From an uncultured Aquitalea sp. (GTDB lineage: Bacteria; Pseudomonadota; Gammaproteobacteria; Burkholderiales; Chromobacteriaceae), in assembly GCF_945957525.1 (NCBI RefSeq), contig NZ_CAMFLA010000003.1, forward strand, positions 62,001-126,000: DNA of 64,000 bases. The letters are read 5' to 3'. Under the pieces are notes generated by a model, which did not search any database, had not been told where the DNA came from, and saw only the letters and a program-made list of their open reading frames with translations. The number at the start of each line of letters is the position of its first letter. The first letter of the stretch is position 1. The position numbers and the translations under genes were made by a program. Shown piece after piece: positions 1 through 64,000 of this stretch.

Positions 1-873
1 GAACTGGCCATCTCGGACGAGATTCTCAAGCGCGTGACCGAAAGCTATCGCCGCCTGCGCAACACCCTGCGTTTCCTGTTGGCCAACCTGTCGGACTTCG
101 ATCCGCTGGACAATGCCGTGCCTTTCCACGAGCTGGCCGAGCTGGACCAGTACGCGCTGTTGATGGCGCGTCGCATGCAGGAGAAGGTAACGGGCGATCT
201 CTACACCCGCTATGCCTTCCACCATGCCATGCAGGAAGTGGTGACTTACTGCTCCGAGGATCTGGGTGCTTTCTATCTGGACATCATCAAGGACCGTCTG
301 TACACCACCAAGGCCGACAGCCGCGCCCGTCGCAGCGCCCAGACCGCGCTGTACCACATCACGCGCGGTCTGCTGCTGCTGATTGCGCCGGTGTTGTGCT
401 TCACGGCGGACGAAGCTTGGGAAGTGCTGACCCGCAGCGATGAAGAATCCACGCTGTTCCATACCTGGCACGAGTACCCGAGCCTGCCGGCCGGCAATGA
501 AGAGCTGTTGTCCGCCAAGTGGGAGGCCATCCGCGCTTTCCGCTCGCAGGTGAACAAGCAGATTGAAGAGTTGCGCAGCGCCGACAAGCTGGGCTCCTCG
601 CTGCAGGCCGAATTGGATATCAGCGCCGATGGCGCGCTGTATCAGCATCTGGCCAGCCTGGGCGATGATCTCAAGTTCGTGCTGATCGTCTCCCGCGCCA
701 CGGTCAGCGAGGGCAGCGAAACCCGTATCGCGGTGACGCCGTCCGCGCATGAAAAATGCGATCGTTGCTGGCACTATCGCGCCGATGTCGGGTCCCATGC
801 CGGGCACGGCGCCGTTTGCGGCCGCTGTGTCGACAATATCGACGGCAAAGGCGAGCAGCGACTGCACGCCTGA
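1..873 (+). CDS. ileS: Isoleucyl-tRNA synthetase, C-terminal part (5' end outside window)
   Basis: The reading frame is open from base 1, so this is the last 290 residues of a class I synthetase that charges tRNA-Ile in the cytoplasm. What is visible is the anticodon-binding helical domain (tryptophan- and arginine-rich helices, residues about 10-200). It is followed by the C-terminal zinc finger, seen as CDRC (about residue 253) paired with CGRC (about residue 273). The catalytic HIGH and KMSKS motifs lie upstream and cannot be checked. lspA follows after 53 bases on the same strand, the usual ileS-lspA arrangement of Proteobacteria, so cotranscription is likely. Identification is secure from the zinc finger and the neighbour. 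Confidence 0.95.
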   Translation, partial: ELAISDEILKRVTESYRRLRNTLRFLLANLSDFDPLDNAVPFHELAELDQYALLMARRMQEKVTGDLYTRYAFHHAMQEVVTYCSEDLGAFYLDIIKDRLYTTKADSRARRSAQTALYHITRGLLLLIAPVLCFTADEAWEVLTRSDEESTLFHTWHEYPSLPAGNEELLSAKWEAIRAFRSQVNKQIEELRSADKLGSSLQAELDISADGALYQHLASLGDDLKFVLIVSRATVSEGSETRIAVTPSAHEKCDRCWHYRADVGSHAGHGAVCGRCVDNIDGKGEQRLHA

Positions 874-926
874 CAGACACCCCGCCCGGCCGGCTTGCTG
901 GCAGGGCGGGGCGGGAAGACAACGTA

Positions 927-1430
927 ATGGAATCCGTAATGAGCGCGCCGACGCAAAGCGGCTGGGTGAAGTGGTTTGCGGTGGCCGTGCTGGTCATCGC
1001 GCTGGACCAGCTAAGCAAGATTTACTTCAATGGCGAATACCAGTTTGCCGAAATGCGGGAAGTGATTCCGGGCTACTTCGGATTCACCCTGCTGTACAAC
1101 CCGGGTGCGGCGTTCAGTTTTCTTGCCAGCGCCGGCGGTTGGCAAAAACACCTGTTCACCTTGCTGGCTTTCGGGGTTTCCGGCTATTTGGGCTGGAACC
1201 TCATCAAAGGCCGGTTCACGCTGATGATGAGCGTGGCGGCCAGCTTCATCATGGGCGGGGCCATCGGCAATGTGATTGACCGGCTGATTCACGGCCATGT
1301 CATCGACTTCATCCAGGTGCACTACTACAACCAGTGGTACTACCCGGCGTTCAATCTGGCGGATTCCTTTATCTGCGTCGGTGCCGTATTGATGGTGCTG
1401 GACAGCATGAAGAAGCCCGCCGCGCGCTGA
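927..1430 (+). CDS. lspA: Prolipoprotein signal peptidase (signal peptidase II)
   Basis: Inner-membrane aspartic protease that removes the signal peptide of diacylglyceryl-modified prolipoproteins. The 167-residue product has four hydrophobic segments. The two catalytic aspartates are in the conserved blocks NVIDR and FNLADS, and the YNPGAAF block is also present. The frame is open well upstream into ileS. I chose the ATG at 927 because a GC-rich purine stretch (GCGGGAAG) lies about 9 bases before it; the ATG at 939 (MSAP) is an alternative that would shorten the protein by four residues. Length is normal for the family (160-170). A perfect hairpin made of two copies of a repeated word follows the stop codon. 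Confidence 0.96.
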
Positions 1431-1442
1431 CGCATCCCATCA

Positions 1443-1470
1443 AGGTTGGCCGAAGCCCTTCGGCCAACCT
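1443..1470. repeat. Perfect hairpin formed by two inverted copies of the repeated word TTGGCCGAA
   Basis: AGGTTGGCCGAA (1443-1454) and its exact reverse complement TTCGGCCAACCT (1459-1470) are separated by a 4-base loop. The stem is 12 bp without mismatch. It lies between the lspA stop and the ispH ribosome-binding site. No T-run follows, so it is not a textbook Rho-independent terminator, but it could slow or end transcription. The same 9-mer occurs 26 further times in the window. Confidence 0.85.
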
Positions 1471-1491
1471 CATCCCAGCAAGGAATACCAG

Positions 1492-2418
1492 ATGACGAAG
1501 ACCATCATGCTCGCCAACCCGCGCGGCTTCTGCGCCGGCGTGGACCGGGCCATCGCCATCGTCGAGCGCGCCATCGAGCTGTACGGCGCGCCGATTTATG
1601 TTCGCCATGAAGTGGTGCACAACCGCTTTGTGGTGGAAGGCCTGCGCGACAAGGGCGCCATCTTCATTGAAGAGCTCAAGGATGTGCCGGCCGGCAGTAC
1701 GCTGGTGTACTCTGCGCACGGCGTGCCGCTGTCGGTGCGCGAAGAAGCCGAAGCGCTTGGCCTGCGCGTGTTTGACGCCACCTGTCCGCTGGTGACCAAG
1801 GTACATGTGGAAGTGAAGCGCATGCACAAGGCGGGCATGGAAATCATCATGATCGGCCACGCAGGCCACCCCGAGGTGGAAGGCACCATGGGTCAGGTGG
1901 AGAGTGGCATGTACCTGGTGGAGAGCGTGGCGGATGTGGCCGGTTTGCAAGTGAACAACCCCGAAGCGCTGTCCTATGTCAGCCAGACCACGTTGTCGGT
2001 GGATGAAACGCGCGACATCATCGAGGCCCTGAAAGCCCGCTTCCCGGCCATCAGCAGCCCGAAGAAGGACGACATCTGTTATGCCACGCAGAACCGCCAG
2101 GATGCCGTGAAGGCCCTGTCCGACCAGTGCGACATCATCGTGGTGGTGGGCTCGCCCAACAGCTCCAACTCCAACCGGCTGCGCGAAGTGGCCGCCCTGC
2201 GCGGCGTGGACGCCTATATGGTGGACAACGCCAGCTTGCTGAAAGCGGAATGGTTCGATGGCAAGAGCCGGGTCGGCGTGACGGCCGGCGCCAGCGCGCC
2301 GGAAGTGCTGGTGCAGGCCGTGATCGAGCAGATTCGGGTTTATGGTGCCCAAAGCGTGGCGGAGCTGGATGGCGTAGAGGAGTCTACCGTCTTCGCCCTG
2401 CCGCCGGCATTGCGCTGA
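1492..2418 (+). CDS. ispH: 4-hydroxy-3-methylbut-2-enyl diphosphate reductase
   Basis: Last enzyme of the MEP isoprenoid pathway: an iron-sulfur enzyme that converts HMBPP to IPP and DMAPP in the cytoplasm. The 308-residue protein has the family's normal length. The three cluster cysteines are visible in GFCAGVDRA (about residue 12), DATCPLVTK (about residue 96) and [10 protein letters not shown] (about residue 195). The substrate-binding [10 protein letters not shown] block follows. The start ATG is preceded by AGCAAGGAAT. Upstream is lspA; the peptidyl-prolyl isomerase often found between the two genes in other Proteobacteria is absent. A strong terminator follows the gene. Confidence 0.97.
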
Positions 2419-2433
2419 TTGTTGCGCCTCCTG

Positions 2434-2472
2434 TTGGCCGAAAGCCCCGCGCAAGCGGGGCTTTTTGTTTTT
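2434..2472 (+). terminator. Rho-independent terminator of ispH, fused to a TTGGCCGAA copy
   Basis: Stem AAAGCCCCGC / GCGGGGCTTT (2441-2463) with a GCAA loop is followed by a T-rich tract. The repeated word TTGGCCGAA (2434-2442) overlaps the first two bases of the stem. Confidence 0.9.
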
Positions 2473-2508
2473 TGTCATGCCGAATGGAACCCATCTTGCG
2501 CACAGGGG

Positions 2509-2536
2509 CTTGAAAAGCAAACGGCCGGCCCTACTT
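2509..2536 (+). promoter_or_regulatory. Candidate sigma-32 (heat-shock) promoter of htpG
   Basis: CTTGAA (2509-2514), 14 bases, then CCCTACTT (2529-2536). This is close to the enterobacterial RpoH consensus CTTGAA-N13/14-CCCCATNT. It lies 35 bases before the htpG start. Confidence 0.65.
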
Positions 2537-2570
2537 TCTGCTCATCGTCACCAACCACTTGTGAAACACC

Positions 2571-4472
2571 ATGAGCGCACAGAAAGAAACCCTGGGCTTT
2601 CAGACCGAAGTCAAACAGCTTCTGCACCTGATGATCCACTCCTTGTACTCCAACAAGGAGATCTTCCTGCGAGAACTCATTTCCAACGCGTCCGACGCCG
2701 CCGACAAGCTGCGGTTTGAAGGCATTGCCCAGCCGGCGTTGTTTGAGGACGACGGCGAGCTGAAAATTCGCATCGCTTTCGACAAGGACGCCCGCACCAT
2801 CACCATCAGCGACAACGGTATCGGCATGTCGCGCGACGAAGTGATCGCCAACATCGGCACCATCGCCAAATCCGGCACCAAGGCTTTCTTCGAGCAGCTG
2901 TCCGGCGACGCGCGCAAGGATGCCAACCTGATCGGCCAGTTCGGCGTGGGTTTCTACTCCGCCTTCATCGTGGCCGACAAGGTCAGCCTGACTACCCGCC
3001 GCGCCGGCGCGGCCCATGACCAGGGCGTGCGCTGGGAATCGCAAGGCGAAGGCGAATACACGCTGGAGCAGGTGGAAAAGGCTGGTCGGGGCACTGACAT
3101 CGTCTTGCACCTGAAAGAGGGCGAGGACGAGCTGCTGAACGACTGGACGCTGAAGCGCATCGTGCGCACCTATTCCGATCACATCTCCATCCCCATCGAG
3201 ATGAAGAAGGGCAGCGGCTACGGTGAAGACGGCGAAGTGGTCGAAAGCGACGAACTGGAAGCCGTCAATGCCGCCTCCGCCTTGTGGACCCGCAGCAAGA
3301 GCGACATCAGCGACGAGCAGTACAAGGAATTCTACAAACACGTCGCCCATGACTTTACTGATCCGCTGGCGTGGAGCCATGCCCGCGTGGAAGGCCGCCA
3401 GGAATACACCGAGTTGCTGTATATCCCGTCCCGCGCGCCGTTCGACATGTGGGATCGCGAGCGCAAGCAAGGCATCAAGTTGTATGTGCGCCGCGTCTTC
3501 ATCATGGAAGACAGCAACAAGCTGATGCCGCAGTACCTGCGTTTTGTGCGCGGGGTGATCGACAGCAACGACCTGCCGCTGAACGTTTCCCGTGAAATCC
3601 TGCAGGAAAGCAAGGATATCGACGCCATCCGCGCCGGTTGCGTGAAGAAGGTGCTGGGCCTGCTGGAAGACTTGGCCAACAACGATCAGGAAAAGTACGC
3701 CGCGTTCTGGAAAGAATTCGGCCAGGTACTGAAAGAGGGCGTGGGCGAGGATTTCGCCAACAAGGACCGCATCGCCAAGCTGCTGCGCTTTGTGTCTACC
3801 GAGTCTGAAGGCGATGAACCGGCGGTGAGCCTGGCCGACTACGTCGGCCGCATGAAGGACGGTCAGGAAAAGATCTACTTCATTACCGCCGATACGCTGG
3901 CTGCCGCGCGCAACAGCCCGCATCTGGAAGTGTTCCGCAAGAAGGGTGTAGAAGTGCTGCTCCTGACCGATCGCGTGGACGAGTGGGTGGCGGGCTCCCT
4001 GACCGAGTTTGACGGCAAGGCGCTGCAATCCGTGGCCAAGGGTGAGCTGGACCTGGGCAAGCTGGAGGACGAAGCCGACAAGGAGGCGCAAAAGCAGGCC
4101 GAGGAAGCCGCCCGTCCGGTTGTGGAGAAGGTGCGGAATGCGCTGGGCGAGCGCGTGAAGGAAGTGCGCGCCACCGCGCGCCTGACCGACAGCCCGGCGT
4201 GCCTAGTGGCCGGCGAGCACGATATGAGCGCTCACCTTGAGCGCATGCTCAAGGCGGCGGGCCAGCCGGTGGAGGGCAGCAAGCCCACGCTGGAGATCAA
4301 TCCGGAGCACGTGCTGGTGCAGCGCCTGGCCAGCGAGGCCGACGAAGCCCGCGCCGCCGATCTGGCGCAAGTGCTGTACGATCAGGCCCTGTTGGCCGAA
4401 GGCGGCAAGCTGGAAGATCCGGCCTCTTTCGTCAAACGCATCAACAAGCTGATGCTGGAGCTGTCGGCCTGA
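2571..4472 (+). CDS. htpG: Molecular chaperone HtpG (bacterial Hsp90)
   Basis: Cytosolic ATP-dependent homodimeric chaperone that helps remodel client proteins together with the DnaK system. The 633 residues match the family. The N-terminal GHKL ATPase domain shows the helix block [11 protein letters not shown] (about residue 40), [10 protein letters not shown] (about 82) and [11 protein letters not shown] (about 123). The middle domain carries [16 protein letters not shown], where the conserved arginine senses ATP. The C-terminal dimerisation domain follows. The ATG at 2571 begins the usual [14 protein letters not shown] start. A sigma-32-like promoter and a downstream terminator make it a single-gene unit. 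One copy of the repeated word lies at 4392. Confidence 0.98.
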
Positions 4473-4498
4473 TCGCCGCCTGATCCCGCGTTACACTG

Positions 4499-4531
4499 AA
4501 ACCGCCTGCGCCGTCGCGCCGGCGGTTTTTC
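4499..4531 (+). terminator. Rho-independent terminator of htpG
   Basis: The GC-rich stem ACCGCC-GCGC / GCGC-GGCGGT has a short loop and is followed by five T residues, directly after the htpG stop codon. Confidence 0.8.
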
Positions 4532-4546
4532 ATTGGGAGCAAGACA

Positions 4547-4819
4547 ATGCGCAATCCATGGCGGAATCTGGGGACGACTTCGCGACGCTGGCTAGCCGAG
4601 GCGGGTATTGTCGAACCCGGTCAGTTGGCGGAGTTGGGCGCCGTGCGGGCCTGGCTGCGGGTGAAGGCCCGGCAGCCGGCGGTCTCGCTCAATCTGCTAT
4701 GGGCCATGCAAGGCGCTTTGTGTGATCTGTCCTGGCAGCAGGTGGCGCGCGAGCAGCGGCTGAGTTTGTTGCTGGCGCTTGAGGATGCGCAAAAGAATGG
4801 CGCGCCGGATGCGGACTGA
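4547..4819 (+). CDS. Stand-alone TfoX/Sxy C-terminal domain protein
   Basis: A 90-residue protein matching only the C-terminal domain of the TfoX/Sxy family. It shows the pattern NLGxTSRRWLAEAGI, then LAELGAVRAWL, then SLNLLWAMQGAL, which in full-length proteins follows an N-terminal domain absent here. TfoX/Sxy proteins coactivate CRP at competence genes in gamma-proteobacteria; whether an isolated C-terminal domain does this is unknown. The fold is a helix-hairpin-helix type. The ATG is preceded by GGGAGC 7 bases upstream. The gene stands alone behind the htpG terminator and 17 bases before a solute-binding protein. Family assignment is good; function is open. Confidence 0.8.
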   Translation: MRNPWRNLGTTSRRWLAEAGIVEPGQLAELGAVRAWLRVKARQPAVSLNLLWAMQGALCDLSWQQVAREQRLSLLLALEDAQKNGAPDAD

Positions 4820-4836
4820 TTGTCTATTCTGAATGC

Positions 4837-5613
4837 ATGAAAATTGCCTATTCAAGCAACTCCCCCTGGGCTTTACGTCTGTTAGGCGCACTGGCCGTCT
4901 GTCTGGCTGTCTGTGCGGCGGCGCAGCCTTTGTTGGTGGCCACCGATGAAAATCTGCCGCCTTTCAGCTTTGTCGAGGGAGGCAAGGTAGTAGGCGTTGA
5001 TGTGGACATGTTGCGCGAGGCGGCGCGGCGCGCGCATGTGGCGCTGGATATCCAGCCCATGCCGTGGAAGCGGGTGTTGCAGGAGCTGCGGCAGGGAGAT
5101 GTACCGTTGGCCTCGCCGCTGTTCCGCACACCGGAGCGAGAGGCCTTCGCCGACTATCTCGGCCCGGTGCACATCAGCATGCTGGGGCTGTTTGTACGCA
5201 AAGACCGGATGTTTCCCTTCAACAAGGTGGATGACCTGCAGGGGAAGCGGCTGGGCGTGATGCGCGGCTTTGTCATGCAGGATGAGCTGGACGCCGCCAT
5301 CAAGGCGGGCCGGGTGCAGGTGGAAGAGGGTACCACGGTGGAGCAGAACGTCGGCAAACTGGTGCTGGGGCGCGTGGATGCGTTCATTAACAATGTGGCC
5401 AGCACTTACTATCAGGTGCGCGGCACGCCCGCCGCCCAGCAGATTGTGGTGTTGCCGGTGTTGCTGCAGGAGCACCGGCCGGCGTTTCTGGCGGCGTCAA
5501 AGGCGGCGCGCGGGGCGGCCCTGCCTGGCGTGGAGGCGCTGGGCAAGGCTTTGCAAAAGCAGATGCAGGACGGTACGTATCAAAAGATACTGGCCGGATA
5601 TACCGGCCAGTAG
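4837..5613 (+). CDS. Periplasmic solute-binding protein, amino-acid type (SBP family 3)
   Basis: A 258-residue exported protein with a signal peptide (a positively charged start, then a hydrophobic stretch ending in CAAAQP, about residue 31). The two-lobed family 3 pattern follows: TDENLPPFSF near the start of the mature protein, GVDVDMLREAARR, then LQGKRLGVMRGF. Such proteins bind polar amino acids or related compounds in the periplasm. No ABC permease or ATPase gene is adjacent, so it could serve a distant transporter or be an orphan binding protein. It follows the TfoX-domain gene by 17 bases and faces the convergent GST gene. The substrate cannot be told from sequence. Confidence 0.85.
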   Translation: MKIAYSSNSPWALRLLGALAVCLAVCAAAQPLLVATDENLPPFSFVEGGKVVGVDVDMLREAARRAHVALDIQPMPWKRVLQELRQGDVPLASPLFRTPEREAFADYLGPVHISMLGLFVRKDRMFPFNKVDDLQGKRLGVMRGFVMQDELDAAIKAGRVQVEEGTTVEQNVGKLVLGRVDAFINNVASTYYQVRGTPAAQQIVVLPVLLQEHRPAFLAASKAARGAALPGVEALGKALQKQMQDGTYQKILAGYTGQ

Positions 5614-5636
5614 CAAGGCGACGGCTTGCCGAAGGC

Positions 5637-6248
5637 TCAGAGCGGCGGAGGGACCGTGTCGGCGAAGGATGGGCGGGCGGACAGCCGCTCCACCAGCGCC
5701 GCGAGATTGGGATAGTCTTCGCGCCAGTTGATTTCCGGAAAACGAAAGTCCAGATAGCCCAGGCAGCAACCCACGGCGATATCGGCCAGACTGTAGGCTT
5801 CGCCATTGCACCATTGGCGTTCGCCCAGATCATGCGACAGCGCGGCCAAGCCGCGCGCAATCTTCTCGTTCTGCCGCTGTATGGCGCTGCCCAGCTGTTT
5901 GTCGACCGGACGGCGTTTTTCCATGACGATGGCGACGGCTGCGTCGGTAATGCCGTCAGCCAGCGCCTCCCAGCGCCGAACTTGAATCAGCGGCCGGTTT
6001 TCCTGCGGCAGCAGCCGGGCCACCGGAGAGATGTTGTCGAGGTATTCGACAATGACGCGAGAATCGTACAGCGTGCCGCCGTCGTCCAGCTCCAGCACAG
6101 GCACCTTGCCCAGCGGGTTGTAGTCCGCGACGCGGGTGTTCTCATCCCAGGGGATGTCCACTTCCAGCGGGCAATCGATCTTCTTGTCAGCCAGCACGAT
6201 GCGCACTTTGCGGGCATAAGGGCTGGTAAGCGAGGCAATCAGTTTCAT
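5637..6248 (-). CDS. Glutathione S-transferase family protein
   Basis: A 203-residue cytosolic protein of the bacterial GST superfamily. The N-terminal thioredoxin-like domain contains SLTSPYARKVRI, where Ser/Tyr around residues 9-11 would activate glutathione. The cis-proline block GKVPVLELDDGG and DSRVIVEYLD bind the glutathione gamma-glutamyl part. The all-helical C-terminal domain includes SLADIAVGCCLGYLDFR. I chose the ATG at 6248 because it gives the standard MKLIAS start; an in-frame ATG at 6275 would add nine residues. The gene converges with the solute-binding protein gene. The substrate is unknown; detoxification is the usual role. Confidence 0.9.
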   Translation of the reverse strand: MKLIASLTSPYARKVRIVLADKKIDCPLEVDIPWDENTRVADYNPLGKVPVLELDDGGTLYDSRVIVEYLDNISPVARLLPQENRPLIQVRRWEALADGITDAAVAIVMEKRRPVDKQLGSAIQRQNEKIARGLAALSHDLGERQWCNGEAYSLADIAVGCCLGYLDFRFPEINWREDYPNLAALVERLSARPSFADTVPPPL

Positions 6249-6333
6249 GGCGATGGTGTGCTCGGCTTTGGTCATAAAACCGGGCGTGTCGCCACGCCGG
6301 TTCTCACGCTGCTTACTTTAGCGCATGGCAAGG

Positions 6334-6342
6334 TTGGCCGAA
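6334..6342 (+). repeat. Intergenic copy of TTGGCCGAA
   Basis: The copy lies in AAGGTTGGCCGAAAGCCC in the 138-base gap between the SIMPL and GST genes. It shares the AAGG-word-AGCCC context with the copies at 1446 and 2434. Confidence 0.8.
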
Positions 6343-6386
6343 AGCCCGACGCCGGGAAAATGGTGCCGGCCACCGGCGATTTGGGC

Positions 6387-7076
6387 TTATTTCAGCTCTA
6401 CCTTGCCGCTGACTTGCAGCTGCAGCTGGCTGCGGCCGGGTTGCCAGTCAGCCTCGGCCACGTCGGCCTTGGCCATCGGCGCGGCAGCCATGGCGCGCAT
6501 CATCATCGGCGGGCGGTATTCCGGCGCATTGCCGATTTCCAGTTGCTTGATCACGATGCGTGTTTTGCCCAGTGCCTTGGCCGTAATGCGGGCCTGTTCC
6601 TGGATTTCCGCCAGCGCTTGCGGCAGCAGGGCCTTTTCAGCCTCGCGGCGGGCGGTGTCGGAGACGCTGAACTGCACACCTTCCAGCAACATGGTTTTTT
6701 GCAGCTTGGCCATCAGCTCTGCGGCCTGGGCCATGTCGCGGCTTTGCAGGCGTACTTCAGCGCGGCCCTGCCAGCCCTGGATCTTGCCGTTCTTGTCGTA
6801 GCTGGGCCAGCTATTGTAGGAGCCGCTGCTGAGTTCTACTTTGGGGTAGGCCTTGCTCTCGGTCACGGCCCGATTGATGCCCTTGTTCAGGCGATCGGCC
6901 AGCACTGCCGGCTGGTCGCTTTTGTCCTGGATGTACAGCACGGCTTGCAGTTGATCGTTGGCGATTTCCTGGCGGGCGCTGCCGGTCAAGCGCAGTTCGA
7001 TATCGTCGTCGGCCATGGCGGGAGCAGCCAGCAACAGGCCGGCGGCGGCGAGCGATGCGAGAGGAACAAGCTTCAT
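6387..7076 (-). CDS. Periplasmic SIMPL domain (DUF541) protein
   Basis: A 229-residue secreted protein with a clear signal peptide (MKLVPLASLAAAGLLLAAPAMA, cut about residue 22). The mature part has the SIMPL pattern: LTGSARQEIANDQLQAVLYI near the start, a central segment with NRAVTESKAYPKVELSSGSY, and a C-terminal block KALGKTRIVIKQLEIG. SIMPL proteins form oligomeric beta-rich assemblies; the bacterial members are linked to oxidative stress and outer-membrane biology but mostly lack a defined activity. Length is typical (230-250). The gene lies downstream of the ABC importer on the same strand with a 116-base gap, so it may be an independent unit. Confidence 0.85.
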   Translation of the reverse strand: MKLVPLASLAAAGLLLAAPAMADDDIELRLTGSARQEIANDQLQAVLYIQDKSDQPAVLADRLNKGINRAVTESKAYPKVELSSGSYNSWPSYDKNGKIQGWQGRAEVRLQSRDMAQAAELMAKLQKTMLLEGVQFSVSDTARREAEKALLPQALAEIQEQARITAKALGKTRIVIKQLEIGNAPEYRPPMMMRAMAAAPMAKADVAEADWQPGRSQLQLQVSGKVELK

Positions 7077-7192
7077 GTGAGCCCCTTTGTTAAGAAATTT
7101 CCGAATGCGCTTGGAGTGATGGCAGGCGGGAAGGTTCGCATATCAGGGTAGGAAAAGGCAGCCCCCGCCGGACGGCAGGGGCGGAGGGCGGG

Positions 7193-7987
7193 TTAACCCA
7201 GCAGCAGGGCGTCGTCGTCCAGCTGCTCGCCGCGGGTTTTTTCGAACATGGCCAGCAGGTCGGGCACGTCCATGCGGGCGCGCTGCTCGCCGCTGACATC
7301 CAGCACTACGCGACCCTGATGCAGCATCACGGTGCGCTGACCGTGGTCCAGGGCCTGGCGCATGGAGTGGGTCACCATCAGCGCGGTGAGTTTGTTCTCG
7401 CTGATAATGCGATCGGTCAACTCCAGCACGAAGGCGGCGGTCTTGGGGTCCAGCGCGGCAGTATGTTCGTCCAGCAGCAACAAGCGGGACGGCTGCAAGG
7501 AGGCCATAAGCAAACTCACTGCCTGACGCTGGCCGCCCGACAGCAGGCCCATGCGGTCGCCCAAGCGGTTTTCCAGCCCCAGCTTCAGCGTGGCCAGCTT
7601 GTCGCGGAAGGCTTCGCGTTGCGCGGCCTTGACCGCGCGGCTCAGGCCGCGGCGCTGCCCGCGCTGCATGGCCAGCGCCAGATTCTCTTCGATGGTGAGA
7701 CCTTCGCAAGTGCCCGCCAGCGGGTCCTGGAACACGCGGGCCACCAGGCCGGCGCGCTGCCAGGAGGCCAGCCGGGTGACGTCCTGCTGATCAATGAACA
7801 GGCTGCCGCTATCCGGAGTGACATCGCCGCTGATGGCGTTGAGGAAGGTGGATTTGCCTGCGCCGTTGCTGCCGATGACGGTAAGGAACTGGCCGGACTC
7901 GATGGTGAGCGACAGCCCGCGCAGCACGGGGTTTTCCAGCGGCGTGCCGGGGTTGAAGGTTTTGAACAGATTGTCGGCGCGCATCAT
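7193..7987 (-). CDS. ABC transporter ATP-binding protein (COG1101 type)
   Basis: A 264-residue ATPase of an importer whose partners are the next two genes upstream. It shows Walker A GSNGAGKST (about residue 39), the Q-loop region VARVFQDP, the signature LSGGQRQAV, Walker B LLLLDEH and the switch histidine in VTHSM. The start at 7987 has GGAGG 9 bases upstream, and its ATGA overlaps the stop of the permease gene, so translation is coupled. The family belongs to the uptake systems called TrpXYZ-like in Firmicutes; the substrate here cannot be read from sequence. Its gene is the last of the three. Confidence 0.92.
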   Translation of the reverse strand: MMRADNLFKTFNPGTPLENPVLRGLSLTIESGQFLTVIGSNGAGKSTFLNAISGDVTPDSGSLFIDQQDVTRLASWQRAGLVARVFQDPLAGTCEGLTIEENLALAMQRGQRRGLSRAVKAAQREAFRDKLATLKLGLENRLGDRMGLLSGGQRQAVSLLMASLQPSRLLLLDEHTAALDPKTAAFVLELTDRIISENKLTALMVTHSMRQALDHGQRTVMLHQGRVVLDVSGEQRARMDVPDLLAMFEKTRGEQLDDDALLLG

Positions 7988-8886
7988 CGCGGGGTGCCTC
8001 CCGTACGTTTGCCGAAACGGCTTTTCAGGCGCGGCAGGATAAGCGCCAGGCCGACCAGAACAGCGGTGATGAGATTGAGGTCTTGCGCTTGCAGGCCGAT
8101 GAAGTCGGCGTTGAGCGCCAGCGCGATCAACAGACGGTAGAGCAGCGCGCCCAGCACCGTGGCCAGGGTGATCAGCCACAGGCTGCGCGGCGGCAGCAGG
8201 GTTTCGCCGATGATGACGGCGGCCAGCCCCACAACGATGGTGCCGATGCCCATGGAGATGTCCGCGCCGCCCTGGGTTTGCACGTACAGTGCGCCGGCCA
8301 GCGCGATCAGCCCGTTGGAGAGGGCCATGCCGGCCAGCGTCATGCGGTCGGTGGAAATGCCCTGTGCGCGGGCCATGCGCGGGTTGGCGCCGGTGGCGCG
8401 CAGCGCCAGACCGGCTTCCGAGGAGAGGAATGCATCCAGCAAGAGCTTGGCCGCCACCACAATGACGGCCAGCAACAAGGGCTGGATCAGCCAGCCGTTG
8501 TCGGCCGCTGCGTCAACGAATGGGGCGAACACGGTGGGCATGCCGATCAGCGCCACATTGGGCGCGCCCATGATGCGCAGGTTGATGGAGTACAGCGCAA
8601 TCATCACCAGAATGCTGGCCAGCAATTGCAGGATGCCCAGCCGTACGTTGAGCCAGGCGGTGACCCATCCCGCGCCGGCGCCGGCGCCGGAGGCGATCAG
8701 GCAGGCAAGCCAGGGGTTGTGCCCGCTGACGATCAGCGTGGCGGCCACAGCGCCGCCCAGCGGGAAGCTGCCGTCTGCGGTCAGGTCGGGAAAGTTGAGC
8801 AGGCGGAAGGAAATCAGGACCCCCAGCGCCACCAGCGCGAAGATCAGGCCGATTTCCAGCGCGCCCATCATCGAAATCAGGGACAT
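7984..8886 (-). CDS. ABC transporter permease (COG4120 type)
   Basis: A 300-residue inner-membrane protein with about nine hydrophobic segments. It resembles the branched-chain amino-acid/ribose permease superfamily: LLNFPDLTADGSFPLGGA near the start and GLALRATGANPRMARAQGIS in the cytoplasmic coupling loop. I chose the ATG at 8886 (MSLISMMG) because GAGG lies 6 bases upstream; the open frame extends 30 residues further with no hydrophobic content. It overlaps the ATPase gene by 4 bases. The 194 bases up to the binding-protein gene hold no gene, so the three genes may be one transcript with a leader between the first and second. Confidence 0.92.
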   Translation of the reverse strand: MSLISMMGALEIGLIFALVALGVLISFRLLNFPDLTADGSFPLGGAVAATLIVSGHNPWLACLIASGAGAGAGWVTAWLNVRLGILQLLASILVMIALYSINLRIMGAPNVALIGMPTVFAPFVDAAADNGWLIQPLLLAVIVVAAKLLLDAFLSSEAGLALRATGANPRMARAQGISTDRMTLAGMALSNGLIALAGALYVQTQGGADISMGIGTIVVGLAAVIIGETLLPPRSLWLITLATVLGALLYRLLIALALNADFIGLQAQDLNLITAVLVGLALILPRLKSRFGKRTGGTPR

Positions 8887-9080
8887 GCGAACCTCGTGGA
8901 GTGGCCGCCGGCAAGCCGGCGGCGATGGTGTTGCCCGGTGGGGCTGAAAGCGCAGAACCCGGCTTGCGCCAAGCACCGCCGACTATGCCGCGCGCAATCC
9001 TGGCGCCGGGGCGGCGCATAGTTGGATGGCGCGGAGTCGACAGGCTTGGGAGCCGGGTTTGGCGTCAGCCCTTGCCGTCG

Positions 9081-10043
9081 TTACTTGATGGTGGTTTGAG
9101 CTTCTTTCAGCAGGGCGGCGGACAGCGGCGCGCCTTGCTTCTGGGCGGCGGCCGGGTTGACTGTCAGGTTCAGCTTCACGCCTTTTTCCGGAGCGATGGC
9201 GCCGGGCTTCTCGCCCTTGAGCAGGCGGGCGACGATCTTGCCGGTCTGGCGGCCCATGTCGTAGTAGTTCATGCCCAGCGCCGCCACTGCGCCGCGCTTG
9301 ACGGAGTCGCCATCGGCGGCGATCAGCGGAATCTTGGCCTGATTGGCCACGGCCACCAGCGATTCATAGGTGGAAACTACATTGTTGTCAGTGCTGGTGT
9401 AGATGGCGTCCACTTTGCCCACCAGGCTCTTGGCGGCCGGGGCCACGTCCACGGTGCGCGGGGCCGGCGCTTCCACCAGCGTCATGCCGCGCTTCGCCAG
9501 CTCTTCCTTCATTTCTTTCACCACTACGGTGGAGTTGGCTTCGCCCGGGCTGAATACCATGCCGATGCGCTTGGCGGTGGGCTTCACTTTCTGGATGAGG
9601 TCGATTTGCGGGCCCAGCGGCAGCATGTCGGACACGCCGGTGACGTTGGTGCCGCTGGCTTTCCAGCTGCTGACCAGTTTGGCGGCCACCGGGTCGGTAA
9701 CTGCGGTGAACACGACCGGTACGGTGCGGGTGGCTGCTACTACGGCCTGGGCGGACGGGGTGGCGATGGCGACGATCACTTCCGGCTTGTCGCCAACGAA
9801 CTTGCGGGCGATCTGGCCGGCGGTGGCCGGATTGCCTTGGGCGCTCTGGTATTGCACCTTGACTTTGTCTTCGCCGAAGCCTTCGGCTTTCAGCTGATCC
9901 ACGACGCCATTGCGGGCGGCGTCCAGCGCGGGGTGATCAACGATGGCGGTGATGTCCACCAGTTTGAGATCGGCGGCCTGGGCCGACAGGGCCAGCAGGG
10001 ACGCAACTGCAGCAATAGCAAGGGAGGGACGGTTGATGCTCAT
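9081..10043 (-). CDS. ABC transporter substrate-binding protein (PF04392 type)
   Basis: A 320-residue periplasmic binding protein with a signal peptide ending in LSAQA (about residue 23). The fold is the ribose-binding-like two-lobe type; characteristic blocks are PSAQAVVAATRTVPVVFTAV and the GMVFSPGEANS hinge strand. The family is the binding component of COG2984/4120/1101 importers, some of which in Firmicutes carry tryptophan T-box regulation. No such leader is seen here. The ATG at 10043 has AGGAAA 6 bases upstream. It is transcribed first, followed by permease and ATPase. The ligand is uncertain; an aromatic amino acid is one possibility. Confidence 0.9.
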   Translation of the reverse strand: MSINRPSLAIAAVASLLALSAQAADLKLVDITAIVDHPALDAARNGVVDQLKAEGFGEDKVKVQYQSAQGNPATAGQIARKFVGDKPEVIVAIATPSAQAVVAATRTVPVVFTAVTDPVAAKLVSSWKASGTNVTGVSDMLPLGPQIDLIQKVKPTAKRIGMVFSPGEANSTVVVKEMKEELAKRGMTLVEAPAPRTVDVAPAAKSLVGKVDAIYTSTDNNVVSTYESLVAVANQAKIPLIAADGDSVKRGAVAALGMNYYDMGRQTGKIVARLLKGEKPGAIAPEKGVKLNLTVNPAAAQKQGAPLSAALLKEAQTTIK

Positions 10044-10198
10044 GGCGGTTTCCTGTTCTGGATTGTCAGGTTTTATGGGTTTGGAGTGAGAATGCGCAAT
10101 TTTATTCCAATGCGTAAGAAAAATCTTGTTTCTATGCGCAACAATATTGCGGTTATTGGATATTGGAGACAGAAAGTTGCCACTCTGGCGGCATGGGC

Positions 10199-10227
10199 AA
10201 AAAAAAGCGGCCCGGGATGCGGGCCGC
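10199..10227 (-). terminator. Rho-independent terminator of malate synthase gene
   Basis: A perfect 8-bp stem GCGGCCCG / CGGGCCGC with loop GGATG is followed, on the minus strand, by eight T residues. It lies 46 bases past the aceB stop. Confidence 0.85.
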
Positions 10228-10272
10228 CAGAGCTTAAGCTGGCAAATTGCCAGCCATTGGGTCGAACCGGTC

Positions 10273-11868
10273 TTAGTCGATGTACTCGTAACCCGGCAGG
10301 GTGAGGAATTCGACAAAGTCGTCGGAGGTGGTCAGCAGGTCGAACATGCGGGCCGCGTCTTCATATTGCTTGGTCCAGCGCGCGCCGTACTCTGCCTTCA
10401 GCTTGGCCACTTCGGCGGCTTGCAGTTCGCGGAACAGCTCCACCGTCACCTTGCGGCCATCGTCCAGCACGCCCTTGGGGCTGCGCAGCCATTGCCAGAT
10501 CTGCGAGCGAGAGATTTCGGCGGTGGCGGCGTCTTCCATCAGATTGTGGATGGGCACGCAGCCGTTGCCGGAAATCCAGGCACCCAGATACTGGATGCCC
10601 ACATTGATGTTCATGGACAGGCCGGCTTCGGTAATCGGCGCTTCCGGCTGGAAGTTCAGCAGATCGGCCGCGCTGACGTTGACATCGCCGCGCTGCTTGG
10701 CGATCTGGTTGGGCGCGTCGCCCAGTACGCGGGTGAAGGCTTCGTTGGCGATGGGCACCAGACCCGGGTGGGCCACCCAGCCGCCGTCGTAGCCGTCGGT
10801 GGCGTCGCGGTCCTTGTCGGCCTTCACGCCGCCCAGTGCCTTCTCGTTGGCCACCGGGTCGTTTTTGATGGGAATCAGCGCGGCCATGCCGCCGATGGCC
10901 GGCGCGTTGCGCTGGTGGCAGGTCTTGAGCAGCAGCAAGGCGTAGGCGCGCATGAAGGGCACGGTCATGGTGATCTGCGCGCGGTTGGCCAGGCAGAAGT
11001 CTCGGTTCTGCTTGAATTTCTTGATGCAGCTGAAGATGTAGTCCCAGCGACCGGCGTTGAGGCCGGAGCTGTGCTCGCGCAGTTCGTACAGGATTTCATC
11101 CATCTCGAAAGCGGCGAGGATGGTTTCGATCAGCACGGTGGCCTTGATAGTGCCCTGTGGAATGCCCAGTTCGTTCTGGGCGAAGACGAAGACGTCGTTC
11201 CACAGGCGGGCTTCCAGATGGCTTTCCATCTTGGGCAGGTAGTAATAGGTGGCGCTGCCCACGCTGCGCAGGTAAGCGATGTTGTGGAAGAAGGACAGGG
11301 CGAAGTCGAACAGGGAGCCGGAGACGATGTCGCCGTCCACCTTCACGTGCTTTTCCATCAGGTGCCAGCCGCGCGGACGCAGGATCAGGGTGGCGATGGT
11401 GTCGTTGAGCTTGTACTGCTTGCCTTCCGGGCTGGCGAAGGAGATGGTCTTGCGGTAAGCGTCGCGGACGTTGATCTGGCCGCTGATCTGGTTTTCCCAG
11501 CTGGGACAGTTGGAGTCCTCGAAGTCGGCCATGAAGCTCTTGGCGCCGGAGTTCAGCGCATTGATCATCATCTTGCGTTCAACCGGGCCGGTGATTTCCA
11601 CGCGGCGGTCCAGCAGGTCGGCCGGCAAGGGGGCGATCTTCCAGTCGCCGGCGCGCACGGCGGCGGTCTCGGGCAGGAAGTCCGGCAGTTTGCCGGCATC
11701 CAGTTCCGCCTGACGGGTGACGCGGGCTGCCAAGAGTTCGCGGCGACGGCCTTCGAACTGGCGATGCAGCTTGGCGACGAAGGCCAGAGCCTCGGTGGTG
11801 AGGATCTCTTCATAGGCCGGAGTAACCGGGGCGAGGATTTCCACGCCCTGCGGAAGCGTAACTGCCAT
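10273..11868 (-). CDS. aceB: Malate synthase A
   Basis: Condenses glyoxylate with acetyl-CoA to malate, the second step of the glyoxylate shunt. The 531 residues fit the A isoform. Typical blocks include [54 protein letters not shown] (TIM-barrel strand with the metal-binding Glu) and the C-terminal [19 protein letters not shown]. The ATG at 11868 has AGGAGA 6 bases upstream; the frame is open much further but without family similarity. A LysR gene is divergent 145 bases away and may regulate it. The isocitrate lyase gene is 11 kb away, not in an ace operon. Confidence 0.97.
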
Positions 11869-12013
11869 GGATGTCTCCTTTCGGGGAACGTTGCGGCGCT
11901 GGTCGCCACAGAATGAAAAAATGATGTTGCAATGCGATGAAAGCAGTCTATCTAGCCAAACAGTAAAAAAAAATGCATAAAATGGCATAACATCTTTTAC
12001 TTTTAGTGACTCA

Positions 12014-12910
12014 ATGAGCGAGCTGAAGCAACTGGAAACCTTCGTTGCCGTATTGGGGCTGGGTAGTCTGTCGGCGGCGGCGCGGCAGATGAACGTGGTG
12101 CCGGCCATGGTGGGGCGGCGGCTGGACGCGCTGGAGGAGCGGCTGGGGGTAAAGCTGCTGGTGCGCACCACTCGCAGCGTGACGCCCACGCAGGAAGGCG
12201 CGGCCTTTTATGAGGACTGCCTGCGCATTCTCGGCGAGCTGTCCGAAGCCGAGGCCGCCGTCGCCTCAGGCAGCGGCCGGGCGCGCGGGCATTTGCGGGT
12301 GTCCGCGCCGGCAGGCTTTGGCCGGCGGCATGTGGCGCCGCATATCGCGGCCTATCAGCAGGCTCATCCGGACATCAAGGTGACGCTGGATCTGTCGGAC
12401 CGCCTGATCGATCTGCAGCGCGAGCGCATTGACTGCGCCATCCGCATTTCGGATCTGGCCGATTCCTCGTTGGTGGCGATGCGGCTGGCCGAGAACCGGC
12501 GCGTGGTGGTGGCGTCGCCGGCGTACCTGTCCCGCTGCGGCATTCCGCACACGCTGGAGGACCTAGCGCGCCACAACTGCCTGTCGCTGGGCGAAAGCCA
12601 GAGCCGGGGCTGGAGTTTTACCGTGGACGGCCAGCCGGTAAACCTGCGGGTGGCTGGTCATCAGGAGTGCAATGACGGTGCGGTGCTGCACGACTGGGCC
12701 TTGCAGGGGCTGGGCTTGGCCTGGCGTTCTTTGTGGGAGGTGAAGGATGATCTGTCCGAAGGCCGGCTGGTTACCGTGCTGGATGGGTTTTCGTCGCCGG
12801 ACTATCCGGTGTACGCGGTAGTGCCGCAGCGCCGTTTCATGCCGGCGCGGGTGCGCTATTTCATTGACCATCTTCGGCAAACCTACAATGCGCCGGGGTA
12901 TTGGGACTGA
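12014..12910 (+). CDS. LysR-family transcriptional regulator next to aceB
   Basis: A 298-residue DNA-binding regulator. The N-terminal winged helix-turn-helix is seen as [23 protein letters not shown] (residues about 20-42), followed by the linker helix and VTPTQEG. The two-lobed effector domain begins at [15 protein letters not shown]. It resembles the CrgA/AaeR-like subgroup. Its start lies 145 bases from the divergent aceB start, and the space between is AT-rich with a short inverted repeat (ATGC and GCAT arms at about 11970-11986). Regulation of aceB is a reasonable inference from the divergent layout, not something the sequence proves. Confidence 0.88.
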
Positions 12911-13005
12911 GCGCTGACCCGCCCTTCGCGCCGGAGACGATCCGGTTCCGTGGTAAGGTTAAGGCTCTTGCCGTTTTCCGGCTCCGCACTGCTCTTGAGA
13001 ACGCC

Positions 13006-13710
13006 GTGAACAAGTATCTGCAGATTTACTCCGACATCGCCGCCGACATCGATAACCAGCGTTATCAGAAAGGCGACAAGATTCCCTCTGAAACCGAGCT
13101 GATGGACAGTTACGATGCCAGTCGCGGCACGGTGCGCAAGGCTGTGGACATGCTGCAGGAGCGCGGTTATGTGCAGAAGATTCACGGCAAGGGCGTGTTT
13201 GTGCTGCGGCCGGGCAATATCGAATTCCAGCTCAACGGCATTGTCAGCTTCCAGGAAATGAACGAGCGCATGGGGCGCAAAGTGCTGTCGCGGGTGGCGA
13301 GTTTCCGCACTGTGCCGGCCAGCGCCGCGTTGGCGCGCCAGATGCAGGTGGAAGAGGGCGCGCCGCTGGTGGAGATTCACCGGGTGCGCAACATTGACGG
13401 CGAGAACGTGATTCTGGACATCAACCACTTTGTGGCCGACCGCGTGCCCGGCCTGACCGCGCGCATCGCCGAAGGGTCGATCTATCACTATATAGAGGAG
13501 ACGCTGGGCCAGACCATCAGCTACGCCCAGCGCATTATCGAAGCCCAGCCCTGCAATGACGAAGACAGGGCCAGACTGGATCTCAATGGTATGGATCATG
13601 TGATCGTGGTGAAGAATCTCACCCATTTTTACGACGGCAGCCTGTTTGAATACACCGAATCGCGCCACCGGCTGGACAAGTTCTTCTTCAGCGACATCGC
13701 CCGTCGCTAG
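13006..13710 (+). CDS. treR: Trehalose operon repressor, GntR/HutC family
   Basis: A 234-residue regulator with an N-terminal GntR winged helix (DKIPSETELMDSYDASRGTVRKAVDMLQERG, written in parts: the recognition helix is ASRGTVRKAVDML) and a C-terminal UTRA ligand-binding domain (NIDGENVILDINHFVAD, SIYHYIEE, FEYTESRHRLDKF). By family it senses trehalose-6-phosphate and represses trehalose uptake genes. I chose the GTG at 13006 (VNKYLQIYSD) because the family starts there; the frame is open 35 residues further upstream without similarity. It sits directly before treB, with a terminator and two palindromic operators between. It follows the LysR gene by 95 bases. Confidence 0.92.
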   Translation: MNKYLQIYSDIAADIDNQRYQKGDKIPSETELMDSYDASRGTVRKAVDMLQERGYVQKIHGKGVFVLRPGNIEFQLNGIVSFQEMNERMGRKVLSRVASFRTVPASAALARQMQVEEGAPLVEIHRVRNIDGENVILDINHFVADRVPGLTARIAEGSIYHYIEETLGQTISYAQRIIEAQPCNDEDRARLDLNGMDHVIVVKNLTHFYDGSLFEYTESRHRLDKFFFSDIARR

Positions 13711-13759
13711 GGTAGCGGTTGGTGTAAGCCCAGCGTTTGCCACGCTGCAGCCCAGACAG

Positions 13760-13788
13760 GCCCGACCGGAATAGCGGTCGGGCTTTTT
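13760..13788 (+). terminator. Rho-independent terminator of treR
   Basis: Stem GCCCGACC / GGTCGGGC (13760-13767 and 13776-13783) with loop GGAATAGC is followed by TTTTT. It separates treR from the treB promoter region. Confidence 0.9.
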
Positions 13789-13833
13789 CATGTCCTGTTG
13801 CGACTTTGAAACGCGTCGACTTGAAAATGGCTA

Positions 13834-13849
13834 ACTCGTACATACGAGT
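13834..13849. promoter_or_regulatory. Probable TreR operator, proximal to treR
   Basis: The palindrome has arms ACTCGTA and TACGAGT around a CA centre. It shares its seven-base arms with the second site centred 25 bp downstream. The position between treR and treB suggests TreR binding. Confidence 0.7.
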
Positions 13850-13854
13850 GTGGA

Positions 13855-13878
13855 CATAACTCGTATGTACGAGTTATG
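13855..13878. promoter_or_regulatory. Probable TreR operator, proximal to treB
   Basis: A perfect palindrome with 11-base arms (CATAACTCGTA and TACGAGTTATG) around TG. It contains the same ACTCGTA core as the upstream site. It lies 62 bases before the treB start and would block the treB promoter when occupied. Confidence 0.75.
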
Positions 13879-13940
13879 TTGATCGCAACTGCGGGGCGGA
13901 GCGCGCCCGCGCCGCGGCAACGACAACACAGGGACACAGG

Positions 13941-15392
13941 ATGACGACAATGAGCCAGGATTACGTACAAAGCGCCGCGCAGATACTGCGAGCCATCGGC
14001 GGCGCCGACAACATCAGTCAGGCCGCGCACTGCATCACCCGCCTGCGCATGACGCTGAAAGACGAGGGGCAGGTGGACAAGGCCGCGCTGGACGCGGTGG
14101 GGCTGGTCAAAGGCCACTTCAGCAATGCCGGGGTATTCCAGATCGTGATCGGCGCCGGCGATGTGGATCGCGTCTATGCCGAGCTGGTGAAACAAACCGG
14201 CATTGCCCGCGCCACCGTGGCCGAGGTGAAGGCCGGCGGCGACAGCAAGCAGGGCCGTTTGCAGCAACTGGTAAAAGTGTTTTCCGATGTGTTCATGCCC
14301 ATCCTGCCGGCCATCATCGTGGCTGGCCTCTTGATGGGGGTGAACAATCTGCTGGGCGCCAAGGGCATGTTCCTTGAGGGCAAGAGTCTGCTGGACGCCT
14401 GGCCGGGCCTGGGCGGGGTGTGGGGGCTGATCAACATGATGGCCAACACTTCCTTCGTGTTCCTGCCGGCGCTGGTGGGCTGGTCGGCGGCCAAGCGCTT
14501 TGGCGGCAGCGAGGTGCTGGGCATTGTGCTGGGTCTGCTGCTGGTGCACCCGGATCTGCTCAACGCCTGGGGCTACGGCAAGGCCGCCGCCGGGCTGGAC
14601 GGCGCGTCGGTGCCGTATTTCGATGTGTTTGGCCTGCATATAGAGAAAGTGGGCTATCAGGGACAGATCCTGCCGATCCTGGCGGCCACCTGGGTGATGT
14701 CGCAGGTGGAAACCTGGCTGCGCCAACGCGTGCCCAACGCCATCCAGCTGCTGGTGGTGCCCATTACCACCATCGTGGTCAGCGGCTTGCTGGCGCTGGT
14801 GGTGATCGGCCCGCTGGCGCGGCATCTAGGCATCTTCATCACCGACGCGCTGGTGTATGTGTTCAATCTGGCTCCCTGGCTGGGCGCAGTGCTGTTCGGG
14901 GCCCTGTACGCGCCGCTGGTGTTGACCGGCATGCATCACATGTTCATCGCCGTGGATCTGCAGCTGATCGCCAATCAGGGTGGCACCTTTATCTGGCCGA
15001 TGATCGCGCTCTCCAATATCGCCCAAGGCAGTGCGGCGCTGGCCATGTTCTGGCTGTCCTCTACTGCCAACGAGAAGAGCATGGCCTCCACCTCGGCCTT
15101 GTCGGCCTTCTTCGGCATCACCGAGCCGGCCATGTTCGGCGTCAATCTGCGCTACAAGCTGCCGTTTTATGCCGCGCTGTGCGGCTCGGCCTCGGCGGCG
15201 GTGCTGATCACGCTGGGCCATGTGCGCGCCTCTGCCATCGGTGTGGGTGGCTTGCCGGCCTTCATCTCCATCATTCCGCAGCACATTCCGCTGTTTTTGC
15301 TGGGCACGCTGGTGGCGGTAGCGGTGCCGATGGCGCTTACCCTGTTGTTGTCGCGTCGCTGGCAGGCGCGCGCGGCGATGCAGGCCGGTTAA
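13941..15392 (+). CDS. treB: Trehalose-specific PTS transporter, EIIBC
   Basis: Inner-membrane transporter that imports trehalose and phosphorylates it to trehalose-6-phosphate. The 483 residues contain an N-terminal EIIB domain with the phosphorylated cysteine at about residue 31 (AAHCITRLRM), a linker, and a hydrophobic EIIC domain with about ten membrane segments. There is no EIIA domain, so phosphate must come from a glucose-type EIIA encoded elsewhere. The ATG at 13941 is used; the ATG at 13950 is an alternative. It follows the two operators and precedes treC by 13 bases, so both genes form one transcript with the downstream porin. Confidence 0.95.
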   Translation: MTTMSQDYVQSAAQILRAIGGADNISQAAHCITRLRMTLKDEGQVDKAALDAVGLVKGHFSNAGVFQIVIGAGDVDRVYAELVKQTGIARATVAEVKAGGDSKQGRLQQLVKVFSDVFMPILPAIIVAGLLMGVNNLLGAKGMFLEGKSLLDAWPGLGGVWGLINMMANTSFVFLPALVGWSAAKRFGGSEVLGIVLGLLLVHPDLLNAWGYGKAAAGLDGASVPYFDVFGLHIEKVGYQGQILPILAATWVMSQVETWLRQRVPNAIQLLVVPITTIVVSGLLALVVIGPLARHLGIFITDALVYVFNLAPWLGAVLFGALYAPLVLTGMHHMFIAVDLQLIANQGGTFIWPMIALSNIAQGSAALAMFWLSSTANEKSMASTSALSAFFGITEPAMFGVNLRYKLPFYAALCGSASAAVLITLGHVRASAIGVGGLPAFISIIPQHIPLFLLGTLVAVAVPMALTLLLSRRWQARAAMQAG

Positions 15393-15405
15393 GGCGGAGC
15401 CGGAC

Positions 15406-17058
15406 ATGCAACAGGACAAACGCAGGGCGGTGGTCTACCAGATCTATCCCAAGAGTTTCAGCAGCCACGCCGGCCGGGCCACTGGCGATCTGGCCGGCGT
15501 GATCGACCGGCTGGATTATCTGGCCTGGCTGGGGGTGGACTATCTGTGGCTGACGCCTTTCTATTGTTCGCCGCAGCGCGACAACGGTTACGACGTCAGC
15601 GATTACTACCGGATTGATCCGGCCTTTGGGGACATGGCGGATTTCGAGCGCCTGTTGGCCGAAGCCGGGCGGCGCGGCATGGGGGTGATGCTGGACATCG
15701 TGGTGAACCACACCTCCACCGAGCACGTCTGGTTCCGCCAGGCGCTGGAGGAGCGAGCCAGCCCTTACCGCGACTACTATCTGTGGCGCGACCGCCCCAA
15801 CAACTGGCAGTCCAAGTTTGGCGGTTCCGCCTGGGAGTACGAGCCGCGCTCCGGCCAGTATTACCTGCATCTGTTCGACAAGACGCAGGCGGATCTGAAC
15901 TGGGACAACCCGGCGCTGCGGCAGGACGTGTACCGCATGATGCGCTTCTGGGCGGACAAGGGCGTGGCGGGGTTTCGCCTGGACGTGATCAACCTCATTT
16001 CCAAGGATCCGGCTTTTTCCGAAGACGACAGCGACGGCCGGCATTTCTATACCGACGGGCCGCGCGTGCATGAGTATCTGCAGGAAATGTATCGCGAGGT
16101 GTTCGCCGGGCGCTCGCTGTTGACCGTGGGCGAGATGTCGTCCACCTCGCTGGCGCACTGCGTGCTTTATTCGCGGCCGGAGCGGCAAGAGCTGTCCATG
16201 ACCTTCAATTTTCACCATCTCAAGGTGGATTACCCGGACGGCGAGAAGTGGCGCGAAGGCAAGCCGGACCTGGTGGCGCTTAAGCGCATCCTTTCAGACT
16301 GGCAGACCGGCATGCACGCCGGTGGCGGCTGGAACGCGTTGTTCTGGTGCAATCACGACCAGCCTCGCGTGGTGTCCCGCTTCGGCGACGACGGTGCTTA
16401 TCGGGTGGCGTCCGCCAAGATGCTGGCCACTGCGCTGCACGGCCTGCAGGGCACGCCTTATATCTATCAGGGCGAAGAAATCGGCATGTGCGACCCGGGT
16501 TTCAAACGCATCGAGGATTATCGCGATGTGGAAAGCCACAACGCTTATCGCCAACTGTTGGCGGAGGGCATGCCGCCCGAGGAAGCGCTGCGCGTGATCG
16601 GTCGCAAATCCCGCGACAACGCCCGCACTCCCATGGCCTGGGATGACGGTCAGCATGGCGGCTTTTCCAGCGCCGAGCCGTGGATAAGCGCTTCGGCCAA
16701 CCTGGCGCAGGTGAATGTGCGCGCGGCGCGGGCCGATCCGGATTCTGTGCTGCATCACTATCGCGCGCTGATCGCCTTGCGCAAGCGACATGCCGTATTT
16801 GCCGATGGCGACTACCGCTGTCTGACGCCGGCGCACCCCAGCCTGTGGGTATACCTGCGCCGCTGCGCTGACGAGTGTCTGCTGGTAATCAGCCAGATGG
16901 CGGGCGAGGAGATCGACTACGCCCTGCCGGCGGACGCGGTGCCGGCAGGTTGGCGCTGGCAATGCCTGCTCGCCAATTACCCGGCGACGGACCATCCGCC
17001 GCCGGTCTGGCGGTTGCGGCCCTGGCATTCGCTGCTGTACCGGCTGACGCCGCCCTGA
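15406..17058 (+). CDS. treC: Trehalose-6-phosphate hydrolase (alpha,alpha-phosphotrehalase)
   Basis: Cytoplasmic glycoside hydrolase family 13 enzyme that splits trehalose-6-phosphate into glucose and glucose-6-phosphate. The 550 residues carry the GH13 regions: DIVVNHTS (region I), GFRLDVINL with the nucleophile Asp (region II), LTVGEMSST with the acid/base Glu (region III) and WCNHDQPR (region IV). The start MQQDKRRAVVYQIYPKSF is standard. Called treA in Bacillus naming. It directly follows treB. Two copies of the repeated word lie inside (15655 and, on the other strand, 16692). Closely related oligo-1,6-glucosidases cannot be excluded by motif alone, but the context decides. Confidence 0.94.
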   Translation: MQQDKRRAVVYQIYPKSFSSHAGRATGDLAGVIDRLDYLAWLGVDYLWLTPFYCSPQRDNGYDVSDYYRIDPAFGDMADFERLLAEAGRRGMGVMLDIVVNHTSTEHVWFRQALEERASPYRDYYLWRDRPNNWQSKFGGSAWEYEPRSGQYYLHLFDKTQADLNWDNPALRQDVYRMMRFWADKGVAGFRLDVINLISKDPAFSEDDSDGRHFYTDGPRVHEYLQEMYREVFAGRSLLTVGEMSSTSLAHCVLYSRPERQELSMTFNFHHLKVDYPDGEKWREGKPDLVALKRILSDWQTGMHAGGGWNALFWCNHDQPRVVSRFGDDGAYRVASAKMLATALHGLQGTPYIYQGEEIGMCDPGFKRIEDYRDVESHNAYRQLLAEGMPPEEALRVIGRKSRDNARTPMAWDDGQHGGFSSAEPWISASANLAQVNVRAARADPDSVLHHYRALIALRKRHAVFADGDYRCLTPAHPSLWVYLRRCADECLLVISQMAGEEIDYALPADAVPAGWRWQCLLANYPATDHPPPVWRLRPWHSLLYRLTPP

Positions 17059-17197
17059 TTTCCCCCCTCTGACGCTTGCCGTGCCGGCCTTGTCCGGCAG
17101 GCCTGCGCTCGTCCTGACATCGCGGACCACCGCCCTGCGCGGCGCCGAGGGGATAGTCATGTCCGCTTTGCAGGCAGGTACCACTTAGGAGACAAGA

Positions 17198-18535
17198 ATG
17201 AAACAACACCTCATCGCCCTGTCGCTGGCGCTCGGCTTTGCCGCCGCCTCCGCTTATACGTTGGCCGAAGACGCCGTCGCACCAGGCTCCGCGCCCGCGA
17301 CGACGCCCGCGCCAGCCGCCAGTCCGCTGGCCAACGCCTCCGCCGCCCAATTGGCGGAGGCCATGAAAAAGGCGCTGGACGACTCGGGCTTCCAGTTCGA
17401 AGGCTATCTGCGCAGCGGCTTTTATGGCGGCGGCAAGGACGAGCCGCGCGCGCAATACCAGCTGGGCGGGGATTTGCAGCATTTCCGCCTTGGCAACGAA
17501 GGCGACACCTACGGTGAATTCGGCATCGGCAAAAAATGGACTACCAGTGGCGGCGCCAGTTGGGGCGTGTACGTCATGCCCACTTTCTACAGTTACAACC
17601 CGGTGATCGGCGATAGCGGCAGCAGCAGCAAAACCAGCGCCGCCCAGTTGTACGCTTATTTGTCCGGGCTGGATTTCGCGCCGGACCTCACCTTCTGGGC
17701 CGGTCAGCGCTATCACCGTATCCAGGACATCCATATTGTGGACAACTGGCTGGTGCAGGACGGCGACAACTACGGCGCGGGCGTGGACGGCATTCACATC
17801 GGTCAGACCGCGCGGTTGAATCTGTCCGCCTCCACCTCCGGCAGCTATGGCAACGACAATGCCCAGCTCAACAACGCCCGTCGCGTCAACTTTCAACTGA
17901 CCAAGATCCCGCTCAACCCGGGTGGCACGCTCACGGTCACCGGCGGCGTGATCAGCGGCGACTTCGCCATCGGCAAGGCCGGCAGCGCCTGGGGCCTGCT
18001 GCACAACCAGCAGGATTTTCTGGTCAAGGGACTGAACAACTCGCTGTTCCTGCAAACTGCGGACGGACACGCCTCGCTGTCGGGCGAGTTCTACAATCTC
18101 GACAGCAACGGCGCGGCCCAGGCCGGCGCACGGCAACATCGCATTGCCGAAGTGATCAACTGGCAGCTTGGCCGTTTTGGCGGGCAGGCGCTGGCGGGCT
18201 ATCAAACCGTGGCCCCGGACAATGCGCCGCATTACAAGGATTTCTCGCTGGGCGGACGGCTGTCTTATGGCGTGGCGGCCAATGTGAAACTGTTGGCCGA
18301 AGGCGCGGTAACCAGTCGCAAGGTGGACAACGCCGACACCCAGCGGCTGGACAAGGCCACGCTGGCGGTGGCGTTCTCGCCGGACACCGGTTTCTGGAGC
18401 CGGCCCGAGTTCCGGCTGTATGTCAGCCATTTCAACTGGAACAACGCCGCCGCGGCCGCGAATCTCTCCAGCTTTGGCGCGAGCGGTCGCACCAGCGCCA
18501 CCACCTACGGCGCGCAGATCGAAGCGTGGTGGTAA
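17198..18535 (+). CDS. Sugar porin of the LamB/ScrY family
   Basis: A 445-residue outer-membrane protein with a signal peptide ending near YTLAED. After it comes a stretch of about 50 residues rich in alanine and proline, then a short helix (AAQLAEAMKKALDDSGF), before the barrel begins at FEGYLRSGFY. A helical N-terminal extension before the barrel is known from ScrY. The barrel shows maltoporin landmarks: WAGQRYHRIQDIHIVDNW and the C-terminal ending IEAWW, an aromatic terminus recognised by the BAM complex. The gene is 139 bases after treC, which makes trehalose uptake across the outer membrane the likely job. ATG at 17198 has TAGGAGA 6 bases upstream. Confidence 0.88.
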   Translation: MKQHLIALSLALGFAAASAYTLAEDAVAPGSAPATTPAPAASPLANASAAQLAEAMKKALDDSGFQFEGYLRSGFYGGGKDEPRAQYQLGGDLQHFRLGNEGDTYGEFGIGKKWTTSGGASWGVYVMPTFYSYNPVIGDSGSSSKTSAAQLYAYLSGLDFAPDLTFWAGQRYHRIQDIHIVDNWLVQDGDNYGAGVDGIHIGQTARLNLSASTSGSYGNDNAQLNNARRVNFQLTKIPLNPGGTLTVTGGVISGDFAIGKAGSAWGLLHNQQDFLVKGLNNSLFLQTADGHASLSGEFYNLDSNGAAQAGARQHRIAEVINWQLGRFGGQALAGYQTVAPDNAPHYKDFSLGGRLSYGVAANVKLLAEGAVTSRKVDNADTQRLDKATLAVAFSPDTGFWSRPEFRLYVSHFNWNNAAAAANLSSFGASGRTSATTYGAQIEAWW

Positions 18536-19088
18536 CAAAAGCCGCTAGCGGCATCTGAAACAGCTTTGCCCACGTCGCTGGCGGCGGCGTGGTTCTCCTC
18601 CAGGGCGTATGCGTTGCGCCTGTTTGCCGGAGGCCGGAGCGGCTCGCGCCTGGTGGTCTGTTTATCAGGCAGGGCGGCCCTGTTCGTTGCCGGGCAGGCC
18701 TGCGGCTGGCGAAAGCTTGCCGCAGGTCAGTTTGTTGCAAAAAGACATCTGTTTGCCATTTTTTGGCTATTTTCAGTCAGATCCTGCCTGATGCATGACA
18801 TTTCATGGCGTAACTGTTGTGGCATGAGCTTTCTCGCAGTCAATCATGCTTTTTCTGCATGCGCATAATGAATAATGGATACACTTTGCGGGAATTCCCT
18901 GCTTGAACTGTTCTCATGATGCTGTAAGATCGCGCCTTTTCCCTTGCAATGCCCTGCGCGGGATTGCCGTCACGACGCGGCGACAGATAGGGCAGCAGGG
19001 GTGGGCTGAGTCTGATCACCTTGCTGCGCGGTCACGAGCCGCCGCCCGCCGCCACGACGGGCAAGCAGCCTCCACGGGATAGTTTGAA
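18536..19088. other. 553-base gap without a gene
   Basis: I find no coding region. Just past the porin stop is a short perfect palindrome GCCGCTAGCGGC (18541-18552), without a T-run. An inverted repeat CCTGCGGC / GCCGCAGG lies near 18700-18727. The right part (from about 18730) is AT-richer and holds a promoter candidate for the permease gene. Confidence 0.6.
18903..18930 (+). promoter_or_regulatory. Candidate sigma-70 promoter of the amino-acid permease gene
   Basis: TTGAAC (18903-18908), a 16-base spacer and TAAGAT (18925-18930) are each close to consensus. The leader to the permease start would be about 150 bases. Confidence 0.4.
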
Positions 19089-20486
19089 ATGAGTTTGCTG
19101 CGCAAGAAGAGCGTCCAGGGCATGCTGGAATTCGCTCAAACCTCCAAAGGGCTCCGCAAGGAGCTGTCCGCTTTCGACCTGACCATGCTGGGCATCGGCG
19201 CCATTATCGGCACCGGTATTTTCGTACTGACCGGCACCGGCGCCACCGTTGCCGGCCCGGGCCTGGTGTTGTCCTTTGTCATTGGCGCGCTGGCCTGCGG
19301 TTTCGCCGCCCTGTGTTATGCCGAATTTGCCGCCATGCTGCCGATTTCCGGCTCCACCTATACTTATGCCTACGCTACGCTGGGCGAGCTGATCGCCTGG
19401 ATTATCGGCTGGGACTTGATGCTGGAATACCTGCTGGCGTCCTCGGCGGTGTCGGTAGGCTGGTCCGGCTACTTCCAGAGCTTGCTGGCCGGCTTCGGCA
19501 TCACTTTGCCGGAGGCGCTCACTGCCGCCGCCGGCGCCGCGCCAGGCAAGAATACCTTCTTCAACCTGCCGGCCTTCGCCATCGCCATGCTGATCACCGC
19601 CTTGCTTGCCTTCGGCATCAAGGAATCCAAGCGCGTGAACAATATCGTGGTGCTGATCAAGGTGGCCGTCGTGGTGCTGTTCATCGCCATCGGCGTGTGG
19701 CATGTGAAGCCCGCCAACTGGAGCCCGGCGCTGCCCTACGGCTTCAACGGCGTGTTCCACGGCGCGGCCATCGTGTTCTTCAGCTTCCTGGGTTTTGACG
19801 CGGTAACCTGCGCGGCCGAAGAAGTGAAAGACCCGGCGCGCGACATTCCCAAGGGCGTGATCTGGTCGCTGGCTATTTGTTCGCTGCTGTATGTGATCGT
19901 GTCCGCCATCATGACTGGCATCGTGCCTTATACCCAGTTTGCCGGCATCGATCATCCGGTGTCGCTGGCCCTGCAAGTGGCCAAGCTGGACTGGTTTGCC
20001 GGCTTTGTCGACTTGGGTGCCATTCTTGGCATGCTGACCGTGATTCTGGTGATGACCTATGGCCAGACCCGCATCCTGTTCGCCATGAGCCGCGACGGCT
20101 TGCTGCCCAAGGTGTTTTCCGAGGTGAATCCCAAGTACGGCACCCCGTACAAGGCGACCTGGCTGATCGGCACCATCATCGCCCTGATCGCCGGTTTCGT
20201 ACCGCTGCATACCTTGGCCGAACTGGTGAATATCGGCACGCTGGCCGCCTTCTCGCTGATCGCTATCGCCGTGATCATCCTGCGCAAGCGCGAGCCGAAC
20301 CTGCCGCGCAAGTTCTACTGCCCGGGCGTACCCTACGTGCCGGCGCTGGCCATCATCTTCTGCGTCTTCCTGATGGGCCAGCTGTCCGCCCTGACCTGGG
20401 TGTGCTTCGTGGTGTGGCTGGTGATTGGTCTGGTGGTGTATTTCGGCTACTCGCGCCGCAATTCCCTGCTGAACGACGCGGCCTGA
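19089..20486 (+). CDS. Amino-acid permease, APC family (CAT/YfnA-like)
   Basis: A 465-residue inner-membrane transporter with about 12 membrane segments. It has the APC first-helix motif MLGIGAIIGTGIFVLTG (about residue 36), where the GTG/GIF bend binds the substrate carboxyl and amino groups. FFSFLGFDAVTCAAEEVKDP marks the conserved helix 6 region, and IPKGVIWSL follows. The N-terminal SLLRKKSVQGML start is typical of the cationic amino-acid transporter subgroup, but specificity cannot be read safely. It is a single-gene unit: a long upstream gap with a promoter candidate and a strong terminator behind it. ATG at 19089 follows an ACGGGATAG stretch. Confidence 0.9.
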   Translation: MSLLRKKSVQGMLEFAQTSKGLRKELSAFDLTMLGIGAIIGTGIFVLTGTGATVAGPGLVLSFVIGALACGFAALCYAEFAAMLPISGSTYTYAYATLGELIAWIIGWDLMLEYLLASSAVSVGWSGYFQSLLAGFGITLPEALTAAAGAAPGKNTFFNLPAFAIAMLITALLAFGIKESKRVNNIVVLIKVAVVVLFIAIGVWHVKPANWSPALPYGFNGVFHGAAIVFFSFLGFDAVTCAAEEVKDPARDIPKGVIWSLAICSLLYVIVSAIMTGIVPYTQFAGIDHPVSLALQVAKLDWFAGFVDLGAILGMLTVILVMTYGQTRILFAMSRDGLLPKVFSEVNPKYGTPYKATWLIGTIIALIAGFVPLHTLAELVNIGTLAAFSLIAIAVIILRKREPNLPRKFYCPGVPYVPALAIIFCVFLMGQLSALTWVCFVVWLVIGLVVYFGYSRRNSLLNDAA

Positions 20487-20509
20487 TTGTCCGGTCGATA
20501 ATCATGAGA

Positions 20510-20534
20510 GCCACCCTTCGGGGTGGCTTTTTTT
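20510..20534 (+). terminator. Rho-independent terminator of the permease gene
   Basis: Stem GCCACCC / GGGTGGC with a TTCG tetraloop is followed by seven T residues. Confidence 0.93.
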
Positions 20535-20614
20535 ATGGCAGGCGGTATCCGGTGGGCAGCGGCGCGGGCATGAAAAAGCCGCCCTGAGGCGGCTGGCTGC
20601 GAAGGCGCTGCAAA

Positions 20615-21169
20615 TCAGCCGCGCAGTTTGGCGGCGATGGCGGCCACGCGGGCACCGTACAGCTTGGCGGTGTCCAGATCGCCTTGCGGGATTTCTTCCA
20701 CGCTGGCGTCGGCCGGAGATTGCACCAGCAGGCCCACGGAGCCGCCCAGATTGTTGGCGTCGTTGCGGGTGGCGGCCTTGCTGTTGCTGGGCATCTGGCC
20801 GAGGCTGACCCAGATGCCGCCATGCTGGCTGGCAAGGGTTTGCAGCGCAATCAGCGATACCTGCTTGTCGCCGTTAAGGCTGGCGCTGTTGGTGAAGCCG
20901 CCAAACACTTTGTCTTGCCAGGCGCGGGTGAACCAGGCCTTGGAGCTGGCATCGGCGAATTTCTTGAACTGCCAGGACGGGCTGCCCATATAGGTGGGGC
21001 TGCCGAAAATGATGGCGTCGGCGGCGGCGAGTTGTTCCCAGCCGGCTTCCGGGATGTTGCCTTCAGCGTCGATGGCCAGCAGCTGGGCCTGAGCGCCTGC
21101 GGCAACCTGTTCCGCTACGCGGTGGGTGTGACCATAACCGGAATGATAGACGACAACGACTTTTGCCAT
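20615..21169 (-). CDS. WrbA-like flavodoxin-fold NAD(P)H:quinone oxidoreductase
   Basis: A 184-residue cytosolic flavoprotein. The FMN phosphate loop is VVYHSGYGHTHRVAEQV (residues about 6-22), and FGSPTYMGSPSWQFKKFAD is the second flavin-contacting loop, typical of the WrbA/NAD(P)H-dependent FMN reductase family. The family reduces quinones by two electrons and limits oxidative stress. The protein is somewhat shorter than E. coli WrbA (198) and lacks its usual insert, so the name is kept as WrbA-like. ATG at 21169 has AAAGGC 8 bases upstream. It converges with the permease gene and is 139 bases downstream of leuA on the same strand. Confidence 0.85.
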   Translation of the reverse strand: MAKVVVVYHSGYGHTHRVAEQVAAGAQAQLLAIDAEGNIPEAGWEQLAAADAIIFGSPTYMGSPSWQFKKFADASSKAWFTRAWQDKVFGGFTNSASLNGDKQVSLIALQTLASQHGGIWVSLGQMPSNSKAATRNDANNLGGSVGLLVQSPADASVEEIPQGDLDTAKLYGARVAAIAAKLRG

Positions 21170-21308
21170 GTGCTTGCCTTTCGTGAAGGACGACCGTGAG
21201 GAAGAGGCGGCCCGCCAAACGGCAGGCCGGAATTTTCCTATTATTGGCAAGAAAACGAGCAGGAAAAAGCACTGGCGGATGAATATATTGTTTAGCCCAG
21301 GTAAATGA

Positions 21309-22979
21309 TCACCCCTCCACCATCGCGCAGGCTAGGGCTGGCGCGGTGGATACGCCGGCCAGCACGGCGCGCAGTGCGGCGCGCTCCACATCCTGATCGC
21401 GCGCGGCGACTAATACACGACGGCCTTCGGCCAACATCAATTCCAGATAACAGATGGCGATGGCGTCCGCGCCGCTACCCAGTGCGTGTTCCTGGTAGTC
21501 CAGCACCTGCGCCGGCTGCGGCAAGGCGTCCAGCAAGGCGCTGATCAATCCCGCGCCGCTGCCGCGCAGCGTGCGCGCGCCCTCGGCGGCAAGCAGCCCC
21601 ACTTCCAGCGTCACTGTCCCGTCCAGCGCGCTGCTGAGACGATGCGACTGATAACGCCAGTGGCCGACCGGGGTCAGGTAGGCCGCTTCGAACAGGGCGT
21701 ACAAGCGCTCGGGGGGCAGTTCCTTGCCTTCGTCGTCGGCGGCCAGTTGTGCGCGGCGGCTAAGATCGGTCTGGAAGGCGCGGGGCAGGCGCAGGCCGTA
21801 GTGCCGTTCCAGCAGCCAGCTCACCCCGCCCTTGCCGGACTGGCTGTTGACGCGAATCACCGCTTCGTAGCTTCGGCCAACATCGGCCGGATCTATCGGC
21901 AGATAGGGCACGCGCCACGGCTCGGCATCCTGTTGCAGGGCGAAGCCTTTGCGAATGGCGTCCTGATGCGAGCCGGAAAAGGCGGTGTATACCAGTTCTC
22001 CGGCGTAGGGGTGGCGCGGATGCACCGGCAGTTGCAGGAAATCCTCCACCTGCCGGCGCAGGCTGTCGATATCGGAAAAATCCAGGCCGGGCGCAATGCC
22101 CTGGCTGTAGAGATTCAGCGCCAGCGTCACCAGATCGACATTGCCGGTGCGCTCACCGTTGCCGAACAGGCAGCCTTCCACGCGTTGCGCCCCGGCCAGC
22201 ATGGCCAGTTCGGCGGCAGCCACGGCGCAGCCCCGGTCATTGTGCGGATGCACGCTGAGGATCAGGCTGTCGCGACGCGGCAGATGCCGGGACAGCCATT
22301 CGATCTGGTCCGCGTAGGTATTGGGTGTGGACATTTCCACCGTGGCCGGCAGATTGAGAATCATCGGCGCCGCTGGCGTGGGGGCCCAGCAATCGATAAC
22401 GGCGGCGCACACGGCAAGCGCCACGTCGGGTTCGGTGGCGGAGAAGGTTTCCGGCGAATACTGGAACACCCACTCGGTTTCCGCTTGGCGCTGGCAGTGC
22501 TCGCGGATCTGCCGGCAGCCGTCGGTTGCCAGGCGGGTGACGCCGGCCACGTCCAGCCCAAATACCCTCTCGCGCCAAGCCGGAGCGGTGGCGTTGTACA
22601 GATGGACGATGGCCCGTCGAGCGCCGCGCAGGGCTTCGAAGGTGCGGGCGATCAGGTCCGGGCGGGACTGGGTAATCACTTGCAGTGTGACGTCGGCGGG
22701 CACCCGGCCGTCGTCAATAAGCCGACGGACAAAATCGAAATCGGTTTGCGAGGCGGCGGGGAAGGCGACTTCGATTTCCTTGAAGCCGCATTGCACCAGC
22801 AAGTCGAAAAAGCGCAATTTCTGCGCCACCGTCAGCGGCTCGGCCAAGGCTTGATTGCCGTCGCGCAGATCGGTGCTGAGCCAGACTGGAGGCCGGGTCT
22901 GGCGACGGGATGGCCATTGCCGGTCGGGCAAGGGCCAAGGCTGAAAAGCCGGATAGCGATGTGCAGGGCAGGGCAGCAT
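21309..22979 (-). CDS. leuA: 2-isopropylmalate synthase, long (type II) form
   Basis: First committed enzyme of leucine synthesis: condenses 2-oxoisovalerate with acetyl-CoA. The 556 residues fit the LeuA2 type. The catalytic TIM barrel shows LSTDLRDGNQAL (metal-binding Asp) near residue 38 and SVHPHNDRGCAVA (metal-binding His pair) near residue 240. The C-terminal regulatory domain (from about residue 430) is the leucine-sensing LeuA dimer domain. ATG at 22979 has AAGGAGA 6 bases upstream. The gene stands alone, not with leuBCD. Upstream is an AT-rich stretch with a large spaced inverted repeat. Two copies of the repeated word occur inside in different frames. Confidence 0.94.
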   Translation of the reverse strand: MLPCPAHRYPAFQPWPLPDRQWPSRRQTRPPVWLSTDLRDGNQALAEPLTVAQKLRFFDLLVQCGFKEIEVAFPAASQTDFDFVRRLIDDGRVPADVTLQVITQSRPDLIARTFEALRGARRAIVHLYNATAPAWRERVFGLDVAGVTRLATDGCRQIREHCQRQAETEWVFQYSPETFSATEPDVALAVCAAVIDCWAPTPAAPMILNLPATVEMSTPNTYADQIEWLSRHLPRRDSLILSVHPHNDRGCAVAAAELAMLAGAQRVEGCLFGNGERTGNVDLVTLALNLYSQGIAPGLDFSDIDSLRRQVEDFLQLPVHPRHPYAGELVYTAFSGSHQDAIRKGFALQQDAEPWRVPYLPIDPADVGRSYEAVIRVNSQSGKGGVSWLLERHYGLRLPRAFQTDLSRRAQLAADDEGKELPPERLYALFEAAYLTPVGHWRYQSHRLSSALDGTVTLEVGLLAAEGARTLRGSGAGLISALLDALPQPAQVLDYQEHALGSGADAIAICYLELMLAEGRRVLVAARDQDVERAALRAVLAGVSTAPALACAMVEG

Positions 22980-23028
22980 GGAATCTCCTTTGCAAGGGGT
23001 AATGAGCTTGTGGCCTGCAAAAGAGTTT

Positions 23029-23102
23029 GACATAAAGTCTTATTTTTTCTTTTTTTTGGCGGTTGTTGAATTAGATTCTATTTATTTGTTTGACTTTATG
23101 TC
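23029..23102. promoter_or_regulatory. Spaced 11-bp inverted repeat in AT-rich leuA upstream region
   Basis: GACATAAAGTC (23029-23039) and its exact reverse complement GACTTTATGTC (23092-23102) are centred 63 bp apart, six helical turns. The DNA between is strongly AT-rich in an otherwise GC-rich region. It begins 50 bases before leuA and could be a pair of operator half-sites; each arm has little internal symmetry. The binding protein is unknown. Confidence 0.55.
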
Positions 23103-23189
23103 TAAAAACGAGGAGGTTCTACTTAATTTATCTACTTTTTGTAGAATTCGCTGTGGTGTTTTTACGACGGCCAAGCCGGGGCGGGCAAT

Positions 23190-23215
23190 AAAAAACCCGC
23201 CGTAAGGCGGGTTTT
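23190..23215 (-). terminator. Rho-independent terminator of aceA
   Basis: Stem CCCGCC / GGCGGG with loop GTAA is flanked by A- and T-runs. On the minus strand it ends in a T-tract, 34 bases past the aceA stop. Confidence 0.88.
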
Positions 23216-23248
23216 CAGGCGCTGCCGACGTCTGTCGGCGCACATGGC

Positions 23249-24547
23249 TTAGTGGAATTGCTCTTCTTCGGTGGAGCCGGTCAGGGCCGTCACGCTGGAC
23301 TGGCCACCCTGAATCACGGTGGTCACATCGTCGAAGTAGCCAGTGCCCACTTCTTGCTGGTGAGACACGAAGGTGTAACCGCGTTCGCGAGCGGCGAATT
23401 CCGGTTCCTGCACCTTCTCAACATAGGCGGACATGCCGCGGGCCACGTAATCCTGGGCCAGATCGTACATGTTGTACCACATGTTGTGGATGCCAGCGAG
23501 GGTGATGAACTGGTACTTGTAGCCCATCGCGCCCAGCTCGCGCTGGAACTTGGCGATGGTGGCATCGTCCAGATTCTTCTTCCAGTTGAAGGACGGCGAG
23601 CAGTTGTAAGCCAGCAGTTTGCCCGGGTGCTTGGCATGAACGGCTTCGGCAAACTTGCGAGCGAACTCCAGATCCGGCGTGCCGGTTTCGCACCATACCA
23701 GGTCGGCGTAGTCTGCGTAGGCTACGGCGCGGCTGATGGCTTGTTCCAGACCCTTCTTGGTCTTGTAGAAGCCTTCGGCGGTGCGCTCGCCGGTCAGGAA
23801 GGGCTTGTCGTTGGCGTCGTAGTCGCTGGTCAGCAGGTCGGCGGCTTCAGCGTCGGTGCGGGCGATCACCAGGGTCGGTACGCCGTACACGTCGGCGGCC
23901 ATGCGGGCTGCGATCAGCTTCTGGATGGCTTCCTGGGTCGGAACCAATACCTTGCCGCCCATGTGGCCGCACTTCTTCACGGAGGCCAGTTGGTCTTCGA
24001 AGTGCACGCCGCCGGCGCCGGCGCGGATCATGGCCTTCATCAGTTCGTAGGCGTTGAGCACGCCGCCGAAACCGGCTTCGGCGTCAGCCACGATGGGCGC
24101 GTAGTAATCGATGAAGCCGGCATCGCCCTTTTGCACGCCCTTGGAGTGCTGGATTTCGTCGGCGCGGGTGAAGGCGTTGTTGATGCGCTCAACCACCTTC
24201 GGCACCGAGTCCACCGGGTACAGGGACTGGTCCGGGTACATGGCGGAGTATTCGTTGTTGTCGGCGGCAACCTGCCAGCCGGACAGATAGATGGCCTTGA
24301 TGCCGGCTTTCACCTGCTGCATGGCCTGACCGCCGGTCAGTGCGCCCAGACAGTTGATGTACGGTTCGTTGTTGACCAGGTTCCACAGCTTTTCAGCGCC
24401 TTGACGGGCCAGGGTGTGCTCCACCTGAACGGAACCGCGCAGACGTTCTACGTCGGCGGCGGTGTAACCGCGCTTGATGCCCTTCCAGCGGGGGTTGGTG
24501 TCCCAGTCGTGTTGAATGGCGGCGATGCGTTGTTCGCGAGTAGTCAT
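23249..24547 (-). CDS. aceA: Isocitrate lyase
   Basis: Splits isocitrate to glyoxylate and succinate, the first step of the glyoxylate shunt. The 432 residues match the short bacterial form. The active-site loop KKCGHMGGK with the catalytic cysteine is at about residue 191; [16 protein letters not shown] and [11 protein letters not shown] are further family blocks. ATG at 24547 gives MTTREQRIA and has GAAGGG 7 bases upstream; the frame is open 56 residues further without family similarity. It is a single-gene unit with its own terminator. The partner malate synthase gene lies 11 kb away on the same strand. No isocitrate dehydrogenase kinase gene is in the window. Confidence 0.97.
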
Positions 24548-24730
24548 GTTAAACCCTTCTCGATTAATTTCTCTGCAGACCGGTAATTCCGGCGATCCTC
24601 TTGGCCAAATGACATCCCGGTTTTTCCGGTTTGATTTTCTTGACGACGGGTTGTGGCCGCCGCCTGCTCTGACCACCAGACGTCCGTGGATAACGGCTTT
24701 GATCGGGTGGGTCACTTAGCGATGTGGCCC

Positions 24731-24736
24731 ATTATA
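24731..24736 (-). promoter_or_regulatory. -10 candidate of aceA
   Basis: A consensus TATAAT on the minus strand, 184 bases before the aceA start. No good -35 is seen at the right distance, so it may depend on an activator or be chance. Confidence 0.3.
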
Positions 24737-24926
24737 TGCACAAAAAAAATAGCTTGTGTGCAGTGCAGCAGGCGAAAAAAACCGATGTTCAGAAGGTGAC
24801 AGTCGTGTCGAAATTCGAAGATGCCAATGCGCTATTTGCTGTGCGCTTGTGAAAACACAAGACCGAAAACGCGCAAGCGGGTGAGCGGGTGGAACAGTGG
24901 TTGTGACCTTGCGGCAAGACATCGCT

Positions 24927-24954
24927 CTTGAATTCCTCGCCAGAGACCTTACCT
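24927..24954 (+). promoter_or_regulatory. Candidate sigma-32 promoter of grpE
   Basis: CTTGAA (24927-24932), 14 bases, CCTTACCT (24947-24954). The -35 is perfect and the -10 partial. The spacing is the same as in the htpG promoter. Confidence 0.4.
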
Positions 24955-25002
24955 ACTGCCGGGACATCAACCAACCAAGCCGAATCCAGCCGAGGAATCG
25001 TC

Positions 25003-25557
25003 ATGCAGGAAAACCAGAACACCACTCTCAACGACACTGCCGAGAACGCCGCCCAGAACGTTGCCGACGACGCTCAGGCCGCTGAATCCGTGGTGCTGAC
25101 GCCCGAAGAGCGCATCGAAGCGCTGGAAAAAGAGTTGGCCGAAAGCCGCGAGCAAACGCTGCGCGCGCTGGCTGATATCGAAAACCTGCGTCGTCGCCAC
25201 ACCGAAGAACTGGCCAGCAGTCAGAAGTACGCCATCAACAAGTTCGCGCAAGAACTGGTGCCGGTGAAGGATTACCTTGAAATGGCGCTGCTGGACCAGA
25301 GCGGACAGATCGACACCCTTAAAATGGGCGTGGACATGACGCTCAAGCAACTGGCGGCCGCTTTCGACAAGGCGCAGATTCGCGAAGTGTCGCCCAAGGC
25401 CGGCGACAAGCTGGACCCGCATCTGCATCAGGCCATGAGCGCCGAAGAGTCGGATGCCGAACCCAATACCATCGTACGCGTGCTGCAGAAGGGCTACCTG
25501 TTGGCCGAACGCACCCTGCGTCCGGCCATGGTGGTGGTGGCCAAGGCCAAAGCGTAA
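25003..25557 (+). CDS. grpE: Nucleotide exchange factor GrpE
   Basis: Homodimeric cochaperone that releases ADP from DnaK. The 184 residues comprise an acidic disordered start, a long coiled coil (LTPEERIEALEKELAESREQ onwards, residues about 32-90) and the C-terminal beta domain that opens the DnaK nucleotide cleft (VSPKAGDKLDPHLHQAMS and the ending GYLLAERTLRPAMVVVAK). I chose the ATG at 25003 (MQENQN), with GAGGAA 5 bases upstream; the frame opens 25 residues earlier without family content. dnaK follows after 133 bases with its own promoter candidate. Two copies of the repeated word are inside (25135, 25501). Confidence 0.96.
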   Translation: MQENQNTTLNDTAENAAQNVADDAQAAESVVLTPEERIEALEKELAESREQTLRALADIENLRRRHTEELASSQKYAINKFAQELVPVKDYLEMALLDQSGQIDTLKMGVDMTLKQLAAAFDKAQIREVSPKAGDKLDPHLHQAMSAEESDAEPNTIVRVLQKGYLLAERTLRPAMVVVAKAKA

Positions 25558-25590
25558 TCACAGGATCATAAAAAGGTAGCGGTCGACCCT

Positions 25591-25617
25591 CTTGAAAATG
25601 TCGACATAGCCAATACC
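25591..25617 (+). promoter_or_regulatory. Candidate sigma-32 promoter of dnaK
   Basis: CTTGAA (25591-25596), 13 bases, CCAATACC (25610-25617). It lies 74 bases before the dnaK start, so dnaK can be transcribed without grpE. Confidence 0.5.
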
Positions 25618-25690
25618 TATTGAGACAACAGGCGGCAGCTATCAACCAAACCAGCGCCGCCGGAATGAATTGAGGAAAGGAATACAGAAT

Positions 25691-27613
25691 ATGGGCAAGA
25701 TCATCGGTATCGACCTGGGCACCACCAACTCCTGCGTGGCAGTTGTAGAAGGCGGCAACCCGAAAGTCATCGAAAACGCGGAAGGCGCACGCACCACGCC
25801 GTCCATCATCGCTTATCTGGAAGATGGCGAAATCCTGGTGGGCGCACCGGCCAAGCGCCAGGCTGTGACCAACCCGAAAAACACCATCTTCGCCGCCAAG
25901 CGCCTGATCGGCCGCCGCTTCGAAGACAAGGAAGTGCAAAAAGACATCGACCTGATGCCTTTTGAAATCATGAAGGCCAAGAACGGCGACGCCTGGGTGA
26001 AGGCCCGCGAGCAGGAACTGGCCCCGCCGCAGATCTCCGCTGAAGTGCTGCGCAAGATGAAGAAGGCCGCCGAAGACTATCTGGGCGAAGAAGTGACCGA
26101 AGCCGTGATCACCGTGCCGGCCTACTTCAACGACAGCCAGCGCCAGGCCACCAAGGATGCCGGCCGCATCGCCGGTCTGGAAGTGAAGCGCATCATCAAC
26201 GAGCCGACCGCCGCCGCGCTGGCGTTTGGCCTGGCCAAGCAGGAAGGTGATCGCAAGATCGCGGTATACGACCTGGGGGGCGGCACGTTCGACGTGTCCA
26301 TCATTGAAATCGCCGATGTAGACGGCGAGCACCAGTTCGAAGTGTTGTCCACCAACGGCGACACCTTCCTGGGCGGCGAAGACTTCGACCAGCGTCTGAT
26401 CGACTACATCGTTACCGAGTTCAAGCGCGAACAGGGCGTGGACCTGAAAAACGACGTGATGGCCCTGCAGCGACTGAAGGAAGCCGCTGAAAAGGCCAAG
26501 ATCGAGCTGTCCAGCGCCGCGCAGACCGAAGTGAACCTGCCGTACATCACCATGGACGCTACCGGTCCGAAGCACTTGGCGATGAAGATCACCCGCGCCA
26601 AGTTCGAAAGCCTGGTGGAAGACCTTATCGCCCGCTCCATCGAGCCGTGCCGCGTGGCCCTCAAGGATGCCGGCGTGTCCCTGTCCGACATCACCGACGT
26701 GATCCTGGTGGGCGGCCAGTCCCGCATGCCCAAGGTGCAGGACGCGGTGAAGGAATTCTTCGGCAAGGAACCGCGCAAGGACGTGAACCCGGACGAAGCC
26801 GTGGCCGTTGGCGCCGCCATTCAGGGCTCCGTGCTGTCCGGCGACCGCAAGGACGTGTTGCTGCTGGACGTGACTCCGCTGTCGCTGGGCATTGAAACCC
26901 TGGGCGGCGTGATGACCAAACTCATCCAGAAGAACACCACGATTCCGACCAAGGCTTCGCAAACCTTCTCCACCGCTGACGACAACCAGACTGCGGTCAC
27001 CATCCACGTGCTGCAGGGCGAACGCGAGAAGGCTTCCGCCAACAAGAGCCTGGGCCAGTTCAATCTGGGCGACATCCCGCCGGCTCCGCGCGGCATTCCG
27101 CAAATTGAAGTGGAATTCAACATCGACGCCAACGGTATCCTGCATGTGTCCGCCAAGGACAAGGCTACCGGCAAGCAGGCCAACATCACCATTCAGGCAT
27201 CGAGTGGTCTGTCCGAAGCCGAGATCGAGCGCATGGTGAAGGATGCCGAGGCCAACGCCGAGGAAGACCGCAAGCTGCATGAGCTGGTGACCGCGCGCAA
27301 TCAGGCTGAAGGTCTGATCCACAGCATCAAGAAGTCGCTGGAAGAGCACGGCGACAAGATCGGCGCCGATGAAAAGGCCAAGATCGAAGAGGCTGTGAAG
27401 GCCGCCGAGGAAGTGGTGAAGAGCGACGACAAGGCCGCTATCGAAGCCAAGACCGAAGAGCTGGCCAAGGCCAGTCAGAAACTGGGCGAAATCATGTACG
27501 CTCAGGCCCAGCAGGCCGAAGGCGGTCAGCAGGGCGGTGCCGAAGCCGGCAAGAAAGACGACGGCAATGTGGTCGACGCCGAGTTTGAAGAAGTGAAGAA
27601 AGACAAGGCCTAA
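25691..27613 (+). CDS. dnaK: Molecular chaperone DnaK (Hsp70)
   Basis: Central cytosolic Hsp70 chaperone; works with DnaJ and GrpE. The 640 residues are normal length. The ATPase domain starts [19 protein letters not shown], contains the phosphate-2 loop [17 protein letters not shown] (about residue 190) and [11 protein letters not shown] (about 340). The hydrophobic linker [12 protein letters not shown] follows at about 389-400, then the substrate-binding beta domain and helical lid. The C-terminus ends in the conserved acidic [10 protein letters not shown] (EEVKK) tail. ATG at 25691 is preceded by GAGGAAAGG, about 11 bases upstream. A terminator and a desaturase gene separate it from dnaJ. 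Confidence 0.99.
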
Positions 27614-27639
27614 TAATTAGTCCATGTTTTGACGCCTGT

Positions 27640-27686
27640 AACCGGGCCGGGCCTGCGGATGGTTTAGCGGCTCGGCCCGGTTTTGG
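27640..27686 (+). terminator. Rho-independent terminator of dnaK
   Basis: Arms AACCGGGCCG (27640-27649) and CGGCCCGGTT (27673-27682) pair perfectly around a 23-base loop and are followed by TT. The T-tract is short, so readthrough to the next gene is possible. Confidence 0.65.
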
Positions 27687-27741
27687 CGTATGTAAGGCAG
27701 CATCCGGCGACGAGTCATCGCCGCCGGCAGACGGAGCGCAT

Positions 27742-28818
27742 ATGTCGACCAGAATCACTTTTTCCCAGCGCGGCGCTTTCTTTGACGCGCTGAAGGCGCG
27801 AACCGAAGCCTATTTCAAGGAAACGGGCCAGCGCCCTACCGGCAACCGCTATCTGCATGCCAAGACCCTGTTCGCCTACGCGCTGACCATCGTCAGTTAT
27901 GTGCTGCTGGTGTGGCATGTCGAGCACTGGTGGTCGGCGCTGCTGGCTGGTTTCGGGCTGGTGCAAGGCTTTGTACTGATCGCGTTCAACGTGATGCACG
28001 ACGGCGCGCACGGCAGTTACTCGCGCAAACGCTGGGTGAACTGGCTGATGGGCTCCAGCATGGAAGTGCTGGGCGGCAGCCAGAGCATGTGGCAGCAAAA
28101 GCACAATGTGCTGCATCACACCTACACCAATGTGGACGGCAAGGACGACGACATCGCCCTGGGCAGCCTGATGCGCCTGGCGCCCACCACGCCGTGGAAG
28201 CCCTGGCACAGACTGCAGCACTGGTACGCGCTGGCGCTCTACAGTTTGCTGACGCTGTTCTGGCTGTTTTTCAGCGACTGGCACAAGATGTTGCGCGGCA
28301 AGATCGGCGATACGCCACTGCCGCCGCAGCCGTGGTGGTCTTGGCCGTATTTCCTGCTGACCAAAGCCTTGTACGTGGCTTACGCGCTGGTGTTGCCGGC
28401 GTTCTACCATCCCTTGTGGATGGTGCTGCTGGTCTTTGTCGGCGTGCATTTACTGTTCGGCCTGACGCTGTCGGTGGTGTTCCAGCTGGCGCATACCGTG
28501 GAAGGCGCGGCGTTTCCGCAGCCGGACGCCACAGGCAAGATGCCGGACGAGTGGGCGGTGCATCAGCTGAAAACCACCGCCAATTTCGCCTGCAACAACC
28601 CGCTGGTGACCTTCTACATGGGTGGTCTCAATTTTCAGGTGGAACACCATTTGTTCCGCAAGACCAGCCACGTGCACTATCCGGCGCTGAGCCGGATCGT
28701 CGCGGCCACTTGCCGCGAGCACGGCGTGCCTTACACCACCTTCCGTTCGGTGCCGGCCGCCTTGCGCGCGCATTTTCGCTTTTTGAAAGAGATGGGCAGA
28801 CGCCCCGCCGCCTGCTGA
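27742..28818 (+). CDS. Membrane fatty-acid desaturase
   Basis: A 358-residue integral-membrane di-iron enzyme. All three histidine boxes are present: HDGAH (about residue 91), HNVLHH (about 120) and QVEHH (about 300). Four or more membrane segments lie between them. The QxxHH third box is typical of the acyl-lipid/acyl-CoA desaturase group related to linoleoyl-CoA desaturases. It introduces a double bond into fatty acyl chains; position cannot be told. Notable is its place between dnaK and dnaJ, 128 bases after dnaK and 40 before dnaJ, on the same strand. That hints at a link between heat stress and membrane fluidity, an inference only. Confidence 0.9.
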
Positions 28819-28858
28819 TCGCCGCAGGCGACCCTCGGTATTTGAGAGAGACAGAGAC

Positions 28859-29986
28859 ATGTCCAAACGCGATTACTACGATGTGCTGGGCGTCAACCGC
28901 GACGCCTCCGACGACGATATCAAGAAGGCCTACCGCAAGCTGGCCATGAAATACCATCCGGACCGCAATCCGGACAGCAAGGAAGCCGAAGACAAGTTCA
29001 AGGAAGTCAAAGAGGCTTATGAAGTTCTCTCGGACAGCCAGAAGCGCGGCGCTTACGACCAGTTCGGCCATGCCGGGGTAGACCCGCAGGCAGGCATGGG
29101 CGGCGGCGGCGCTGGCGGCTTTGGCGGCTTTGGCGACTTCGCCGACATTTTCAGCGATATCTTCGGCGGCGGTCGCGCCGGCGGCGGCGGTCGTTCCAAT
29201 GTCTATCGCGGCGCGGATCTCCGCTACAACATGGATATCACGCTGGAAGAAGCCGCGCGCGGTTGCGAGAAGCAGATTCGCATTCCCTCGCACGAAGAGT
29301 GCGATGTCTGCCACGGCAGCGGCGCCAAGCCGGGCACTCAGCCCAAGACCTGCTCCACCTGCGGCGGCCACGGCCAGGTACGCATGAGCCAGGGCTTCTT
29401 CTCCATCCAGCAAACCTGCCCCACCTGCCACGGCAGCGGCAAGGAAATCACCGACCCCTGCACCAGCTGCCACGGTGCGGGCCAGAAGAAGACCAACAAG
29501 ACGCTGAATGTGAAGATTCCGGCCGGCGTGGACGAGGGCGATCGCATCCGCCTGTCGGGCGAGGGCGAGCCGGGTCAGAACGGCGGCCCTTCGGGCGACC
29601 TTTATGTGGTGACGCATATCAAGCCGCATTCGGTGTTCCAGCGAGATGGCATGGATCTGCATTGTGAGATGCCGATTTCCTTCGCCACCGCCGCACTGGG
29701 CGGCGAGGTAGAAATCCCCACGCTGGACGGCATGGCCAAGGTGAAGATTGCGGCGGAAACGCAAACCGGCCGGGTTTACCGTCTGCGCGGCAAGGGCGTG
29801 AAGTCGGTGCGCGGCAGCGATTTCGGCGATCTGCACTGCCACGTGGTGGTGGAAACACCGGTCAAGCTGACCGAGCGTCAGAAAGAACTGTTGCGCGAGT
29901 TCGAGGCCATCAGCGCGGGCGATGCCGCCACGCACAATCCGCGCTCCAAATCCTTCATGGACAAACTGCGCGACTTCTTCGAATAA
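28859..29986 (+). CDS. dnaJ: Chaperone DnaJ (Hsp40)
   Basis: Class I J-protein that delivers substrates to DnaK and stimulates its ATPase. The 375 residues contain the J domain with the essential HPD (KYHPDRNPD, about residue 33). A glycine/phenylalanine-rich segment (about 75-115) follows. Next come four zinc motifs [24 protein letters not shown] and CTSCHGAG (residues about 143-205), then the C-terminal beta-sandwich substrate domains. ATG at 28859 follows AGAGAGACAGAGAC. It would be cotranscribed with the desaturase gene unless an internal promoter exists; none of sigma-32 type is visible directly upstream. Confidence 0.98.
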
Positions 29987-30053
29987 GCAAGCTGGCCGGC
30001 TTGTGCCCTGCGCCCTTCGCGGCCTGTTTTGCAGACTGGCATGGCGTCAGACA

Positions 30054-30087
30054 ATGCCGCTCACCCTGTCGGGTGGGCGGCATTTTT
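30054..30087 (+). terminator. Rho-independent terminator of dnaJ
   Basis: Arms ATGCCGC-CACCC and GGGTG-GCGGCAT with loop TGTC are followed by TTTTT. Confidence 0.88.
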
Positions 30088-30129
30088 CATGCGCGCTGTG
30101 TTTGGGCGCGAGGGCGAGTAGTGGCCGCT

Positions 30130-30138
30130 TTCGGCCAA
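30130..30138 (-). repeat. Intergenic copy of TTGGCCGAA
   Basis: The minus-strand copy reads AAGGTTGGCCGAAAGCG. The AAGG before the word is shared with several other intergenic copies. Confidence 0.8.
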
Positions 30139-30331
30139 CCTTGGCGCGTGAAGTACCGTGCGCGGGCGGGCTCCGAGGGCTGGTGTTGCGGCTTTGCGCC
30201 AGCGGATAGCGTTGGCAGGCGCACGCTGACAATTGGTTTGATCTGGAACAAATAGCGATTGCACGCTGGGGAGCAGCATTCCGTCCACAAAACATAAGTA
30301 AATTATTATTTTATGGATGAGGATGTGTACG

Positions 30332-31576
30332 ATGACTACCCCGATTGTGCCGCTTAATGTCGGCAATACCGGCTTCATGCTGTTGTGCGCCAGTCTGGTC
30401 ATGTTGATGACCCCTGGGCTGGCTTTCTTTTACGGTGGCCTGGTGGGCCGCAAGAATGTACTGACCATCATGGCGCAGAGCTTCATGTCGCTGGGCTGGA
30501 CCACCGTGCTGTGGTTCGCCTTTGGCTACTCCATGTGCTTTGGCCCCAGTTGGCACGGCATTGTGGGCGATCCCACCTACTACGCCTTCATGCGCGGCGT
30601 GACGCTGAACACCATGTATACCGGCAACGATGCCGGCATTCCGCTGATCGTGCATGTGGCCTATCAAATGATGTTCGCCATCATCACGCCGGCGCTGATT
30701 ACCGGCGCCTTTGCCAATCGGGTGACCGTGAAGGCTTACTTCCTGTTCCTGACCGGCTGGCTGGTGTTTGTTTACTTCCCCTTCGTACACATGGTCTGGA
30801 GCCCGGAAGGCCTGCTGGCCAAGTGGGGTGTGCTGGACTTTGCCGGCGGCATCGTGGTGCACAACACCGCAGGTTTCGCCGCGCTGGCCTCGGTGCTGTA
30901 TGTGGGGCGTCGCTCGGTGGTGGAGAACAAGCCGCATAATGTGCCGCTGATCGCGCTGGGCACCGGCTTGCTGTGGTTTGGCTGGTATGGTTTCAACGCC
31001 GGCTCCGAATTGCGCGTGGACTACATCACCGCTTCGGCCTTCCTCAACACCGACGTCGCCGCTTCCTTTGCCGGCACGGCCTGGTTCTTCCTTGAGTGGT
31101 CGCATGCGCGCCAGCCCAAGTTCATCGGCTTGCTGACCGGCGCCGTGGCCGGGCTGGCCACCATCACTCCGGCGGCGGGCTATGTGTCTCTGGGTACGGC
31201 TGCGGTGATCGGTGTGATCGCCGCCGTGGTGTGTTACTACGCGGTGCAGATGAAAAACCGCCTGGGCTGGGATGATGCGCTGGATGTCTGGGGCGTGCAC
31301 GGTGTGGGGGGGCTGTTGGGCACCTTGCTGCTGGGCGTATTCGCCAGCAAGACCTGGAACCCGGCGGGCGCGGATGGCCTGTTGATGGGCAACCCTGACT
31401 TTCTGTGGAAGCAGGTAGTGGCGGCGATCGTGTCCGGGGTGTGGGCTTTCGCCTTTACCTACGGCATGTTGCGACTGATCAATCTTGTGACGCCAGTGCG
31501 GATTGACGAACACACGCAAGAAACCGGGCTGGATCAAAGCCTGCACGGTGAGGAGGCATACAGCGGCGCGCTATAG
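30332..31576 (+). CDS. amtB: Ammonium transporter, Amt family
   Basis: Trimeric inner-membrane ammonium channel. The 414 residues have about 11 membrane segments. The pore histidines are in GGIVVHNTAGF (about residue 174) and WGVHGVGGLLG (about 321). The entry aromatic region and the Amt signature DFAGGIVVHNTAGFAAL are intact. I chose the ATG at 30332 (MTTPIVPLN), with GAGGA 9 bases before; ATGs at 30317 and 30323 would add three to five residues. Family members usually carry an N-terminal signal-like segment, which is absent here. No glnK gene lies next to it, unlike in many Proteobacteria. A terminator follows. Confidence 0.96.
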   Translation: MTTPIVPLNVGNTGFMLLCASLVMLMTPGLAFFYGGLVGRKNVLTIMAQSFMSLGWTTVLWFAFGYSMCFGPSWHGIVGDPTYYAFMRGVTLNTMYTGNDAGIPLIVHVAYQMMFAIITPALITGAFANRVTVKAYFLFLTGWLVFVYFPFVHMVWSPEGLLAKWGVLDFAGGIVVHNTAGFAALASVLYVGRRSVVENKPHNVPLIALGTGLLWFGWYGFNAGSELRVDYITASAFLNTDVAASFAGTAWFFLEWSHARQPKFIGLLTGAVAGLATITPAAGYVSLGTAAVIGVIAAVVCYYAVQMKNRLGWDDALDVWGVHGVGGLLGTLLLGVFASKTWNPAGADGLLMGNPDFLWKQVVAAIVSGVWAFAFTYGMLRLINLVTPVRIDEHTQETGLDQSLHGEEAYSGAL

Positions 31577-31612
31577 GATGCTTCAGGCTGAGCCGTCGCA
31601 GCTGTAAACCCG

Positions 31613-31643
31613 TGCCCTTCGCTTGCCTAGCGAGGGGCATTTT
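31613..31643 (+). terminator. Rho-independent terminator of amtB
   Basis: Arms TGCCCTTCGC and GCGAGGGGCA around loop TTGCCTA are followed by TTTT. One T-G mismatch is in the stem. Confidence 0.75.
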
Positions 31644-31685
31644 CTTGTGCGCGGTGCGCGTTCGGCCGCGTTGGCTTGCCCAAAG

Positions 31686-31716
31686 AAAAAAGCCGCCGGA
31701 GCAATTCCGGCGGCAA
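31686..31716 (-). terminator. Rho-independent terminator of the porin gene
   Basis: Arms GCCGCCGGA / TCCGGCGGC form a 9-bp stem; on the minus strand six T residues follow. It is 32 bases past the porin stop. Confidence 0.9.
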
Positions 31717-31748
31717 ATGACTTTTCGAAGGAACTAGCCAGTCACAAC

Positions 31749-32834
31749 TTAGAAGTTGTGCTTCAGCATGATCCAGGTGATGGAGGCCTTGTTTTCGGCC
31801 CAGCCCAGAGCAGCTTGCGCGCCCTTGTCTTCTTTCACTTGGCCGTAGCCTGCTTCCACCATGGTGCGCTTGGATACGGTGTAGTCCAGAGCGGCTGCCC
31901 ATTGGGTAGCGCCCCAATCCTGGCTGTTGCCGTCAACCTTCACGCTTTGGCGCTTGGAGTAAACGAAGGACGGCTTGAACGCGCCAAAGGTGTAGGCAGC
32001 GTTGATGGCCCAGGAGTTGGAGGTCAGCTTGTTAGCGCCGGTGTTGGCGATATTGAAGCTGGCGAAGTTGCTGATGCTGGAAGCATCGCCCCACAGGGTG
32101 ACTTTTTGCAGGGTGGCAGCCAGGTACAGGTTGTTGGCGTCGTAACCGAATTCAACGCGGTGAACGCCGCTGTTCTTGTCCTGAACAGTGTTGAACTTGG
32201 CCATGTAGGCGTAGGCGCCGAAGAAGCCGGCGTTGCTGTACGCCAAACGGGTGCCGAAGGTGTTGCCGGTTTTCTTGCCGGTGGAAGCGGAAACAGCTTC
32301 ACCGGAGCCGTATTGAACGATGGCGTTGAAGCCGTTCAGATCCGGGGTGTCGTAGCGCACGGAGTTTTTCACGCGGCCGTCGCCATAGGTGCCGAAGATG
32401 TCGGAGCCTTCATACAGCGGGAAAGCCATGCCGATGTTGTCGCGGCGCGGGCCGTACAGGTTGTCGGTAGCTTCGGTTTCGCCCAGTACGTCGTCGATGT
32501 AGCCAACGCGAACTTTACCGAAGCCGCCTTCCAGACCCACGAAAGTGGTGCGGGTGCCGAAAGTGCCGGCGCCGGAGCCAGCGGTAGCCACGCCGTCGAT
32601 GTTGAAGCCGGATTCAACCTGCCAGATGGCCTTCAGGCCGTTGCCCAGGTCTTCATTGCCCTTGAAGCCGAGGCGGCTGCCAAAGTCGTCGACGCCGGTT
32701 TGGGATTTGAAGCCAGTGTCGGCGCTCTTCATGCTGTCCAGGCCGCCACGGATGGAGCCGTAGATGGTGACGTCGGCTTGGGCGATAACCGGCAGGGCGG
32801 CAGCGATGGCTGCAGCGAGTACGAGTTTTTTCAT
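31749..32834 (-). CDS. General porin (Neisseria/Burkholderia type)
   Basis: A 361-residue trimeric 16-strand outer-membrane porin. The signal peptide (MKKLVLAAAIAAALPVIAQA) is followed directly by DVTIYGSIRGGLDS, the standard first strand. GSRLGFKGNEDLGNGLKAIWQVE is the family's second and third strand pattern (given here in parts: GSRLGFKG and LKAIWQVES). The protein ends in LKHNF, with the terminal phenylalanine required for BAM insertion. By family it lets small hydrophilic solutes through, often with anion preference. Codon use is highly biased, as in strongly expressed genes. Single-gene unit with terminator; start ATG 32834 is preceded by AAAAGGATTTAGAGGA. Confidence 0.95.
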   Translation of the reverse strand: MKKLVLAAAIAAALPVIAQADVTIYGSIRGGLDSMKSADTGFKSQTGVDDFGSRLGFKGNEDLGNGLKAIWQVESGFNIDGVATAGSGAGTFGTRTTFVGLEGGFGKVRVGYIDDVLGETEATDNLYGPRRDNIGMAFPLYEGSDIFGTYGDGRVKNSVRYDTPDLNGFNAIVQYGSGEAVSASTGKKTGNTFGTRLAYSNAGFFGAYAYMAKFNTVQDKNSGVHRVEFGYDANNLYLAATLQKVTLWGDASSISNFASFNIANTGANKLTSNSWAINAAYTFGAFKPSFVYSKRQSVKVDGNSQDWGATQWAAALDYTVSKRTMVEAGYGQVKEDKGAQAALGWAENKASITWIMLKHNF

Positions 32835-32964
32835 TCCTCTAAATCCTTTTCATGTTTTGTGTCTCGCCAGCCCGGCTTCTGAGGCAAGGCTTGGCAGTGC
32901 GTTGTTTCAGCCATGCGGATAGCTGATGCGCAACGAGGCTGAGTGTGTTCAGGCCCCGGATCAG

Positions 32965-32982
32965 CGTCAAGAAACATTTCTT
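32965..32982 (-). promoter_or_regulatory. Porin promoter -35 candidate with overlapping palindrome
   Basis: On the minus strand TTGACG (32965-32970) lies 131 bases before the porin start. The perfect palindrome AAGAAACATTTCTT-type element (arms AAGAAA and TTTCTT, 32969-32982) abuts it. The -10 17 bases on (CACACT) is weak, so this could be an activated promoter. Confidence 0.35.
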
Positions 32983-33237
32983 AACATTTGGAGGGCGATT
33001 TCATGGAACTTGGCTGGCGTCTTGGTCTGGTTTAGAGAGTTTTATATTGCTAATTGGTTGATTTTATTGTGGTTGAATGATTTTTCTTGTTTTGATCAAT
33101 GCAAGTTCAATAGTTTGAATACATGTTGCAGATTGGCTGCTGTTGTTCATTTTTTGGTCACTTTGTTGTCGCATTTTTGCAATTGTTACGTAGATATACG
33201 TGTTGACTGAGGTGTTCTTGCAACAGCTTATCAATAA

Positions 33238-34344
<1,107 letters not shown>

Positions 34345-34372
34345 GGCGGCGGTTCCGGATAAGGAGAGCGGC

Positions 34373-34588
34373 ATGGATATTCTGCATTCCACCTGGTTCT
34401 GGGTGGCGGTGATTGTCGGGCTGGCGGTATCCACTATAGGCACGCTGGCGCGCCTGTCGCGGCAGGAAGGCCCCATTGAATTGCCGCCCGGCGTCAAACC
34501 GCAGGCCTGGGATGACGACAAAGACGAAGATGAGCAAGCGGAGGACGAAGCGGGTCATGTGCCCCCTTCGCTGCGCAAGCCGCACTGA
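34373..34588 (+). CDS. Small single-span membrane protein, function unknown
   Basis: A 71-residue protein. Residues about 8-28 (WFWVAVIVGLAVSTIGTLA) form one membrane segment; the rest is a hydrophilic tail with a proline-rich patch (IELPPGVKP) and an acidic run (DDDKDEDEQAEDEAG). AAGGAGA lies 6 bases before the ATG, so it is translated. It follows hemB by 28 bases and precedes a terminator, so it is the second gene of a hemB unit. I recognise no family. Codon use resembles its neighbours. Confidence 0.75.
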   Translation: MDILHSTWFWVAVIVGLAVSTIGTLARLSRQEGPIELPPGVKPQAWDDDKDEDEQAEDEAGHVPPSLRKPH

Positions 34589-34612
34589 GACTGGCCCGGC
34601 CGGTCTTGCCGC

Positions 34613-34651
34613 AACGCCGCTTACGGTTGCCGTGAGCGGCGTTGTTGTTTT
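34613..34651 (+). terminator. Rho-independent terminator of hemB unit
   Basis: Arms AACGCCGCT and AGCGGCGTT form a 9-bp stem around a 13-base loop, followed by a T-rich tract (GTTGTTTTC). Confidence 0.75.
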
Positions 34652-34680
34652 CAGGGGGGCACCGGCGCGCGCCAGATGTG

Positions 34681-34724
34681 CAGATGGTGACAGTGGTCAA
34701 AGAACTTGCTGCCAGATGGTGACA
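34681..34724. promoter_or_regulatory. Direct repeat CAGATGGTGACA upstream of kbl
   Basis: The 12-base word occurs at 34681-34692 and 34713-34724, 32 bp apart (three helical turns). A related partial copy CCAGATGTG lies just before. It sits 136-179 bases upstream of the kbl start, a suitable place for activator or repressor binding. Confidence 0.5.
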
Positions 34725-34859
34725 CTCTGGCGACTTTTCTTTGACAACTGTGACTGATCGCCCGTAACGGCGTGGTCTAGAATGGATGACAGTTTGTGAT
34801 GGCGGCGATCCTGTCATCCGCCCCGTCTCACCGCTTCGGCCCATAAGGACAGCTCCCCC

Positions 34860-36059
34860 ATGAACCATACCTATCTCGCCCATCTGGAAGCCACGCTCGC
34901 GCAAATCCGCGATGACGGATTCGAAAAGCCGGAGCGCGTCATCGCCTCCGCGCAAAGCGCCGACATCGCCCTGAAGGGCGGCCAGCATGTGCTCAATTTC
35001 TGCGCCAACAACTACCTGGGGCTGGCGGACGACGCGCGCCTGATTGCGGCGGCCAAGCGCGGGCTGGACGAGTATGGCTATGGTTGCGCTTCGGTGCGCT
35101 TCATCTGCGGCACCCAGCAAGTGCACAAGGATCTGGAAGCCGCCGTGTCTGGCTTCCTCGGCACCGACGACACCATCCTGTATTCCAGCTGTTTCGACGC
35201 CAACGGCGGCGTGTTCGAAACCCTGTTGGGCGAAGAGGACGCGGTGATTTCCGACGAGCTCAATCACGCTTCCATCATCGACGGCGTGCGGCTGTGCAAG
35301 GCCAAGCGTTTCCGTTACAAAAACAACGACATGGCCGACCTGGAGGCGCAGCTGATTGCTGCCGAAGCGGCCGGCGCGCGCTTCAAGCTGATTGTGACCG
35401 ACGGCGTGTTTTCCATGGACGGCATCATCGCCAACCTGAAAACCCTGTGCGAAGTGGCCGAGCGCCATGGTGCGCTGGTGATGGTGGACGACTCCCATGC
35501 CGTGGGCTTCATGGGCGAGAACGGCGCGGGCACACCCGAGCTGTGCGGCGTGGCCGATCGCATCGATATCTACACCGGCACGCTGGGCAAGGCGCTGGGC
35601 GGCGCATCCGGCGGCTATGTGTCCGGTCGCAAGCCCATCATCGACCTCTTGCGCCAGCGCTCCCGTCCTTATCTGTTCTCCAACAGCCTGGCTCCGGCTA
35701 TCGCCGCCGCCAGTCTGGAAGTGCTGAAGCTGATCAAGCAGGAAGGCGCTGAACTGCGCGCCCGCCTCAAGCGCAACGCCGATATTTTCCGCACTGAAAT
35801 GAGCGCGGCCGGCTTTACCCTGGTGCCGGGCCAGCATCCCATCATCCCGGTGATGCTGGGCGACGCCCGCCTGGCCGGCGACATGGCGGCGCGCCTGTTG
35901 GCCGAAGGCGTATACGTGATCGGCTTCTCCTTCCCGGTGGTGCCGCGCGGCAAGGCCCGCATCCGCACCCAGATGTCGGCCGGCCACACGGAAGAGCAGG
36001 TGCGCGCCGCCGTGGCCGCCTTCATCAAGGTGGGACGCGAACTGAACGTGATCGCCTGA
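34860..36059 (+). CDS. kbl: 2-amino-3-ketobutyrate coenzyme A ligase
   Basis: PLP enzyme that splits 2-amino-3-ketobutyrate with CoA into glycine and acetyl-CoA, the second step of threonine breakdown. The 399 residues have the family length. The PLP lysine is in [13 protein letters not shown] (about residue 244), and the aspartate that binds the pyridine nitrogen in [13 protein letters not shown] (about 210). [12 protein letters not shown] near residue 50 is typical of alpha-oxoamine synthases. tdh follows after 79 bases; together they turn threonine into glycine and acetyl-CoA. ATG at 34860 has AAGGA upstream. A copy of the repeated word is at 35898. Confidence 0.97.
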
Positions 36060-36138
36060 TCCCGGCATTTCCGGCCGCCGCCTCGCGCGCGGCCCGGGGC
36101 CGCATCAGACGGCCCAGACAGACAAGGTAGACGACATC

Positions 36139-37164
36139 ATGAAAGCACTTTCCAAACTGAAGGCCGACAAGGGCCTGTGGATGACCGACGTGGCCATGCC
36201 TGAAGTCGGTCATAACGATCTGCTGATCAAGATCAGCAAAACCGCCATCTGCGGCACGGATATCCATATCTGGAACTGGGACGACTGGGCGCAGAAAACC
36301 ATTCCGGTGCCGATGCACGTTGGCCATGAGTATGTCGGCGTGGTGGCCGGCATGGGTTCGGAGGTAAAGGGTTTCCATGTCGGCCAGCGCGTTTCCGGCG
36401 AAGGCCACATCACTTGCGGTTACTGTCGCAACTGTCGCGCCGGTCGTCGTCACCTGTGCCGCAATACTTTCGGCGTGGGCGTGAACCGCGAAGGCGCGTT
36501 CGCGGAATATCTGGTGATTCCGGCATTCAACGCCTTCCCGATTCCGGACGATATCTCCGATGATCTGGCCGCCATTTTTGATCCCTTCGGCAATGCCGTG
36601 CATACCGCGCTGAGTTTTGATCTGGTGGGCGAGGATGTGCTGATCACCGGGGCCGGCCCGATCGGCATCATGGCGGTGGCGATTGCCAAACACGTGGGCG
36701 CGCGCCACATCGTCATAACCGACGTCAACGATTACCGGCTGGAACTGGCGCGCCGGATGGGCGCCAGCCGTGCCGTCAACGTGGCGCGCGAGGATCTCAA
36801 GCAGGTGATGGGCGAGTTGCACATGTGCGAAGGCTTTGATGTGGGACTGGAGATGTCCGGCAACCCGCAGGCCTTCCGCCAGATGCTGGAAACCATGAAC
36901 CACGGCGGCAAGGTGGCCTTGCTGGGCATTCCGCCGGCGGATACCGCCATTGACTGGAACCAGGTGATCTTCAAGGGTCTGGAAATCAAGGGCATTTACG
37001 GCCGCGAGATGTTCGAAACCTGGTACAAGATGGTGGCCCTGATCCAGTCCGGCCTCGACATCAGCCCCATCGTCACGCACCACTTCAAGGTGGACGACTT
37101 CGAGCAGGGCTTTGCCGCCATGCTGTCCGGCCAGAGCGGCAAGGTGATTCTCGACTGGAGCTGA
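36139..37164 (+). CDS. tdh: L-threonine 3-dehydrogenase
   Basis: NAD-dependent zinc enzyme of the medium-chain dehydrogenase family; oxidises threonine to 2-amino-3-ketobutyrate, passed to Kbl. The 341 residues are standard. The catalytic zinc ligands are Cys in [13 protein letters not shown] (about residue 38) and HVGHEYVG (about 63). The structural zinc lobe is [15 protein letters not shown] (about 96-110). The nucleotide site is [20 protein letters not shown] (about 170). ATG at 36139 follows GACAAGGTAGACGACATC. It is the second gene of the kbl-tdh unit and is followed by a strong terminator. Confidence 0.97.
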
Positions 37165-37186
37165 TGCCGCATCGCGCAGCTTCATG

Positions 37187-37218
37187 AACGGCGCAGCCAA
37201 TGGCTGCGCCGTTTTTCA
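37187..37218 (+). terminator. Rho-independent terminator of kbl-tdh
   Basis: A perfect 12-bp stem AACGGCGCAGCC / GGCTGCGCCGTT with loop AAT is followed by a T-tract. Confidence 0.93.
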
Positions 37219-37303
37219 TTCATCGCCCGAATGACCCCGGTCAAGCCGGTGTGATTCGCGCTGCGGCACACTCAAGGCGGAACAACTGTTGAGGAGTGAC
37301 GGC

Positions 37304-38635
37304 ATGGTAGTGGTGATCGGCGCAGGCATATCCGGTTTGTCCTGCGCCTGGTGGCTGCGGCAGCAGGGCATGCGCGTCACAGTACTGGAGGCGGACAGCC
37401 GGGTGGGCGGCAAGGTGCGCACCATGCATACGCCGCAGGCCGTCATCGAGGCCGGCCCGAACACCTTGCTGGCCGATGCGGCTTTGCAGGGCTGGTTGAG
37501 CGAGCTGGGGCTGGTGGTGGAGCAGCCCGCGCCGCTCAGTCGCGCGCGTTTTGTGCTGCGCGGCGGCGTTTACCGGCGCTTGCCTGCCGGGCCGCTCAGT
37601 CTGCTGGCGGGCGATTATTTCAGCTGGCGCGCCCGACTGGCGCTGCTGTCGGAACCGTTCCGCTCCGCCCGTCGCGCATCGACGCCGGAAACGGTGGCCG
37701 ATTTTTTCCGCCGCAGGGTGGGCGCGGAGGTGTTGGACCGTGCGGTCAGCCCCTTTGTCGGCGGCGTGTTCGCCGGCGATCCCGAACAGCTCCTGATGAC
37801 GGAAACCCTGCCCATGTTGGCCGAAGCCGAGCGTCGCGCCGGCTCCATCTCGCTGGGCATATTGCGCATGGCGCTGGGCGGCGGGCTGACGCGCAAGCGG
37901 CCGGTGTCGCTGACGGGCGGGCTGGAGGCGCTGCCGTCGCGGCTGGCGCGGGATCTCAATGTGCGGCTGGCAACGCCGGCGCTGTCCTTGTGCAAGATGG
38001 GGGCGCAATGGCGCATCACTACGACGGAGGGCGAACTGTGCGCCGAGCAGGTGGTGCTGGCGCTACCGGCGCCGGCCGCCGCCGCCTTGTTGGCCAAAGC
38101 GTACCCCGATACAGCGCAGGCGCTGAACGCCGTGCGCTACGCGCCGATGACTGTGGTCGCCAGTTTGCTGGAAACAGACAGCGTCAGCCGGCCCTTGCAT
38201 GGTTTTGGCGGCTTGCATCCGGCCAGCGAGCAGGCTTTCTGCGCCGGCCATCTGATGACCGGCAGTCTCTATCCGCAGCGTTGTCCGCCGACGCGGACGC
38301 TGATTACCAGCTTTGTCGGCGGCGAAGGCTATCGTCGCCAGGCGGCGCTGGACGATGCCGCATTGCTGGCGGGGCTTAATGCCGAGTTGACGGGTTTTTT
38401 CGGCCTAGCGCGTCCACCCGTCGCGCAGCATCTCATTCGCTGGCCGCAGGCCATCCCGCAAGGGACGGCGGCGATTGCGCCGGCGCGGCGCGCCATGGCG
38501 GCGCTGGCGAACGACGGCCTGCATGTCTGCTCGGCCTGGCTGGACGGTGTATCGGTACCGGATTGCCTGGCCAAAGGCAAGCGGCTGGCCGCCAGTCTGG
38601 CCGCCTTGGCGGGGCCGGCAGACACGGCGCGGTAG
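37304..38635 (+). CDS. Protoporphyrinogen oxidase, oxygen-dependent (HemY type)
   Basis: FAD flavoprotein of the protoporphyrinogen oxidase/amine oxidase superfamily, 443 residues. The dinucleotide-binding start VVVIGAGISGLSCAWWL is followed by VLEADSRVGGKVRT. The FAD-contacting C-terminal block LHVCSAWLDGVSVPDC is also present. In haem synthesis it would oxidise protoporphyrinogen IX. HemY-type enzymes are less common in Proteobacteria than HemG/HemJ, so the precise substrate is likely but not proven. The ATG at 37304 has GAGGAG 7 bases upstream. The gene stands between tdh and glyQ; hemB is only 3 kb away but not in the same unit. A copy of the repeated word is at 37817. Confidence 0.82.
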   Translation: MVVVIGAGISGLSCAWWLRQQGMRVTVLEADSRVGGKVRTMHTPQAVIEAGPNTLLADAALQGWLSELGLVVEQPAPLSRARFVLRGGVYRRLPAGPLSLLAGDYFSWRARLALLSEPFRSARRASTPETVADFFRRRVGAEVLDRAVSPFVGGVFAGDPEQLLMTETLPMLAEAERRAGSISLGILRMALGGGLTRKRPVSLTGGLEALPSRLARDLNVRLATPALSLCKMGAQWRITTTEGELCAEQVVLALPAPAAAALLAKAYPDTAQALNAVRYAPMTVVASLLETDSVSRPLHGFGGLHPASEQAFCAGHLMTGSLYPQRCPPTRTLITSFVGGEGYRRQAALDDAALLAGLNAELTGFFGLARPPVAQHLIRWPQAIPQGTAAIAPARRAMAALANDGLHVCSAWLDGVSVPDCLAKGKRLAASLAALAGPADTAR

Positions 38636-38752
38636 CCGCGGTTTGAACGCATTGCACAACGGCGATGCGCCTTGGGGATGGGCTTTGCTTTTCCGCAAGG
38701 GCCGCAGGCGGTAGAATCGACCTTTGACTTTTTACCAAGCTACCCCCCGTCT

Positions 38753-39643
38753 ATGCTGACCTTCCAGGAAATCATCCTTACTCTCCAGAACTATTGGAAC
38801 GAGCAGGGCTGCGTGATCATGCAGCCGTTCGACATGGAAGTGGGCGCCGGCACCTCCCACCCGGCCACCTGCTTGCGCGCCATCGGCCCGGAGCCGTGGA
38901 ACGCCGCCTATGTGCAGCCGTCGCGCCGTCCAAAGGATGGTCGTTACGGTGAAAACCCCAATCGCCTGCAGCATTACTACCAGTTCCAGGTGGCCCTGAA
39001 GCCGTCGCCGGCCAATATCCAGGATCTGTACCTGGGCTCGCTGAAGGTGCTGGGCATCGACCCCACCGTGCATGACATCCGCTTTGTGGAAGACGATTGG
39101 GAGAACCCGACCCTAGGCGCCTGGGGTCTGGGTTGGGAAGTGTGGCTCAACGGCATGGAAGTGACCCAGTTCACTTACTTCCAGCAAGTGGGCGGCCTGG
39201 ACTGCAAGCCGGTGTTGGGCGAGATTACCTACGGCATCGAGCGTCTGGCCATGTATCTGCAGGGCGTGGAAAACGTCTACGATCTGCTGTGGACCGTCTA
39301 TCCCAACGGTCAGCGCGTGACCTACGGCGACGTGTATCACCAGAACGAAGTGGAACAATCCACTTACAACTTCGAGCACGCCAACGTGGCCAAGCTGTTC
39401 GAGCTGTTCAGCCACTACGAAGCCGAAGCCAAGCGCCTGCTGGACATCCCGCTGGCGCTGCCGGCCTACGAAATGGTGCTCAAGGCCGGCCATACCTTCA
39501 ACCTGCTGGATGCGCGCGGCGCCATCTCGGTGACGGAACGCGCCACCTATATCGGCCGCGTGCGCACCCTGTCGCGCGGCGTGGCGCAAGCCTACTACGC
39601 CTCCCGCGAGGCGCTGGGCTTCCCCATGTGCCGGAAGGCCTGA
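38753..39643 (+). CDS. glyQ: Glycyl-tRNA synthetase alpha subunit
   Basis: Catalytic subunit of the bacterial alpha2beta2 enzyme that charges tRNA-Gly. The 296 residues fit the family. Typical blocks: [19 protein letters not shown] at the start, [30 protein letters not shown] (motif 2 region, in parts GAGTSHPAT and [10 protein letters not shown]), and [16 protein letters not shown] (motif 3). ATG at 38753 starts MLTFQE; there is no clear Shine-Dalgarno. The beta-subunit gene glyS follows, separated by a small secreted-protein gene that begins 5 bases after the stop. Such an insertion is not found in the classical glyQS pair. Confidence 0.97.
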
Positions 39644-39648
39644 CCCTG

Positions 39649-40086
39649 ATGCCGATCCGAACCGGTCTTTTCCTTTTTCTGCTGGCCAGCCTGCCCGCCG
39701 TCGCGCAGACGGCGGACTGGGTGGTGTATCAGCAGGGCGACGCGCTGGAACTGTCGCTTGATCGCCGCGCCGTCTGGGTGGAAAAGGACGGACTGGTTCA
39801 TTTCGTGAACCAGGAGCGGTTTGCCGAACGGCAGACCGACAAGGCCACCAGTGTGCAGTTCAACATCCGTCGCACCGAAGGCTACGCCGACTGCAAACGT
39901 CAGCAGTATGTCTTCGTCGGCCTGGAGTACTACAGCCGCAACAACAAGCACCTGTACTCCACCATGTTCCCCGTGCCGCGCTACGCCTGGAAGTGGCAGC
40001 CGGTGTATCAGGGGTCGGTGGCCGACACCATGCTGGAAAACGTCTGCAACATTGCCCAAACCGCTCCGCGCAAGAAACCTGAATGA
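39649..40086 (+). CDS. Small exported protein between glyQ and glyS, possibly surface-adhesin-E-like
   Basis: A 145-residue protein with a signal peptide (RTGLFLFLLASLPAVAQT, cut about residue 22). The mature part starts ADWVVYQQGDALELSLDRRAVW and contains two cysteines (EGYADCKRQ and ENVCNIAQ) that could form a disulfide. The tryptophan near the mature start and the late C-x-C spacing resemble the surface-adhesin E-like family of small beta proteins, but the match is weak by eye. It starts 5 bases after glyQ and its stop overlaps the glyS start (ATGA), so its translation is coupled to both synthetase subunits. I cannot give a function. Confidence 0.75.
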   Translation: MPIRTGLFLFLLASLPAVAQTADWVVYQQGDALELSLDRRAVWVEKDGLVHFVNQERFAERQTDKATSVQFNIRRTEGYADCKRQQYVFVGLEYYSRNNKHLYSTMFPVPRYAWKWQPVYQGSVADTMLENVCNIAQTAPRKKPE

Positions 40087-42188
40087 TCATGAACGCAACC
40101 CTGCTTATCGAACTCCTGACCGAGGAGCTGCCGCCCAAGGCGCTGGAAAAGCTCTCGATCAGCTTCGCCCAGACCATTACCGATGAACTGAAAAAACTGC
40201 AGTTCGTCGCCGCCGATGCTTCGGCCAACGTCTTCGCCTCGCCGCGCCGCCTGGCCGTGCAAGTGCCCGCCGTGGCTTCCGTGCAGCCGGATCAGACCGT
40301 GGTGCGCAAGGGCCCGGCCGTGTCCGCCGGCATGAAGGATGGCCAGCCTAGCCCGGCGCTGGCCGGCTTTGCCCGTTCCTGCGGCGTGGACGTGTCCGCC
40401 CTCTCCACCGTGCACGACGGCAAGCAGGACGTGTACGCCTATGAATCGGTGAAGAAGGGCGAATCGCTGTCCGCCGTGCTGGCCGACATCGTGTCGCTGG
40501 CGCTGAAAAAGCTGCCCATCCCCAAGCTGATGCGCTGGGCGGATTACGATTACCAGTTTGTGCGTCCGGTACACGGCCTGATCATGCTGTGGGGCGAAAC
40601 CGTCATCGACGGCGAACTGCTGGGCCTGAAGAGCCGCAACGCCACCCGTGGCCACCGTTTCCTTTCCTCCGGCGACGTGTTCGTGGAAAAGGCTGACGAC
40701 TACGCTCGCGTGCTGTTTGAACAGGGCAAGGTGCTGGCCAGCTTCGACGCCCGCCGCGAACTGATCCGCAAACGCCTGAACGACGCGGCCGCCGTGCATG
40801 GCGCCACGATCGCAGCCGACGACGCGCTGCTGGACGAAGTGACCGCGCTGGTGGAGTGGCCGGTGGTGCTGGAGGCCGGTTTCGAGGCCGAATTCCTCAA
40901 AGTGCCGCAGGAATGCCTGATTCTCACCATGCAGCAGAACCAGAAGTACTTCCCGCTCCTGGATGCGCAAGGCAAGCTGATGAACCGCTTCCTGCTGGTG
41001 TCCAACCTGGAAACCGCCGATCCCTCGCACATCATCCAGGGCAATGAGCGCGTGCTGCGCGCCCGCCTGTCCGACGCCAAGTTCTTCTTCGAGCAAGACC
41101 AGAAACACCGTCTGGATAGCCGCCTCGGCAAGTTGGCCGAAGTGGTGTACCACAACAAGATCGGCAGTCAGCTGGAGCGCATAGAGCGCCTGCGGCACAT
41201 CGCCGGCGAGATTGCCGCTCTCTTGGGCGCGGACCGTGCCCAGGCCGAGCGCGCCGCCATGCTGGCCAAGGCCGACCTGGTCACCGACATGGTGGGCGAA
41301 TTCCCCGAACTGCAGGGCGTCATGGGCATGTACTACGCCCAGCACGATGGCGAGAGCGCCGAAGTGGCCGCCGCTATCGAAGGCCATTACCACCCGCGCT
41401 TTGCCGGCGACAGCTTGCCGCAAAGCAAGGTGGCCACCGCGGTGGCATTGGCCGACAAGCTGGAAGCTATCGTCGGCATCTGGGGCATCGGCCTGATTCC
41501 GACCGGCGACAAAGATCCGTATGCGCTGCGCCGCGCTGCGCTGGGCGTGCTGCGCATGGCGCTGGCCGCCGAGGTGGATCTCAAGGCCCTGCTGGCGCAG
41601 GTAGCCGCCGCCTTCCCGGCCGGCAAGCTCAGCGGAAACACCGCTGACGAAGTGTTCAGCTTCATGACTGATCGCCTGAAGAACTATCTCGCTGCCGATT
41701 ACCCGCAGGACGATGTGGAAGCCGTGCTGGCCTTGTCGCCCAGCGTGCTGGCGGAAGTCCCCGCCGTGCTCACCGCCGTGGCCGCTTTCAAGGCACTGCC
41801 GGAGGCCGAGGCGCTAGTCGTCGCCAACAAGCGTGTGAGGAACATCCTCAAGAAGGTGGAAGGCGAAGTGGGCGAAGTGTCGCCGGCCCTGTTGGCCGAA
41901 GACGCGGAAAAAGCCCTGTTCGCCGCCGTGTCCAAGCTGGCGCCGCAAGTGGAAGCCAAGTTCGCCGCGCACGACTTCGCCGGCGCGCTGGCGCAGCTGG
42001 CCGGCCTCAAGGCCCCGGTGGACGCCTTCTTCGACGGCGTGATGGTCATGGTGGACGACCCGGCCGTGCGCGGCAACCGCATCGCCCTGCTGGCACGTCT
42101 GTCCGCGCTGTTCAACCGCGTGGCCGATATCTCGCTACTGACCGACTACAAGCCTAGTCGTATCAGCCGCTTGGAAGAAGAGGTTTAG
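40083..42188 (+). CDS. glyS: Glycyl-tRNA synthetase beta subunit
   Basis: Large subunit that binds tRNA-Gly and is needed for activity. The 701 residues are normal. LLIELLTEELPPKALEKL is the standard beginning; FASPRRLAV and MRWADYDYQFVRPVHGL follow, and the C-terminal anticodon-binding DALR domain has FFDGVMVMVDDPAVRGNRIALL. The ATG at 40083 overlaps the preceding stop; ATG 40089 (MNATLL) is an equally good start. Three copies of the repeated word lie inside: 40220 (other strand), 41133 and 41892. gmhB follows after 57 bases. Confidence 0.97.
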   Translation: MIMNATLLIELLTEELPPKALEKLSISFAQTITDELKKLQFVAADASANVFASPRRLAVQVPAVASVQPDQTVVRKGPAVSAGMKDGQPSPALAGFARSCGVDVSALSTVHDGKQDVYAYESVKKGESLSAVLADIVSLALKKLPIPKLMRWADYDYQFVRPVHGLIMLWGETVIDGELLGLKSRNATRGHRFLSSGDVFVEKADDYARVLFEQGKVLASFDARRELIRKRLNDAAAVHGATIAADDALLDEVTALVEWPVVLEAGFEAEFLKVPQECLILTMQQNQKYFPLLDAQGKLMNRFLLVSNLETADPSHIIQGNERVLRARLSDAKFFFEQDQKHRLDSRLGKLAEVVYHNKIGSQLERIERLRHIAGEIAALLGADRAQAERAAMLAKADLVTDMVGEFPELQGVMGMYYAQHDGESAEVAAAIEGHYHPRFAGDSLPQSKVATAVALADKLEAIVGIWGIGLIPTGDKDPYALRRAALGVLRMALAAEVDLKALLAQVAAAFPAGKLSGNTADEVFSFMTDRLKNYLAADYPQDDVEAVLALSPSVLAEVPAVLTAVAAFKALPEAEALVVANKRVRNILKKVEGEVGEVSPALLAEDAEKALFAAVSKLAPQVEAKFAAHDFAGALAQLAGLKAPVDAFFDGVMVMVDDPAVRGNRIALLARLSALFNRVADISLLTDYKPSRISRLEEEV

Positions 42189-42245
42189 CCAGCAGAGCAA
42201 GGCCGTTGCTGAGGCAGCGGCCTTTCGGCGACAAGGAGCCTGCGC

Positions 42246-42782
42246 ATGAAACTGGTCATTCTCGATCGTGACGGCGTCATCAACGAAGACCGAGACGACT
42301 TCGTCAAGAACACCATGGAATGGGTGCCCATTCCCCACAGCCTGGAAGCCATCGCCAATCTGACACAGGCTGGTTGGCACGTTGTGGTGGCCACCAATCA
42401 GTCCGGACTGGCGCGCGGCTTGTTCGACATGCACGCGCTGAACGCCATGCATGAAAAGATGCACCGGCTTGTGGGGCAGGCCGGCGGCCGCATCGATGCG
42501 GTGCTGATCTGCCCGCACGGGCCGGATCACGGTTGCGACTGCCGCAAGCCGCTGCCGGGCATGGTGCTGGAGATCGCCGAACGCTTCAATGTGAAGCTGG
42601 ACGGCCTGCCGCTGATCGGCGACAGCCTGCGCGATCTGGAGTCAGTGGCCGCCGCAGGCGGCAAGCCCATGCTGGTGCGCACAGGCAAAGGGGAGAAGAC
42701 GCTGGAAAAGGGCGGTTTGCCGCCCGGCACGCTGGTGTTCGACGACCTGTACGACGCCGCTGAATATCTCATCAACCTGTAA
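42246..42782 (+). CDS. gmhB: D-glycero-beta-D-manno-heptose-1,7-bisphosphate 7-phosphatase
   Basis: HAD-family phosphatase in ADP-heptose synthesis for the lipopolysaccharide core. The 178 residues are typical. The nucleophile motif is LVILDRDGVINEDRDD (DxD at about residues 7-9), the threonine motif VVATNQSGL, and the structural zinc loop CPHGPDHGCDCRKP with three Cys and one His. Motif IV is PLIGDSLRDLE. AAGGAGC lies 6 bases before the ATG. It sits between glyS and an acyltransferase gene (13 bases on), a grouping common in Neisseriales, so one transcript from glyQ to plsC is likely. Confidence 0.94.
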   Translation: MKLVILDRDGVINEDRDDFVKNTMEWVPIPHSLEAIANLTQAGWHVVVATNQSGLARGLFDMHALNAMHEKMHRLVGQAGGRIDAVLICPHGPDHGCDCRKPLPGMVLEIAERFNVKLDGLPLIGDSLRDLESVAAAGGKPMLVRTGKGEKTLEKGGLPPGTLVFDDLYDAAEYLINL

Positions 42783-42795
42783 TCCATCGCCGCTC

Positions 42796-43569
42796 ATGAC
42801 ACTCTGGATTCGTAACCTGATTTACTGGCTGCTGCTGGCCATCCTCACACCGCTCTTCTTTCTTGGGCTGTTCATTGGTGCGCCTTTGCCGCGCCGTACC
42901 CGCCATGTCGTGGGCGAGAACTGGGCCAAGACGCTGGTGTGGTTGCTGGAGCATGTGGTGGGCCTCAAATACCGCGTGATCGGCCGGGAGAACATCCCGT
43001 CCGAGCCGTCCATCATCTGCTCGAAGCATCAGTCCGGCTGGGAAACCCTGGCCTTGCAGAAGATCTTTCCGTCGCAGATTTACGTCGCCAAGCGCGAACT
43101 GTTGTGGATTCCCTTCTTCGGCTGGGGGCTCGCGTTGATGAACCCCATCGCCATCAACCGTTCCGACCGCTCCGGCGCCAACAATCGCATGCTGAAGCAG
43201 GGTCTGGAGCGCAAGAAGCACGGTTTCTGGATTACCGTGTTCCCCGAAGGCACCCGCGTGCGCCCTGGCGTGGCCGGCAAATACAAGCTGGGGGCGGCGC
43301 GCATGTCGCGCCAGTTGGGCATGCCGATGGTGCCGGTGGCGCACAATGCCGGCGAATTCTGGCCGCGCAATGCTTTTCTCAAATTGCCGGGCGAAATCAC
43401 CGTGGTGATCGGTCCGGCCATCTATCCGGCTGACGGCGTGGGCCCGGAAGCCATGACTCAACAGGCGGAACAGTGGATCGAAGCGACGCAACGCGAGATC
43501 GGCGGCGTCGGCCCCTTTGCGCATCCTGATGAAAAACGTCGCCGCATGGGCAAGCCTGCCTCTGCCTGA
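42796..43569 (+). CDS. plsC: 1-acyl-sn-glycerol-3-phosphate acyltransferase
   Basis: Inner-membrane enzyme that adds the second fatty acid in phosphatidic-acid synthesis. The 257 residues begin with a membrane segment (LIYWLLLAILTPLFFLGLF). The catalytic HX4D/E motif appears as KHQSGWET (about residue 75), and the glycerol-phosphate site as FPEGTRVRPG (about 150). MPMVPVAHNAGEFWPR is the further conserved block. A second plsC paralogue often exists in this group, so other acyl acceptors are possible. It follows gmhB by 13 bases and overlaps the ygjP-like gene by 41 bases. Confidence 0.92.
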   Translation: MTLWIRNLIYWLLLAILTPLFFLGLFIGAPLPRRTRHVVGENWAKTLVWLLEHVVGLKYRVIGRENIPSEPSIICSKHQSGWETLALQKIFPSQIYVAKRELLWIPFFGWGLALMNPIAINRSDRSGANNRMLKQGLERKKHGFWITVFPEGTRVRPGVAGKYKLGAARMSRQLGMPMVPVAHNAGEFWPRNAFLKLPGEITVVIGPAIYPADGVGPEAMTQQAEQWIEATQREIGGVGPFAHPDEKRRRMGKPASA

Positions 43570-44239
43570 GGGCGAGGCGCCCGTCTATCTGGTGCGCCGA
43601 GCGCGCAAGAGCATCGGCATTCGCATTGCCGACGGTTGCGTGGAGCTGGTGGCGCACCCGCGCGTCAGCCAGCAGCATCTGCGGCAAGTGCTGGACGAGA
43701 AGCGGGACTGGATCATCCAGCACGTGCTGCGCCAGCGGGAGCAGCAACGGGCGGCGGCGGATCTGTCCGCCGTTGTTTATCTGGGGCAGCCATTGGCGCT
43801 CCGCCTGACCGGCGGCTTGCGCCGCACGGCGCGGCTGGCCGGCGGCGCGCTGGAAGTCAGCGGCGTGACCGATAGCGATGAAGCCGGCTTGCGGCTCGTG
43901 GTGGAGCGCTGGTTGAAGCGGCAGGCGCTGTCGCATTTTTCTTCCCGGCTGGCCGCTTTGGCGGCCCAGTGCGTGCGAAAACCCAGCGGTCTGGCCCTGT
44001 CCTCGGCGCGCACCCGCTGGGGCAGTTGCACTGCTGCCGGGGTCGTCCGGCTCAACTGGCGGTTGATGCAGGCTCCGCCTGCCATCATTGACTATGTGCT
44101 GGCGCATGAGCTGGCCCACCTCAGCCACATGGATCACTCTCCGGCTTTCTGGCGCGAAACCGGTCGCCTCTACCCAGACTGGAAAAACGCGCGTCATTGG
44201 CTCAAGCAGCATGGCGGTGATCTGTTCCGCTTCGGCTGA
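43529..44239 (+). CDS. YgjP-like metallopeptidase domain protein (DUF45)
   Basis: A 236-residue predicted zinc protein. The C-terminal SprT/WLM-like site is HELAHLSHMDHSPAFW (HExxH with a third His nearby, about residue 193). Before it stands the family's SSARTRWGSC and LNWRLMQAPPAIIDYV. The N-terminal VRRARKSIGIRI strand is also typical. The physiological substrate of this family is unknown. The start is in doubt: ATG 43529 overlaps plsC by 41 bases; a TTG at 43517 would add four residues. The overlap places it at the end of the glyQ-plsC transcript. Confidence 0.88.
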   Translation: MKNVAAWASLPLPEGEAPVYLVRRARKSIGIRIADGCVELVAHPRVSQQHLRQVLDEKRDWIIQHVLRQREQQRAAADLSAVVYLGQPLALRLTGGLRRTARLAGGALEVSGVTDSDEAGLRLVVERWLKRQALSHFSSRLAALAAQCVRKPSGLALSSARTRWGSCTAAGVVRLNWRLMQAPPAIIDYVLAHELAHLSHMDHSPAFWRETGRLYPDWKNARHWLKQHGGDLFRFG

Positions 44240-44277
44240 TCAGCCGCCGTTCTTTCCGACAAGACTCGGGCGCGAGC

Positions 44278-44286
44278 TTGGCCGAA
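44278..44286 (+). repeat. Intergenic copy of TTGGCCGAA (preceded by C)
   Basis: One of only two copies in the window where the base before the word is C and not G. It lies in the 180-base gap between convergent genes. Confidence 0.75.
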
Positions 44287-44366
44287 GGCGGTGCGGACAA
44301 GCAGATGCATCGCGCAACCCTTGATAGCCGGCAAGCGTTTGCTGTGCCGTTGGCGTGAAATACAAC

Positions 44367-44399
44367 AAAGCCCTGCCGGGCGTGAACCGGCAGGGCTTT
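44367..44399. terminator. Bidirectional Rho-independent terminator
   Basis: Arms AAAGCCCTGCCGG and CCGGCAGGGCTTT form a 13-bp stem around a 7-base loop between convergent genes; it serves the permease gene on the minus strand and probably the ygjP transcript. Confidence 0.9.
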
Positions 44400-44419
44400 C
44401 TCATTGCCGTTCGGCGCGA

Positions 44420-45817
44420 TCAATGCGTCTGAGGCACGGTCGCTGCGCGGCTGGCGCGCTGTCTTTGCGTGGCGCCATTGAGGAAGAGATTGAGCAACAC
44501 TGCGGAGAGGGCGGACAACAGGATGCCGCTGTGCAGCAAGGGGCCCAGCGAGGCCGGCATGGCGTGGAAGAAGGTGGGCGCTACCAGTGGAATCATGCCC
44601 AATCCCAGGCTGATGGCCACCACGTAGAGGTTGTTGCGGTTTTCGCGCAGTTCCGCCCCCATCAGGATCTTGATGCCGGTCGCCGCAACCATGCCGAACA
44701 TGACGATGCCCGCGCCGCCCAACACGAATTGCGGGATGGAGGCGATGACATGCGCCATCTTGGGAATCAGTGCAAACACCATCAGGATGGCGCCGCCCGC
44801 TACGCACACCCAGCGGCTCTTGATGCCGGTGACCCCCACCAGCCCCACGTTCTGCGAGAAGGAAGTATGGGGAAAGGTGTTGAGCAGGCCGCCCAGCAGG
44901 GTGCCCAGGCCGTCGGTGCGCAGCCCGCGCGTGAGATCGTTGCGGCAGAGCTGGCGGCCGGTCAGTTCCGACAGCGCCAGGAACATGCCCAAGGATTCCA
45001 CCATCACTACCACCGACACCAGACACATGGTGGCGATGGACACCGGGTCAAACACCGGCATGCCGAAGTGCAGCGGCTCTACCATGGCCAGCCAGGGCGC
45101 GGCATCCAGACCGGCGAAGCTCACCTTGCCCATGGCCATCGACACCAGAAAACCCACGCCCATGCCCAGCAGAATGGACACATTGGCGATGAAACCGCGG
45201 CCAAAGCGGGTAATCAGCAAAATCATCAGCAGCACCAGCCCGGCGACGGCCAGATGTTCCGGCGCGCCGAAGGCCGGGTTGGCAACTATCTGGCCGCTGG
45301 CGTCTTGGATCATGGCTTGCCCACCTGCGGCCCAATTGACGGCCACGCGCATCAGAGAAATACCAATGGTGGCGATGATGGTGCCGGTGACGACAGGAGG
45401 GAACAGCGGCAGACAGCGCGCCACCAGCGGGGCGAAGAAGATGCCGAACACGCCGGAGGCGATGCCCGCGCCGAGAATGGCGTTGATGCCCAGCTCCGGC
45501 GCGGCGGCCATCGCCACCATGGGGCCAACGGCGGCGAAGGTGACACCCATCATTACCGGTAGGCGAATGCCGAACATGCCCACGCCCAGCGCCTGGATGA
45601 TGGTGACCAGCCCGCTGCAGAGCAGGTCGGCGTTGATGAGAAAGGCAATCTGGTCCTTGGGCAGTTTCAAGGCTGCGCCAACGATCAGCGGCACGGCGAT
45701 GGCGCCGGCGTACATCACCAGCACATGCTGCAAGCCCAGCGTAAGCAACTGCCCGGCCGGGGGAACTTCATCGACGGGGTGCTGCGTGGCAGCGTTCTCC
45801 TGATAGTGGCGGGACAT
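44420..45817 (-). CDS. Nucleobase:cation symporter-2 family purine permease, likely urate/xanthine
   Basis: A 465-residue inner-membrane transporter with about 14 hydrophobic segments. The NCS2 signature is QNVGLVGVTGIKSR (about residue 325). GVTFAAVGPMVAMA (about 92) and MVESLGMFLALSELTGR (about 284) are the other binding-site blocks. NCS2 members carry xanthine, urate or uracil; urate is favoured here because it lies directly behind the urate-degradation operon on the same strand. GAGGAG lies 7 bases before the ATG at 45817. A 245-base gap with a hairpin separates it from allA, so it may be transcribed separately. Confidence 0.9.
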   Translation of the reverse strand: MSRHYQENAATQHPVDEVPPAGQLLTLGLQHVLVMYAGAIAVPLIVGAALKLPKDQIAFLINADLLCSGLVTIIQALGVGMFGIRLPVMMGVTFAAVGPMVAMAAAPELGINAILGAGIASGVFGIFFAPLVARCLPLFPPVVTGTIIATIGISLMRVAVNWAAGGQAMIQDASGQIVANPAFGAPEHLAVAGLVLLMILLITRFGRGFIANVSILLGMGVGFLVSMAMGKVSFAGLDAAPWLAMVEPLHFGMPVFDPVSIATMCLVSVVVMVESLGMFLALSELTGRQLCRNDLTRGLRTDGLGTLLGGLLNTFPHTSFSQNVGLVGVTGIKSRWVCVAGGAILMVFALIPKMAHVIASIPQFVLGGAGIVMFGMVAATGIKILMGAELRENRNNLYVVAISLGLGMIPLVAPTFFHAMPASLGPLLHSGILLSALSAVLLNLFLNGATQRQRASRAATVPQTH

Positions 45818-46010
45818 CGGTTTCTCCTCTTGTGATGCGTCTTGGATTTATGTGTGTGGCGCGTCCGCCCGCCTGGGCTTGGCACCATGACGTCCGGATC
45901 GAAATTAAGGGAGCCGGCAGACGACGACAATCAGAGGATGGTTATAGCGGCTATCACCGCATTCGTATGTGACGCGCCGGCTAGGAGAGACGCTAGGGGG
46001 CAGGCAAGAG

Positions 46011-46045
46011 AAATCGCCGGGCGGCGTACAGCCGGCCGGCGATTT
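46011..46045 (-). terminator. Hairpin behind allA, probable terminator
   Basis: Arms AAATCGCCGG and CCGGCGATTT around a 15-base loop. On the minus strand the stem's T residues are followed by CTCTTG, so the U-tract is weak. Confidence 0.5.
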
Positions 46046-46062
46046 CGTGGCGGGGCGTGCAA

Positions 46063-46572
46063 TCAGACGGCGGGGTTGGCCGCAGCGGGGATCAGGCCGG
46101 CCTCCGGCAGTGACACTTCATCGCAATTGCCACCGGGGCCGCTGCGATCCATCACCAGAAAGTCGGCCACCGCCCCCAGTGCCAGCAAGGGATGGTGCCA
46201 GACGCCTGTGGCGTAATTGATGCCCTGATTGCCGGCGGCGAGAAATACTCGCAGCGTGTCCACCGAGGGCATGGCTCCCGGCGGCGCCACCACCACCAGA
46301 TAAGGCCGGCCGGACAAGGGTATGAAGGCCTGGCTGCCCTTGGGGTGGCGCTCCATCATGCTGACGGTGAAAGGCAGCGCACGCGGCTGGCCCCGGAAGA
46401 TGGAGACGATGACTTTGCCGCCTTCGCCGGGCTCCAGCCGGGCCAGATCATGAAAACGCTCGGTGTTGCCGCCGTTGATCAGGAAGCGGGAGGCCGCGCC
46501 GTCCGCCTGTATCACATCGCCAAAGGGCGCGAAGGCTTCGCGGGTGAGGGGCTCCGGGTGCAGGGCTTGCAT
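46063..46572 (-). CDS. allA: Ureidoglycolate lyase
   Basis: Last enzyme of the urate route: splits ureidoglycolate into glyoxylate and urea. The 169-residue cupin-like protein begins [18 protein letters not shown] and shows the family blocks FSM-type core [17 protein letters not shown] and the C-terminal [10 protein letters not shown], which carries the active-site histidines. I chose the ATG at 46572 because GGGAAG lies 8 bases before it; at the ATG 46578 the purine stretch would touch the start codon. It starts 12 bases after alc ends. Glyoxylate made here can enter malate synthase. Confidence 0.93.
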
Positions 46573-46584
46573 GGTCATCTTCCC

Positions 46585-47631
46585 TTAACCGCTGGTCTTG
46601 CCCCACAGGCGCAGTCGCGACACGCCGCCGTCAGGGAAGATATTGAAACGGATATGGCTGATGGGGCCTAGCCTTGCCACTTGCTCGGTGAACACATGCA
46701 CCGCGTCCATGCCTAGCGCCTGTTCAGGCAGCAAGGTTTGCCAGAACAGGGACTGAGTGACGGCGGACTGGTCGGTGCCGCTTTCGACAAAGGCCGCCTG
46801 CAGCGAGCAGCGGTCGGGATAGTTGCCTTTGAAAAAAGCGGTGTCCACTTCGATTTTTTCAACGACGCCGGGCGCGCCCAGCTGGATGACGCACCAGTCG
46901 TTGCCGGGTTCGCGGCGGCGGCGGGTTTCCCAACCGTCGCCCATATTCAGGCCACGGCCCGGCAGTAGCAGGGCGGTGACGCTGGAGCCGAAGCTGGCGT
47001 CGTTCCAGCCCACCGGCCGGCCGCCGTTTTCCAGCGCGATCAGGTCCACCAGCTCGTGCGGGGCGGCTTGCGCCAGTTTGCCGTTAGCCTGACCGTACAC
47101 GCGCAGACGGGCGATGCCGCCATCGGGAAACATGTTGACGCGCAGATGCGTCCACACGCTGCCGGCGTCGGTGGATTCCAGGATGTGGTGGCGGCTGGGG
47201 CCCATTCGCGAGGCGGGCAGGATTTCCGTCCAGCAGGCGGCTTGCAGCACGGCGACATCGTCACTGTCGCAGACGCAGGCTTCAATGGAGACGGCGGGCG
47301 GGTAATTGCCGACAAAGTGGCTGGTGTCCACATCAAAACCGCGCACCGAGCCGGCGACGCCCAGTTTGACCAGTGCCCAGTCATGGCCGGCCACCCGCTT
47401 GCGGCGCGATTCCCAGCCGTCCATCCACTTGCCGTTGGCGTCGAACTTGCCGGGCACAAACATGGCCGGTTCCGGATTGAGCATGCGCGAGGCGTCGGCG
47501 AAGAAGTCGTCCGAGGCGGCAAGGATTTTCGCGCCCAGGCGCGGATCGGCAAGATTGACGGCGCGGCTGGCCCAGTCGGGCAGCTCGGCGGGCGGGGCGA
47601 TGACGGTTGGGCCGGAGGTGTGGCTAGCCAT
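46585..47631 (-). CDS. alc: Allantoicase
   Basis: Hydrolyses allantoate to ureidoglycolate and urea. The 348 residues contain two related jelly-roll domains. Each has a [16 protein letters not shown] block ([21 protein letters not shown] at about 90 and [21 protein letters not shown] at about 250, quoted in part), FKGNYPD/FVGNYPP and a closing FPDGGxxRLRxxG; this duplication defines the family. ATG 47631 has AAGGAGA 6 bases upstream. It lies 82 bases after puuE and 12 before allA. A urease is not in this window, so urea may be excreted or degraded elsewhere. Confidence 0.95.
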
Positions 47632-47713
47632 GAGTTTCTCCTTGGGGTGGTCCCGTTTGCGCGGTGAAACGGGGGGGAATGTCAAAACGTACGGGGCAGC
47701 TGGCGCGCAGGCT

Positions 47714-48661
47714 TCAGGCGACGGGCGCGGGGCAAGGGTGGCGCGTCATCCAGTGACGGGCAATGTCCACCCTTCGGCAAACCCATACCCGGTCGTGTTT
47801 TTCCAGATGGTCGAGAAAGCGTTGCAGGGCAAGGAAGCGGCCGGGCCGTCCCAGCAGGCGGCAATGCATGCCGATGCTCATCATGGCCGGGCGCTCTTCG
47901 CCCTCGGCGTACATCAGGTCGAAGGCGTCGCGCAGGTAGGCGAAGAACTCCTCGCCGTGCGAGAAGCCTTGCGGCAGGGCAAAGCGCATGTCGTTGGTGT
48001 CCAGCGTGTAGGGCACCACCAGATGCGGGGCAAGTTCGCCATCGCGCTTGCGGACCCGGGTCCAGAAGGGCAGGTCGTCGCCGTAGTAGTCCGAGTCGTA
48101 GAGAAAGCCGCCATGTTCCGCCACCAGCCGGCGGGTGTTGGGCGAGTCGCGACCGGTGTACCAGCCCTGCGGCGCGCCGCCGGTGAGTTGCTTGATGACG
48201 GCGACAGCGGTTTCCAGATGCTGACGCTCGGTGGCTTCGTCCATGTTCTGATAGTGAATCCAGCGCCAGCCGTGGCAGGCGATTTCATGCCCCAGCTCCT
48301 GAAAGGCGGCGGTGGCCTCCGGGTGGCGCTGCAAGGCCATGGCCACGCCGAACACCGTCATGGGCAGGCCGCGTTTTTCGAACTCGCGCAGGAAGCGCCA
48401 GACGCCGACGCGCGAGCCATACTCGTACATGCTTTCCATGGACAGATGGCGGGCCGGGTAGCTGGCTGGGTTGAACAGCTCGGACAGGAACTGCTCGCTA
48501 CGGGCATCGCCGTGCAACACGCAGTTTTCGCCGCCTTCCTCGTAGTTGAGGACAAACTGCACCGCCACGCGGGCCTGGCCGGGCCAGTCGGCATGCGGCG
48601 GGCGCGGGCCATAGCCGATCAGGTCGCGCGGGTAGTTGCTGGCTGCTTGGATGTGCGTCAT
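47714..48661 (-). CDS. puuE: Allantoinase of the polysaccharide-deacetylase type
   Basis: Metal-independent allantoinase that opens allantoin to allantoate; it belongs to the NodB/polysaccharide deacetylase fold and is unrelated to the amidohydrolase AllB. The 315 residues start with [18 protein letters not shown], a PuuE hallmark. NYEEGGEN stands where deacetylases have their catalytic aspartates, and [16 protein letters not shown] matches the second motif. [15 protein letters not shown] follows. By family the metal-binding residues are partly lost. It follows uraD by 16 bases. ATG at 48661 follows GGAGAAAGCACGTC. Confidence 0.94.
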
Positions 48662-48677
48662 GACGTGCTTTCTCCAC

Positions 48678-49196
48678 TCAGGCCAGCAAGGCGTTCAGTC
48701 GGAAGCGGGCGATCTTGCCGATTTCTTCCAGGCCGCCGTGGAACTCATCGGCGCTATCCCGTGCCAGCCGGGTGGTCATGGCCTCCAGAATCTGCTTTCG
48801 GCTCAATCCCTTAACCGCGATTACGAAAGGAAAGCCATGGCGATGGCGGTAGAGGGCGTTCAGTTCGCGCAGCCGGCCCAGCTCGGCGGCGCTGCACTGA
48901 TCCAGCCCCGCGCCGCGTTGCTCTTGGGTGGATGCCGCAGTCAGCGCGCCGGCCTCGGCCTCCTTGCCGGCCAACTCCGGGTGCGCCTGAATCAGCGACA
49001 GTTGTTCCGAGGTGCTGGCTGCCGCCAGTACGGACAGCATGCCGGCATGCAGCTCATCCACGCTGTGAAAGGGACGCAAGGCCCAGGCGCGTTCGGCAAT
49101 CCACGGCGAGTGCTCGAAAATGCCCTCCAACAGTTCGACAAAATCAGACTGAGGCAGGGCGGAGAGTTCACAAAGCGTCAGGGTTGACGTGTTCAT
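48678..49196 (-). CDS. uraD: 2-oxo-4-hydroxy-4-carboxy-5-ureidoimidazoline decarboxylase
   Basis: Converts OHCU to (S)-allantoin, avoiding racemic spontaneous decay. The 172 residues form the all-helical OHCU decarboxylase fold. The putative catalytic histidine is in LRPFHSVDELH (about residue 44-47), and AHPELAGKEAEAGAL is the family signature (about 70). FPFVIAVKGLSRKQIL is the C-terminal block. The start codon at 49196 overlaps the puuD stop (ATGA), so translation is coupled to the preceding step's enzyme. The next gene, puuE, follows by 16 bases. Confidence 0.95.
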   Translation of the reverse strand: MNTSTLTLCELSALPQSDFVELLEGIFEHSPWIAERAWALRPFHSVDELHAGMLSVLAAASTSEQLSLIQAHPELAGKEAEAGALTAASTQEQRGAGLDQCSAAELGRLRELNALYRHRHGFPFVIAVKGLSRKQILEAMTTRLARDSADEFHGGLEEIGKIARFRLNALLA

Positions 49197-50410
49197 GGGG
49201 TTTCCTTGTCATCGGACAGACGGCCGCCTTGTGCCGCCCAGAGCAATACTTGCTGGCGTTCAGCGTCGGTCATGGCGGTCAGGTTGGCCAGGGGCATGTA
49301 TTTGTTGCCGACGGTTTCCGCCATCTTGGTCACGTGCTGGCCGATTTGCGCCGGGGTTTCCAGCGTGACGCCCTTGGGCGGCTGGGCAAAACCTTGTTGG
49401 GTGGGGTGGGCGGCATGGCAGGCGACGCAGCGCTGATCGATGATCTGTTTCACCTCGGCAAAACTCACCTGCGCCTCGCCGGGCGCGGGGGGGGGCGGCG
49501 GTACCGGGCGCATCGTCACGATCAGCGCCAGCAGCAGGGCGACGCCGGCCGCCGGCAGCCACCATTTGACCTGATCGCGTTGGCGCAGCACGAAGAACTG
49601 ACGGATCAGCACGCCGGCGCTTATCAGCAGCGCCAGCACCAGCCAGCCGCGCGGGTGACTGTAAGTCATCGGGTAGTGGTTGCTGATCATGGCGAACAGC
49701 ACCGGCAGGGTGAAATAGGTGTTGTGCACCGAGCGCTGTTTGCCGATGAGGCCGGGGCGCGTGTCCACCGTCTCGCCAGCGCGGACTTGCGCCACCATGC
49801 GCCGCTGTCCCGGAATGATGTGGAAGAACACATTGGCCGCCATGATGGTGCCGAGCATGGCGCCCATGTGCAGGTAGGCGGCGCGGGCGGCGAATACCTG
49901 ATGCAGAGCGTAGTCCGAGAGCATGACCAGGCAGAACACGGCCGCGCCCAGCAGGGCGTCGCGCCCCATCAGCAAGCGGCACAGCCCGTCGTAAGCCAGC
50001 CAGCCGCCGGCGAGAAAGGCGATGGACAAGGCTACTGCCGCCGCTGGCGACAAGGCCATCACTTGCGGGTCAACCAGCATGTTGGCGGCGCCGATCCAAT
50101 ACACCACCGCCATCAAGCCCATGCCGGACAACCAGGTGGAATAGGACTCCCATTTCGACCAGTGCAGGTTGTCGCTTAGCGGCTCGCCCTTGGGGCCGGT
50201 GAGGAATTTCTGGCTGCAATAAAAACCGCCGCCGTGCACGGCCCACAGTTCGCCATGCGCGCCGCGCGCCGCATCTTCGGCCTTCTTGGGCGGGCGCAGG
50301 CTGTTGTCCAGCATGACGAAGTAAAACGAGGCGCCGATCCAGGCGATGCCGACAATCAGGTGAAACCAGCGCAGCAGCAGGTTGAGCCAGTCCAGCAGAT
50401 AAGCTTCCAT
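49193..50410 (-). CDS. puuD: Membrane-bound urate hydroxylase with C-terminal cytochrome c domain
   Basis: Oxidises urate to 5-hydroxyisourate and, by its cytochrome domain, passes electrons to the respiratory chain; unlike soluble uricase it would not need to make hydrogen peroxide. The 405 residues start with an eight-segment membrane domain (LLLRWFHLIVGIAWIGASFYF; quoted in part) carrying conserved histidines, and end with a haem site RCVACHAAH (CxxCH, about residue 337). Methionine in NKYMPLANLT may be the haem ligand. ATG 50410 gives MEAYLLDWLN. It follows hiuH by 38 bases and overlaps uraD by 4. Confidence 0.93.
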   Translation of the reverse strand: MEAYLLDWLNLLLRWFHLIVGIAWIGASFYFVMLDNSLRPPKKAEDAARGAHGELWAVHGGGFYCSQKFLTGPKGEPLSDNLHWSKWESYSTWLSGMGLMAVVYWIGAANMLVDPQVMALSPAAAVALSIAFLAGGWLAYDGLCRLLMGRDALLGAAVFCLVMLSDYALHQVFAARAAYLHMGAMLGTIMAANVFFHIIPGQRRMVAQVRAGETVDTRPGLIGKQRSVHNTYFTLPVLFAMISNHYPMTYSHPRGWLVLALLISAGVLIRQFFVLRQRDQVKWWLPAAGVALLLALIVTMRPVPPPPPAPGEAQVSFAEVKQIIDQRCVACHAAHPTQQGFAQPPKGVTLETPAQIGQHVTKMAETVGNKYMPLANLTAMTDAERQQVLLWAAQGGRLSDDKETP

Positions 50411-50448
50411 GATGTGTTTCCGTTTTTGTTGTTGTGGTGGGAGGGCGC

Positions 50449-50799
50449 TCAACTGCCGCGATAGGTGGAGTAGCTCCAAGGCGAAACCAGCAGCGGCACG
50501 TGGTAATGCGCGGCGGGGTCCGAGACGCCGAAGCGCAGCCTCACGTCGTCGACAAACAGCGGTTCCACTAGGGAAGGATGGTGGCGGCGAAAATAGTCGC
50601 CGGCGGCGAACACCAATTCATAGCGGCCGGCGGCAAGCGCCGCGCCTTCCAGCAAAGGGGCGTCGCAGCGTCCATCGTGGTTGGTGACGGCGCGGGCGAG
50701 CAGGCGGCGTTCGCCGTCCAGCGTGTAGAGGGAGACGGCGATGCCGCTGCCGGGGCGGCCGGCGGCGGTGTCCAGAACGTGAGTGGTGAGTTTGCCCAT
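50449..50799 (-). CDS. uraH: 5-hydroxyisourate hydrolase (transthyretin-like)
   Basis: Opens 5-hydroxyisourate to OHCU, the second step of urate degradation. The 116-residue protein has the family's start GKLTTHVLDTAAGRPG (active-site His at about 7), then RCDAPLL, and the diagnostic C-terminal tetrapeptide YRGS. AAHYHVPLLVSPWSYSTYRGS (last residues, quoted in part) contains the other catalytic His. No periplasmic signal is present. The ATG at 50799 is used; ATG 50829 would add ten unconserved residues, though AGGAG lies between the two starts. It is the first gene of the urate operon. Confidence 0.95.
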   Translation of the reverse strand: MGKLTTHVLDTAAGRPGSGIAVSLYTLDGERRLLARAVTNHDGRCDAPLLEGAALAAGRYELVFAAGDYFRRHHPSLVEPLFVDDVRLRFGVSDPAAHYHVPLLVSPWSYSTYRGS

Positions 50800-50880
50800 G
50801 CCGTTGTCGGCTCCTGTTGTTGCTGTCATTGGCAGGGCAGTGTAATTCGGGTGGAATATTGGTAAAACCAGTATGATCTG

Positions 50881-50905
50881 ATAACAAATATATTGAATTT
50901 GTTAT
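50881..50905. promoter_or_regulatory. Inverted repeat in the divergent uraH-LysR region
   Basis: ATAACAAA (50881-50888) and TTTGTTAT (50898-50905) pair perfectly around a 9-base AT-rich centre. It lies 82 bases before uraH and is a plausible site for the divergent LysR regulator. A further ATATTGGT word occurs on both sides of it. Confidence 0.5.
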
Positions 50906-50927
50906 ATTGGTGGGGTGGTTTGCTCAT

Positions 50928-51047
50928 TTAAGAGCCACTAAGCAAACCTCGTAGAGGCCCTGAACCAGGGCGCGCCGATCAAGGCTGTACCCCTTGTTCG
51001 ACAAGGAGGCCCAACGCAGGATCAGGGTCTTTGTTGGCTCGTCTTAA
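50928..51047. repeat. Imperfect palindromic repeat, copy 1 (about 120 bp)
   Basis: It begins TTAAGAGCCACTAAGCAAACC and ends with the inverted GGTCTTTGTTGGCTCGTCTTAA (both ends quoted in part). The inner part has GGCGCGCCGAT and GGCCCAACGCAGGATC, shared with copies at 53183 and 57294. It lies just upstream of the LysR gene. Confidence 0.75.
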
Positions 51048-51065
51048 GCGGCGTGAAGGAGGGAA

Positions 51066-52013
51066 ATGGTCAATCGCAGAGAGGAAGAGCCGCTGGACAG
51101 CTATCTGTTGCGGGTACTGTGTCTGGTGGTCAGCGAGCGCAGCGTATCGCGCGCGGCTTTACGACTCAAACAGTCGCAGCCGGCGGTCAGCGCCGCGTTG
51201 AAGCGCTTGCGGGAGATTCTCGACGACCCGCTGCTGGTGCGGGAAAAAGGCGGCATGGTGCCTACCGAGCGGGCGCTGGTGTTGTACTCCCATGCCAAGA
51301 AAGCGCTGGCGGAAATCGACGACATGGTGCGCGCGCCGGAGGTGTTCGAGCCTGCGGAAAGCCGGCAGACCTTCCGCATCGGCGCACCGGATTATATTGC
51401 GCCGGCCTTTATGGCGGGAGTGACGGCGGCGTTTCAGCGCGCCGCGCCCAGGGCGCGGCTGGTGATCCACTCGCTGGGGCCGCAATTCGACTTTGAAACC
51501 TCGTTGGCCGAAGGCGAGCTGGATGTGGTGATCGGCAACTGGCCGGAGCCGCCGCCGCGCATGCGACTATCCATGCTGATGGAGGACGAGATTGTTTGCC
51601 TGGTGAGCGCGCGCCATCCGTTGGCGGCGCGCGGCCTGACGCTGGAAAGCTACGCCGCGGCCACTCACATCGTGCCCATGCCTTACGCCGTGAATCAGCG
51701 CGGCATGATAGACAGCGTGCTGTCGTCGCTGAAAATCAGCCGGGCGGAGAGCGTTACCGTGCAGTCCTTTGCGTTGGCGCCGTATCTGCTGGAAAACAGC
51801 GACTCCATTTTCACCACCACCCGGCATGTGGCCAGCTTTTACGCCGGCTTGCTGAATCTGGCGGTGTTGAATTCGCCGGTGGATTTTCCGCCGATGCGGT
51901 TTTACCAACTGTGGCATGAGCGCCATCACAAATCACCGTCCCACCGCTGGCTGCGCGGCATTCTCAGCGAATGCGGCCGCCGCCTGCAGCCGGTCGCCGC
52001 CGGTCGGGGGTGA
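51066..52013 (+). CDS. LysR-family regulator divergent from the urate operon
   Basis: A 315-residue regulator. The DNA-binding domain is VSRAALRLKQSQPAVSAAL (residues about 28-46) followed by KRLREILDDPLLVREKGG and VPTERA, a NodD/LysR arrangement. The effector domain starts at RQTFRIGAPDYIAPAFM. Divergent position next to uraH and an inverted repeat between them make control of urate degradation the best guess; the effector might be urate or an intermediate. GAAGGAGG lies 3-8 bases before the ATG at 51066. A palindromic repeat element ends 19 bases before the start and would be in its leader or promoter. Confidence 0.88.
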   Translation: MVNRREEEPLDSYLLRVLCLVVSERSVSRAALRLKQSQPAVSAALKRLREILDDPLLVREKGGMVPTERALVLYSHAKKALAEIDDMVRAPEVFEPAESRQTFRIGAPDYIAPAFMAGVTAAFQRAAPRARLVIHSLGPQFDFETSLAEGELDVVIGNWPEPPPRMRLSMLMEDEIVCLVSARHPLAARGLTLESYAAATHIVPMPYAVNQRGMIDSVLSSLKISRAESVTVQSFALAPYLLENSDSIFTTTRHVASFYAGLLNLAVLNSPVDFPPMRFYQLWHERHHKSPSHRWLRGILSECGRRLQPVAAGRG

Positions 52014-52020
52014 GCGGGCG

Positions 52021-52479
52021 TCAGCGGTAGATGGGCACCAGCACCACCGGTACGTCGGTGCCCATCATCACCTTGTGGGCGACGGAGCCCAGCAGCAGTT
52101 CGCCAAGGGCGCTGTGACGGCGGGAGCCCATGACGATCATGTCGGCCAGCACGTTTTTGGCGGCGTCCAGAATGCAGCGCGATGGATCGCCCTTGATGGC
52201 TTGCACGCTGGCCAGCACCTCGGCAACTGGCATGTCGGGGTTGGCTTCGGCAAACGTCTGTATGCGCTGGCGCAACAGCGCCTCGTCACCCAGATGACCG
52301 CTGGCGGGTTGACCGGCGCTGAAATCCATATAGGGCAGACTGGTGGCGGGCAGGGAAATGGTGATGGCGTGCAGCCGCGCATTGAAGCGGGCGGCCAGTC
52401 CGACGGCGTGGTGAAAGACCGCCGGCGAGCGCGGCGTGAGGTCGGAAGCGTACAGTATGGAATTTATTCCGTAGGACAT
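52021..52479 (-). CDS. Universal stress protein (UspA family)
   Basis: A 152-residue Usp-fold protein. The first strand SILYASDLTPRSPAVFHHAVGLA and the final GSRRHSALGELLLGSVAHKVM (each quoted in part) are typical. In ATP-binding members the loop reads G-x2-G-x9-G-S/T; here the second glycine is arginine (GSRR), so nucleotide binding is not certain. It converges with the LysR gene (7 bases apart). A region with a strong -10 box starts on the other side. Role in stress survival is by family only. Confidence 0.85.
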   Translation of the reverse strand: MSYGINSILYASDLTPRSPAVFHHAVGLAARFNARLHAITISLPATSLPYMDFSAGQPASGHLGDEALLRQRIQTFAEANPDMPVAEVLASVQAIKGDPSRCILDAAKNVLADMIVMGSRRHSALGELLLGSVAHKVMMGTDVPVVLVPIYR

Positions 52480-52797
52480 GTTCTATCTCCTGTGGCGGGT
52501 CATGGCGGATAGAAATCAGTCTTGCGGAAGCCCGCGCCGTTTGGGAAGCGAGCAAGCCTGATAGCGCTTATAGGCGAACTGTTATAATCAAGGCCGGTTA
52601 TTGTCGATTCCGGCATCGATCCTGTGGTGGACGGCATGATGGGTGAGAGTCGATCCGACTTGGTCGCAACCCGTTGCCGGCAATGCCGTTCCCCGACCGT
52701 ACTCGCATCAGCAGAGGCCCGGCGCTTAGCGCCGCCTTCTTGTTTCTGCCCGGCCAGCGCCGGGCGCATTTTTGTTACCGTATTCAGGAGCTTTATC
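52480..52797 (+). promoter_or_regulatory. gloA upstream region: -10 box and structured 200-base leader
   Basis: A consensus TATAAT is at 52583-52588. From there to gloA stretch about 200 bases with several GC-rich hairpins: GGCGC/GCGCC near 52722-52734, and GCCCGGC/GCCGGGC with a CAGC loop (about 52747-52768) followed by GCATTTTT. The last one looks like a Rho-independent terminator 23 bases before the gloA start. The stretch could be a regulatory leader (attenuator) or a separate RNA of about 180 nt. I recognise no known riboswitch class. Confidence 0.45.
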
Positions 52798-53187
52798 ATG
52801 CAATTTCTGCACACCATGCTGCGCGTCGGCAATCTGGAACGTTCCCTGGCCTTCTATCAGGATGTGCTGGGCATGAAACTGCTGCGCCGTCAGGATTATC
52901 CGGAAGGCCGTTTCACGTTGGCTTTTGTCGGTTACGGCGATGAATCCGAGCATACCGTGATTGAGCTCACGCACAATTGGGATACCGAATCCTATGATCT
53001 GGGCACGGCCTTCGGTCATATCGCCATCGGCGTGGAAAACGCCTATGAGGCTTGCGACGCGGTGCGCGCCAAGGGCGGCAAGGTGGTGCGCGAAGCAGGA
53101 CCGATGAAGCACGGCACCACGGTGATCGCCTTTGTTGAGGACCCGGATGGCTACAAGATCGAATTCATCCAGAAGGGCAGCCTCTAA
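52798..53187 (+). CDS. gloA: Lactoylglutathione lyase (glyoxalase I)
   Basis: Converts the methylglyoxal-glutathione hemithioacetal to S-lactoylglutathione. The 129 residues fit the nickel-type bacterial enzyme. Metal ligands are visible as His5 ([11 protein letters not shown]), Glu at [10 protein letters not shown] (about 56), His in FGHIAIGV (about 74) and Glu in YKIEFIQ (about 122). The ATG at 52798 has CAGGAG 7 bases upstream. The upstream open frame is non-homologous. Its stop codon is embedded in the left end of repeat copy 2. It is preceded by a terminator-like hairpin, which implies possible attenuation. Confidence 0.96.
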
Positions 53188-53287
53188 GAACGGCTGACAA
53201 AACCTCGCAGAGACCCTGAACAAGGCGCGCCGCGGCGTACGACAAGCCGGCGCAAGGCTGGGGCCGGGGTTTTGTTGGCGGGGCTAA
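53183..53287. repeat. Imperfect palindromic repeat, copy 2 (about 105 bp)
   Basis: Starts with CTCTAAGAACGGCTGACAAAA and ends TTTTGTTGGCGGGGCTAAG (inverted). It contains CAAGGCGCGCCG and TACGACAAG like the others. The first bases include the gloA stop codon, so the element abuts the gene and may act as its 3' hairpin. Confidence 0.75.
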
Positions 53288-53483
53288 GCCGCCGACAATC
53301 CCACGGCTGCCAAGTTGGCAACGCCGGGCCTGAGCGATGCGGACGGGGGCTTCATGGGGGGTGAGAAGGGTTTTTTCTTCAGCCCGGCGGGTTCAGGAGT
53401 GAGCGCCGGGCTGATGCCATGTCATACAGGGTTGTCGTGCGCCGCCCCGGGTCGGCGCGGCGATGACCGCCAACGGAGATTTC

Positions 53484-54893
53484 ATGATTCAACCCTTTCG
53501 CAGACTCGCGATTCTGTCCTGCCTGAGCCTGCTGCCCGGCGTGGCGGCGGCGGCTGACCTGGACGGCGCCAGCCTCAGCCTGGCTTGGACCATTCCCTTC
53601 GCCGGCATTTTGTTGTCCATCGCGTTGTTTCCGATTTTCGCGCCCAGTTTCTGGCATCACCATTTCGGCAAGATCACGGCGATCTGGAGCGTGCTGTTCC
53701 TGCTGCCGTTTGCGGCGGTGTTCGGGTTGGGCATGTCGGCGACGCTGGTGCTGCACGCGCTGGTGGCCGAGTACATTCCCTTTCTGGCCCTGCTGTTTTC
53801 CTTGTACACGGTATCGGGCGGAATTCTGGTGTGGGGCAATCTACACGGTTCGCCGCGGCTGAATACCACGTTGCTGGCCATCGGCACGGCGCTGGCTTCC
53901 ATCATGGGCACCACCGGCGCCGCCATGTTGCTGATTCGTCCCTTGCTCAAGGCCAACGACAACCGCAAGCATCGCGTGCATGTGGTGGTGTTCTTCATCT
54001 TCCTGGTGGCCAATGTGGGCGGTGGGCTGACGCCGCTGGGTGATCCGCCCTTGTTTCTAGGCTTTTTGAAAGGCGTGACCTTTGGCTGGACTTTCCAGCA
54101 CATGCTGTGGCCGGTGCTGTTGCTGTCGCTGATGTTGCTGGCGGTGTTTTATGCCATTGACCGCTATTTCTATGCGCGGGAAGACGAGCTGAGCGCCGAC
54201 GAGGCAACGCCAGATTCGCCCTTGAAGTTGTACGGCAAGGTGAATTTCCTCTTGCTGGCCGGTGTGGTGGGGGCGGTGCTGCTGTCAGGTTTCTGGAAGC
54301 CGGGCATCGAGCTGGAGCTGGCCGGCGTGCATGCCGAACTGCAGAATCTGGTGCGCGACGGTTTGCTGGTGCTGATTGCCATTGTCTCCCTGTGGGCGAC
54401 CCCCAAGCAGGTGCGTGCCGGCAATGAGTTCAACTGGGATCCGATTCTGGAAGTGGCCAAGCTGTTTGCCGGCATTTTCCTGACCATCGCGCCGGCCATC
54501 GCCATCCTGCGCGCCGGCGTGGACGGCCAGTTGGCGGGCTTGGTGCATGCGGTGTCGGGCGCCGACGGTCAGCCGGTGAACGCCATGTATTTCTGGATGA
54601 CCGGCATCCTGTCCAGTTTCCTCGACAATGCGCCTACCTATCTGGTGTTTTTCAATCTGGCGGACGGCAACGCGCAAACGCTGATGGGGCCCTTGTCGCA
54701 GACGCTGCTGGCCATTTCAATGGGCGCAGTGTTCATGGGTGCCAATACCTATATCGGCAATGCGCCCAACTTCATGGTCAAGGCCATTGCCGAGCAGCGC
54801 GGCGTCGCCATGCCGAGTTTCTTCGCCTATATGGCGTGGTCCTTTGGTATCTTGCTGCCCTTGTTCCTGGTGCTGACGCTGGTGTTTTTCTGA
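53484..54893 (+). CDS. Sodium:proton antiporter, NhaD/CitMHS superfamily
   Basis: A 469-residue membrane protein with a signal-like first segment (ending GVAAAADLDG) and about 12 further hydrophobic segments in two repeated halves. The halves contain ALASIMGTTGAAMLLIRPLL with VGGGLTPLGDPPLFLGFLKG, and ILSSFLDNAPTYLVFFNL with FMGANTYIGNAPNFMVKAIAE (quoted in parts). These match the ion-transporter superfamily of NhaD, CitM and ArsB. Sodium/proton exchange is the most frequent annotation. ATG 53484 has CGGAGA 6 bases upstream. A bidirectional terminator follows. Single-gene unit. Confidence 0.83.
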   Translation: MIQPFRRLAILSCLSLLPGVAAAADLDGASLSLAWTIPFAGILLSIALFPIFAPSFWHHHFGKITAIWSVLFLLPFAAVFGLGMSATLVLHALVAEYIPFLALLFSLYTVSGGILVWGNLHGSPRLNTTLLAIGTALASIMGTTGAAMLLIRPLLKANDNRKHRVHVVVFFIFLVANVGGGLTPLGDPPLFLGFLKGVTFGWTFQHMLWPVLLLSLMLLAVFYAIDRYFYAREDELSADEATPDSPLKLYGKVNFLLLAGVVGAVLLSGFWKPGIELELAGVHAELQNLVRDGLLVLIAIVSLWATPKQVRAGNEFNWDPILEVAKLFAGIFLTIAPAIAILRAGVDGQLAGLVHAVSGADGQPVNAMYFWMTGILSSFLDNAPTYLVFFNLADGNAQTLMGPLSQTLLAISMGAVFMGANTYIGNAPNFMVKAIAEQRGVAMPSFFAYMAWSFGILLPLFLVLTLVFF

Positions 54894-54945
54894 TCCGGGT
54901 CTGAGGCGCGACGGTCCGGGTGTTCTTGGGCGCTCGCTGCAATGA

Positions 54946-54985
54946 AACAGCCCCGTCGGCTTGTACCGGCGGGGCTGTTGTTTTG
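54946..54985. terminator. Bidirectional Rho-independent terminator
   Basis: Arms AACAGCCCCGTCGG and CCGGCGGGGCTGTT form a 14-bp stem (one mismatch) around a short loop, followed by GTTTT. It lies between convergent genes. Confidence 0.88.
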
Positions 54986-54999
54986 GGCGATGCGGGGAC

Positions 55000-55686
55000 T
55001 CAGTGTTTGCGCAGTGCGGTCTGTTCCGGCGCGCCGCTAAGCGCTTCTTCCCATACATGCTTGGGAATGTGCGATTGCAGGTAATCGCGCGCTTTTTCCA
55101 GCAAGTCCTCATGCAGCGTATGACCGATGAAAGGCTCTACCTCGGCGGTGACATCGCTGCCCAGCCGGATCAGGTGCTCGGCGGCGGCCACGCTGTGCTG
55201 GTAGTGGATCACCGGATCGGCCTTGCCGTGGAACAGGTGCACGGTGGTCTTCGGCAAACGTTGCGCCGGCAGGCTGGCGAAGCGTCCGCTGAAGGCGAGC
55301 ACGCGACCGCTCAGATCCGGATGCGCCGCCGCTGCTTCCAGCGACATGATGGCGCCCTGGCTGAAGCCGATCAGCGCGGTGGCTTCCATGCCCAACCCGC
55401 TGTCCTTTTGCCAGCGGCGCACAGCCTCCACAAAGCGGGGCAGGGCTTCGGCCACGCGGGCCGGGCGGTTTTCATCGGTGACATCGCGCACGGAAAACCA
55501 CTGGTAGCCCATGCCGAGGTCGGACGGGTCCGCGCCGGCCACGCTGACGATGAGCGCTTCCGGGAAGCTCTTGCCCAGATAGGCGGCGACGCCGCTCATG
55601 CTGTCCGGGGTGGAACCCACACCGTGAAAAAGCAGCATCAGTTGTTTGGGCGCGGCGGGTTGTTGCAGGATGAGATCGTGGTGCAT
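55000..55686 (-). CDS. Alpha/beta-hydrolase esterase, YpfH/carboxylesterase type
   Basis: A 228-residue cytosolic serine hydrolase of the phospholipase/carboxylesterase family. The nucleophile elbow is LIGFSQGAIM (GFSQG, Ser about 112), the acid is Asp in LFHGKADPVIHYQ (about 163), and the base His in FIGHTLHEDLLE (about 195). LMLLFHGVGSTPDSM is the oxyanion region. I chose the ATG at 55686 (MHHDLIL), with AAAGG 9 bases upstream. It resembles E. coli YpfH. The physiological ester is unknown. It is divergent from mpl, with 145 bases between. Confidence 0.87.
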   Translation of the reverse strand: MHHDLILQQPAAPKQLMLLFHGVGSTPDSMSGVAAYLGKSFPEALIVSVAGADPSDLGMGYQWFSVRDVTDENRPARVAEALPRFVEAVRRWQKDSGLGMEATALIGFSQGAIMSLEAAAAHPDLSGRVLAFSGRFASLPAQRLPKTTVHLFHGKADPVIHYQHSVAAAEHLIRLGSDVTAEVEPFIGHTLHEDLLEKARDYLQSHIPKHVWEEALSGAPEQTALRKH

Positions 55687-55831
55687 GTTCTGGCCTTTCT
55701 TGCGGACCATCCGTGGCGGAGGGGCCGTCTGTTTCTGGCCGGCGTTTGCCGGCGGCGACAGCTGCCATATTACGGCCTTGGCGGCGTTATAATAGCCCCC
55801 TCGCGGTTAACACAGCATTTACTTCCCCATC

Positions 55832-57211
55832 ATGCACATTCACATCCTAGGCATCTGCGGTACCTTCATGGGCGGCATCGCCGCCATTGCCAAACAGGCC
55901 GGCCACACGGTTACCGGCTGCGACGCCAACGTTTATCCGCCGATGAGCACTCAGCTGGAGGCCATGGGCATCGAGCTGGTGCAAGGCTTCGGCGAGGAGC
56001 AGCTGTCTCTGGGCGCCGATGTGTATGTGATCGGCAATGTGGTCACGCGCGGCAAGCCGCTGATGGAGGCCATTCTCAATCGCGGCTTGCCTTATGTGTC
56101 CGGTCCGCAGTGGTTGGCCGAAAACGTGCTACGCGACAAATGGGTGCTGGCGGTGGCCGGCACCCACGGCAAGACCACCACCAGCTCTATGCTGGCCTGG
56201 ATTCTGGAAGACGCGGGCCTGGCGCCGGGCTTTCTCATTGGCGGCATCCCGCAAAACTTCGGCGTGTCGGCGCGCTTGCCGGGCGCGCCGCGCCAGGATG
56301 CCGCCAGCGTCAGCCCTTTCTTCGTGATCGAGGCGGACGAGTACGACACCGCTTTCTTCGACAAGCGTTCCAAATTCGTCCATTACCGTCCGCGCACGGC
56401 CATTCTCAATAATCTTGAGTTTGATCATGCGGATATCTTCGCCGATCTGACGGCGATCGAGACGCAATTCCATCATCTAGTGCGCACCATTCCCGGCGAA
56501 GGCCTGATTGTGCGCAATGCGCGCGAAGCCAGTCTTGAACGCGTGCTGGAACGCGGTTGCTGGACGCCGGTGGAGAGTTTTGGCGGCCCGGCAGGCTGGA
56601 GCATGGGCGAAGTGGACGATAACGGACATTTTGATGTGCTGCTGGATGGCGCGACGCAGGGGCGCGTGTGCTGGAACCTGATGGGAGAGCACAATCGCCT
56701 CAACGCGGTGGCCGCCATCGCCGCCGCGCGCCATGTCGGCGTGGCCCCGCAAACGGCCATCGAGGCGCTGTCGCGCTTCGAAAACGTCAAGCGCCGCATG
56801 GAAGTGCGCGGCAAGGCGGCCGGGGTGACGGTGTACGATGACTTCGCCCATCATCCCACCGCGATCGACACCACGCTGGCCGGCTTGCGTCGGCACGTGG
56901 GTGCGAGCCGCATCCTGGCGGTGCTGGAGCCGCGTTCCAACACCATGAAGCTGGGCACCATGAAGAGCGCGCTGGCGGGGTCGTTGACCGAGGCGGACAA
57001 GGTGTACTGCTCGGCGGCGGGTTTGGGCTGGAGCCCGGCCGAGGCGCTGCTGCCGCTGGGCGATAAGGCGGCCACCTTTGATCAACTGGGCAGCCTGATC
57101 GATGCTGTCATCGCCGAGGCGAAGGCGGGCGATCATATTCTGGTGATGAGCAATGGCGGCTTCGGCGGCATTCACCAGAAGCTGCTGGAGAGGTTGGCCG
57201 AAAGGGGCTGA
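55832..57211 (+). CDS. mpl: UDP-N-acetylmuramate:L-Ala-gamma-D-Glu-meso-Dap ligase
   Basis: Recycles cell-wall tripeptide by joining it to UDP-MurNAc. The 459 residues belong to the Mur ligase family. IHILGICGTFMGGIAAIAKQ at the start is typical of Mpl (MurC has a different start). The ATP loop is VAGTHGKTTTSSML (about residue 110). DEYDTAFFDKRSKFVHYRP is an Mpl signature, and VYDDFAHHPTAIDTTL (about 345) is shared with MurC. ATG 55832 is used. A TATAAT box is at 55788-55793 but without a good -35. Two copies of the repeated word lie inside (56114, 57194), the second only 9 bases before the stop. Confidence 0.96.
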   Translation: MHIHILGICGTFMGGIAAIAKQAGHTVTGCDANVYPPMSTQLEAMGIELVQGFGEEQLSLGADVYVIGNVVTRGKPLMEAILNRGLPYVSGPQWLAENVLRDKWVLAVAGTHGKTTTSSMLAWILEDAGLAPGFLIGGIPQNFGVSARLPGAPRQDAASVSPFFVIEADEYDTAFFDKRSKFVHYRPRTAILNNLEFDHADIFADLTAIETQFHHLVRTIPGEGLIVRNAREASLERVLERGCWTPVESFGGPAGWSMGEVDDNGHFDVLLDGATQGRVCWNLMGEHNRLNAVAAIAAARHVGVAPQTAIEALSRFENVKRRMEVRGKAAGVTVYDDFAHHPTAIDTTLAGLRRHVGASRILAVLEPRSNTMKLGTMKSALAGSLTEADKVYCSAAGLGWSPAEALLPLGDKAATFDQLGSLIDAVIAEAKAGDHILVMSNGGFGGIHQKLLERLAERG

Positions 57212-57293
57212 GCCGGTTAGCAATAGCCTGATGCTGCCCCGTGCTCAGGCACTGCGCGTCGGCGCATCGTGAAACTGGTGTGGGCCGGTCGCG

Positions 57294-57412
57294 CTTAGAG
57301 CGGCTAAGAAAAATCAGTATCACGGCAGAGGCAAGGCGCGCCGATGCAGTCAGTACTTGAGTACGGCAAAGAGGCGCAACGCAGCATCAGGAGTTTGTTA
57401 GCCGCTCTTAAA
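57294..57412. repeat. Imperfect palindromic repeat, copy 3 (about 119 bp)
   Basis: Starts CTTAGAGCGGCTAAGAAAAA and ends GTTTGTTAGCCGCTCTTAA (inverted). The inside has CAAGGCGCGCCGATGCAGT, AGTACTTGAGTAC and GGCGCAACGCAGCATCAG (quoted in part), the best-preserved copy. It lies in the 315-base convergent gap between mpl and the GGDEF gene. Apart from it and a small GTTTAC/GTAAAC inverted repeat at 57452-57468 the gap holds nothing I can name. Confidence 0.8.
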
Positions 57413-57526
57413 GCCCGCGGCCGCAAGCTGAAAGACAGTCGCGTAGGACAGGTTTACACCGGGTAAACACTGCCTGCACGGCTGTTTTTTTGTCACGCCA
57501 AGTCTGGCGAGCGCGCGCGGACTGGC

Positions 57527-58462
57527 TCAGCCTTGACGATGAATGTGGCCGGCGCCGCCGATGCGGGCCAGGCTGAGCGCGCCGGACAGGCGCTCCAGCA
57601 TCGGGTTGGGGGAGTTTTCATCGTCGCGCACCACGCTGATGCCGGCACAGGAGTCCGCCTGCTCTTCCTTGCCCTGATAGACGAAGGTGAGTTGGCGCAG
57701 GGTGAGGATGAGCCGGCGGGCAAGATCGTGCGCGCCGTCCAGGCTGGTGTTGGGCAGCAGGATGACGAAGCTGTCGTCTTCGCGCCGGGCTACCAGATCG
57801 CTGTCGCGGGTGCTTTGCACGCACAGGCTGCCGGCCAGTTGCAACAGATGGCGGCGCGCGGAGCCGTTGTCGTCTTCCGGCACTAGTGCCGGCATGTTCA
57901 GGAGTTGCAGCGAGAGCGCGGCCACCGAGCCGCCATAGCGGCGTATGCGGCCGGTTTCCGCATGTGCCTGTCCCAGCAATTGCGGCATGCCGACCACGCC
58001 GGTCAGTTTGTCCTCGCCTCCGCCCTGTTTTTTCTCTTGCTGGATAGCCTTGTACAGCGTCAGCGACTGCTCCACCAGCTGATGCTCCGCATCCAGCAAC
58101 TGGTTCATCACCATGGTTTCGGTGCGGTCGCTGAAGCTGATCACCAGTGTCGGCATATTGTCCACGCGCACTTCCCTGAGCGACATCTGCACTTCGAACT
58201 TCCGTCCGGTGGCGGTGCGCAAGGCCAGCTTGCGGTTGTACACCATGCTGTTGGCCGCCAGCAGCGTGAGCAGGGCCGGGCCGTCGTCCGGATTGGCAAG
58301 AAAGCCGGCAAAGGATTTGCCCACCATGTCGTCGTGCGGCGTGGCCAGCAGGATGGCCGCGAGCTGGTTGGCCGAAAGAATGGTGCCGCCATCGGGCGTA
58401 GCGAGCAGCAGGGCGCCCTGAACGGTGTCGATAAGCGATTGAAAAGCGTCGATGGTGGACAT
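57527..58462 (-). CDS. PAS domain plus degenerate GGDEF domain protein
   Basis: A 311-residue cytosolic protein. Residues about 5-115 look like a PAS sensor domain (ALLLATPDGGTILSANQLAA and ISFSDRTE at its end). A short helical linker (NQLLDAEHQLVEQSLTLYKA) follows. The second half aligns with diguanylate cyclases (DSDLVARREDDSFVILLPNTS), but the GGDEF motif reads EDDSF, with both glycines lost. It is therefore probably inactive as a cyclase and may act as a sensor or c-di-GMP/GTP-binding scaffold. The next gene on the strand encodes a PilZ-like protein 81 bases upstream. A copy of the repeated word is at 58368. Confidence 0.75.
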   Translation of the reverse strand: MSTIDAFQSLIDTVQGALLLATPDGGTILSANQLAAILLATPHDDMVGKSFAGFLANPDDGPALLTLLAANSMVYNRKLALRTATGRKFEVQMSLREVRVDNMPTLVISFSDRTETMVMNQLLDAEHQLVEQSLTLYKAIQQEKKQGGGEDKLTGVVGMPQLLGQAHAETGRIRRYGGSVAALSLQLLNMPALVPEDDNGSARRHLLQLAGSLCVQSTRDSDLVARREDDSFVILLPNTSLDGAHDLARRLILTLRQLTFVYQGKEEQADSCAGISVVRDDENSPNPMLERLSGALSLARIGGAGHIHRQG

Positions 58463-58543
58463 GGTGTCACCGTAAAAATCGTGCAGGACGGATGTTTCAG
58501 TCTATTCCAGGGCGCAGCCGAATGCACCCGGATCAATGGGGCC

Positions 58544-59053
58544 TCAGCGTTCCTGAATGGCGCGGCGATGGCGGCGGAACACCCACTTTTCCCACAGCTG
58601 CCCCGTGGTGTCGTCGTCGTTCAGCAGCAGACGGGCGGTGATGGCGTAACCCTCGTCCGGTGTCGGCTGCTGTGTTTCCACCCTGGCGGGCAGTTGCAAC
58701 ATCAGTGCGGAGTCCGGATTGGGCGCCAGCGTCATCAGCACCCGGCTGTCTTGCGGCCAGGGATGGTCCGACAGCCACGCTATGGTGGAGAGGCCCAGCC
58801 GGCAGGGGGTGAGCGGGGGGCGGGCCGGATGTCGCGCCTGCAAGGAAACCTCCAGCGCCAGATCCAGCTTGGCTTCAAGCCGAGTAAGCATCGGGTCGGC
58901 GTCTTCCGGCGTTTCGGTGGGGGAGGCCAGCACCCGCAGTGCGAGCCGCGTTTCGCGTTGCAGCCGCAAGGCGTAGTCTTCGTCGCCCAGCTGCTGTACG
59001 GCCAGCGGCAGCAAGGCGTCGAAACTGGCGGTGTCGAGTACGGGCAGCGTCAT
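58544..59053 (-). CDS. PilZ-like domain protein (tentative)
   Basis: A 169-residue protein without membrane segments or signal. Residues about 85-160 (LGLSTIAWLSDHPWPQDSRVLMTL, quoted in part; then LPARVE; then VFRRHRRAIQER at the end) follow the strand order of PilZ domains, whose last helix often ends in FRRHR-like sequence. The N-terminal RxxxR arm that grips cyclic-di-GMP is not seen, so ligand binding is doubtful. GGGAGGA lies 5 bases before the ATG. It is located between serB and the degenerate GGDEF gene on the same strand, which supports a signalling link. Family call by eye only. Confidence 0.5.
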   Translation of the reverse strand: MTLPVLDTASFDALLPLAVQQLGDEDYALRLQRETRLALRVLASPTETPEDADPMLTRLEAKLDLALEVSLQARHPARPPLTPCRLGLSTIAWLSDHPWPQDSRVLMTLAPNPDSALMLQLPARVETQQPTPDEGYAITARLLLNDDDTTGQLWEKWVFRRHRRAIQER

Positions 59054-59089
59054 GCCGTCCTCCCTTTCTTGTCGAGTTGGCCTGTGTCC

Positions 59090-59932
59090 TCAGGCAAACA
59101 GGTTGGCGATGCCGTCCAGCCCCATCACATTCACGGCCACGTCGGCCTTGGCCTGTACCACTGGCTTGGCGCGGTAGGCCACGCCGATGCCGGCTTCGGC
59201 CAACATCATCAAGTCGTTGGCGCCGTCGCCCATGGCCAGCACTTGCTCCGGACGCAGGCCGAGCTTCTCGCGCTTTTCGATCAGCAGGCGCTGCTTGGCG
59301 GCGGCGTCGACGATGTCGCCCACCACGCGGCCGGTGAGCTTGCCGTCGATGATTTCCAGCTCGTTGGCGTAAGCATAGTCGAGGCCCAGTTGTGCTTTCA
59401 GCCGTTCGGTGAAATAGGTGAAGCCGCCGGAAACCAGCATGAAGCGCACGCCGGCGGCTTTACTGGCAGCCAGCAGGATTTGCGCGCCGGGGCTCAGTTG
59501 CAGCCTTTCATTGAACACTTTTTCCAGCGCCGAGGCGGGCAGGCCGGCCAGCAAGGCCACCCGTTCGCGCAGCGAGGCGGAAAAGTCCAGTTCGCCGCGC
59601 ATGGAGCGCTCGGTGATGGCGGCTACCTGCGGCTTCAGGCCTTGCATGTCGGCAATCTCGTCGATGCACTCGATGGTGATCAGCGTGGAGTCCATGTCCG
59701 ACACGATCAGCCCGAGATCCGCCATGCGCGGATTGCCCTTGAGAAAGGCAAAGTCGTAATTCAGCGCCTGGCAACAGGCGCGGATGGCGTCGGCGCTGTC
59801 CGGATTGATGTCGCTCAGGCGCGCGGTGTCGAGATTGGGCTGTGTGATGCCGCCGGCGCCGGCCAGTTGGGCGAGTTCGGCCAGTTCCTTGCTGTCGAGG
59901 CGGGGGGACTGGATGACGAGGGTGGTGGTCAT
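59090..59932 (-). CDS. serB: Phosphoserine phosphatase
   Basis: Last step of serine synthesis: dephosphorylates O-phosphoserine. The 280 residues include an N-terminal ACT-like regulatory part (about 1-70) and a HAD domain. The nucleophile motif is VSDMDSTLITIECIDEIAD (DxDST at about 78). Motif II is FMLVSGGFTYF (about 162), motif III K in the RVVGD region, and motif IV AMGDGANDLMMLAEAGIGVA (about 240). GAGGATGACGGC-type purines are weak before ATG 59932. Serine and glycine metabolism recur in this window. A copy of the repeated word lies in motif IV (59195). Confidence 0.96.
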   Translation of the reverse strand: MTTTLVIQSPRLDSKELAELAQLAGAGGITQPNLDTARLSDINPDSADAIRACCQALNYDFAFLKGNPRMADLGLIVSDMDSTLITIECIDEIADMQGLKPQVAAITERSMRGELDFSASLRERVALLAGLPASALEKVFNERLQLSPGAQILLAASKAAGVRFMLVSGGFTYFTERLKAQLGLDYAYANELEIIDGKLTGRVVGDIVDAAAKQRLLIEKREKLGLRPEQVLAMGDGANDLMMLAEAGIGVAYRAKPVVQAKADVAVNVMGLDGIANLFA

Positions 59933-60012
59933 GGGCTGCGGAACGAATGTTGGCTGTCAATCCGCTGATTATGCCACTCACACGCCGTGCGCCGGAATGC
60001 CCGTCGCCGGAT

Positions 60013-60474
60013 TCAGCCTTGCCGGGGAGCGTGCAGCGCCCGCCACAAGCCGCTTAGCGACAGTTGCCCCGGGCCGGCGCAGAACAGCACGGCGATGAGG
60101 ATGGCCCAGTAATAGTGGAACTGGCGGGTAACGTCGGTCAGATCGGGATAGCTGATCACCGCTACGGCGTTGACCACGAACAGACCGGCGGCGGCAAAGC
60201 GACCGGCCAGGCCCAGCGCCAGCAAAGAGGAAAGCACGGTCTCGCCAAAGGTGCCCATCAGGGCGGCCAGCGCGGGCGGCAGCAAGGGCACGTGGTATTC
60301 GTCGGTGAACAATTGCACCGTGGTGTCCCAATCGTCCAGCTTGGTGAGGCCGGATTTGAAAAACACGTTGAAGATCCACAGGCGGATCAGCAGCAACAGC
60401 AGCGGTTGCAGCAGGCCGGCGGCCTTGTCCAGCAGCCGGTTCAGGGCGGCGGCTTGTGCGGCGAGAGCATTCAT
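60013..60474 (-). CDS. DoxX family membrane protein of the copper-peptide operon
   Basis: A 153-residue inner-membrane protein with four hydrophobic segments. RLWIFNVFFKSGLTKLDDWDTTVQLF (quoted for identification in two parts: RLWIFNVFFKSGLTKL and DDWDTTVQLF) is the DoxX hallmark near the first segment; HYYWAILIAVLFCAGPGQLSL is the last. DoxX proteins accompany DUF692/DUF2063 genes in HvfABCD-type operons (HvfD); the role is unclear, perhaps electron transfer or export. AAGGAGA lies 6 bases before ATG 60474. It is 77 bases after the DUF2063 gene and last in the operon. Confidence 0.85.
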   Translation of the reverse strand: MNALAAQAAALNRLLDKAAGLLQPLLLLLIRLWIFNVFFKSGLTKLDDWDTTVQLFTDEYHVPLLPPALAALMGTFGETVLSSLLALGLAGRFAAAGLFVVNAVAVISYPDLTDVTRQFHYYWAILIAVLFCAGPGQLSLSGLWRALHAPRQG

Positions 60475-60551
60475 GGCGGTTCTCCTTCGGGCAAGCCGCG
60501 CCCCTCCGCGGCGACGCGGATGACGGGCAGGCCGGTGTTGTTGAGTGTGGC

Positions 60552-61298
60552 TTACAGGCTGTGACTGACGGGCAGCCCCAGCTGGAACAGGGTGAGCAAG
60601 GCGGACTGCAAATCCAGATGTTCTTCGGCCAACATCGCGGCAGCGGCGGCTTCGCCCAGCGGCTGGCCAGCCAGCAGCGCGGCAAGCAGGGCGGCGAAAC
60701 CCGGCGAGCAGACATCCACTTTCACTACGCCCTGCTGGCGATGCACCAGTGCGCATTCCCCGCCAGCGCCAAGGTCAACGCGCAATGCCGCGCCGGGCTG
60801 ATGTCCTTGCCAGATGGCGACTACCGGCCAGCGGGAGGCGATGACGGCGCAGGAGGGCGCAAAGCCGAAGCACAAGTCGTCGTAGTCTTCCGGCGCAACG
60901 CCGGCCAGCGCGACGGCAGGCAAGGGCTGCGCGTCGGCAGCGTAATAACTGCGGTGGACCGCCCATTCCACTCGGGCCACATCGCCCAGATAGGGCAGCT
61001 CGGCGGCCGGCGGGAAGGCATCAATGAAGTCGCCGAACTGTCCGCCGTAGACGTGCAGGTTGCCGGAGAGGGAGGGAACCTGCTTGCTGTATTCGCGCGC
61101 GAGGCCCTTGAAGAAGTCCTCGCCGACGATCTGCCCCAGCACCGGGTAGAACAGCGCCAGCGACTCCATCAGCCCGACGCGGTAGTTGTTGCGATATACC
61201 GCCAGCCCGGCGGGGTTCAGCGCCGGCAGGTCGGCCGGTTGCTCCTGGCGGGCGATCAGTTCCAGCAGCCGGGCTTGCCAGTCGAGTTCTTCACGCAT
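60552..61298 (-). CDS. DUF2063 (HvfC/BufC-type) RiPP recognition partner
   Basis: A 248-residue protein. Residues about 30-90 hold the DUF2063 domain (GLAVYRNNYRVGLMESLALFYPVLGQIVGEDFF, seen as AVYRNNYRVGLMESL and FYPVLGQIVGEDFF), once called a putative DNA-binding domain. Structural and genetic work on HvfC/BufC proteins shows they pair with the MNIO enzyme and help bind the precursor. The C-terminal half is specific to the family (DLQSALLTLFQLGLPVS). It overlaps the MNIO gene by 8 bases, so both are made together. A copy of the repeated word is at 60624. Confidence 0.88.
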   Translation of the reverse strand: MREELDWQARLLELIARQEQPADLPALNPAGLAVYRNNYRVGLMESLALFYPVLGQIVGEDFFKGLAREYSKQVPSLSGNLHVYGGQFGDFIDAFPPAAELPYLGDVARVEWAVHRSYYAADAQPLPAVALAGVAPEDYDDLCFGFAPSCAVIASRWPVVAIWQGHQPGAALRVDLGAGGECALVHRQQGVVKVDVCSPGFAALLAALLAGQPLGEAAAAAMLAEEHLDLQSALLTLFQLGLPVSHSL

Positions 61299-62118
61299 GG
61301 CCGCCTCCGTTCATGATGGCTTGCGCCTTGTCGGCTTCGGCGCACAGGGTGTCCAGCGGGGGGATGTCCAGATCCCATTCAATCAGCGTGGGGCGGGGAC
61401 CAATCATGCCGATGACGCGGCGGTACAGCGCCCACACCCCGTCGTGCACCGGCATGCTGTGCGTATCCACCAGCAGCCCTTCGCCCTGGCTGTAACCAGC
61501 CAGATGGATTTCGCCGATGGCGTGGATGGGCAATGCCGCCAGCACGGCGTCGACATCGGTGCCCAGGTTTTGCTGATTGACGTAGAGATTGTTGACGTCC
61601 AGCAGGATGCCGCAGCCGGTGCGGCGCGTGAGCTCGGCGAGAAATTCGCCTTCATTCATCTCGTTGCCCGGGTATTCCACATAGCTGGACAGGTTTTCCA
61701 GCAAGATCTCGCGGCCCAGGGTGTCTTGTGTCAGCGAGACGTGGCCGGCGATGACGTCCAGTGCCGCCCGGGTGTAGGGAATGGGCAGCAGATCGTTGAC
61801 GAAGCGTTGGCCGGAGTGATTGAAGGACAGATGTTCGGACACCGCTTGCGGCTGGATTTCAGCCACCAGCCGCTTGAGCGAGGCCAGGTGGCCGGTGTCC
61901 GGGGCGGCCAGCGAGCCCAGTCCCAGTCCCACGCCGTGCAGCGACAGCGGGTAATATTCCGCCACGCGATGCAGCATGGCCACCGGCATGCCGCCGTCGA
62001 AAAAGTTTTCGCTGTGCAGCTCTACCCAGCCCAGCGGGGGCAGGGTATCCAGCACCTGGCGATAGTGTGGGGCGCGCAGGCCGATGCCGGCCACGGCGGG
62101 CAGGGTTGTCGAAGTCAT
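61291..62118 (-). CDS. MNIO (DUF692) enzyme, HvfB/BufB type
   Basis: A 275-residue TIM-barrel multinuclear non-haem iron oxidase that modifies cysteines of a precursor peptide. Metal-binding residues are visible in ELHSENFF (about 34), SLHGVGLGLGS (about 60), EHLSF (about 95), LLENLSSY (about 142), LLDVNNLYVN (about 172), EIHLAGY (about 205) and DTHSMPVHD (about 219). The family turns cysteine into oxazolone/thioamide or thiooxazole, depending on subgroup. GIGLRAPHY at the start is typical of the HvfB/BufB branch. It follows the second precursor gene by 126 bases and overlaps the DUF2063 gene. Confidence 0.92.
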   Translation of the reverse strand: MTSTTLPAVAGIGLRAPHYRQVLDTLPPLGWVELHSENFFDGGMPVAMLHRVAEYYPLSLHGVGLGLGSLAAPDTGHLASLKRLVAEIQPQAVSEHLSFNHSGQRFVNDLLPIPYTRAALDVIAGHVSLTQDTLGREILLENLSSYVEYPGNEMNEGEFLAELTRRTGCGILLDVNNLYVNQQNLGTDVDAVLAALPIHAIGEIHLAGYSQGEGLLVDTHSMPVHDGVWALYRRVIGMIGPRPTLIEWDLDIPPLDTLCAEADKAQAIMNGGGHA

Positions 62119-62244
62119 GGTGCAATCATCCGGCGTGGATAAAAAACGGGAGGCTGCCCGAGAGGCGGTTCAAAGCAACCGGGGGGCGGCTTTGAACCGT
62201 TTGCGCAGGGGACAGCGCCGGCGTGGCCGACGCCGCCTGTGGGC

Positions 62245-62505
62245 TTACTTCTTGGGAGTGAGCATGCCGCCCATTTTGTCGCAGGTGCCTTTGGCCACGT
62301 ACTTCCAGTCGCCCGGGTCCTTGTCCTTGGTGGCCTGGCCCGCGCAGGAGTGGCTGCCGGTGGCGGAGGCGCAGTCGTTCTTGCCGGCGCTGGCGATGCC
62401 GTAACACTTTTCCTTTTCAGCGGCCATGGCGGGGGCGGCGCTGAGCGCGCCCAGAGTAACAACGGCGCCAAGGGCGGAAGCGAGCAGGACTTTGGAAGAT
62501 TTCAT
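62245..62505 (-). CDS. Bufferin/HvfA-type (DUF2282) copper-peptide precursor 2
   Basis: An 86-residue exported small protein, near-duplicate of the neighbour. The signal peptide [19 protein letters not shown]... ends at PAMA|AE (about residue 28). The mature part has four cysteines: EKCYGI, NDCASA, HSCAGQ and GTCDKMGG. This is the DUF2282/BufA1 pattern; the MNIO enzyme encoded next is expected to modify some of the cysteines, giving a copper-binding peptide in the periplasm. AAGGAGA lies 7 bases before ATG 62505. The protein ends LTPKK. It starts 93 bases after the first precursor stops. Confidence 0.9.
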
Positions 62506-62598
62506 GGTGTTCTCCTTGTGCAGGGGGATAACGTTTTCAGCATGCGGCGGGATGCCGTCCGATTCAAGGGTCAAGCGGTAACGGTTTGTCGGTGCGGA

Positions 62599-62862
62599 TT
62601 ATTTCATCGGCGCCATGGTGCTGCCGCCCATTTGCTGGCAGCTGCCCTTGGCGACGAATTTCCAGTCGCCCGGATCTTTGTCGGTGCTGGCCTGGCCTTT
62701 GCAGCCGTGCGCGCCGGTGGCGGAGGCGCAGTCGTTCATGCCGGCAGTGGCTACGCCGAAACATTTTTCCTGTTCCGCGGCCATGGCCGGGGCGGCGGAC
62801 AGGGCCGCCAGGGTGACCACGGCGCCAAGCGCGGAAGCCAGCAGGGTTTTGGATGCGTTCAT
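62599..62862 (-). CDS. Bufferin/HvfA-type (DUF2282) copper-peptide precursor 1
   Basis: An 87-residue exported small protein, first gene of the operon. Signal peptide [20 protein letters not shown]... ends PAMA|AE. The four cysteines are EKCFGV, NDCASA, HGCKGQ and GSCQQMGG. It is similar in nearly every position to the second precursor, differing mainly in the tail (STMAPMK) and in KGSC for KGTC. CAAGGAGA lies 7 bases before ATG 62862. I infer copper binding after maturation by the DUF692/DUF2063 pair. The longer upstream open frame has no family content. Confidence 0.9.
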
Positions 62863-63071
62863 GTCTTTTCTCCTTGAGCGTGTTGCACCGGCGTGTCCGG
62901 TGTTCAAGGATCAGTCGCACTGTGGCGGCGGTTCTTACATGGAGTACTGAAAATATTTTCAGTTCCCGTGTTTTCGCTGTATTTGACTGATCTTGAGTGA
63001 AGTTTGACGAAGGATTTCGTCTGCTTCTGACCGGTATGTCGCGCCGTCATGCGGCTTCTTACAGCAAGGAT

Positions 63072-63105
63072 GAAAAAAAATCGGACGCCGTTGAGAGCGT
63101 CCGAT
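63072..63105 (-). terminator. Rho-independent terminator of queE
   Basis: Arms ATCGGACGC and GCGTCCGAT form a 9-bp stem around an 8-base loop; on the minus strand eight T residues follow. It abuts the queE stop. Confidence 0.93.
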
Positions 63106-63108
63106 GAG

Positions 63109-63738
63109 TCAGCGGATGTTGACGACCTTGTGCGTCTGTACTGACAGGCGCCAGCGCGGATGCGCCATGCAGTAGGCGATGGCGGCGCGGGTATTGTCCG
63201 CCAGCGCCGGCCCGTCCATCGGCTGCAGATAGAAGGTGTCGAAGTCGAGGCCGGCTACGGTTTCCGGCAACTGGGTCGCTTGCGGATAAACCAGCTTGAG
63301 TTCATTGCCGCGCGTCAGCGCCAGCGGCGCGCCGGCCTTGGGGCTGACGCAGATCCAGTCCAGCCCGGCTGGGGCCGGCAGGGTGCCATTGGTTTCCACC
63401 GCCACTTCAAAGCCGCGTGCATGCAGGGCGTCGACCAGCGGGGCGTCCAGTTGCAACAGCGGCTCGCCGCCGGTGCACACCACATAGGGCGTGCCGCCGG
63501 CATTGGCGGGCCACTCGGCGGCGATGCGCGCCGCCAGTGCTTCGGCTTCGGCAAACTTGCCGCCATCCGGGCCGGTGCCGACAAAGTCGGTATCGCAGAA
63601 CTGGCAGACCGACTTGGCGCGGTCTTCTTCGCGGCCGGACCACAGATTGCAGCCGGAGAAGCGGCAGAACACCGCTGCGCGGCCAGCCTGACGGCCTTCG
63701 CCCTGCAAGGTGTAGAAAATCTCTTTCACGGTGTACAT
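63109..63738 (-). CDS. queE: 7-carboxy-7-deazaguanine synthase
   Basis: Radical SAM enzyme of queuosine synthesis: contracts 6-carboxytetrahydropterin to 7-carboxy-7-deazaguanine. The 209 residues begin MYTVKEIFYTLQGEGRQAGR. The cluster motif is the unusual CX14CX2C, seen as SGCNLW at its start and CQFCDTDF at its end, as in the Burkholderia type. CTGGEPLLQ (about 88) and AVETNGT (about 113) bind SAM. AAGGAGC lies 5 bases before ATG 63738. queD, which makes its substrate, lies upstream with a 9-base gap; the two form one transcript. Confidence 0.96.
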   Translation of the reverse strand: MYTVKEIFYTLQGEGRQAGRAAVFCRFSGCNLWSGREEDRAKSVCQFCDTDFVGTGPDGGKFAEAEALAARIAAEWPANAGGTPYVVCTGGEPLLQLDAPLVDALHARGFEVAVETNGTLPAPAGLDWICVSPKAGAPLALTRGNELKLVYPQATQLPETVAGLDFDTFYLQPMDGPALADNTRAAIAYCMAHPRWRLSVQTHKVVNIR

Positions 63739-63747
63739 GTCGGCTCC

Positions 63748-64000
63748 TTACAGCAGCGGCCAGCGCATGTCTTCGTGGAACATCAGCGAGACGCCGGACT
63801 CTTCGTTTTCCATCAGGTCGATGCGGGACAGTTCCGGCACCAGCGGCGACAGGTGGGCGTGCACCCATTCCGCCACCGATTGGCTATGGCCGTCGCGCAC
63901 GCCGGCCAGCTTGTCCAGCGGATTGTGGTCCAGCTGGCGGTAGAGTGGCTTGAAGCGGTCTTTCACATCGCCGAAGTCCAGCAGCCAGCCCATGGTCTTG
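63748..64000 (-). CDS. queD: 6-carboxy-5,6,7,8-tetrahydropterin synthase, C-terminal part (cut by window end)
   Basis: The last 84 residues are visible; the frame is open through base 64000 and the sequence begins KTMGWLLDFGDVKDRF, which is the middle of the family (the zinc-binding HxH and catalytic Cys lie upstream). HNPLDKLAG, the SAEWVHAHL-like helix (SVAEWVHAHL) and the C-terminal ESGVSLMFHED follow the QueD pattern. It converts dihydroneopterin triphosphate to 6-carboxytetrahydropterin in queuosine synthesis. It is followed by queE on the same strand. Confidence 0.9.
   Translation of the reverse strand, partial: KTMGWLLDFGDVKDRFKPLYRQLDHNPLDKLAGVRDGHSQSVAEWVHAHLSPLVPELSRIDLMENEESGVSLMFHEDMRWPLL

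Follow-up and report, generated by a model that had tools for sequence, protein, structure and literature searches.

A candidate DNA uptake sequence with a CCG core in an uncultured Aquitalea sp. and its sister words in the Chromobacteriaceae

Word copies in the window

The window, i.e. the whole 64,000-nt stretch of DNA analysed here, contains 28 copies of the nine-base word TTGGCCGAA against 0.9 expected (100 dinucleotide shuffles; mean 0.91, maximum 4). The initial annotation had listed these copies and argued that base composition predicts fewer than one; the shuffles bear this out, and each coordinate and strand was correct on our recount. As had also been described, 26 of the 28 extend to the ten-base word GTTGGCCGAA with a leading G. 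The reading classes given earlier were reproduced with our own simple gene calls, which define the genic and intergenic assignments: 17 copies are in frame as Leu-Ala-Glu, 4 are antisense (x-Ser-Ala-Asn frame), 1 is in the Val-Gly-Arg frame and 6 lie between genes.

The Leu-Ala-Glu copies, on the plus strand unless marked (-), are located in htpG (4391..4400), in kbl for glycine C-acetyltransferase (35897..35906), twice in glyS (41132..41141 and 41891..41900, the latter site also present in Pseudogulbenkiania), and in sense orientation at 15654..15663, 17260..17269, 18292..18301, 21426..21435 (-), 25134..25143, 25500..25509, 37816..37825 (the same site in JH1-16), 51503..51512, 56113..56122, 57193..57202 (near the gene end), 59195..59204 (-) and 60624..60633 (-). 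The seventeenth, at 20214..20222, is the 9-mer only, with C in front. The Val-Gly-Arg copy is a sense copy at 21872..21881 (-). Antisense copies are found at 16692..16701 (-) in gene 15406-17058, at 33990..33999 (-) in gene 33340-34344, which we take to be hemB-like, at 40220..40229 (-) in glyS, and at 58367..58376 (+) in gene 57527-58462. The intergenic copies are at 1445..1454 (+), 1459..1468 (-), 2433..2442 (+), 6333..6342 (+), 30130..30139 (-) and 44278..44286 (+), the last being again the 9-mer with C in front. The longer 12-mer AGGTTGGCCGAA is formed at 1443, in the first of these, and likewise by the copies at 1459, 6333, 16692, 30130, 33990 and 57193.

The copies at 1445 and 1459 are the left and right arms of an intergenic hairpin, a 12-bp perfect stem of -21.4 kcal/mol, in agreement with the pair noted before. 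The accompanying remark that uptake words often occur as hairpins holds weakly here. An 810-kb sample of the genome holds 384 words, which form 7 close pairs of neighbours (<60 bases) where chance predicts 10.9, so close pairs are not in excess. All 7 have a spacing of 19 bases or less, and 6 are convergent. Hairpins are thus a minor feature of the word.

A second form, GTTTGCCGAA, was missed by the initial annotation and has nine copies in the window. Those at 1043..1052 (+, gene 927-1430), 23645..23654 (-, isocitrate lyase gene; the same ten bases occur in Aquitalea G052), 39819..39828 (+), 47773..47782 (-), 52246..52255 (-), 55250..55259 (-) and 63547..63556 (-) are in sense orientation, and those at 8007..8016 (+, gene 7984-8886) and 12873..12882 (-, gene 12014-12910) are antisense.

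Abundance, exactness and reading frames in the genome

The excess extends to the whole genome, where GTTGGCCGAA occurs 1368 times versus 21 for the reversed control (~65x), with 670 and 698 copies on the two strands, and GTTTGCCGAA 616 times versus 8. In the 810-kb sample, 262 copies of GTTGGCCGAA were counted versus 7.1 expected. The word is also exact: among 30 one-base variants, the change to T at +4 is the only one strongly enriched (122 versus 7.7 expected), followed by C at +3 (25 versus 6.6) and C at +5 (9 versus 2.2), while T at +7, which would create a CTG core, is found 4 times in the genome versus 2.9 expected. The full-length word is approximately AGGTTGGCCGAAG, and conservation fades within ~3 bases on each side, leaving no longer conserved unit. 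Methylases can target long exact words, and mobile elements can end in them. Nevertheless, a role of the word in restriction-modification or methylation, or as part of a mobile repeat, seems very improbable, considering the rapidly fading flanks and the non-palindromic word, and restriction sites in genomes are usually avoided rather than enriched.

To what extent the word reflects protein sequence can be judged from its reading frames. Of 281 sampled copies, 140 are in the Leu-Ala-Glu frame, which would fit a peptide, codon or other protein-level cause; 62 lie between genes or at their edges, 64 are antisense and 15 are in other sense frames, so that about half lie outside that frame. Codon choice is likewise far over expectation: Leu-Ala-Glu is spelled TTGGCCGAA in 141 of 328 cases (15.0 expected) and Phe-Ala-Glu is spelled TTTGCCGAA in 58 of 92 (8.7 expected), and the antisense x-Ser-Ala-Asn, Val-Gly-Arg and antisense Phe-Gly-Gln frames have 43, 13 and 21 copies versus 1.35, 0.3 and 5.9 expected. 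Moreover, Aquitalea is wordless although it is nearly as rich in Leu-Ala-Glu (190 versus 104 expected; 328 versus 164 in the genome under study). The protein-level explanation is refuted by the frames, and we give it practically no credence.

The word might also serve in replication or segregation, like Chi or KOPS, and be read directionally along the chromosome arms; the initial annotation had named such motifs as an alternative. The density of the main word, ~1 per 3 kb, is within the range for Chi. With the leading strand inferred from GC skew, however, the leading-strand excess that such a motif entails was looked for and not seen, as the leading:lagging counts are 31:31 for intergenic and 28:36 for antisense copies; sense copies (93:62) track gene length (385:284 kb). 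We therefore regard this reading as highly unlikely. The word, occurring on both strands, in five gene frames and between genes, with no replichore skew and with codon spelling far over expectation, is a DNA-level signal.

Its distribution also depends on the origin of the DNA. A 31-kb stretch that carries Mu-type genes (a Mu-like prophage) and a 12.8-kb low-GC island have no word, and two further stretches above 9 kb (L206 and L211) are word-free. In DNA of 60-65% GC the word density is 0.54 per kb, while the 40 kb below 55% GC hold 3 words. Such scarcity in recently acquired DNA is expected of a DUS/ComP system of the Neisseriaceae type.

Sister words in related genomes

The five Aquitalea placed together with this genome form its sister group. 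Conservation in relatives, proposed earlier as a check, takes the form of sister words in sister genera: 23 of 61 Chromobacteriaceae genomes carry a dialect, namely GTTGGCCGAA in 8, GTTGGCCGCA in 13, which are all 13 genomes of the genus Vogesella, and GTTGGCCGAG in 2 (the Crenobacter luteus group). Every dialect has hundreds to thousands of copies per word-bearing genome, and outside the family, counts of this order were not found in any of 386 genomes sampled. As a positive control, the same search recovered the known Neisseria word and words fitting the other published Neisseriaceae dialects. The word is nearly absent from the nine other genomes with the same genus code; this and the genus-wise change of the word are not what one would expect of a motif essential to repair or segregation, further arguing against Chi or KOPS.

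At the site 33990..33999, all six aligned word-bearing relatives have the dialect of their own genus, and at 40220..40229 in glyS, GTTGGCCGCA is found in 3 of 8 Vogesella-group loci. In a larger sample, word sites are seldom shared (2 of 55 with Aquitalea and 0 of 12 with Vogesella).

All three dialects have CCG at +6 to +8. The +10 base is A in the present genome and Vogesella and G in the Crenobacter luteus group, and the Vogesella word has C at +9. We compared them with the Neisseriaceae dialects AT-DUS, AG-DUS, AG-simDUS, AG-kingDUS, AA-king3DUS, eikDUS, mucDUS and wadDUS. Both sets share a length of 10 to 12 bases, more than 1000 copies, both strands, genic and intergenic positions, some inverted pairs and clade-wise dialects. 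Like AG-DUS, our word begins with AG and ends with GAA; aligned ungapped by eye, AGGTTGGCCGAA agrees with AG-simDUS at 9 of 12 positions and with AG-DUS, its letters taken from the DUSvar1 primer, at 8 of 12. The USS of Pasteurellaceae, likewise a short word that marks self DNA and is enriched in the genome, works alike, although its sequence is unrelated to ours. According to PMC4906244, Pasteurellaceae have no ComP homologue. The initial annotation had considered the word different from known DUS dialects, and the difference indeed lies in the core: in PMC3630211, CTG is present in all eight Neisseriaceae dialects and is reported as conserved and essential, whereas the Chromobacteriaceae words have CCG. 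The same paper reports that simDUS and kingDUS, which differ by one base, occur side by side in Simonsiella muelleri. Our genome resembles this in having two forms one base apart; unlike the nearly equal +3 forms of S. muelleri, it varies at +4 (G or T), with 1368 and 616 copies.

The ComP orthologue and the proposed uptake system

A ComP-like DUS-binding minor pilin, suggested earlier for comparison, was found outside the window (G000:C9:75150-75599). Searched against the PDB, this protein has as best matches the three ComP entries 2M3K, 5HZ7 and 2NBA (E 2.8e-10 to 3.9e-10; next 5.4e-5), and a control pilin of the same genome has 23 matches at E up to 0.01 and no ComP among them. Neisseria bergeri ComP, compared with 17 translated prepilins of the genome, ranks it first (9.9e-22 versus 9.7e-12). 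A stretch that it shares with ComP reads 'GRYTDTSTRWPRLP' against 'GRFKQTSTKWPSLP'. Pfam PF16732 matches as well and was not counted as ComP evidence since it is too broad. ComEC and DprA are both over their cut-offs; across 11 genomes, both have matches in all, and 10 exceed the ComEC cut-off, G094 falling below it with ComEC in two pieces.

The family proteins deviate from Neisseria ComP. The C76-C125 cysteine pair has no aligned counterpart in 40 aligned family ComPs; only the C-terminal pair aligns, and hence there is no DD region with two disulfides. R78, K94 and K108, the basic residues named for ComP in PMC12061091, read V, R and E here (our numbering). These features, the 18 prepilin sites in the genome (E up to 1) and the ComP-like matches in the wordless Aquitalea, Chromobacterium and Paludibacterium groups, which show that a genome with the receptor need not have the word, would suit an uptake sequence read by a receptor other than the ComP orthologue. 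On the other hand, four genomes of genus g3, with no match to this ComP better than 7.8e-8, also lack all three words, and word-bearing and wordless genomes differ in residues at positions that correspond to known DNA contacts. The motif N-[TAV]-D-x-[GD], defined post hoc and by eye among species that are not independent, occurs in 19 of the 20 ComPs aligned from genomes with a word and in none of the 20 from genomes without one. The word-bearing exception is G094, and 3 of 7 Chromobacterium ComPs have N-x-D with no glycine after it. It aligns to the beta1-beta2 loop, which together with the DD region forms the main DNA contact of N. subflava ComP according to PMC4906244. Residues in loops matching the ComP DNA contacts thus appear to differ between word-bearing and wordless genomes, and a different receptor seems unlikely, if less so than the other alternatives. 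Word-bearing proteins are not a single clade in the ComP tree.

The words might also be a relic of past ComP-driven uptake in a lineage now non-competent or non-selective. Two word-bearing genomes have thinner counts (579 in G085 and 183 in G096), as if decaying. In the present genome, however, the word has kept its exactness, with most one-base variants near expectation and no cloud of decayed copies, and the reading frames of ComP, ComEC and DprA are intact. We consider a relic improbable.

Taken together, we conclude that, very probably, GTTGGCCGAA is the DNA uptake sequence of this bacterium, GTTTGCCGAA is accepted beside it as a second form, and a ComP-type minor pilin reads the word. As first proposed, it stays a candidate, now very well supported by the genome-wide count, the lack of skew, the mixed frames, the sister words and the ComP orthologue, yet short of proven. 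Three of the four outcomes that the initial annotation had named as refuting it, namely a count near expectation, strong replichore skew and Leu-Ala-Glu copies only, were checked and did not occur. In the proposed mechanism, the minor pilin would be exposed on the type IV pilus and bind the word in free DNA, pilus retraction would draw word-bearing DNA in, and ComEC and DprA would take it on to recombination. DNA of kin would be favoured, and repeated uptake could both build up the number of words and keep them exact. In the sister genera, i.e. in Vogesella and the Crenobacter luteus group, the core would be the same and the ending different.

Our best reading is a second branch of DUS/ComP self-DNA uptake, with a CCG core and a ComP lacking the second disulfide. 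PMC3630211 dates the origin of DUS after the split from C. violaceum, in which it found no ComP; our genome belongs to the Chromobacteriaceae. It seems somewhat more probable to us than the opposite that ComP self-uptake is older and wider than the Neisseriaceae, and that in the Chromobacteriaceae branch, with its CCG word and one-disulfide ComP, there were at least two changes of ending (to CA in Vogesella and to AG in the Crenobacter luteus group), a second +4 form came to be tolerated in the present genome, and the system was lost in Chromobacterium, Paludibacterium and the other Aquitalea with changes in the DNA-contact loops of ComP.

If so, sequence-selective transformation would extend from the Neisseriaceae to a mostly environmental family, and the CCG core would break the sole core rule held universal for DUS. 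Dozens of natural ComP/word pairs, with three dialects and wordless controls, make how ComP reads its word directly testable. In practice, these bacteria should be easier to transform with the right word added.

Occurrence of the word and its signal at the DNA level

The initial annotation had listed 28 copies of the 9-base word TTGGCCGAA in the window as a candidate DNA uptake sequence (DUS) of a new dialect. All 28 positions are correct, against 0.91 copies expected from shuffles; G precedes 26 of the 28, and the frames and genes to which the copies had been assigned agree with our own. In the whole draft of the host, an uncultured Aquitalea sp. (4,045,770 bases, 35 contigs, the window being positions 62001-126000 of contig 3), the 10-mer with G in front, GTTGGCCGAA, occurs in 670 + 698 copies, compared with 9 + 12 for the reversed control. 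Among all 30 one-base changes of GTTGGCCGAA in this genome, T at position +4 is strongly enriched (122 vs 7.7 expected), the next most enriched being C at +3 (25 vs 6.6) and C at +5 (9 vs 2.2). Because of this enrichment, GTTTGCCGAA, with 616 genome copies against 8 in the control, is a second form of the word.

We used an 810-kb sample of the host genome comprising the window and 746 kb from 38 further stretches. Of the 281 copies of the 9-mer in it, 140 lie in the sense Leu-Ala-Glu frame, 15 in other sense frames, 64 antisense and 62 between genes or at edges. In a codon test conditioned on the peptide, Leu-Ala-Glu is spelled as the word in 141 of 328 cases, nine-fold above the expected 15.0. 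For the antisense Ser-Ala-Asn frame (43 vs 1.35) and the Val-Gly-Arg frame (13 vs 0.3) the excess reaches some thirty-fold or higher, and it is weaker for antisense Phe-Gly-Gln (21 vs 5.9). The reading frames and the codon test rule out a peptide effect as the cause of the word. Intergenic copies of TTGGCCGAA in the sample prefer A (0.69), G (0.73) and G (0.85) on the 5' side and G (0.79) on the 3' side, and the complete word is therefore near AGGTTGGCCGAAG.

A replichore motif was likewise rejected. With the leading strand of each stretch inferred from GC skew, copies whose direction is not imposed by genes are split about evenly between the leading and the lagging strand (intergenic 31:31, antisense 28:36). 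An apparent plus-strand run at 228-330 kb of contig 1 is best explained by an incomplete one-strand listing; both strands carry copies there. Frequent hairpins are also ruled out, because close pairs are not above chance in the 810-kb sample (7 at 60 bases or less vs 10.9 expected), 6 of these 7 being convergent.

Some stretches of the host genome lack the word. We scanned ten proteins from word-free stretches against Pfam and six were assigned a family. The first, 31 kb long (contig 3, about 174855-206000; stretches L202 and L203), has Mu-type genes for portal, tail and baseplate proteins and is a Mu-like prophage. The second, 12.8 kb at 49% GC, is the end of contig 1 (340001-352812; L136), encoding a reverse transcriptase, a NERD-domain/AAA protein and two large proteins without a Pfam match, and is possibly a defence island. 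A further 14.9 kb of 51.7% GC without words is located on contig 2, about 81334-96188 (L211).

Dialects in the family and the order

De novo word counts on 80-102 kb per relative yielded two further words, GTTGGCCGCA for Vogesella and GTTGGCCGAG for genus g4, which holds Crenobacter luteus and one more genome. As positive controls, the same method retrieved GCCGTCTGAA in Neisseria bergeri, and its words in N. wadsworthii and Eikenella fit published dialects. Chromobacterium and Paludibacterium, each represented by 100 kb of a single genome, gave no comparable word, and Aquitalea gave none either, both in these counts and in 500 kb of one genome (G052) where a hidden dialect was sought; Chitinibacteraceae, Aquaspirillum and Laribacter gave no word in short loci, a weak result from only 12 to 66 kb per group.

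In a survey of 61 Chromobacteriaceae genomes, GTTGGCCGAA is present in 183 to 2168 copies in eight: the host, two of genus g5, one each of g6 and g8, and three of Pseudogulbenkiania (g9). GTTGGCCGCA reaches 1871 to 2895 copies in all 13 Vogesella genomes (g10) and GTTGGCCGAG 1590 and 1940 copies in both genomes of g4, and in the remaining 38 genomes none of the three words exceeds 92 copies. Genera were matched to names (g10 to Vogesella, g9 to Pseudogulbenkiania, g4 to Crenobacter luteus and one more), and genome G086 to JH1-16, because named genomes gave the same counts. Two Paludibacterium genomes, G089 and G092, have a mild excess of dialect words over control, and other Aquitalea carry slightly more GTTTGCCGAA than controls (25 to 66 copies vs 4 to 22). 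Two genomes, G085 and G096, have GTTGGCCGAA counts of 579 and 183, far below their congeners, along with 165 and 55 copies of GTTGGCCGAG, perhaps owing to decay or to a partial dialect mix with GTTGGCCGAG. Position +1 is looser in g4, strain JH1-16 and g6, with C there in 21 vs 1.8, 10 vs 1.1 and 10 vs 0.9 expected copies, respectively.

Across the order, we surveyed 399 sampled genomes with GTTGGCCGMR, which covers four endings together. Of these genomes, 386 lie outside the family and none of them exceeds about 225 copies; where counts are sizeable they are at most about five times control, as read by eye. Among the matches listed from open-licence PubMed Central literature on uptake sequences in Vogesella, Chromobacteriaceae and Chromobacterium and on natural transformation in Vogesella, there is no report of these words, nor is there a match for the letters GTTGGCCG as an uptake sequence; among the titles listed for the word itself, none concerns uptake.

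A candidate receptor

The Neisseria DUS receptor is the minor pilin ComP. Prepilin sites number 18 in the host genome at E up to 1, and 17 were translated. N. bergeri ComP, recognised by agreement with the stretch of PDB 2M3K, ranks the pilin encoded at contig 9, 75150-75599, near two other prepilin genes, first among the 17 (9.9e-22; next 9.7e-12). In a PDB search the best hits of this orthologue are the three ComP structures (E 2.8e-10 to 3.9e-10; next 5.4e-5), which also top the hits of Pseudogulbenkiania ComP, and a PilE-like pilin of the host, taken as control, had no ComP among 23 hits with E up to 0.01. Pfam PF16732 (ComP_DUS) was dismissed as proof of ComP, since three other host pilins match it more strongly than the orthologue; annotation based on this model will over-call DUS receptors. 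NCBIfam has no ComP model matching the host, Pseudogulbenkiania or N. bergeri protein.

A ComP match with E below 1e-11 was found in 56 of the 61 family genomes; the five without one, namely G090 and every one of the four g3 genomes, are wordless. Section 7 of PMC3630211 states that no ComP was found by BLAST in C. violaceum; the matches in these family genomes would go against this. In the ComP tree the host protein groups with Aquitalea (80/84), as expected under vertical descent. The branches are long on both sides, and the proteins of word-bearing genomes form no single clade.

Two motifs, picked by eye after the groups were known, accompany the word. The loop aligned with beta1-beta2 reads N-[TAV]-D-x-[GD] in 19 of the 20 ComPs that come from genomes with the word and in none of the 20 that come from genomes lacking it. 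K or R directly follows the aromatic residue several places before the WP motif in 19 of 20 (the host has T) and 0 of 20, respectively. These counts are not independent, as they represent roughly seven lineages with the word and three without. According to PMC4906244, N. subflava ComP contacts DNA through the DD region, the beta1-beta2 loop and part of the alpha1-beta1 loop. Two ComP-like genes stand in tandem in G094 of genus g8 (contig 3, 1518663-1519630; a draft of 80% completeness and 7% contamination), the second being the sole word-bearing ComP without the loop motif.

Host placement and history of the word

GlyS encoded in the window shares 86-88% identity with that of five Aquitalea records and is sister to them in a GlyS tree (support of 100/100 for the union and of 98/95 for the rest). 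Nine further genomes in the survey of 61 have the same genus code as the host. These results place the host as an Aquitalea-like organism within Chromobacteriaceae. In the same tree (L029, L025, L020, L026), a MAG labelled Pseudogulbenkiania falls with Paludibacterium, 'Xenophilus sp. AP218F' falls with Chromobacterium, and two Crenobacter species are placed apart.

The proteomes bear dialect-specific marks. In the host, Phe-Ala-Glu (91 vs 51 expected) and Ser-Ala-Asn (73 vs 43) are raised and Val-Gly-Arg is without excess (85 vs 85); in Vogesella, Leu-Ala-Ala (426 vs 240) and Ala-Ala-Asn (147 vs 58) are raised and Ser-Ala-Asn is not (13 vs 27). Near glyS, two of the six host coding sites with a Vogesella orthologue are switched-dialect sites, namely glyS codon 46 and codon 217 of gene 33340-34344, the latter carrying TTCGGCCAAC in the host, Pseudogulbenkiania and JH1-16, TGCGGCCAAC in 4/4 Vogesella, and neither in any of three Chromobacterium (0/3). 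As a general pattern, dialect switching at shared sites was ruled out by a larger Vogesella sample, with 0 of 12 sites shared.

With Aquitalea, 2 of 55 host word sites are shared. We found no convincing relics there: host word sites diverge more than controls (mean 3.44 vs 2.42 mismatches), and the Aquitalea proteome has no excess of Phe-Ala-Glu (25 vs 31) or Ser-Ala-Asn (23 vs 27). This lack of relic marks speaks against a recent loss of the word in Aquitalea.

We suppose that pilus-borne ComP attaches to the word, that pilus retraction imports word-bearing DNA and that ComEC and DprA would finish transformation, and that such biased uptake would then spread and polish the word. That seven lineages have an identical eight-base core argues for a single origin, and either comP transfer or losses in Chromobacterium, Paludibacterium and other Aquitalea would be compatible with the pattern. 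Each of the 11 genomes examined, including those without the word, gave matches to ComEC and DprA. Because the wordless genera retain ComEC, DprA and mostly ComP, they may be competent without selectivity.
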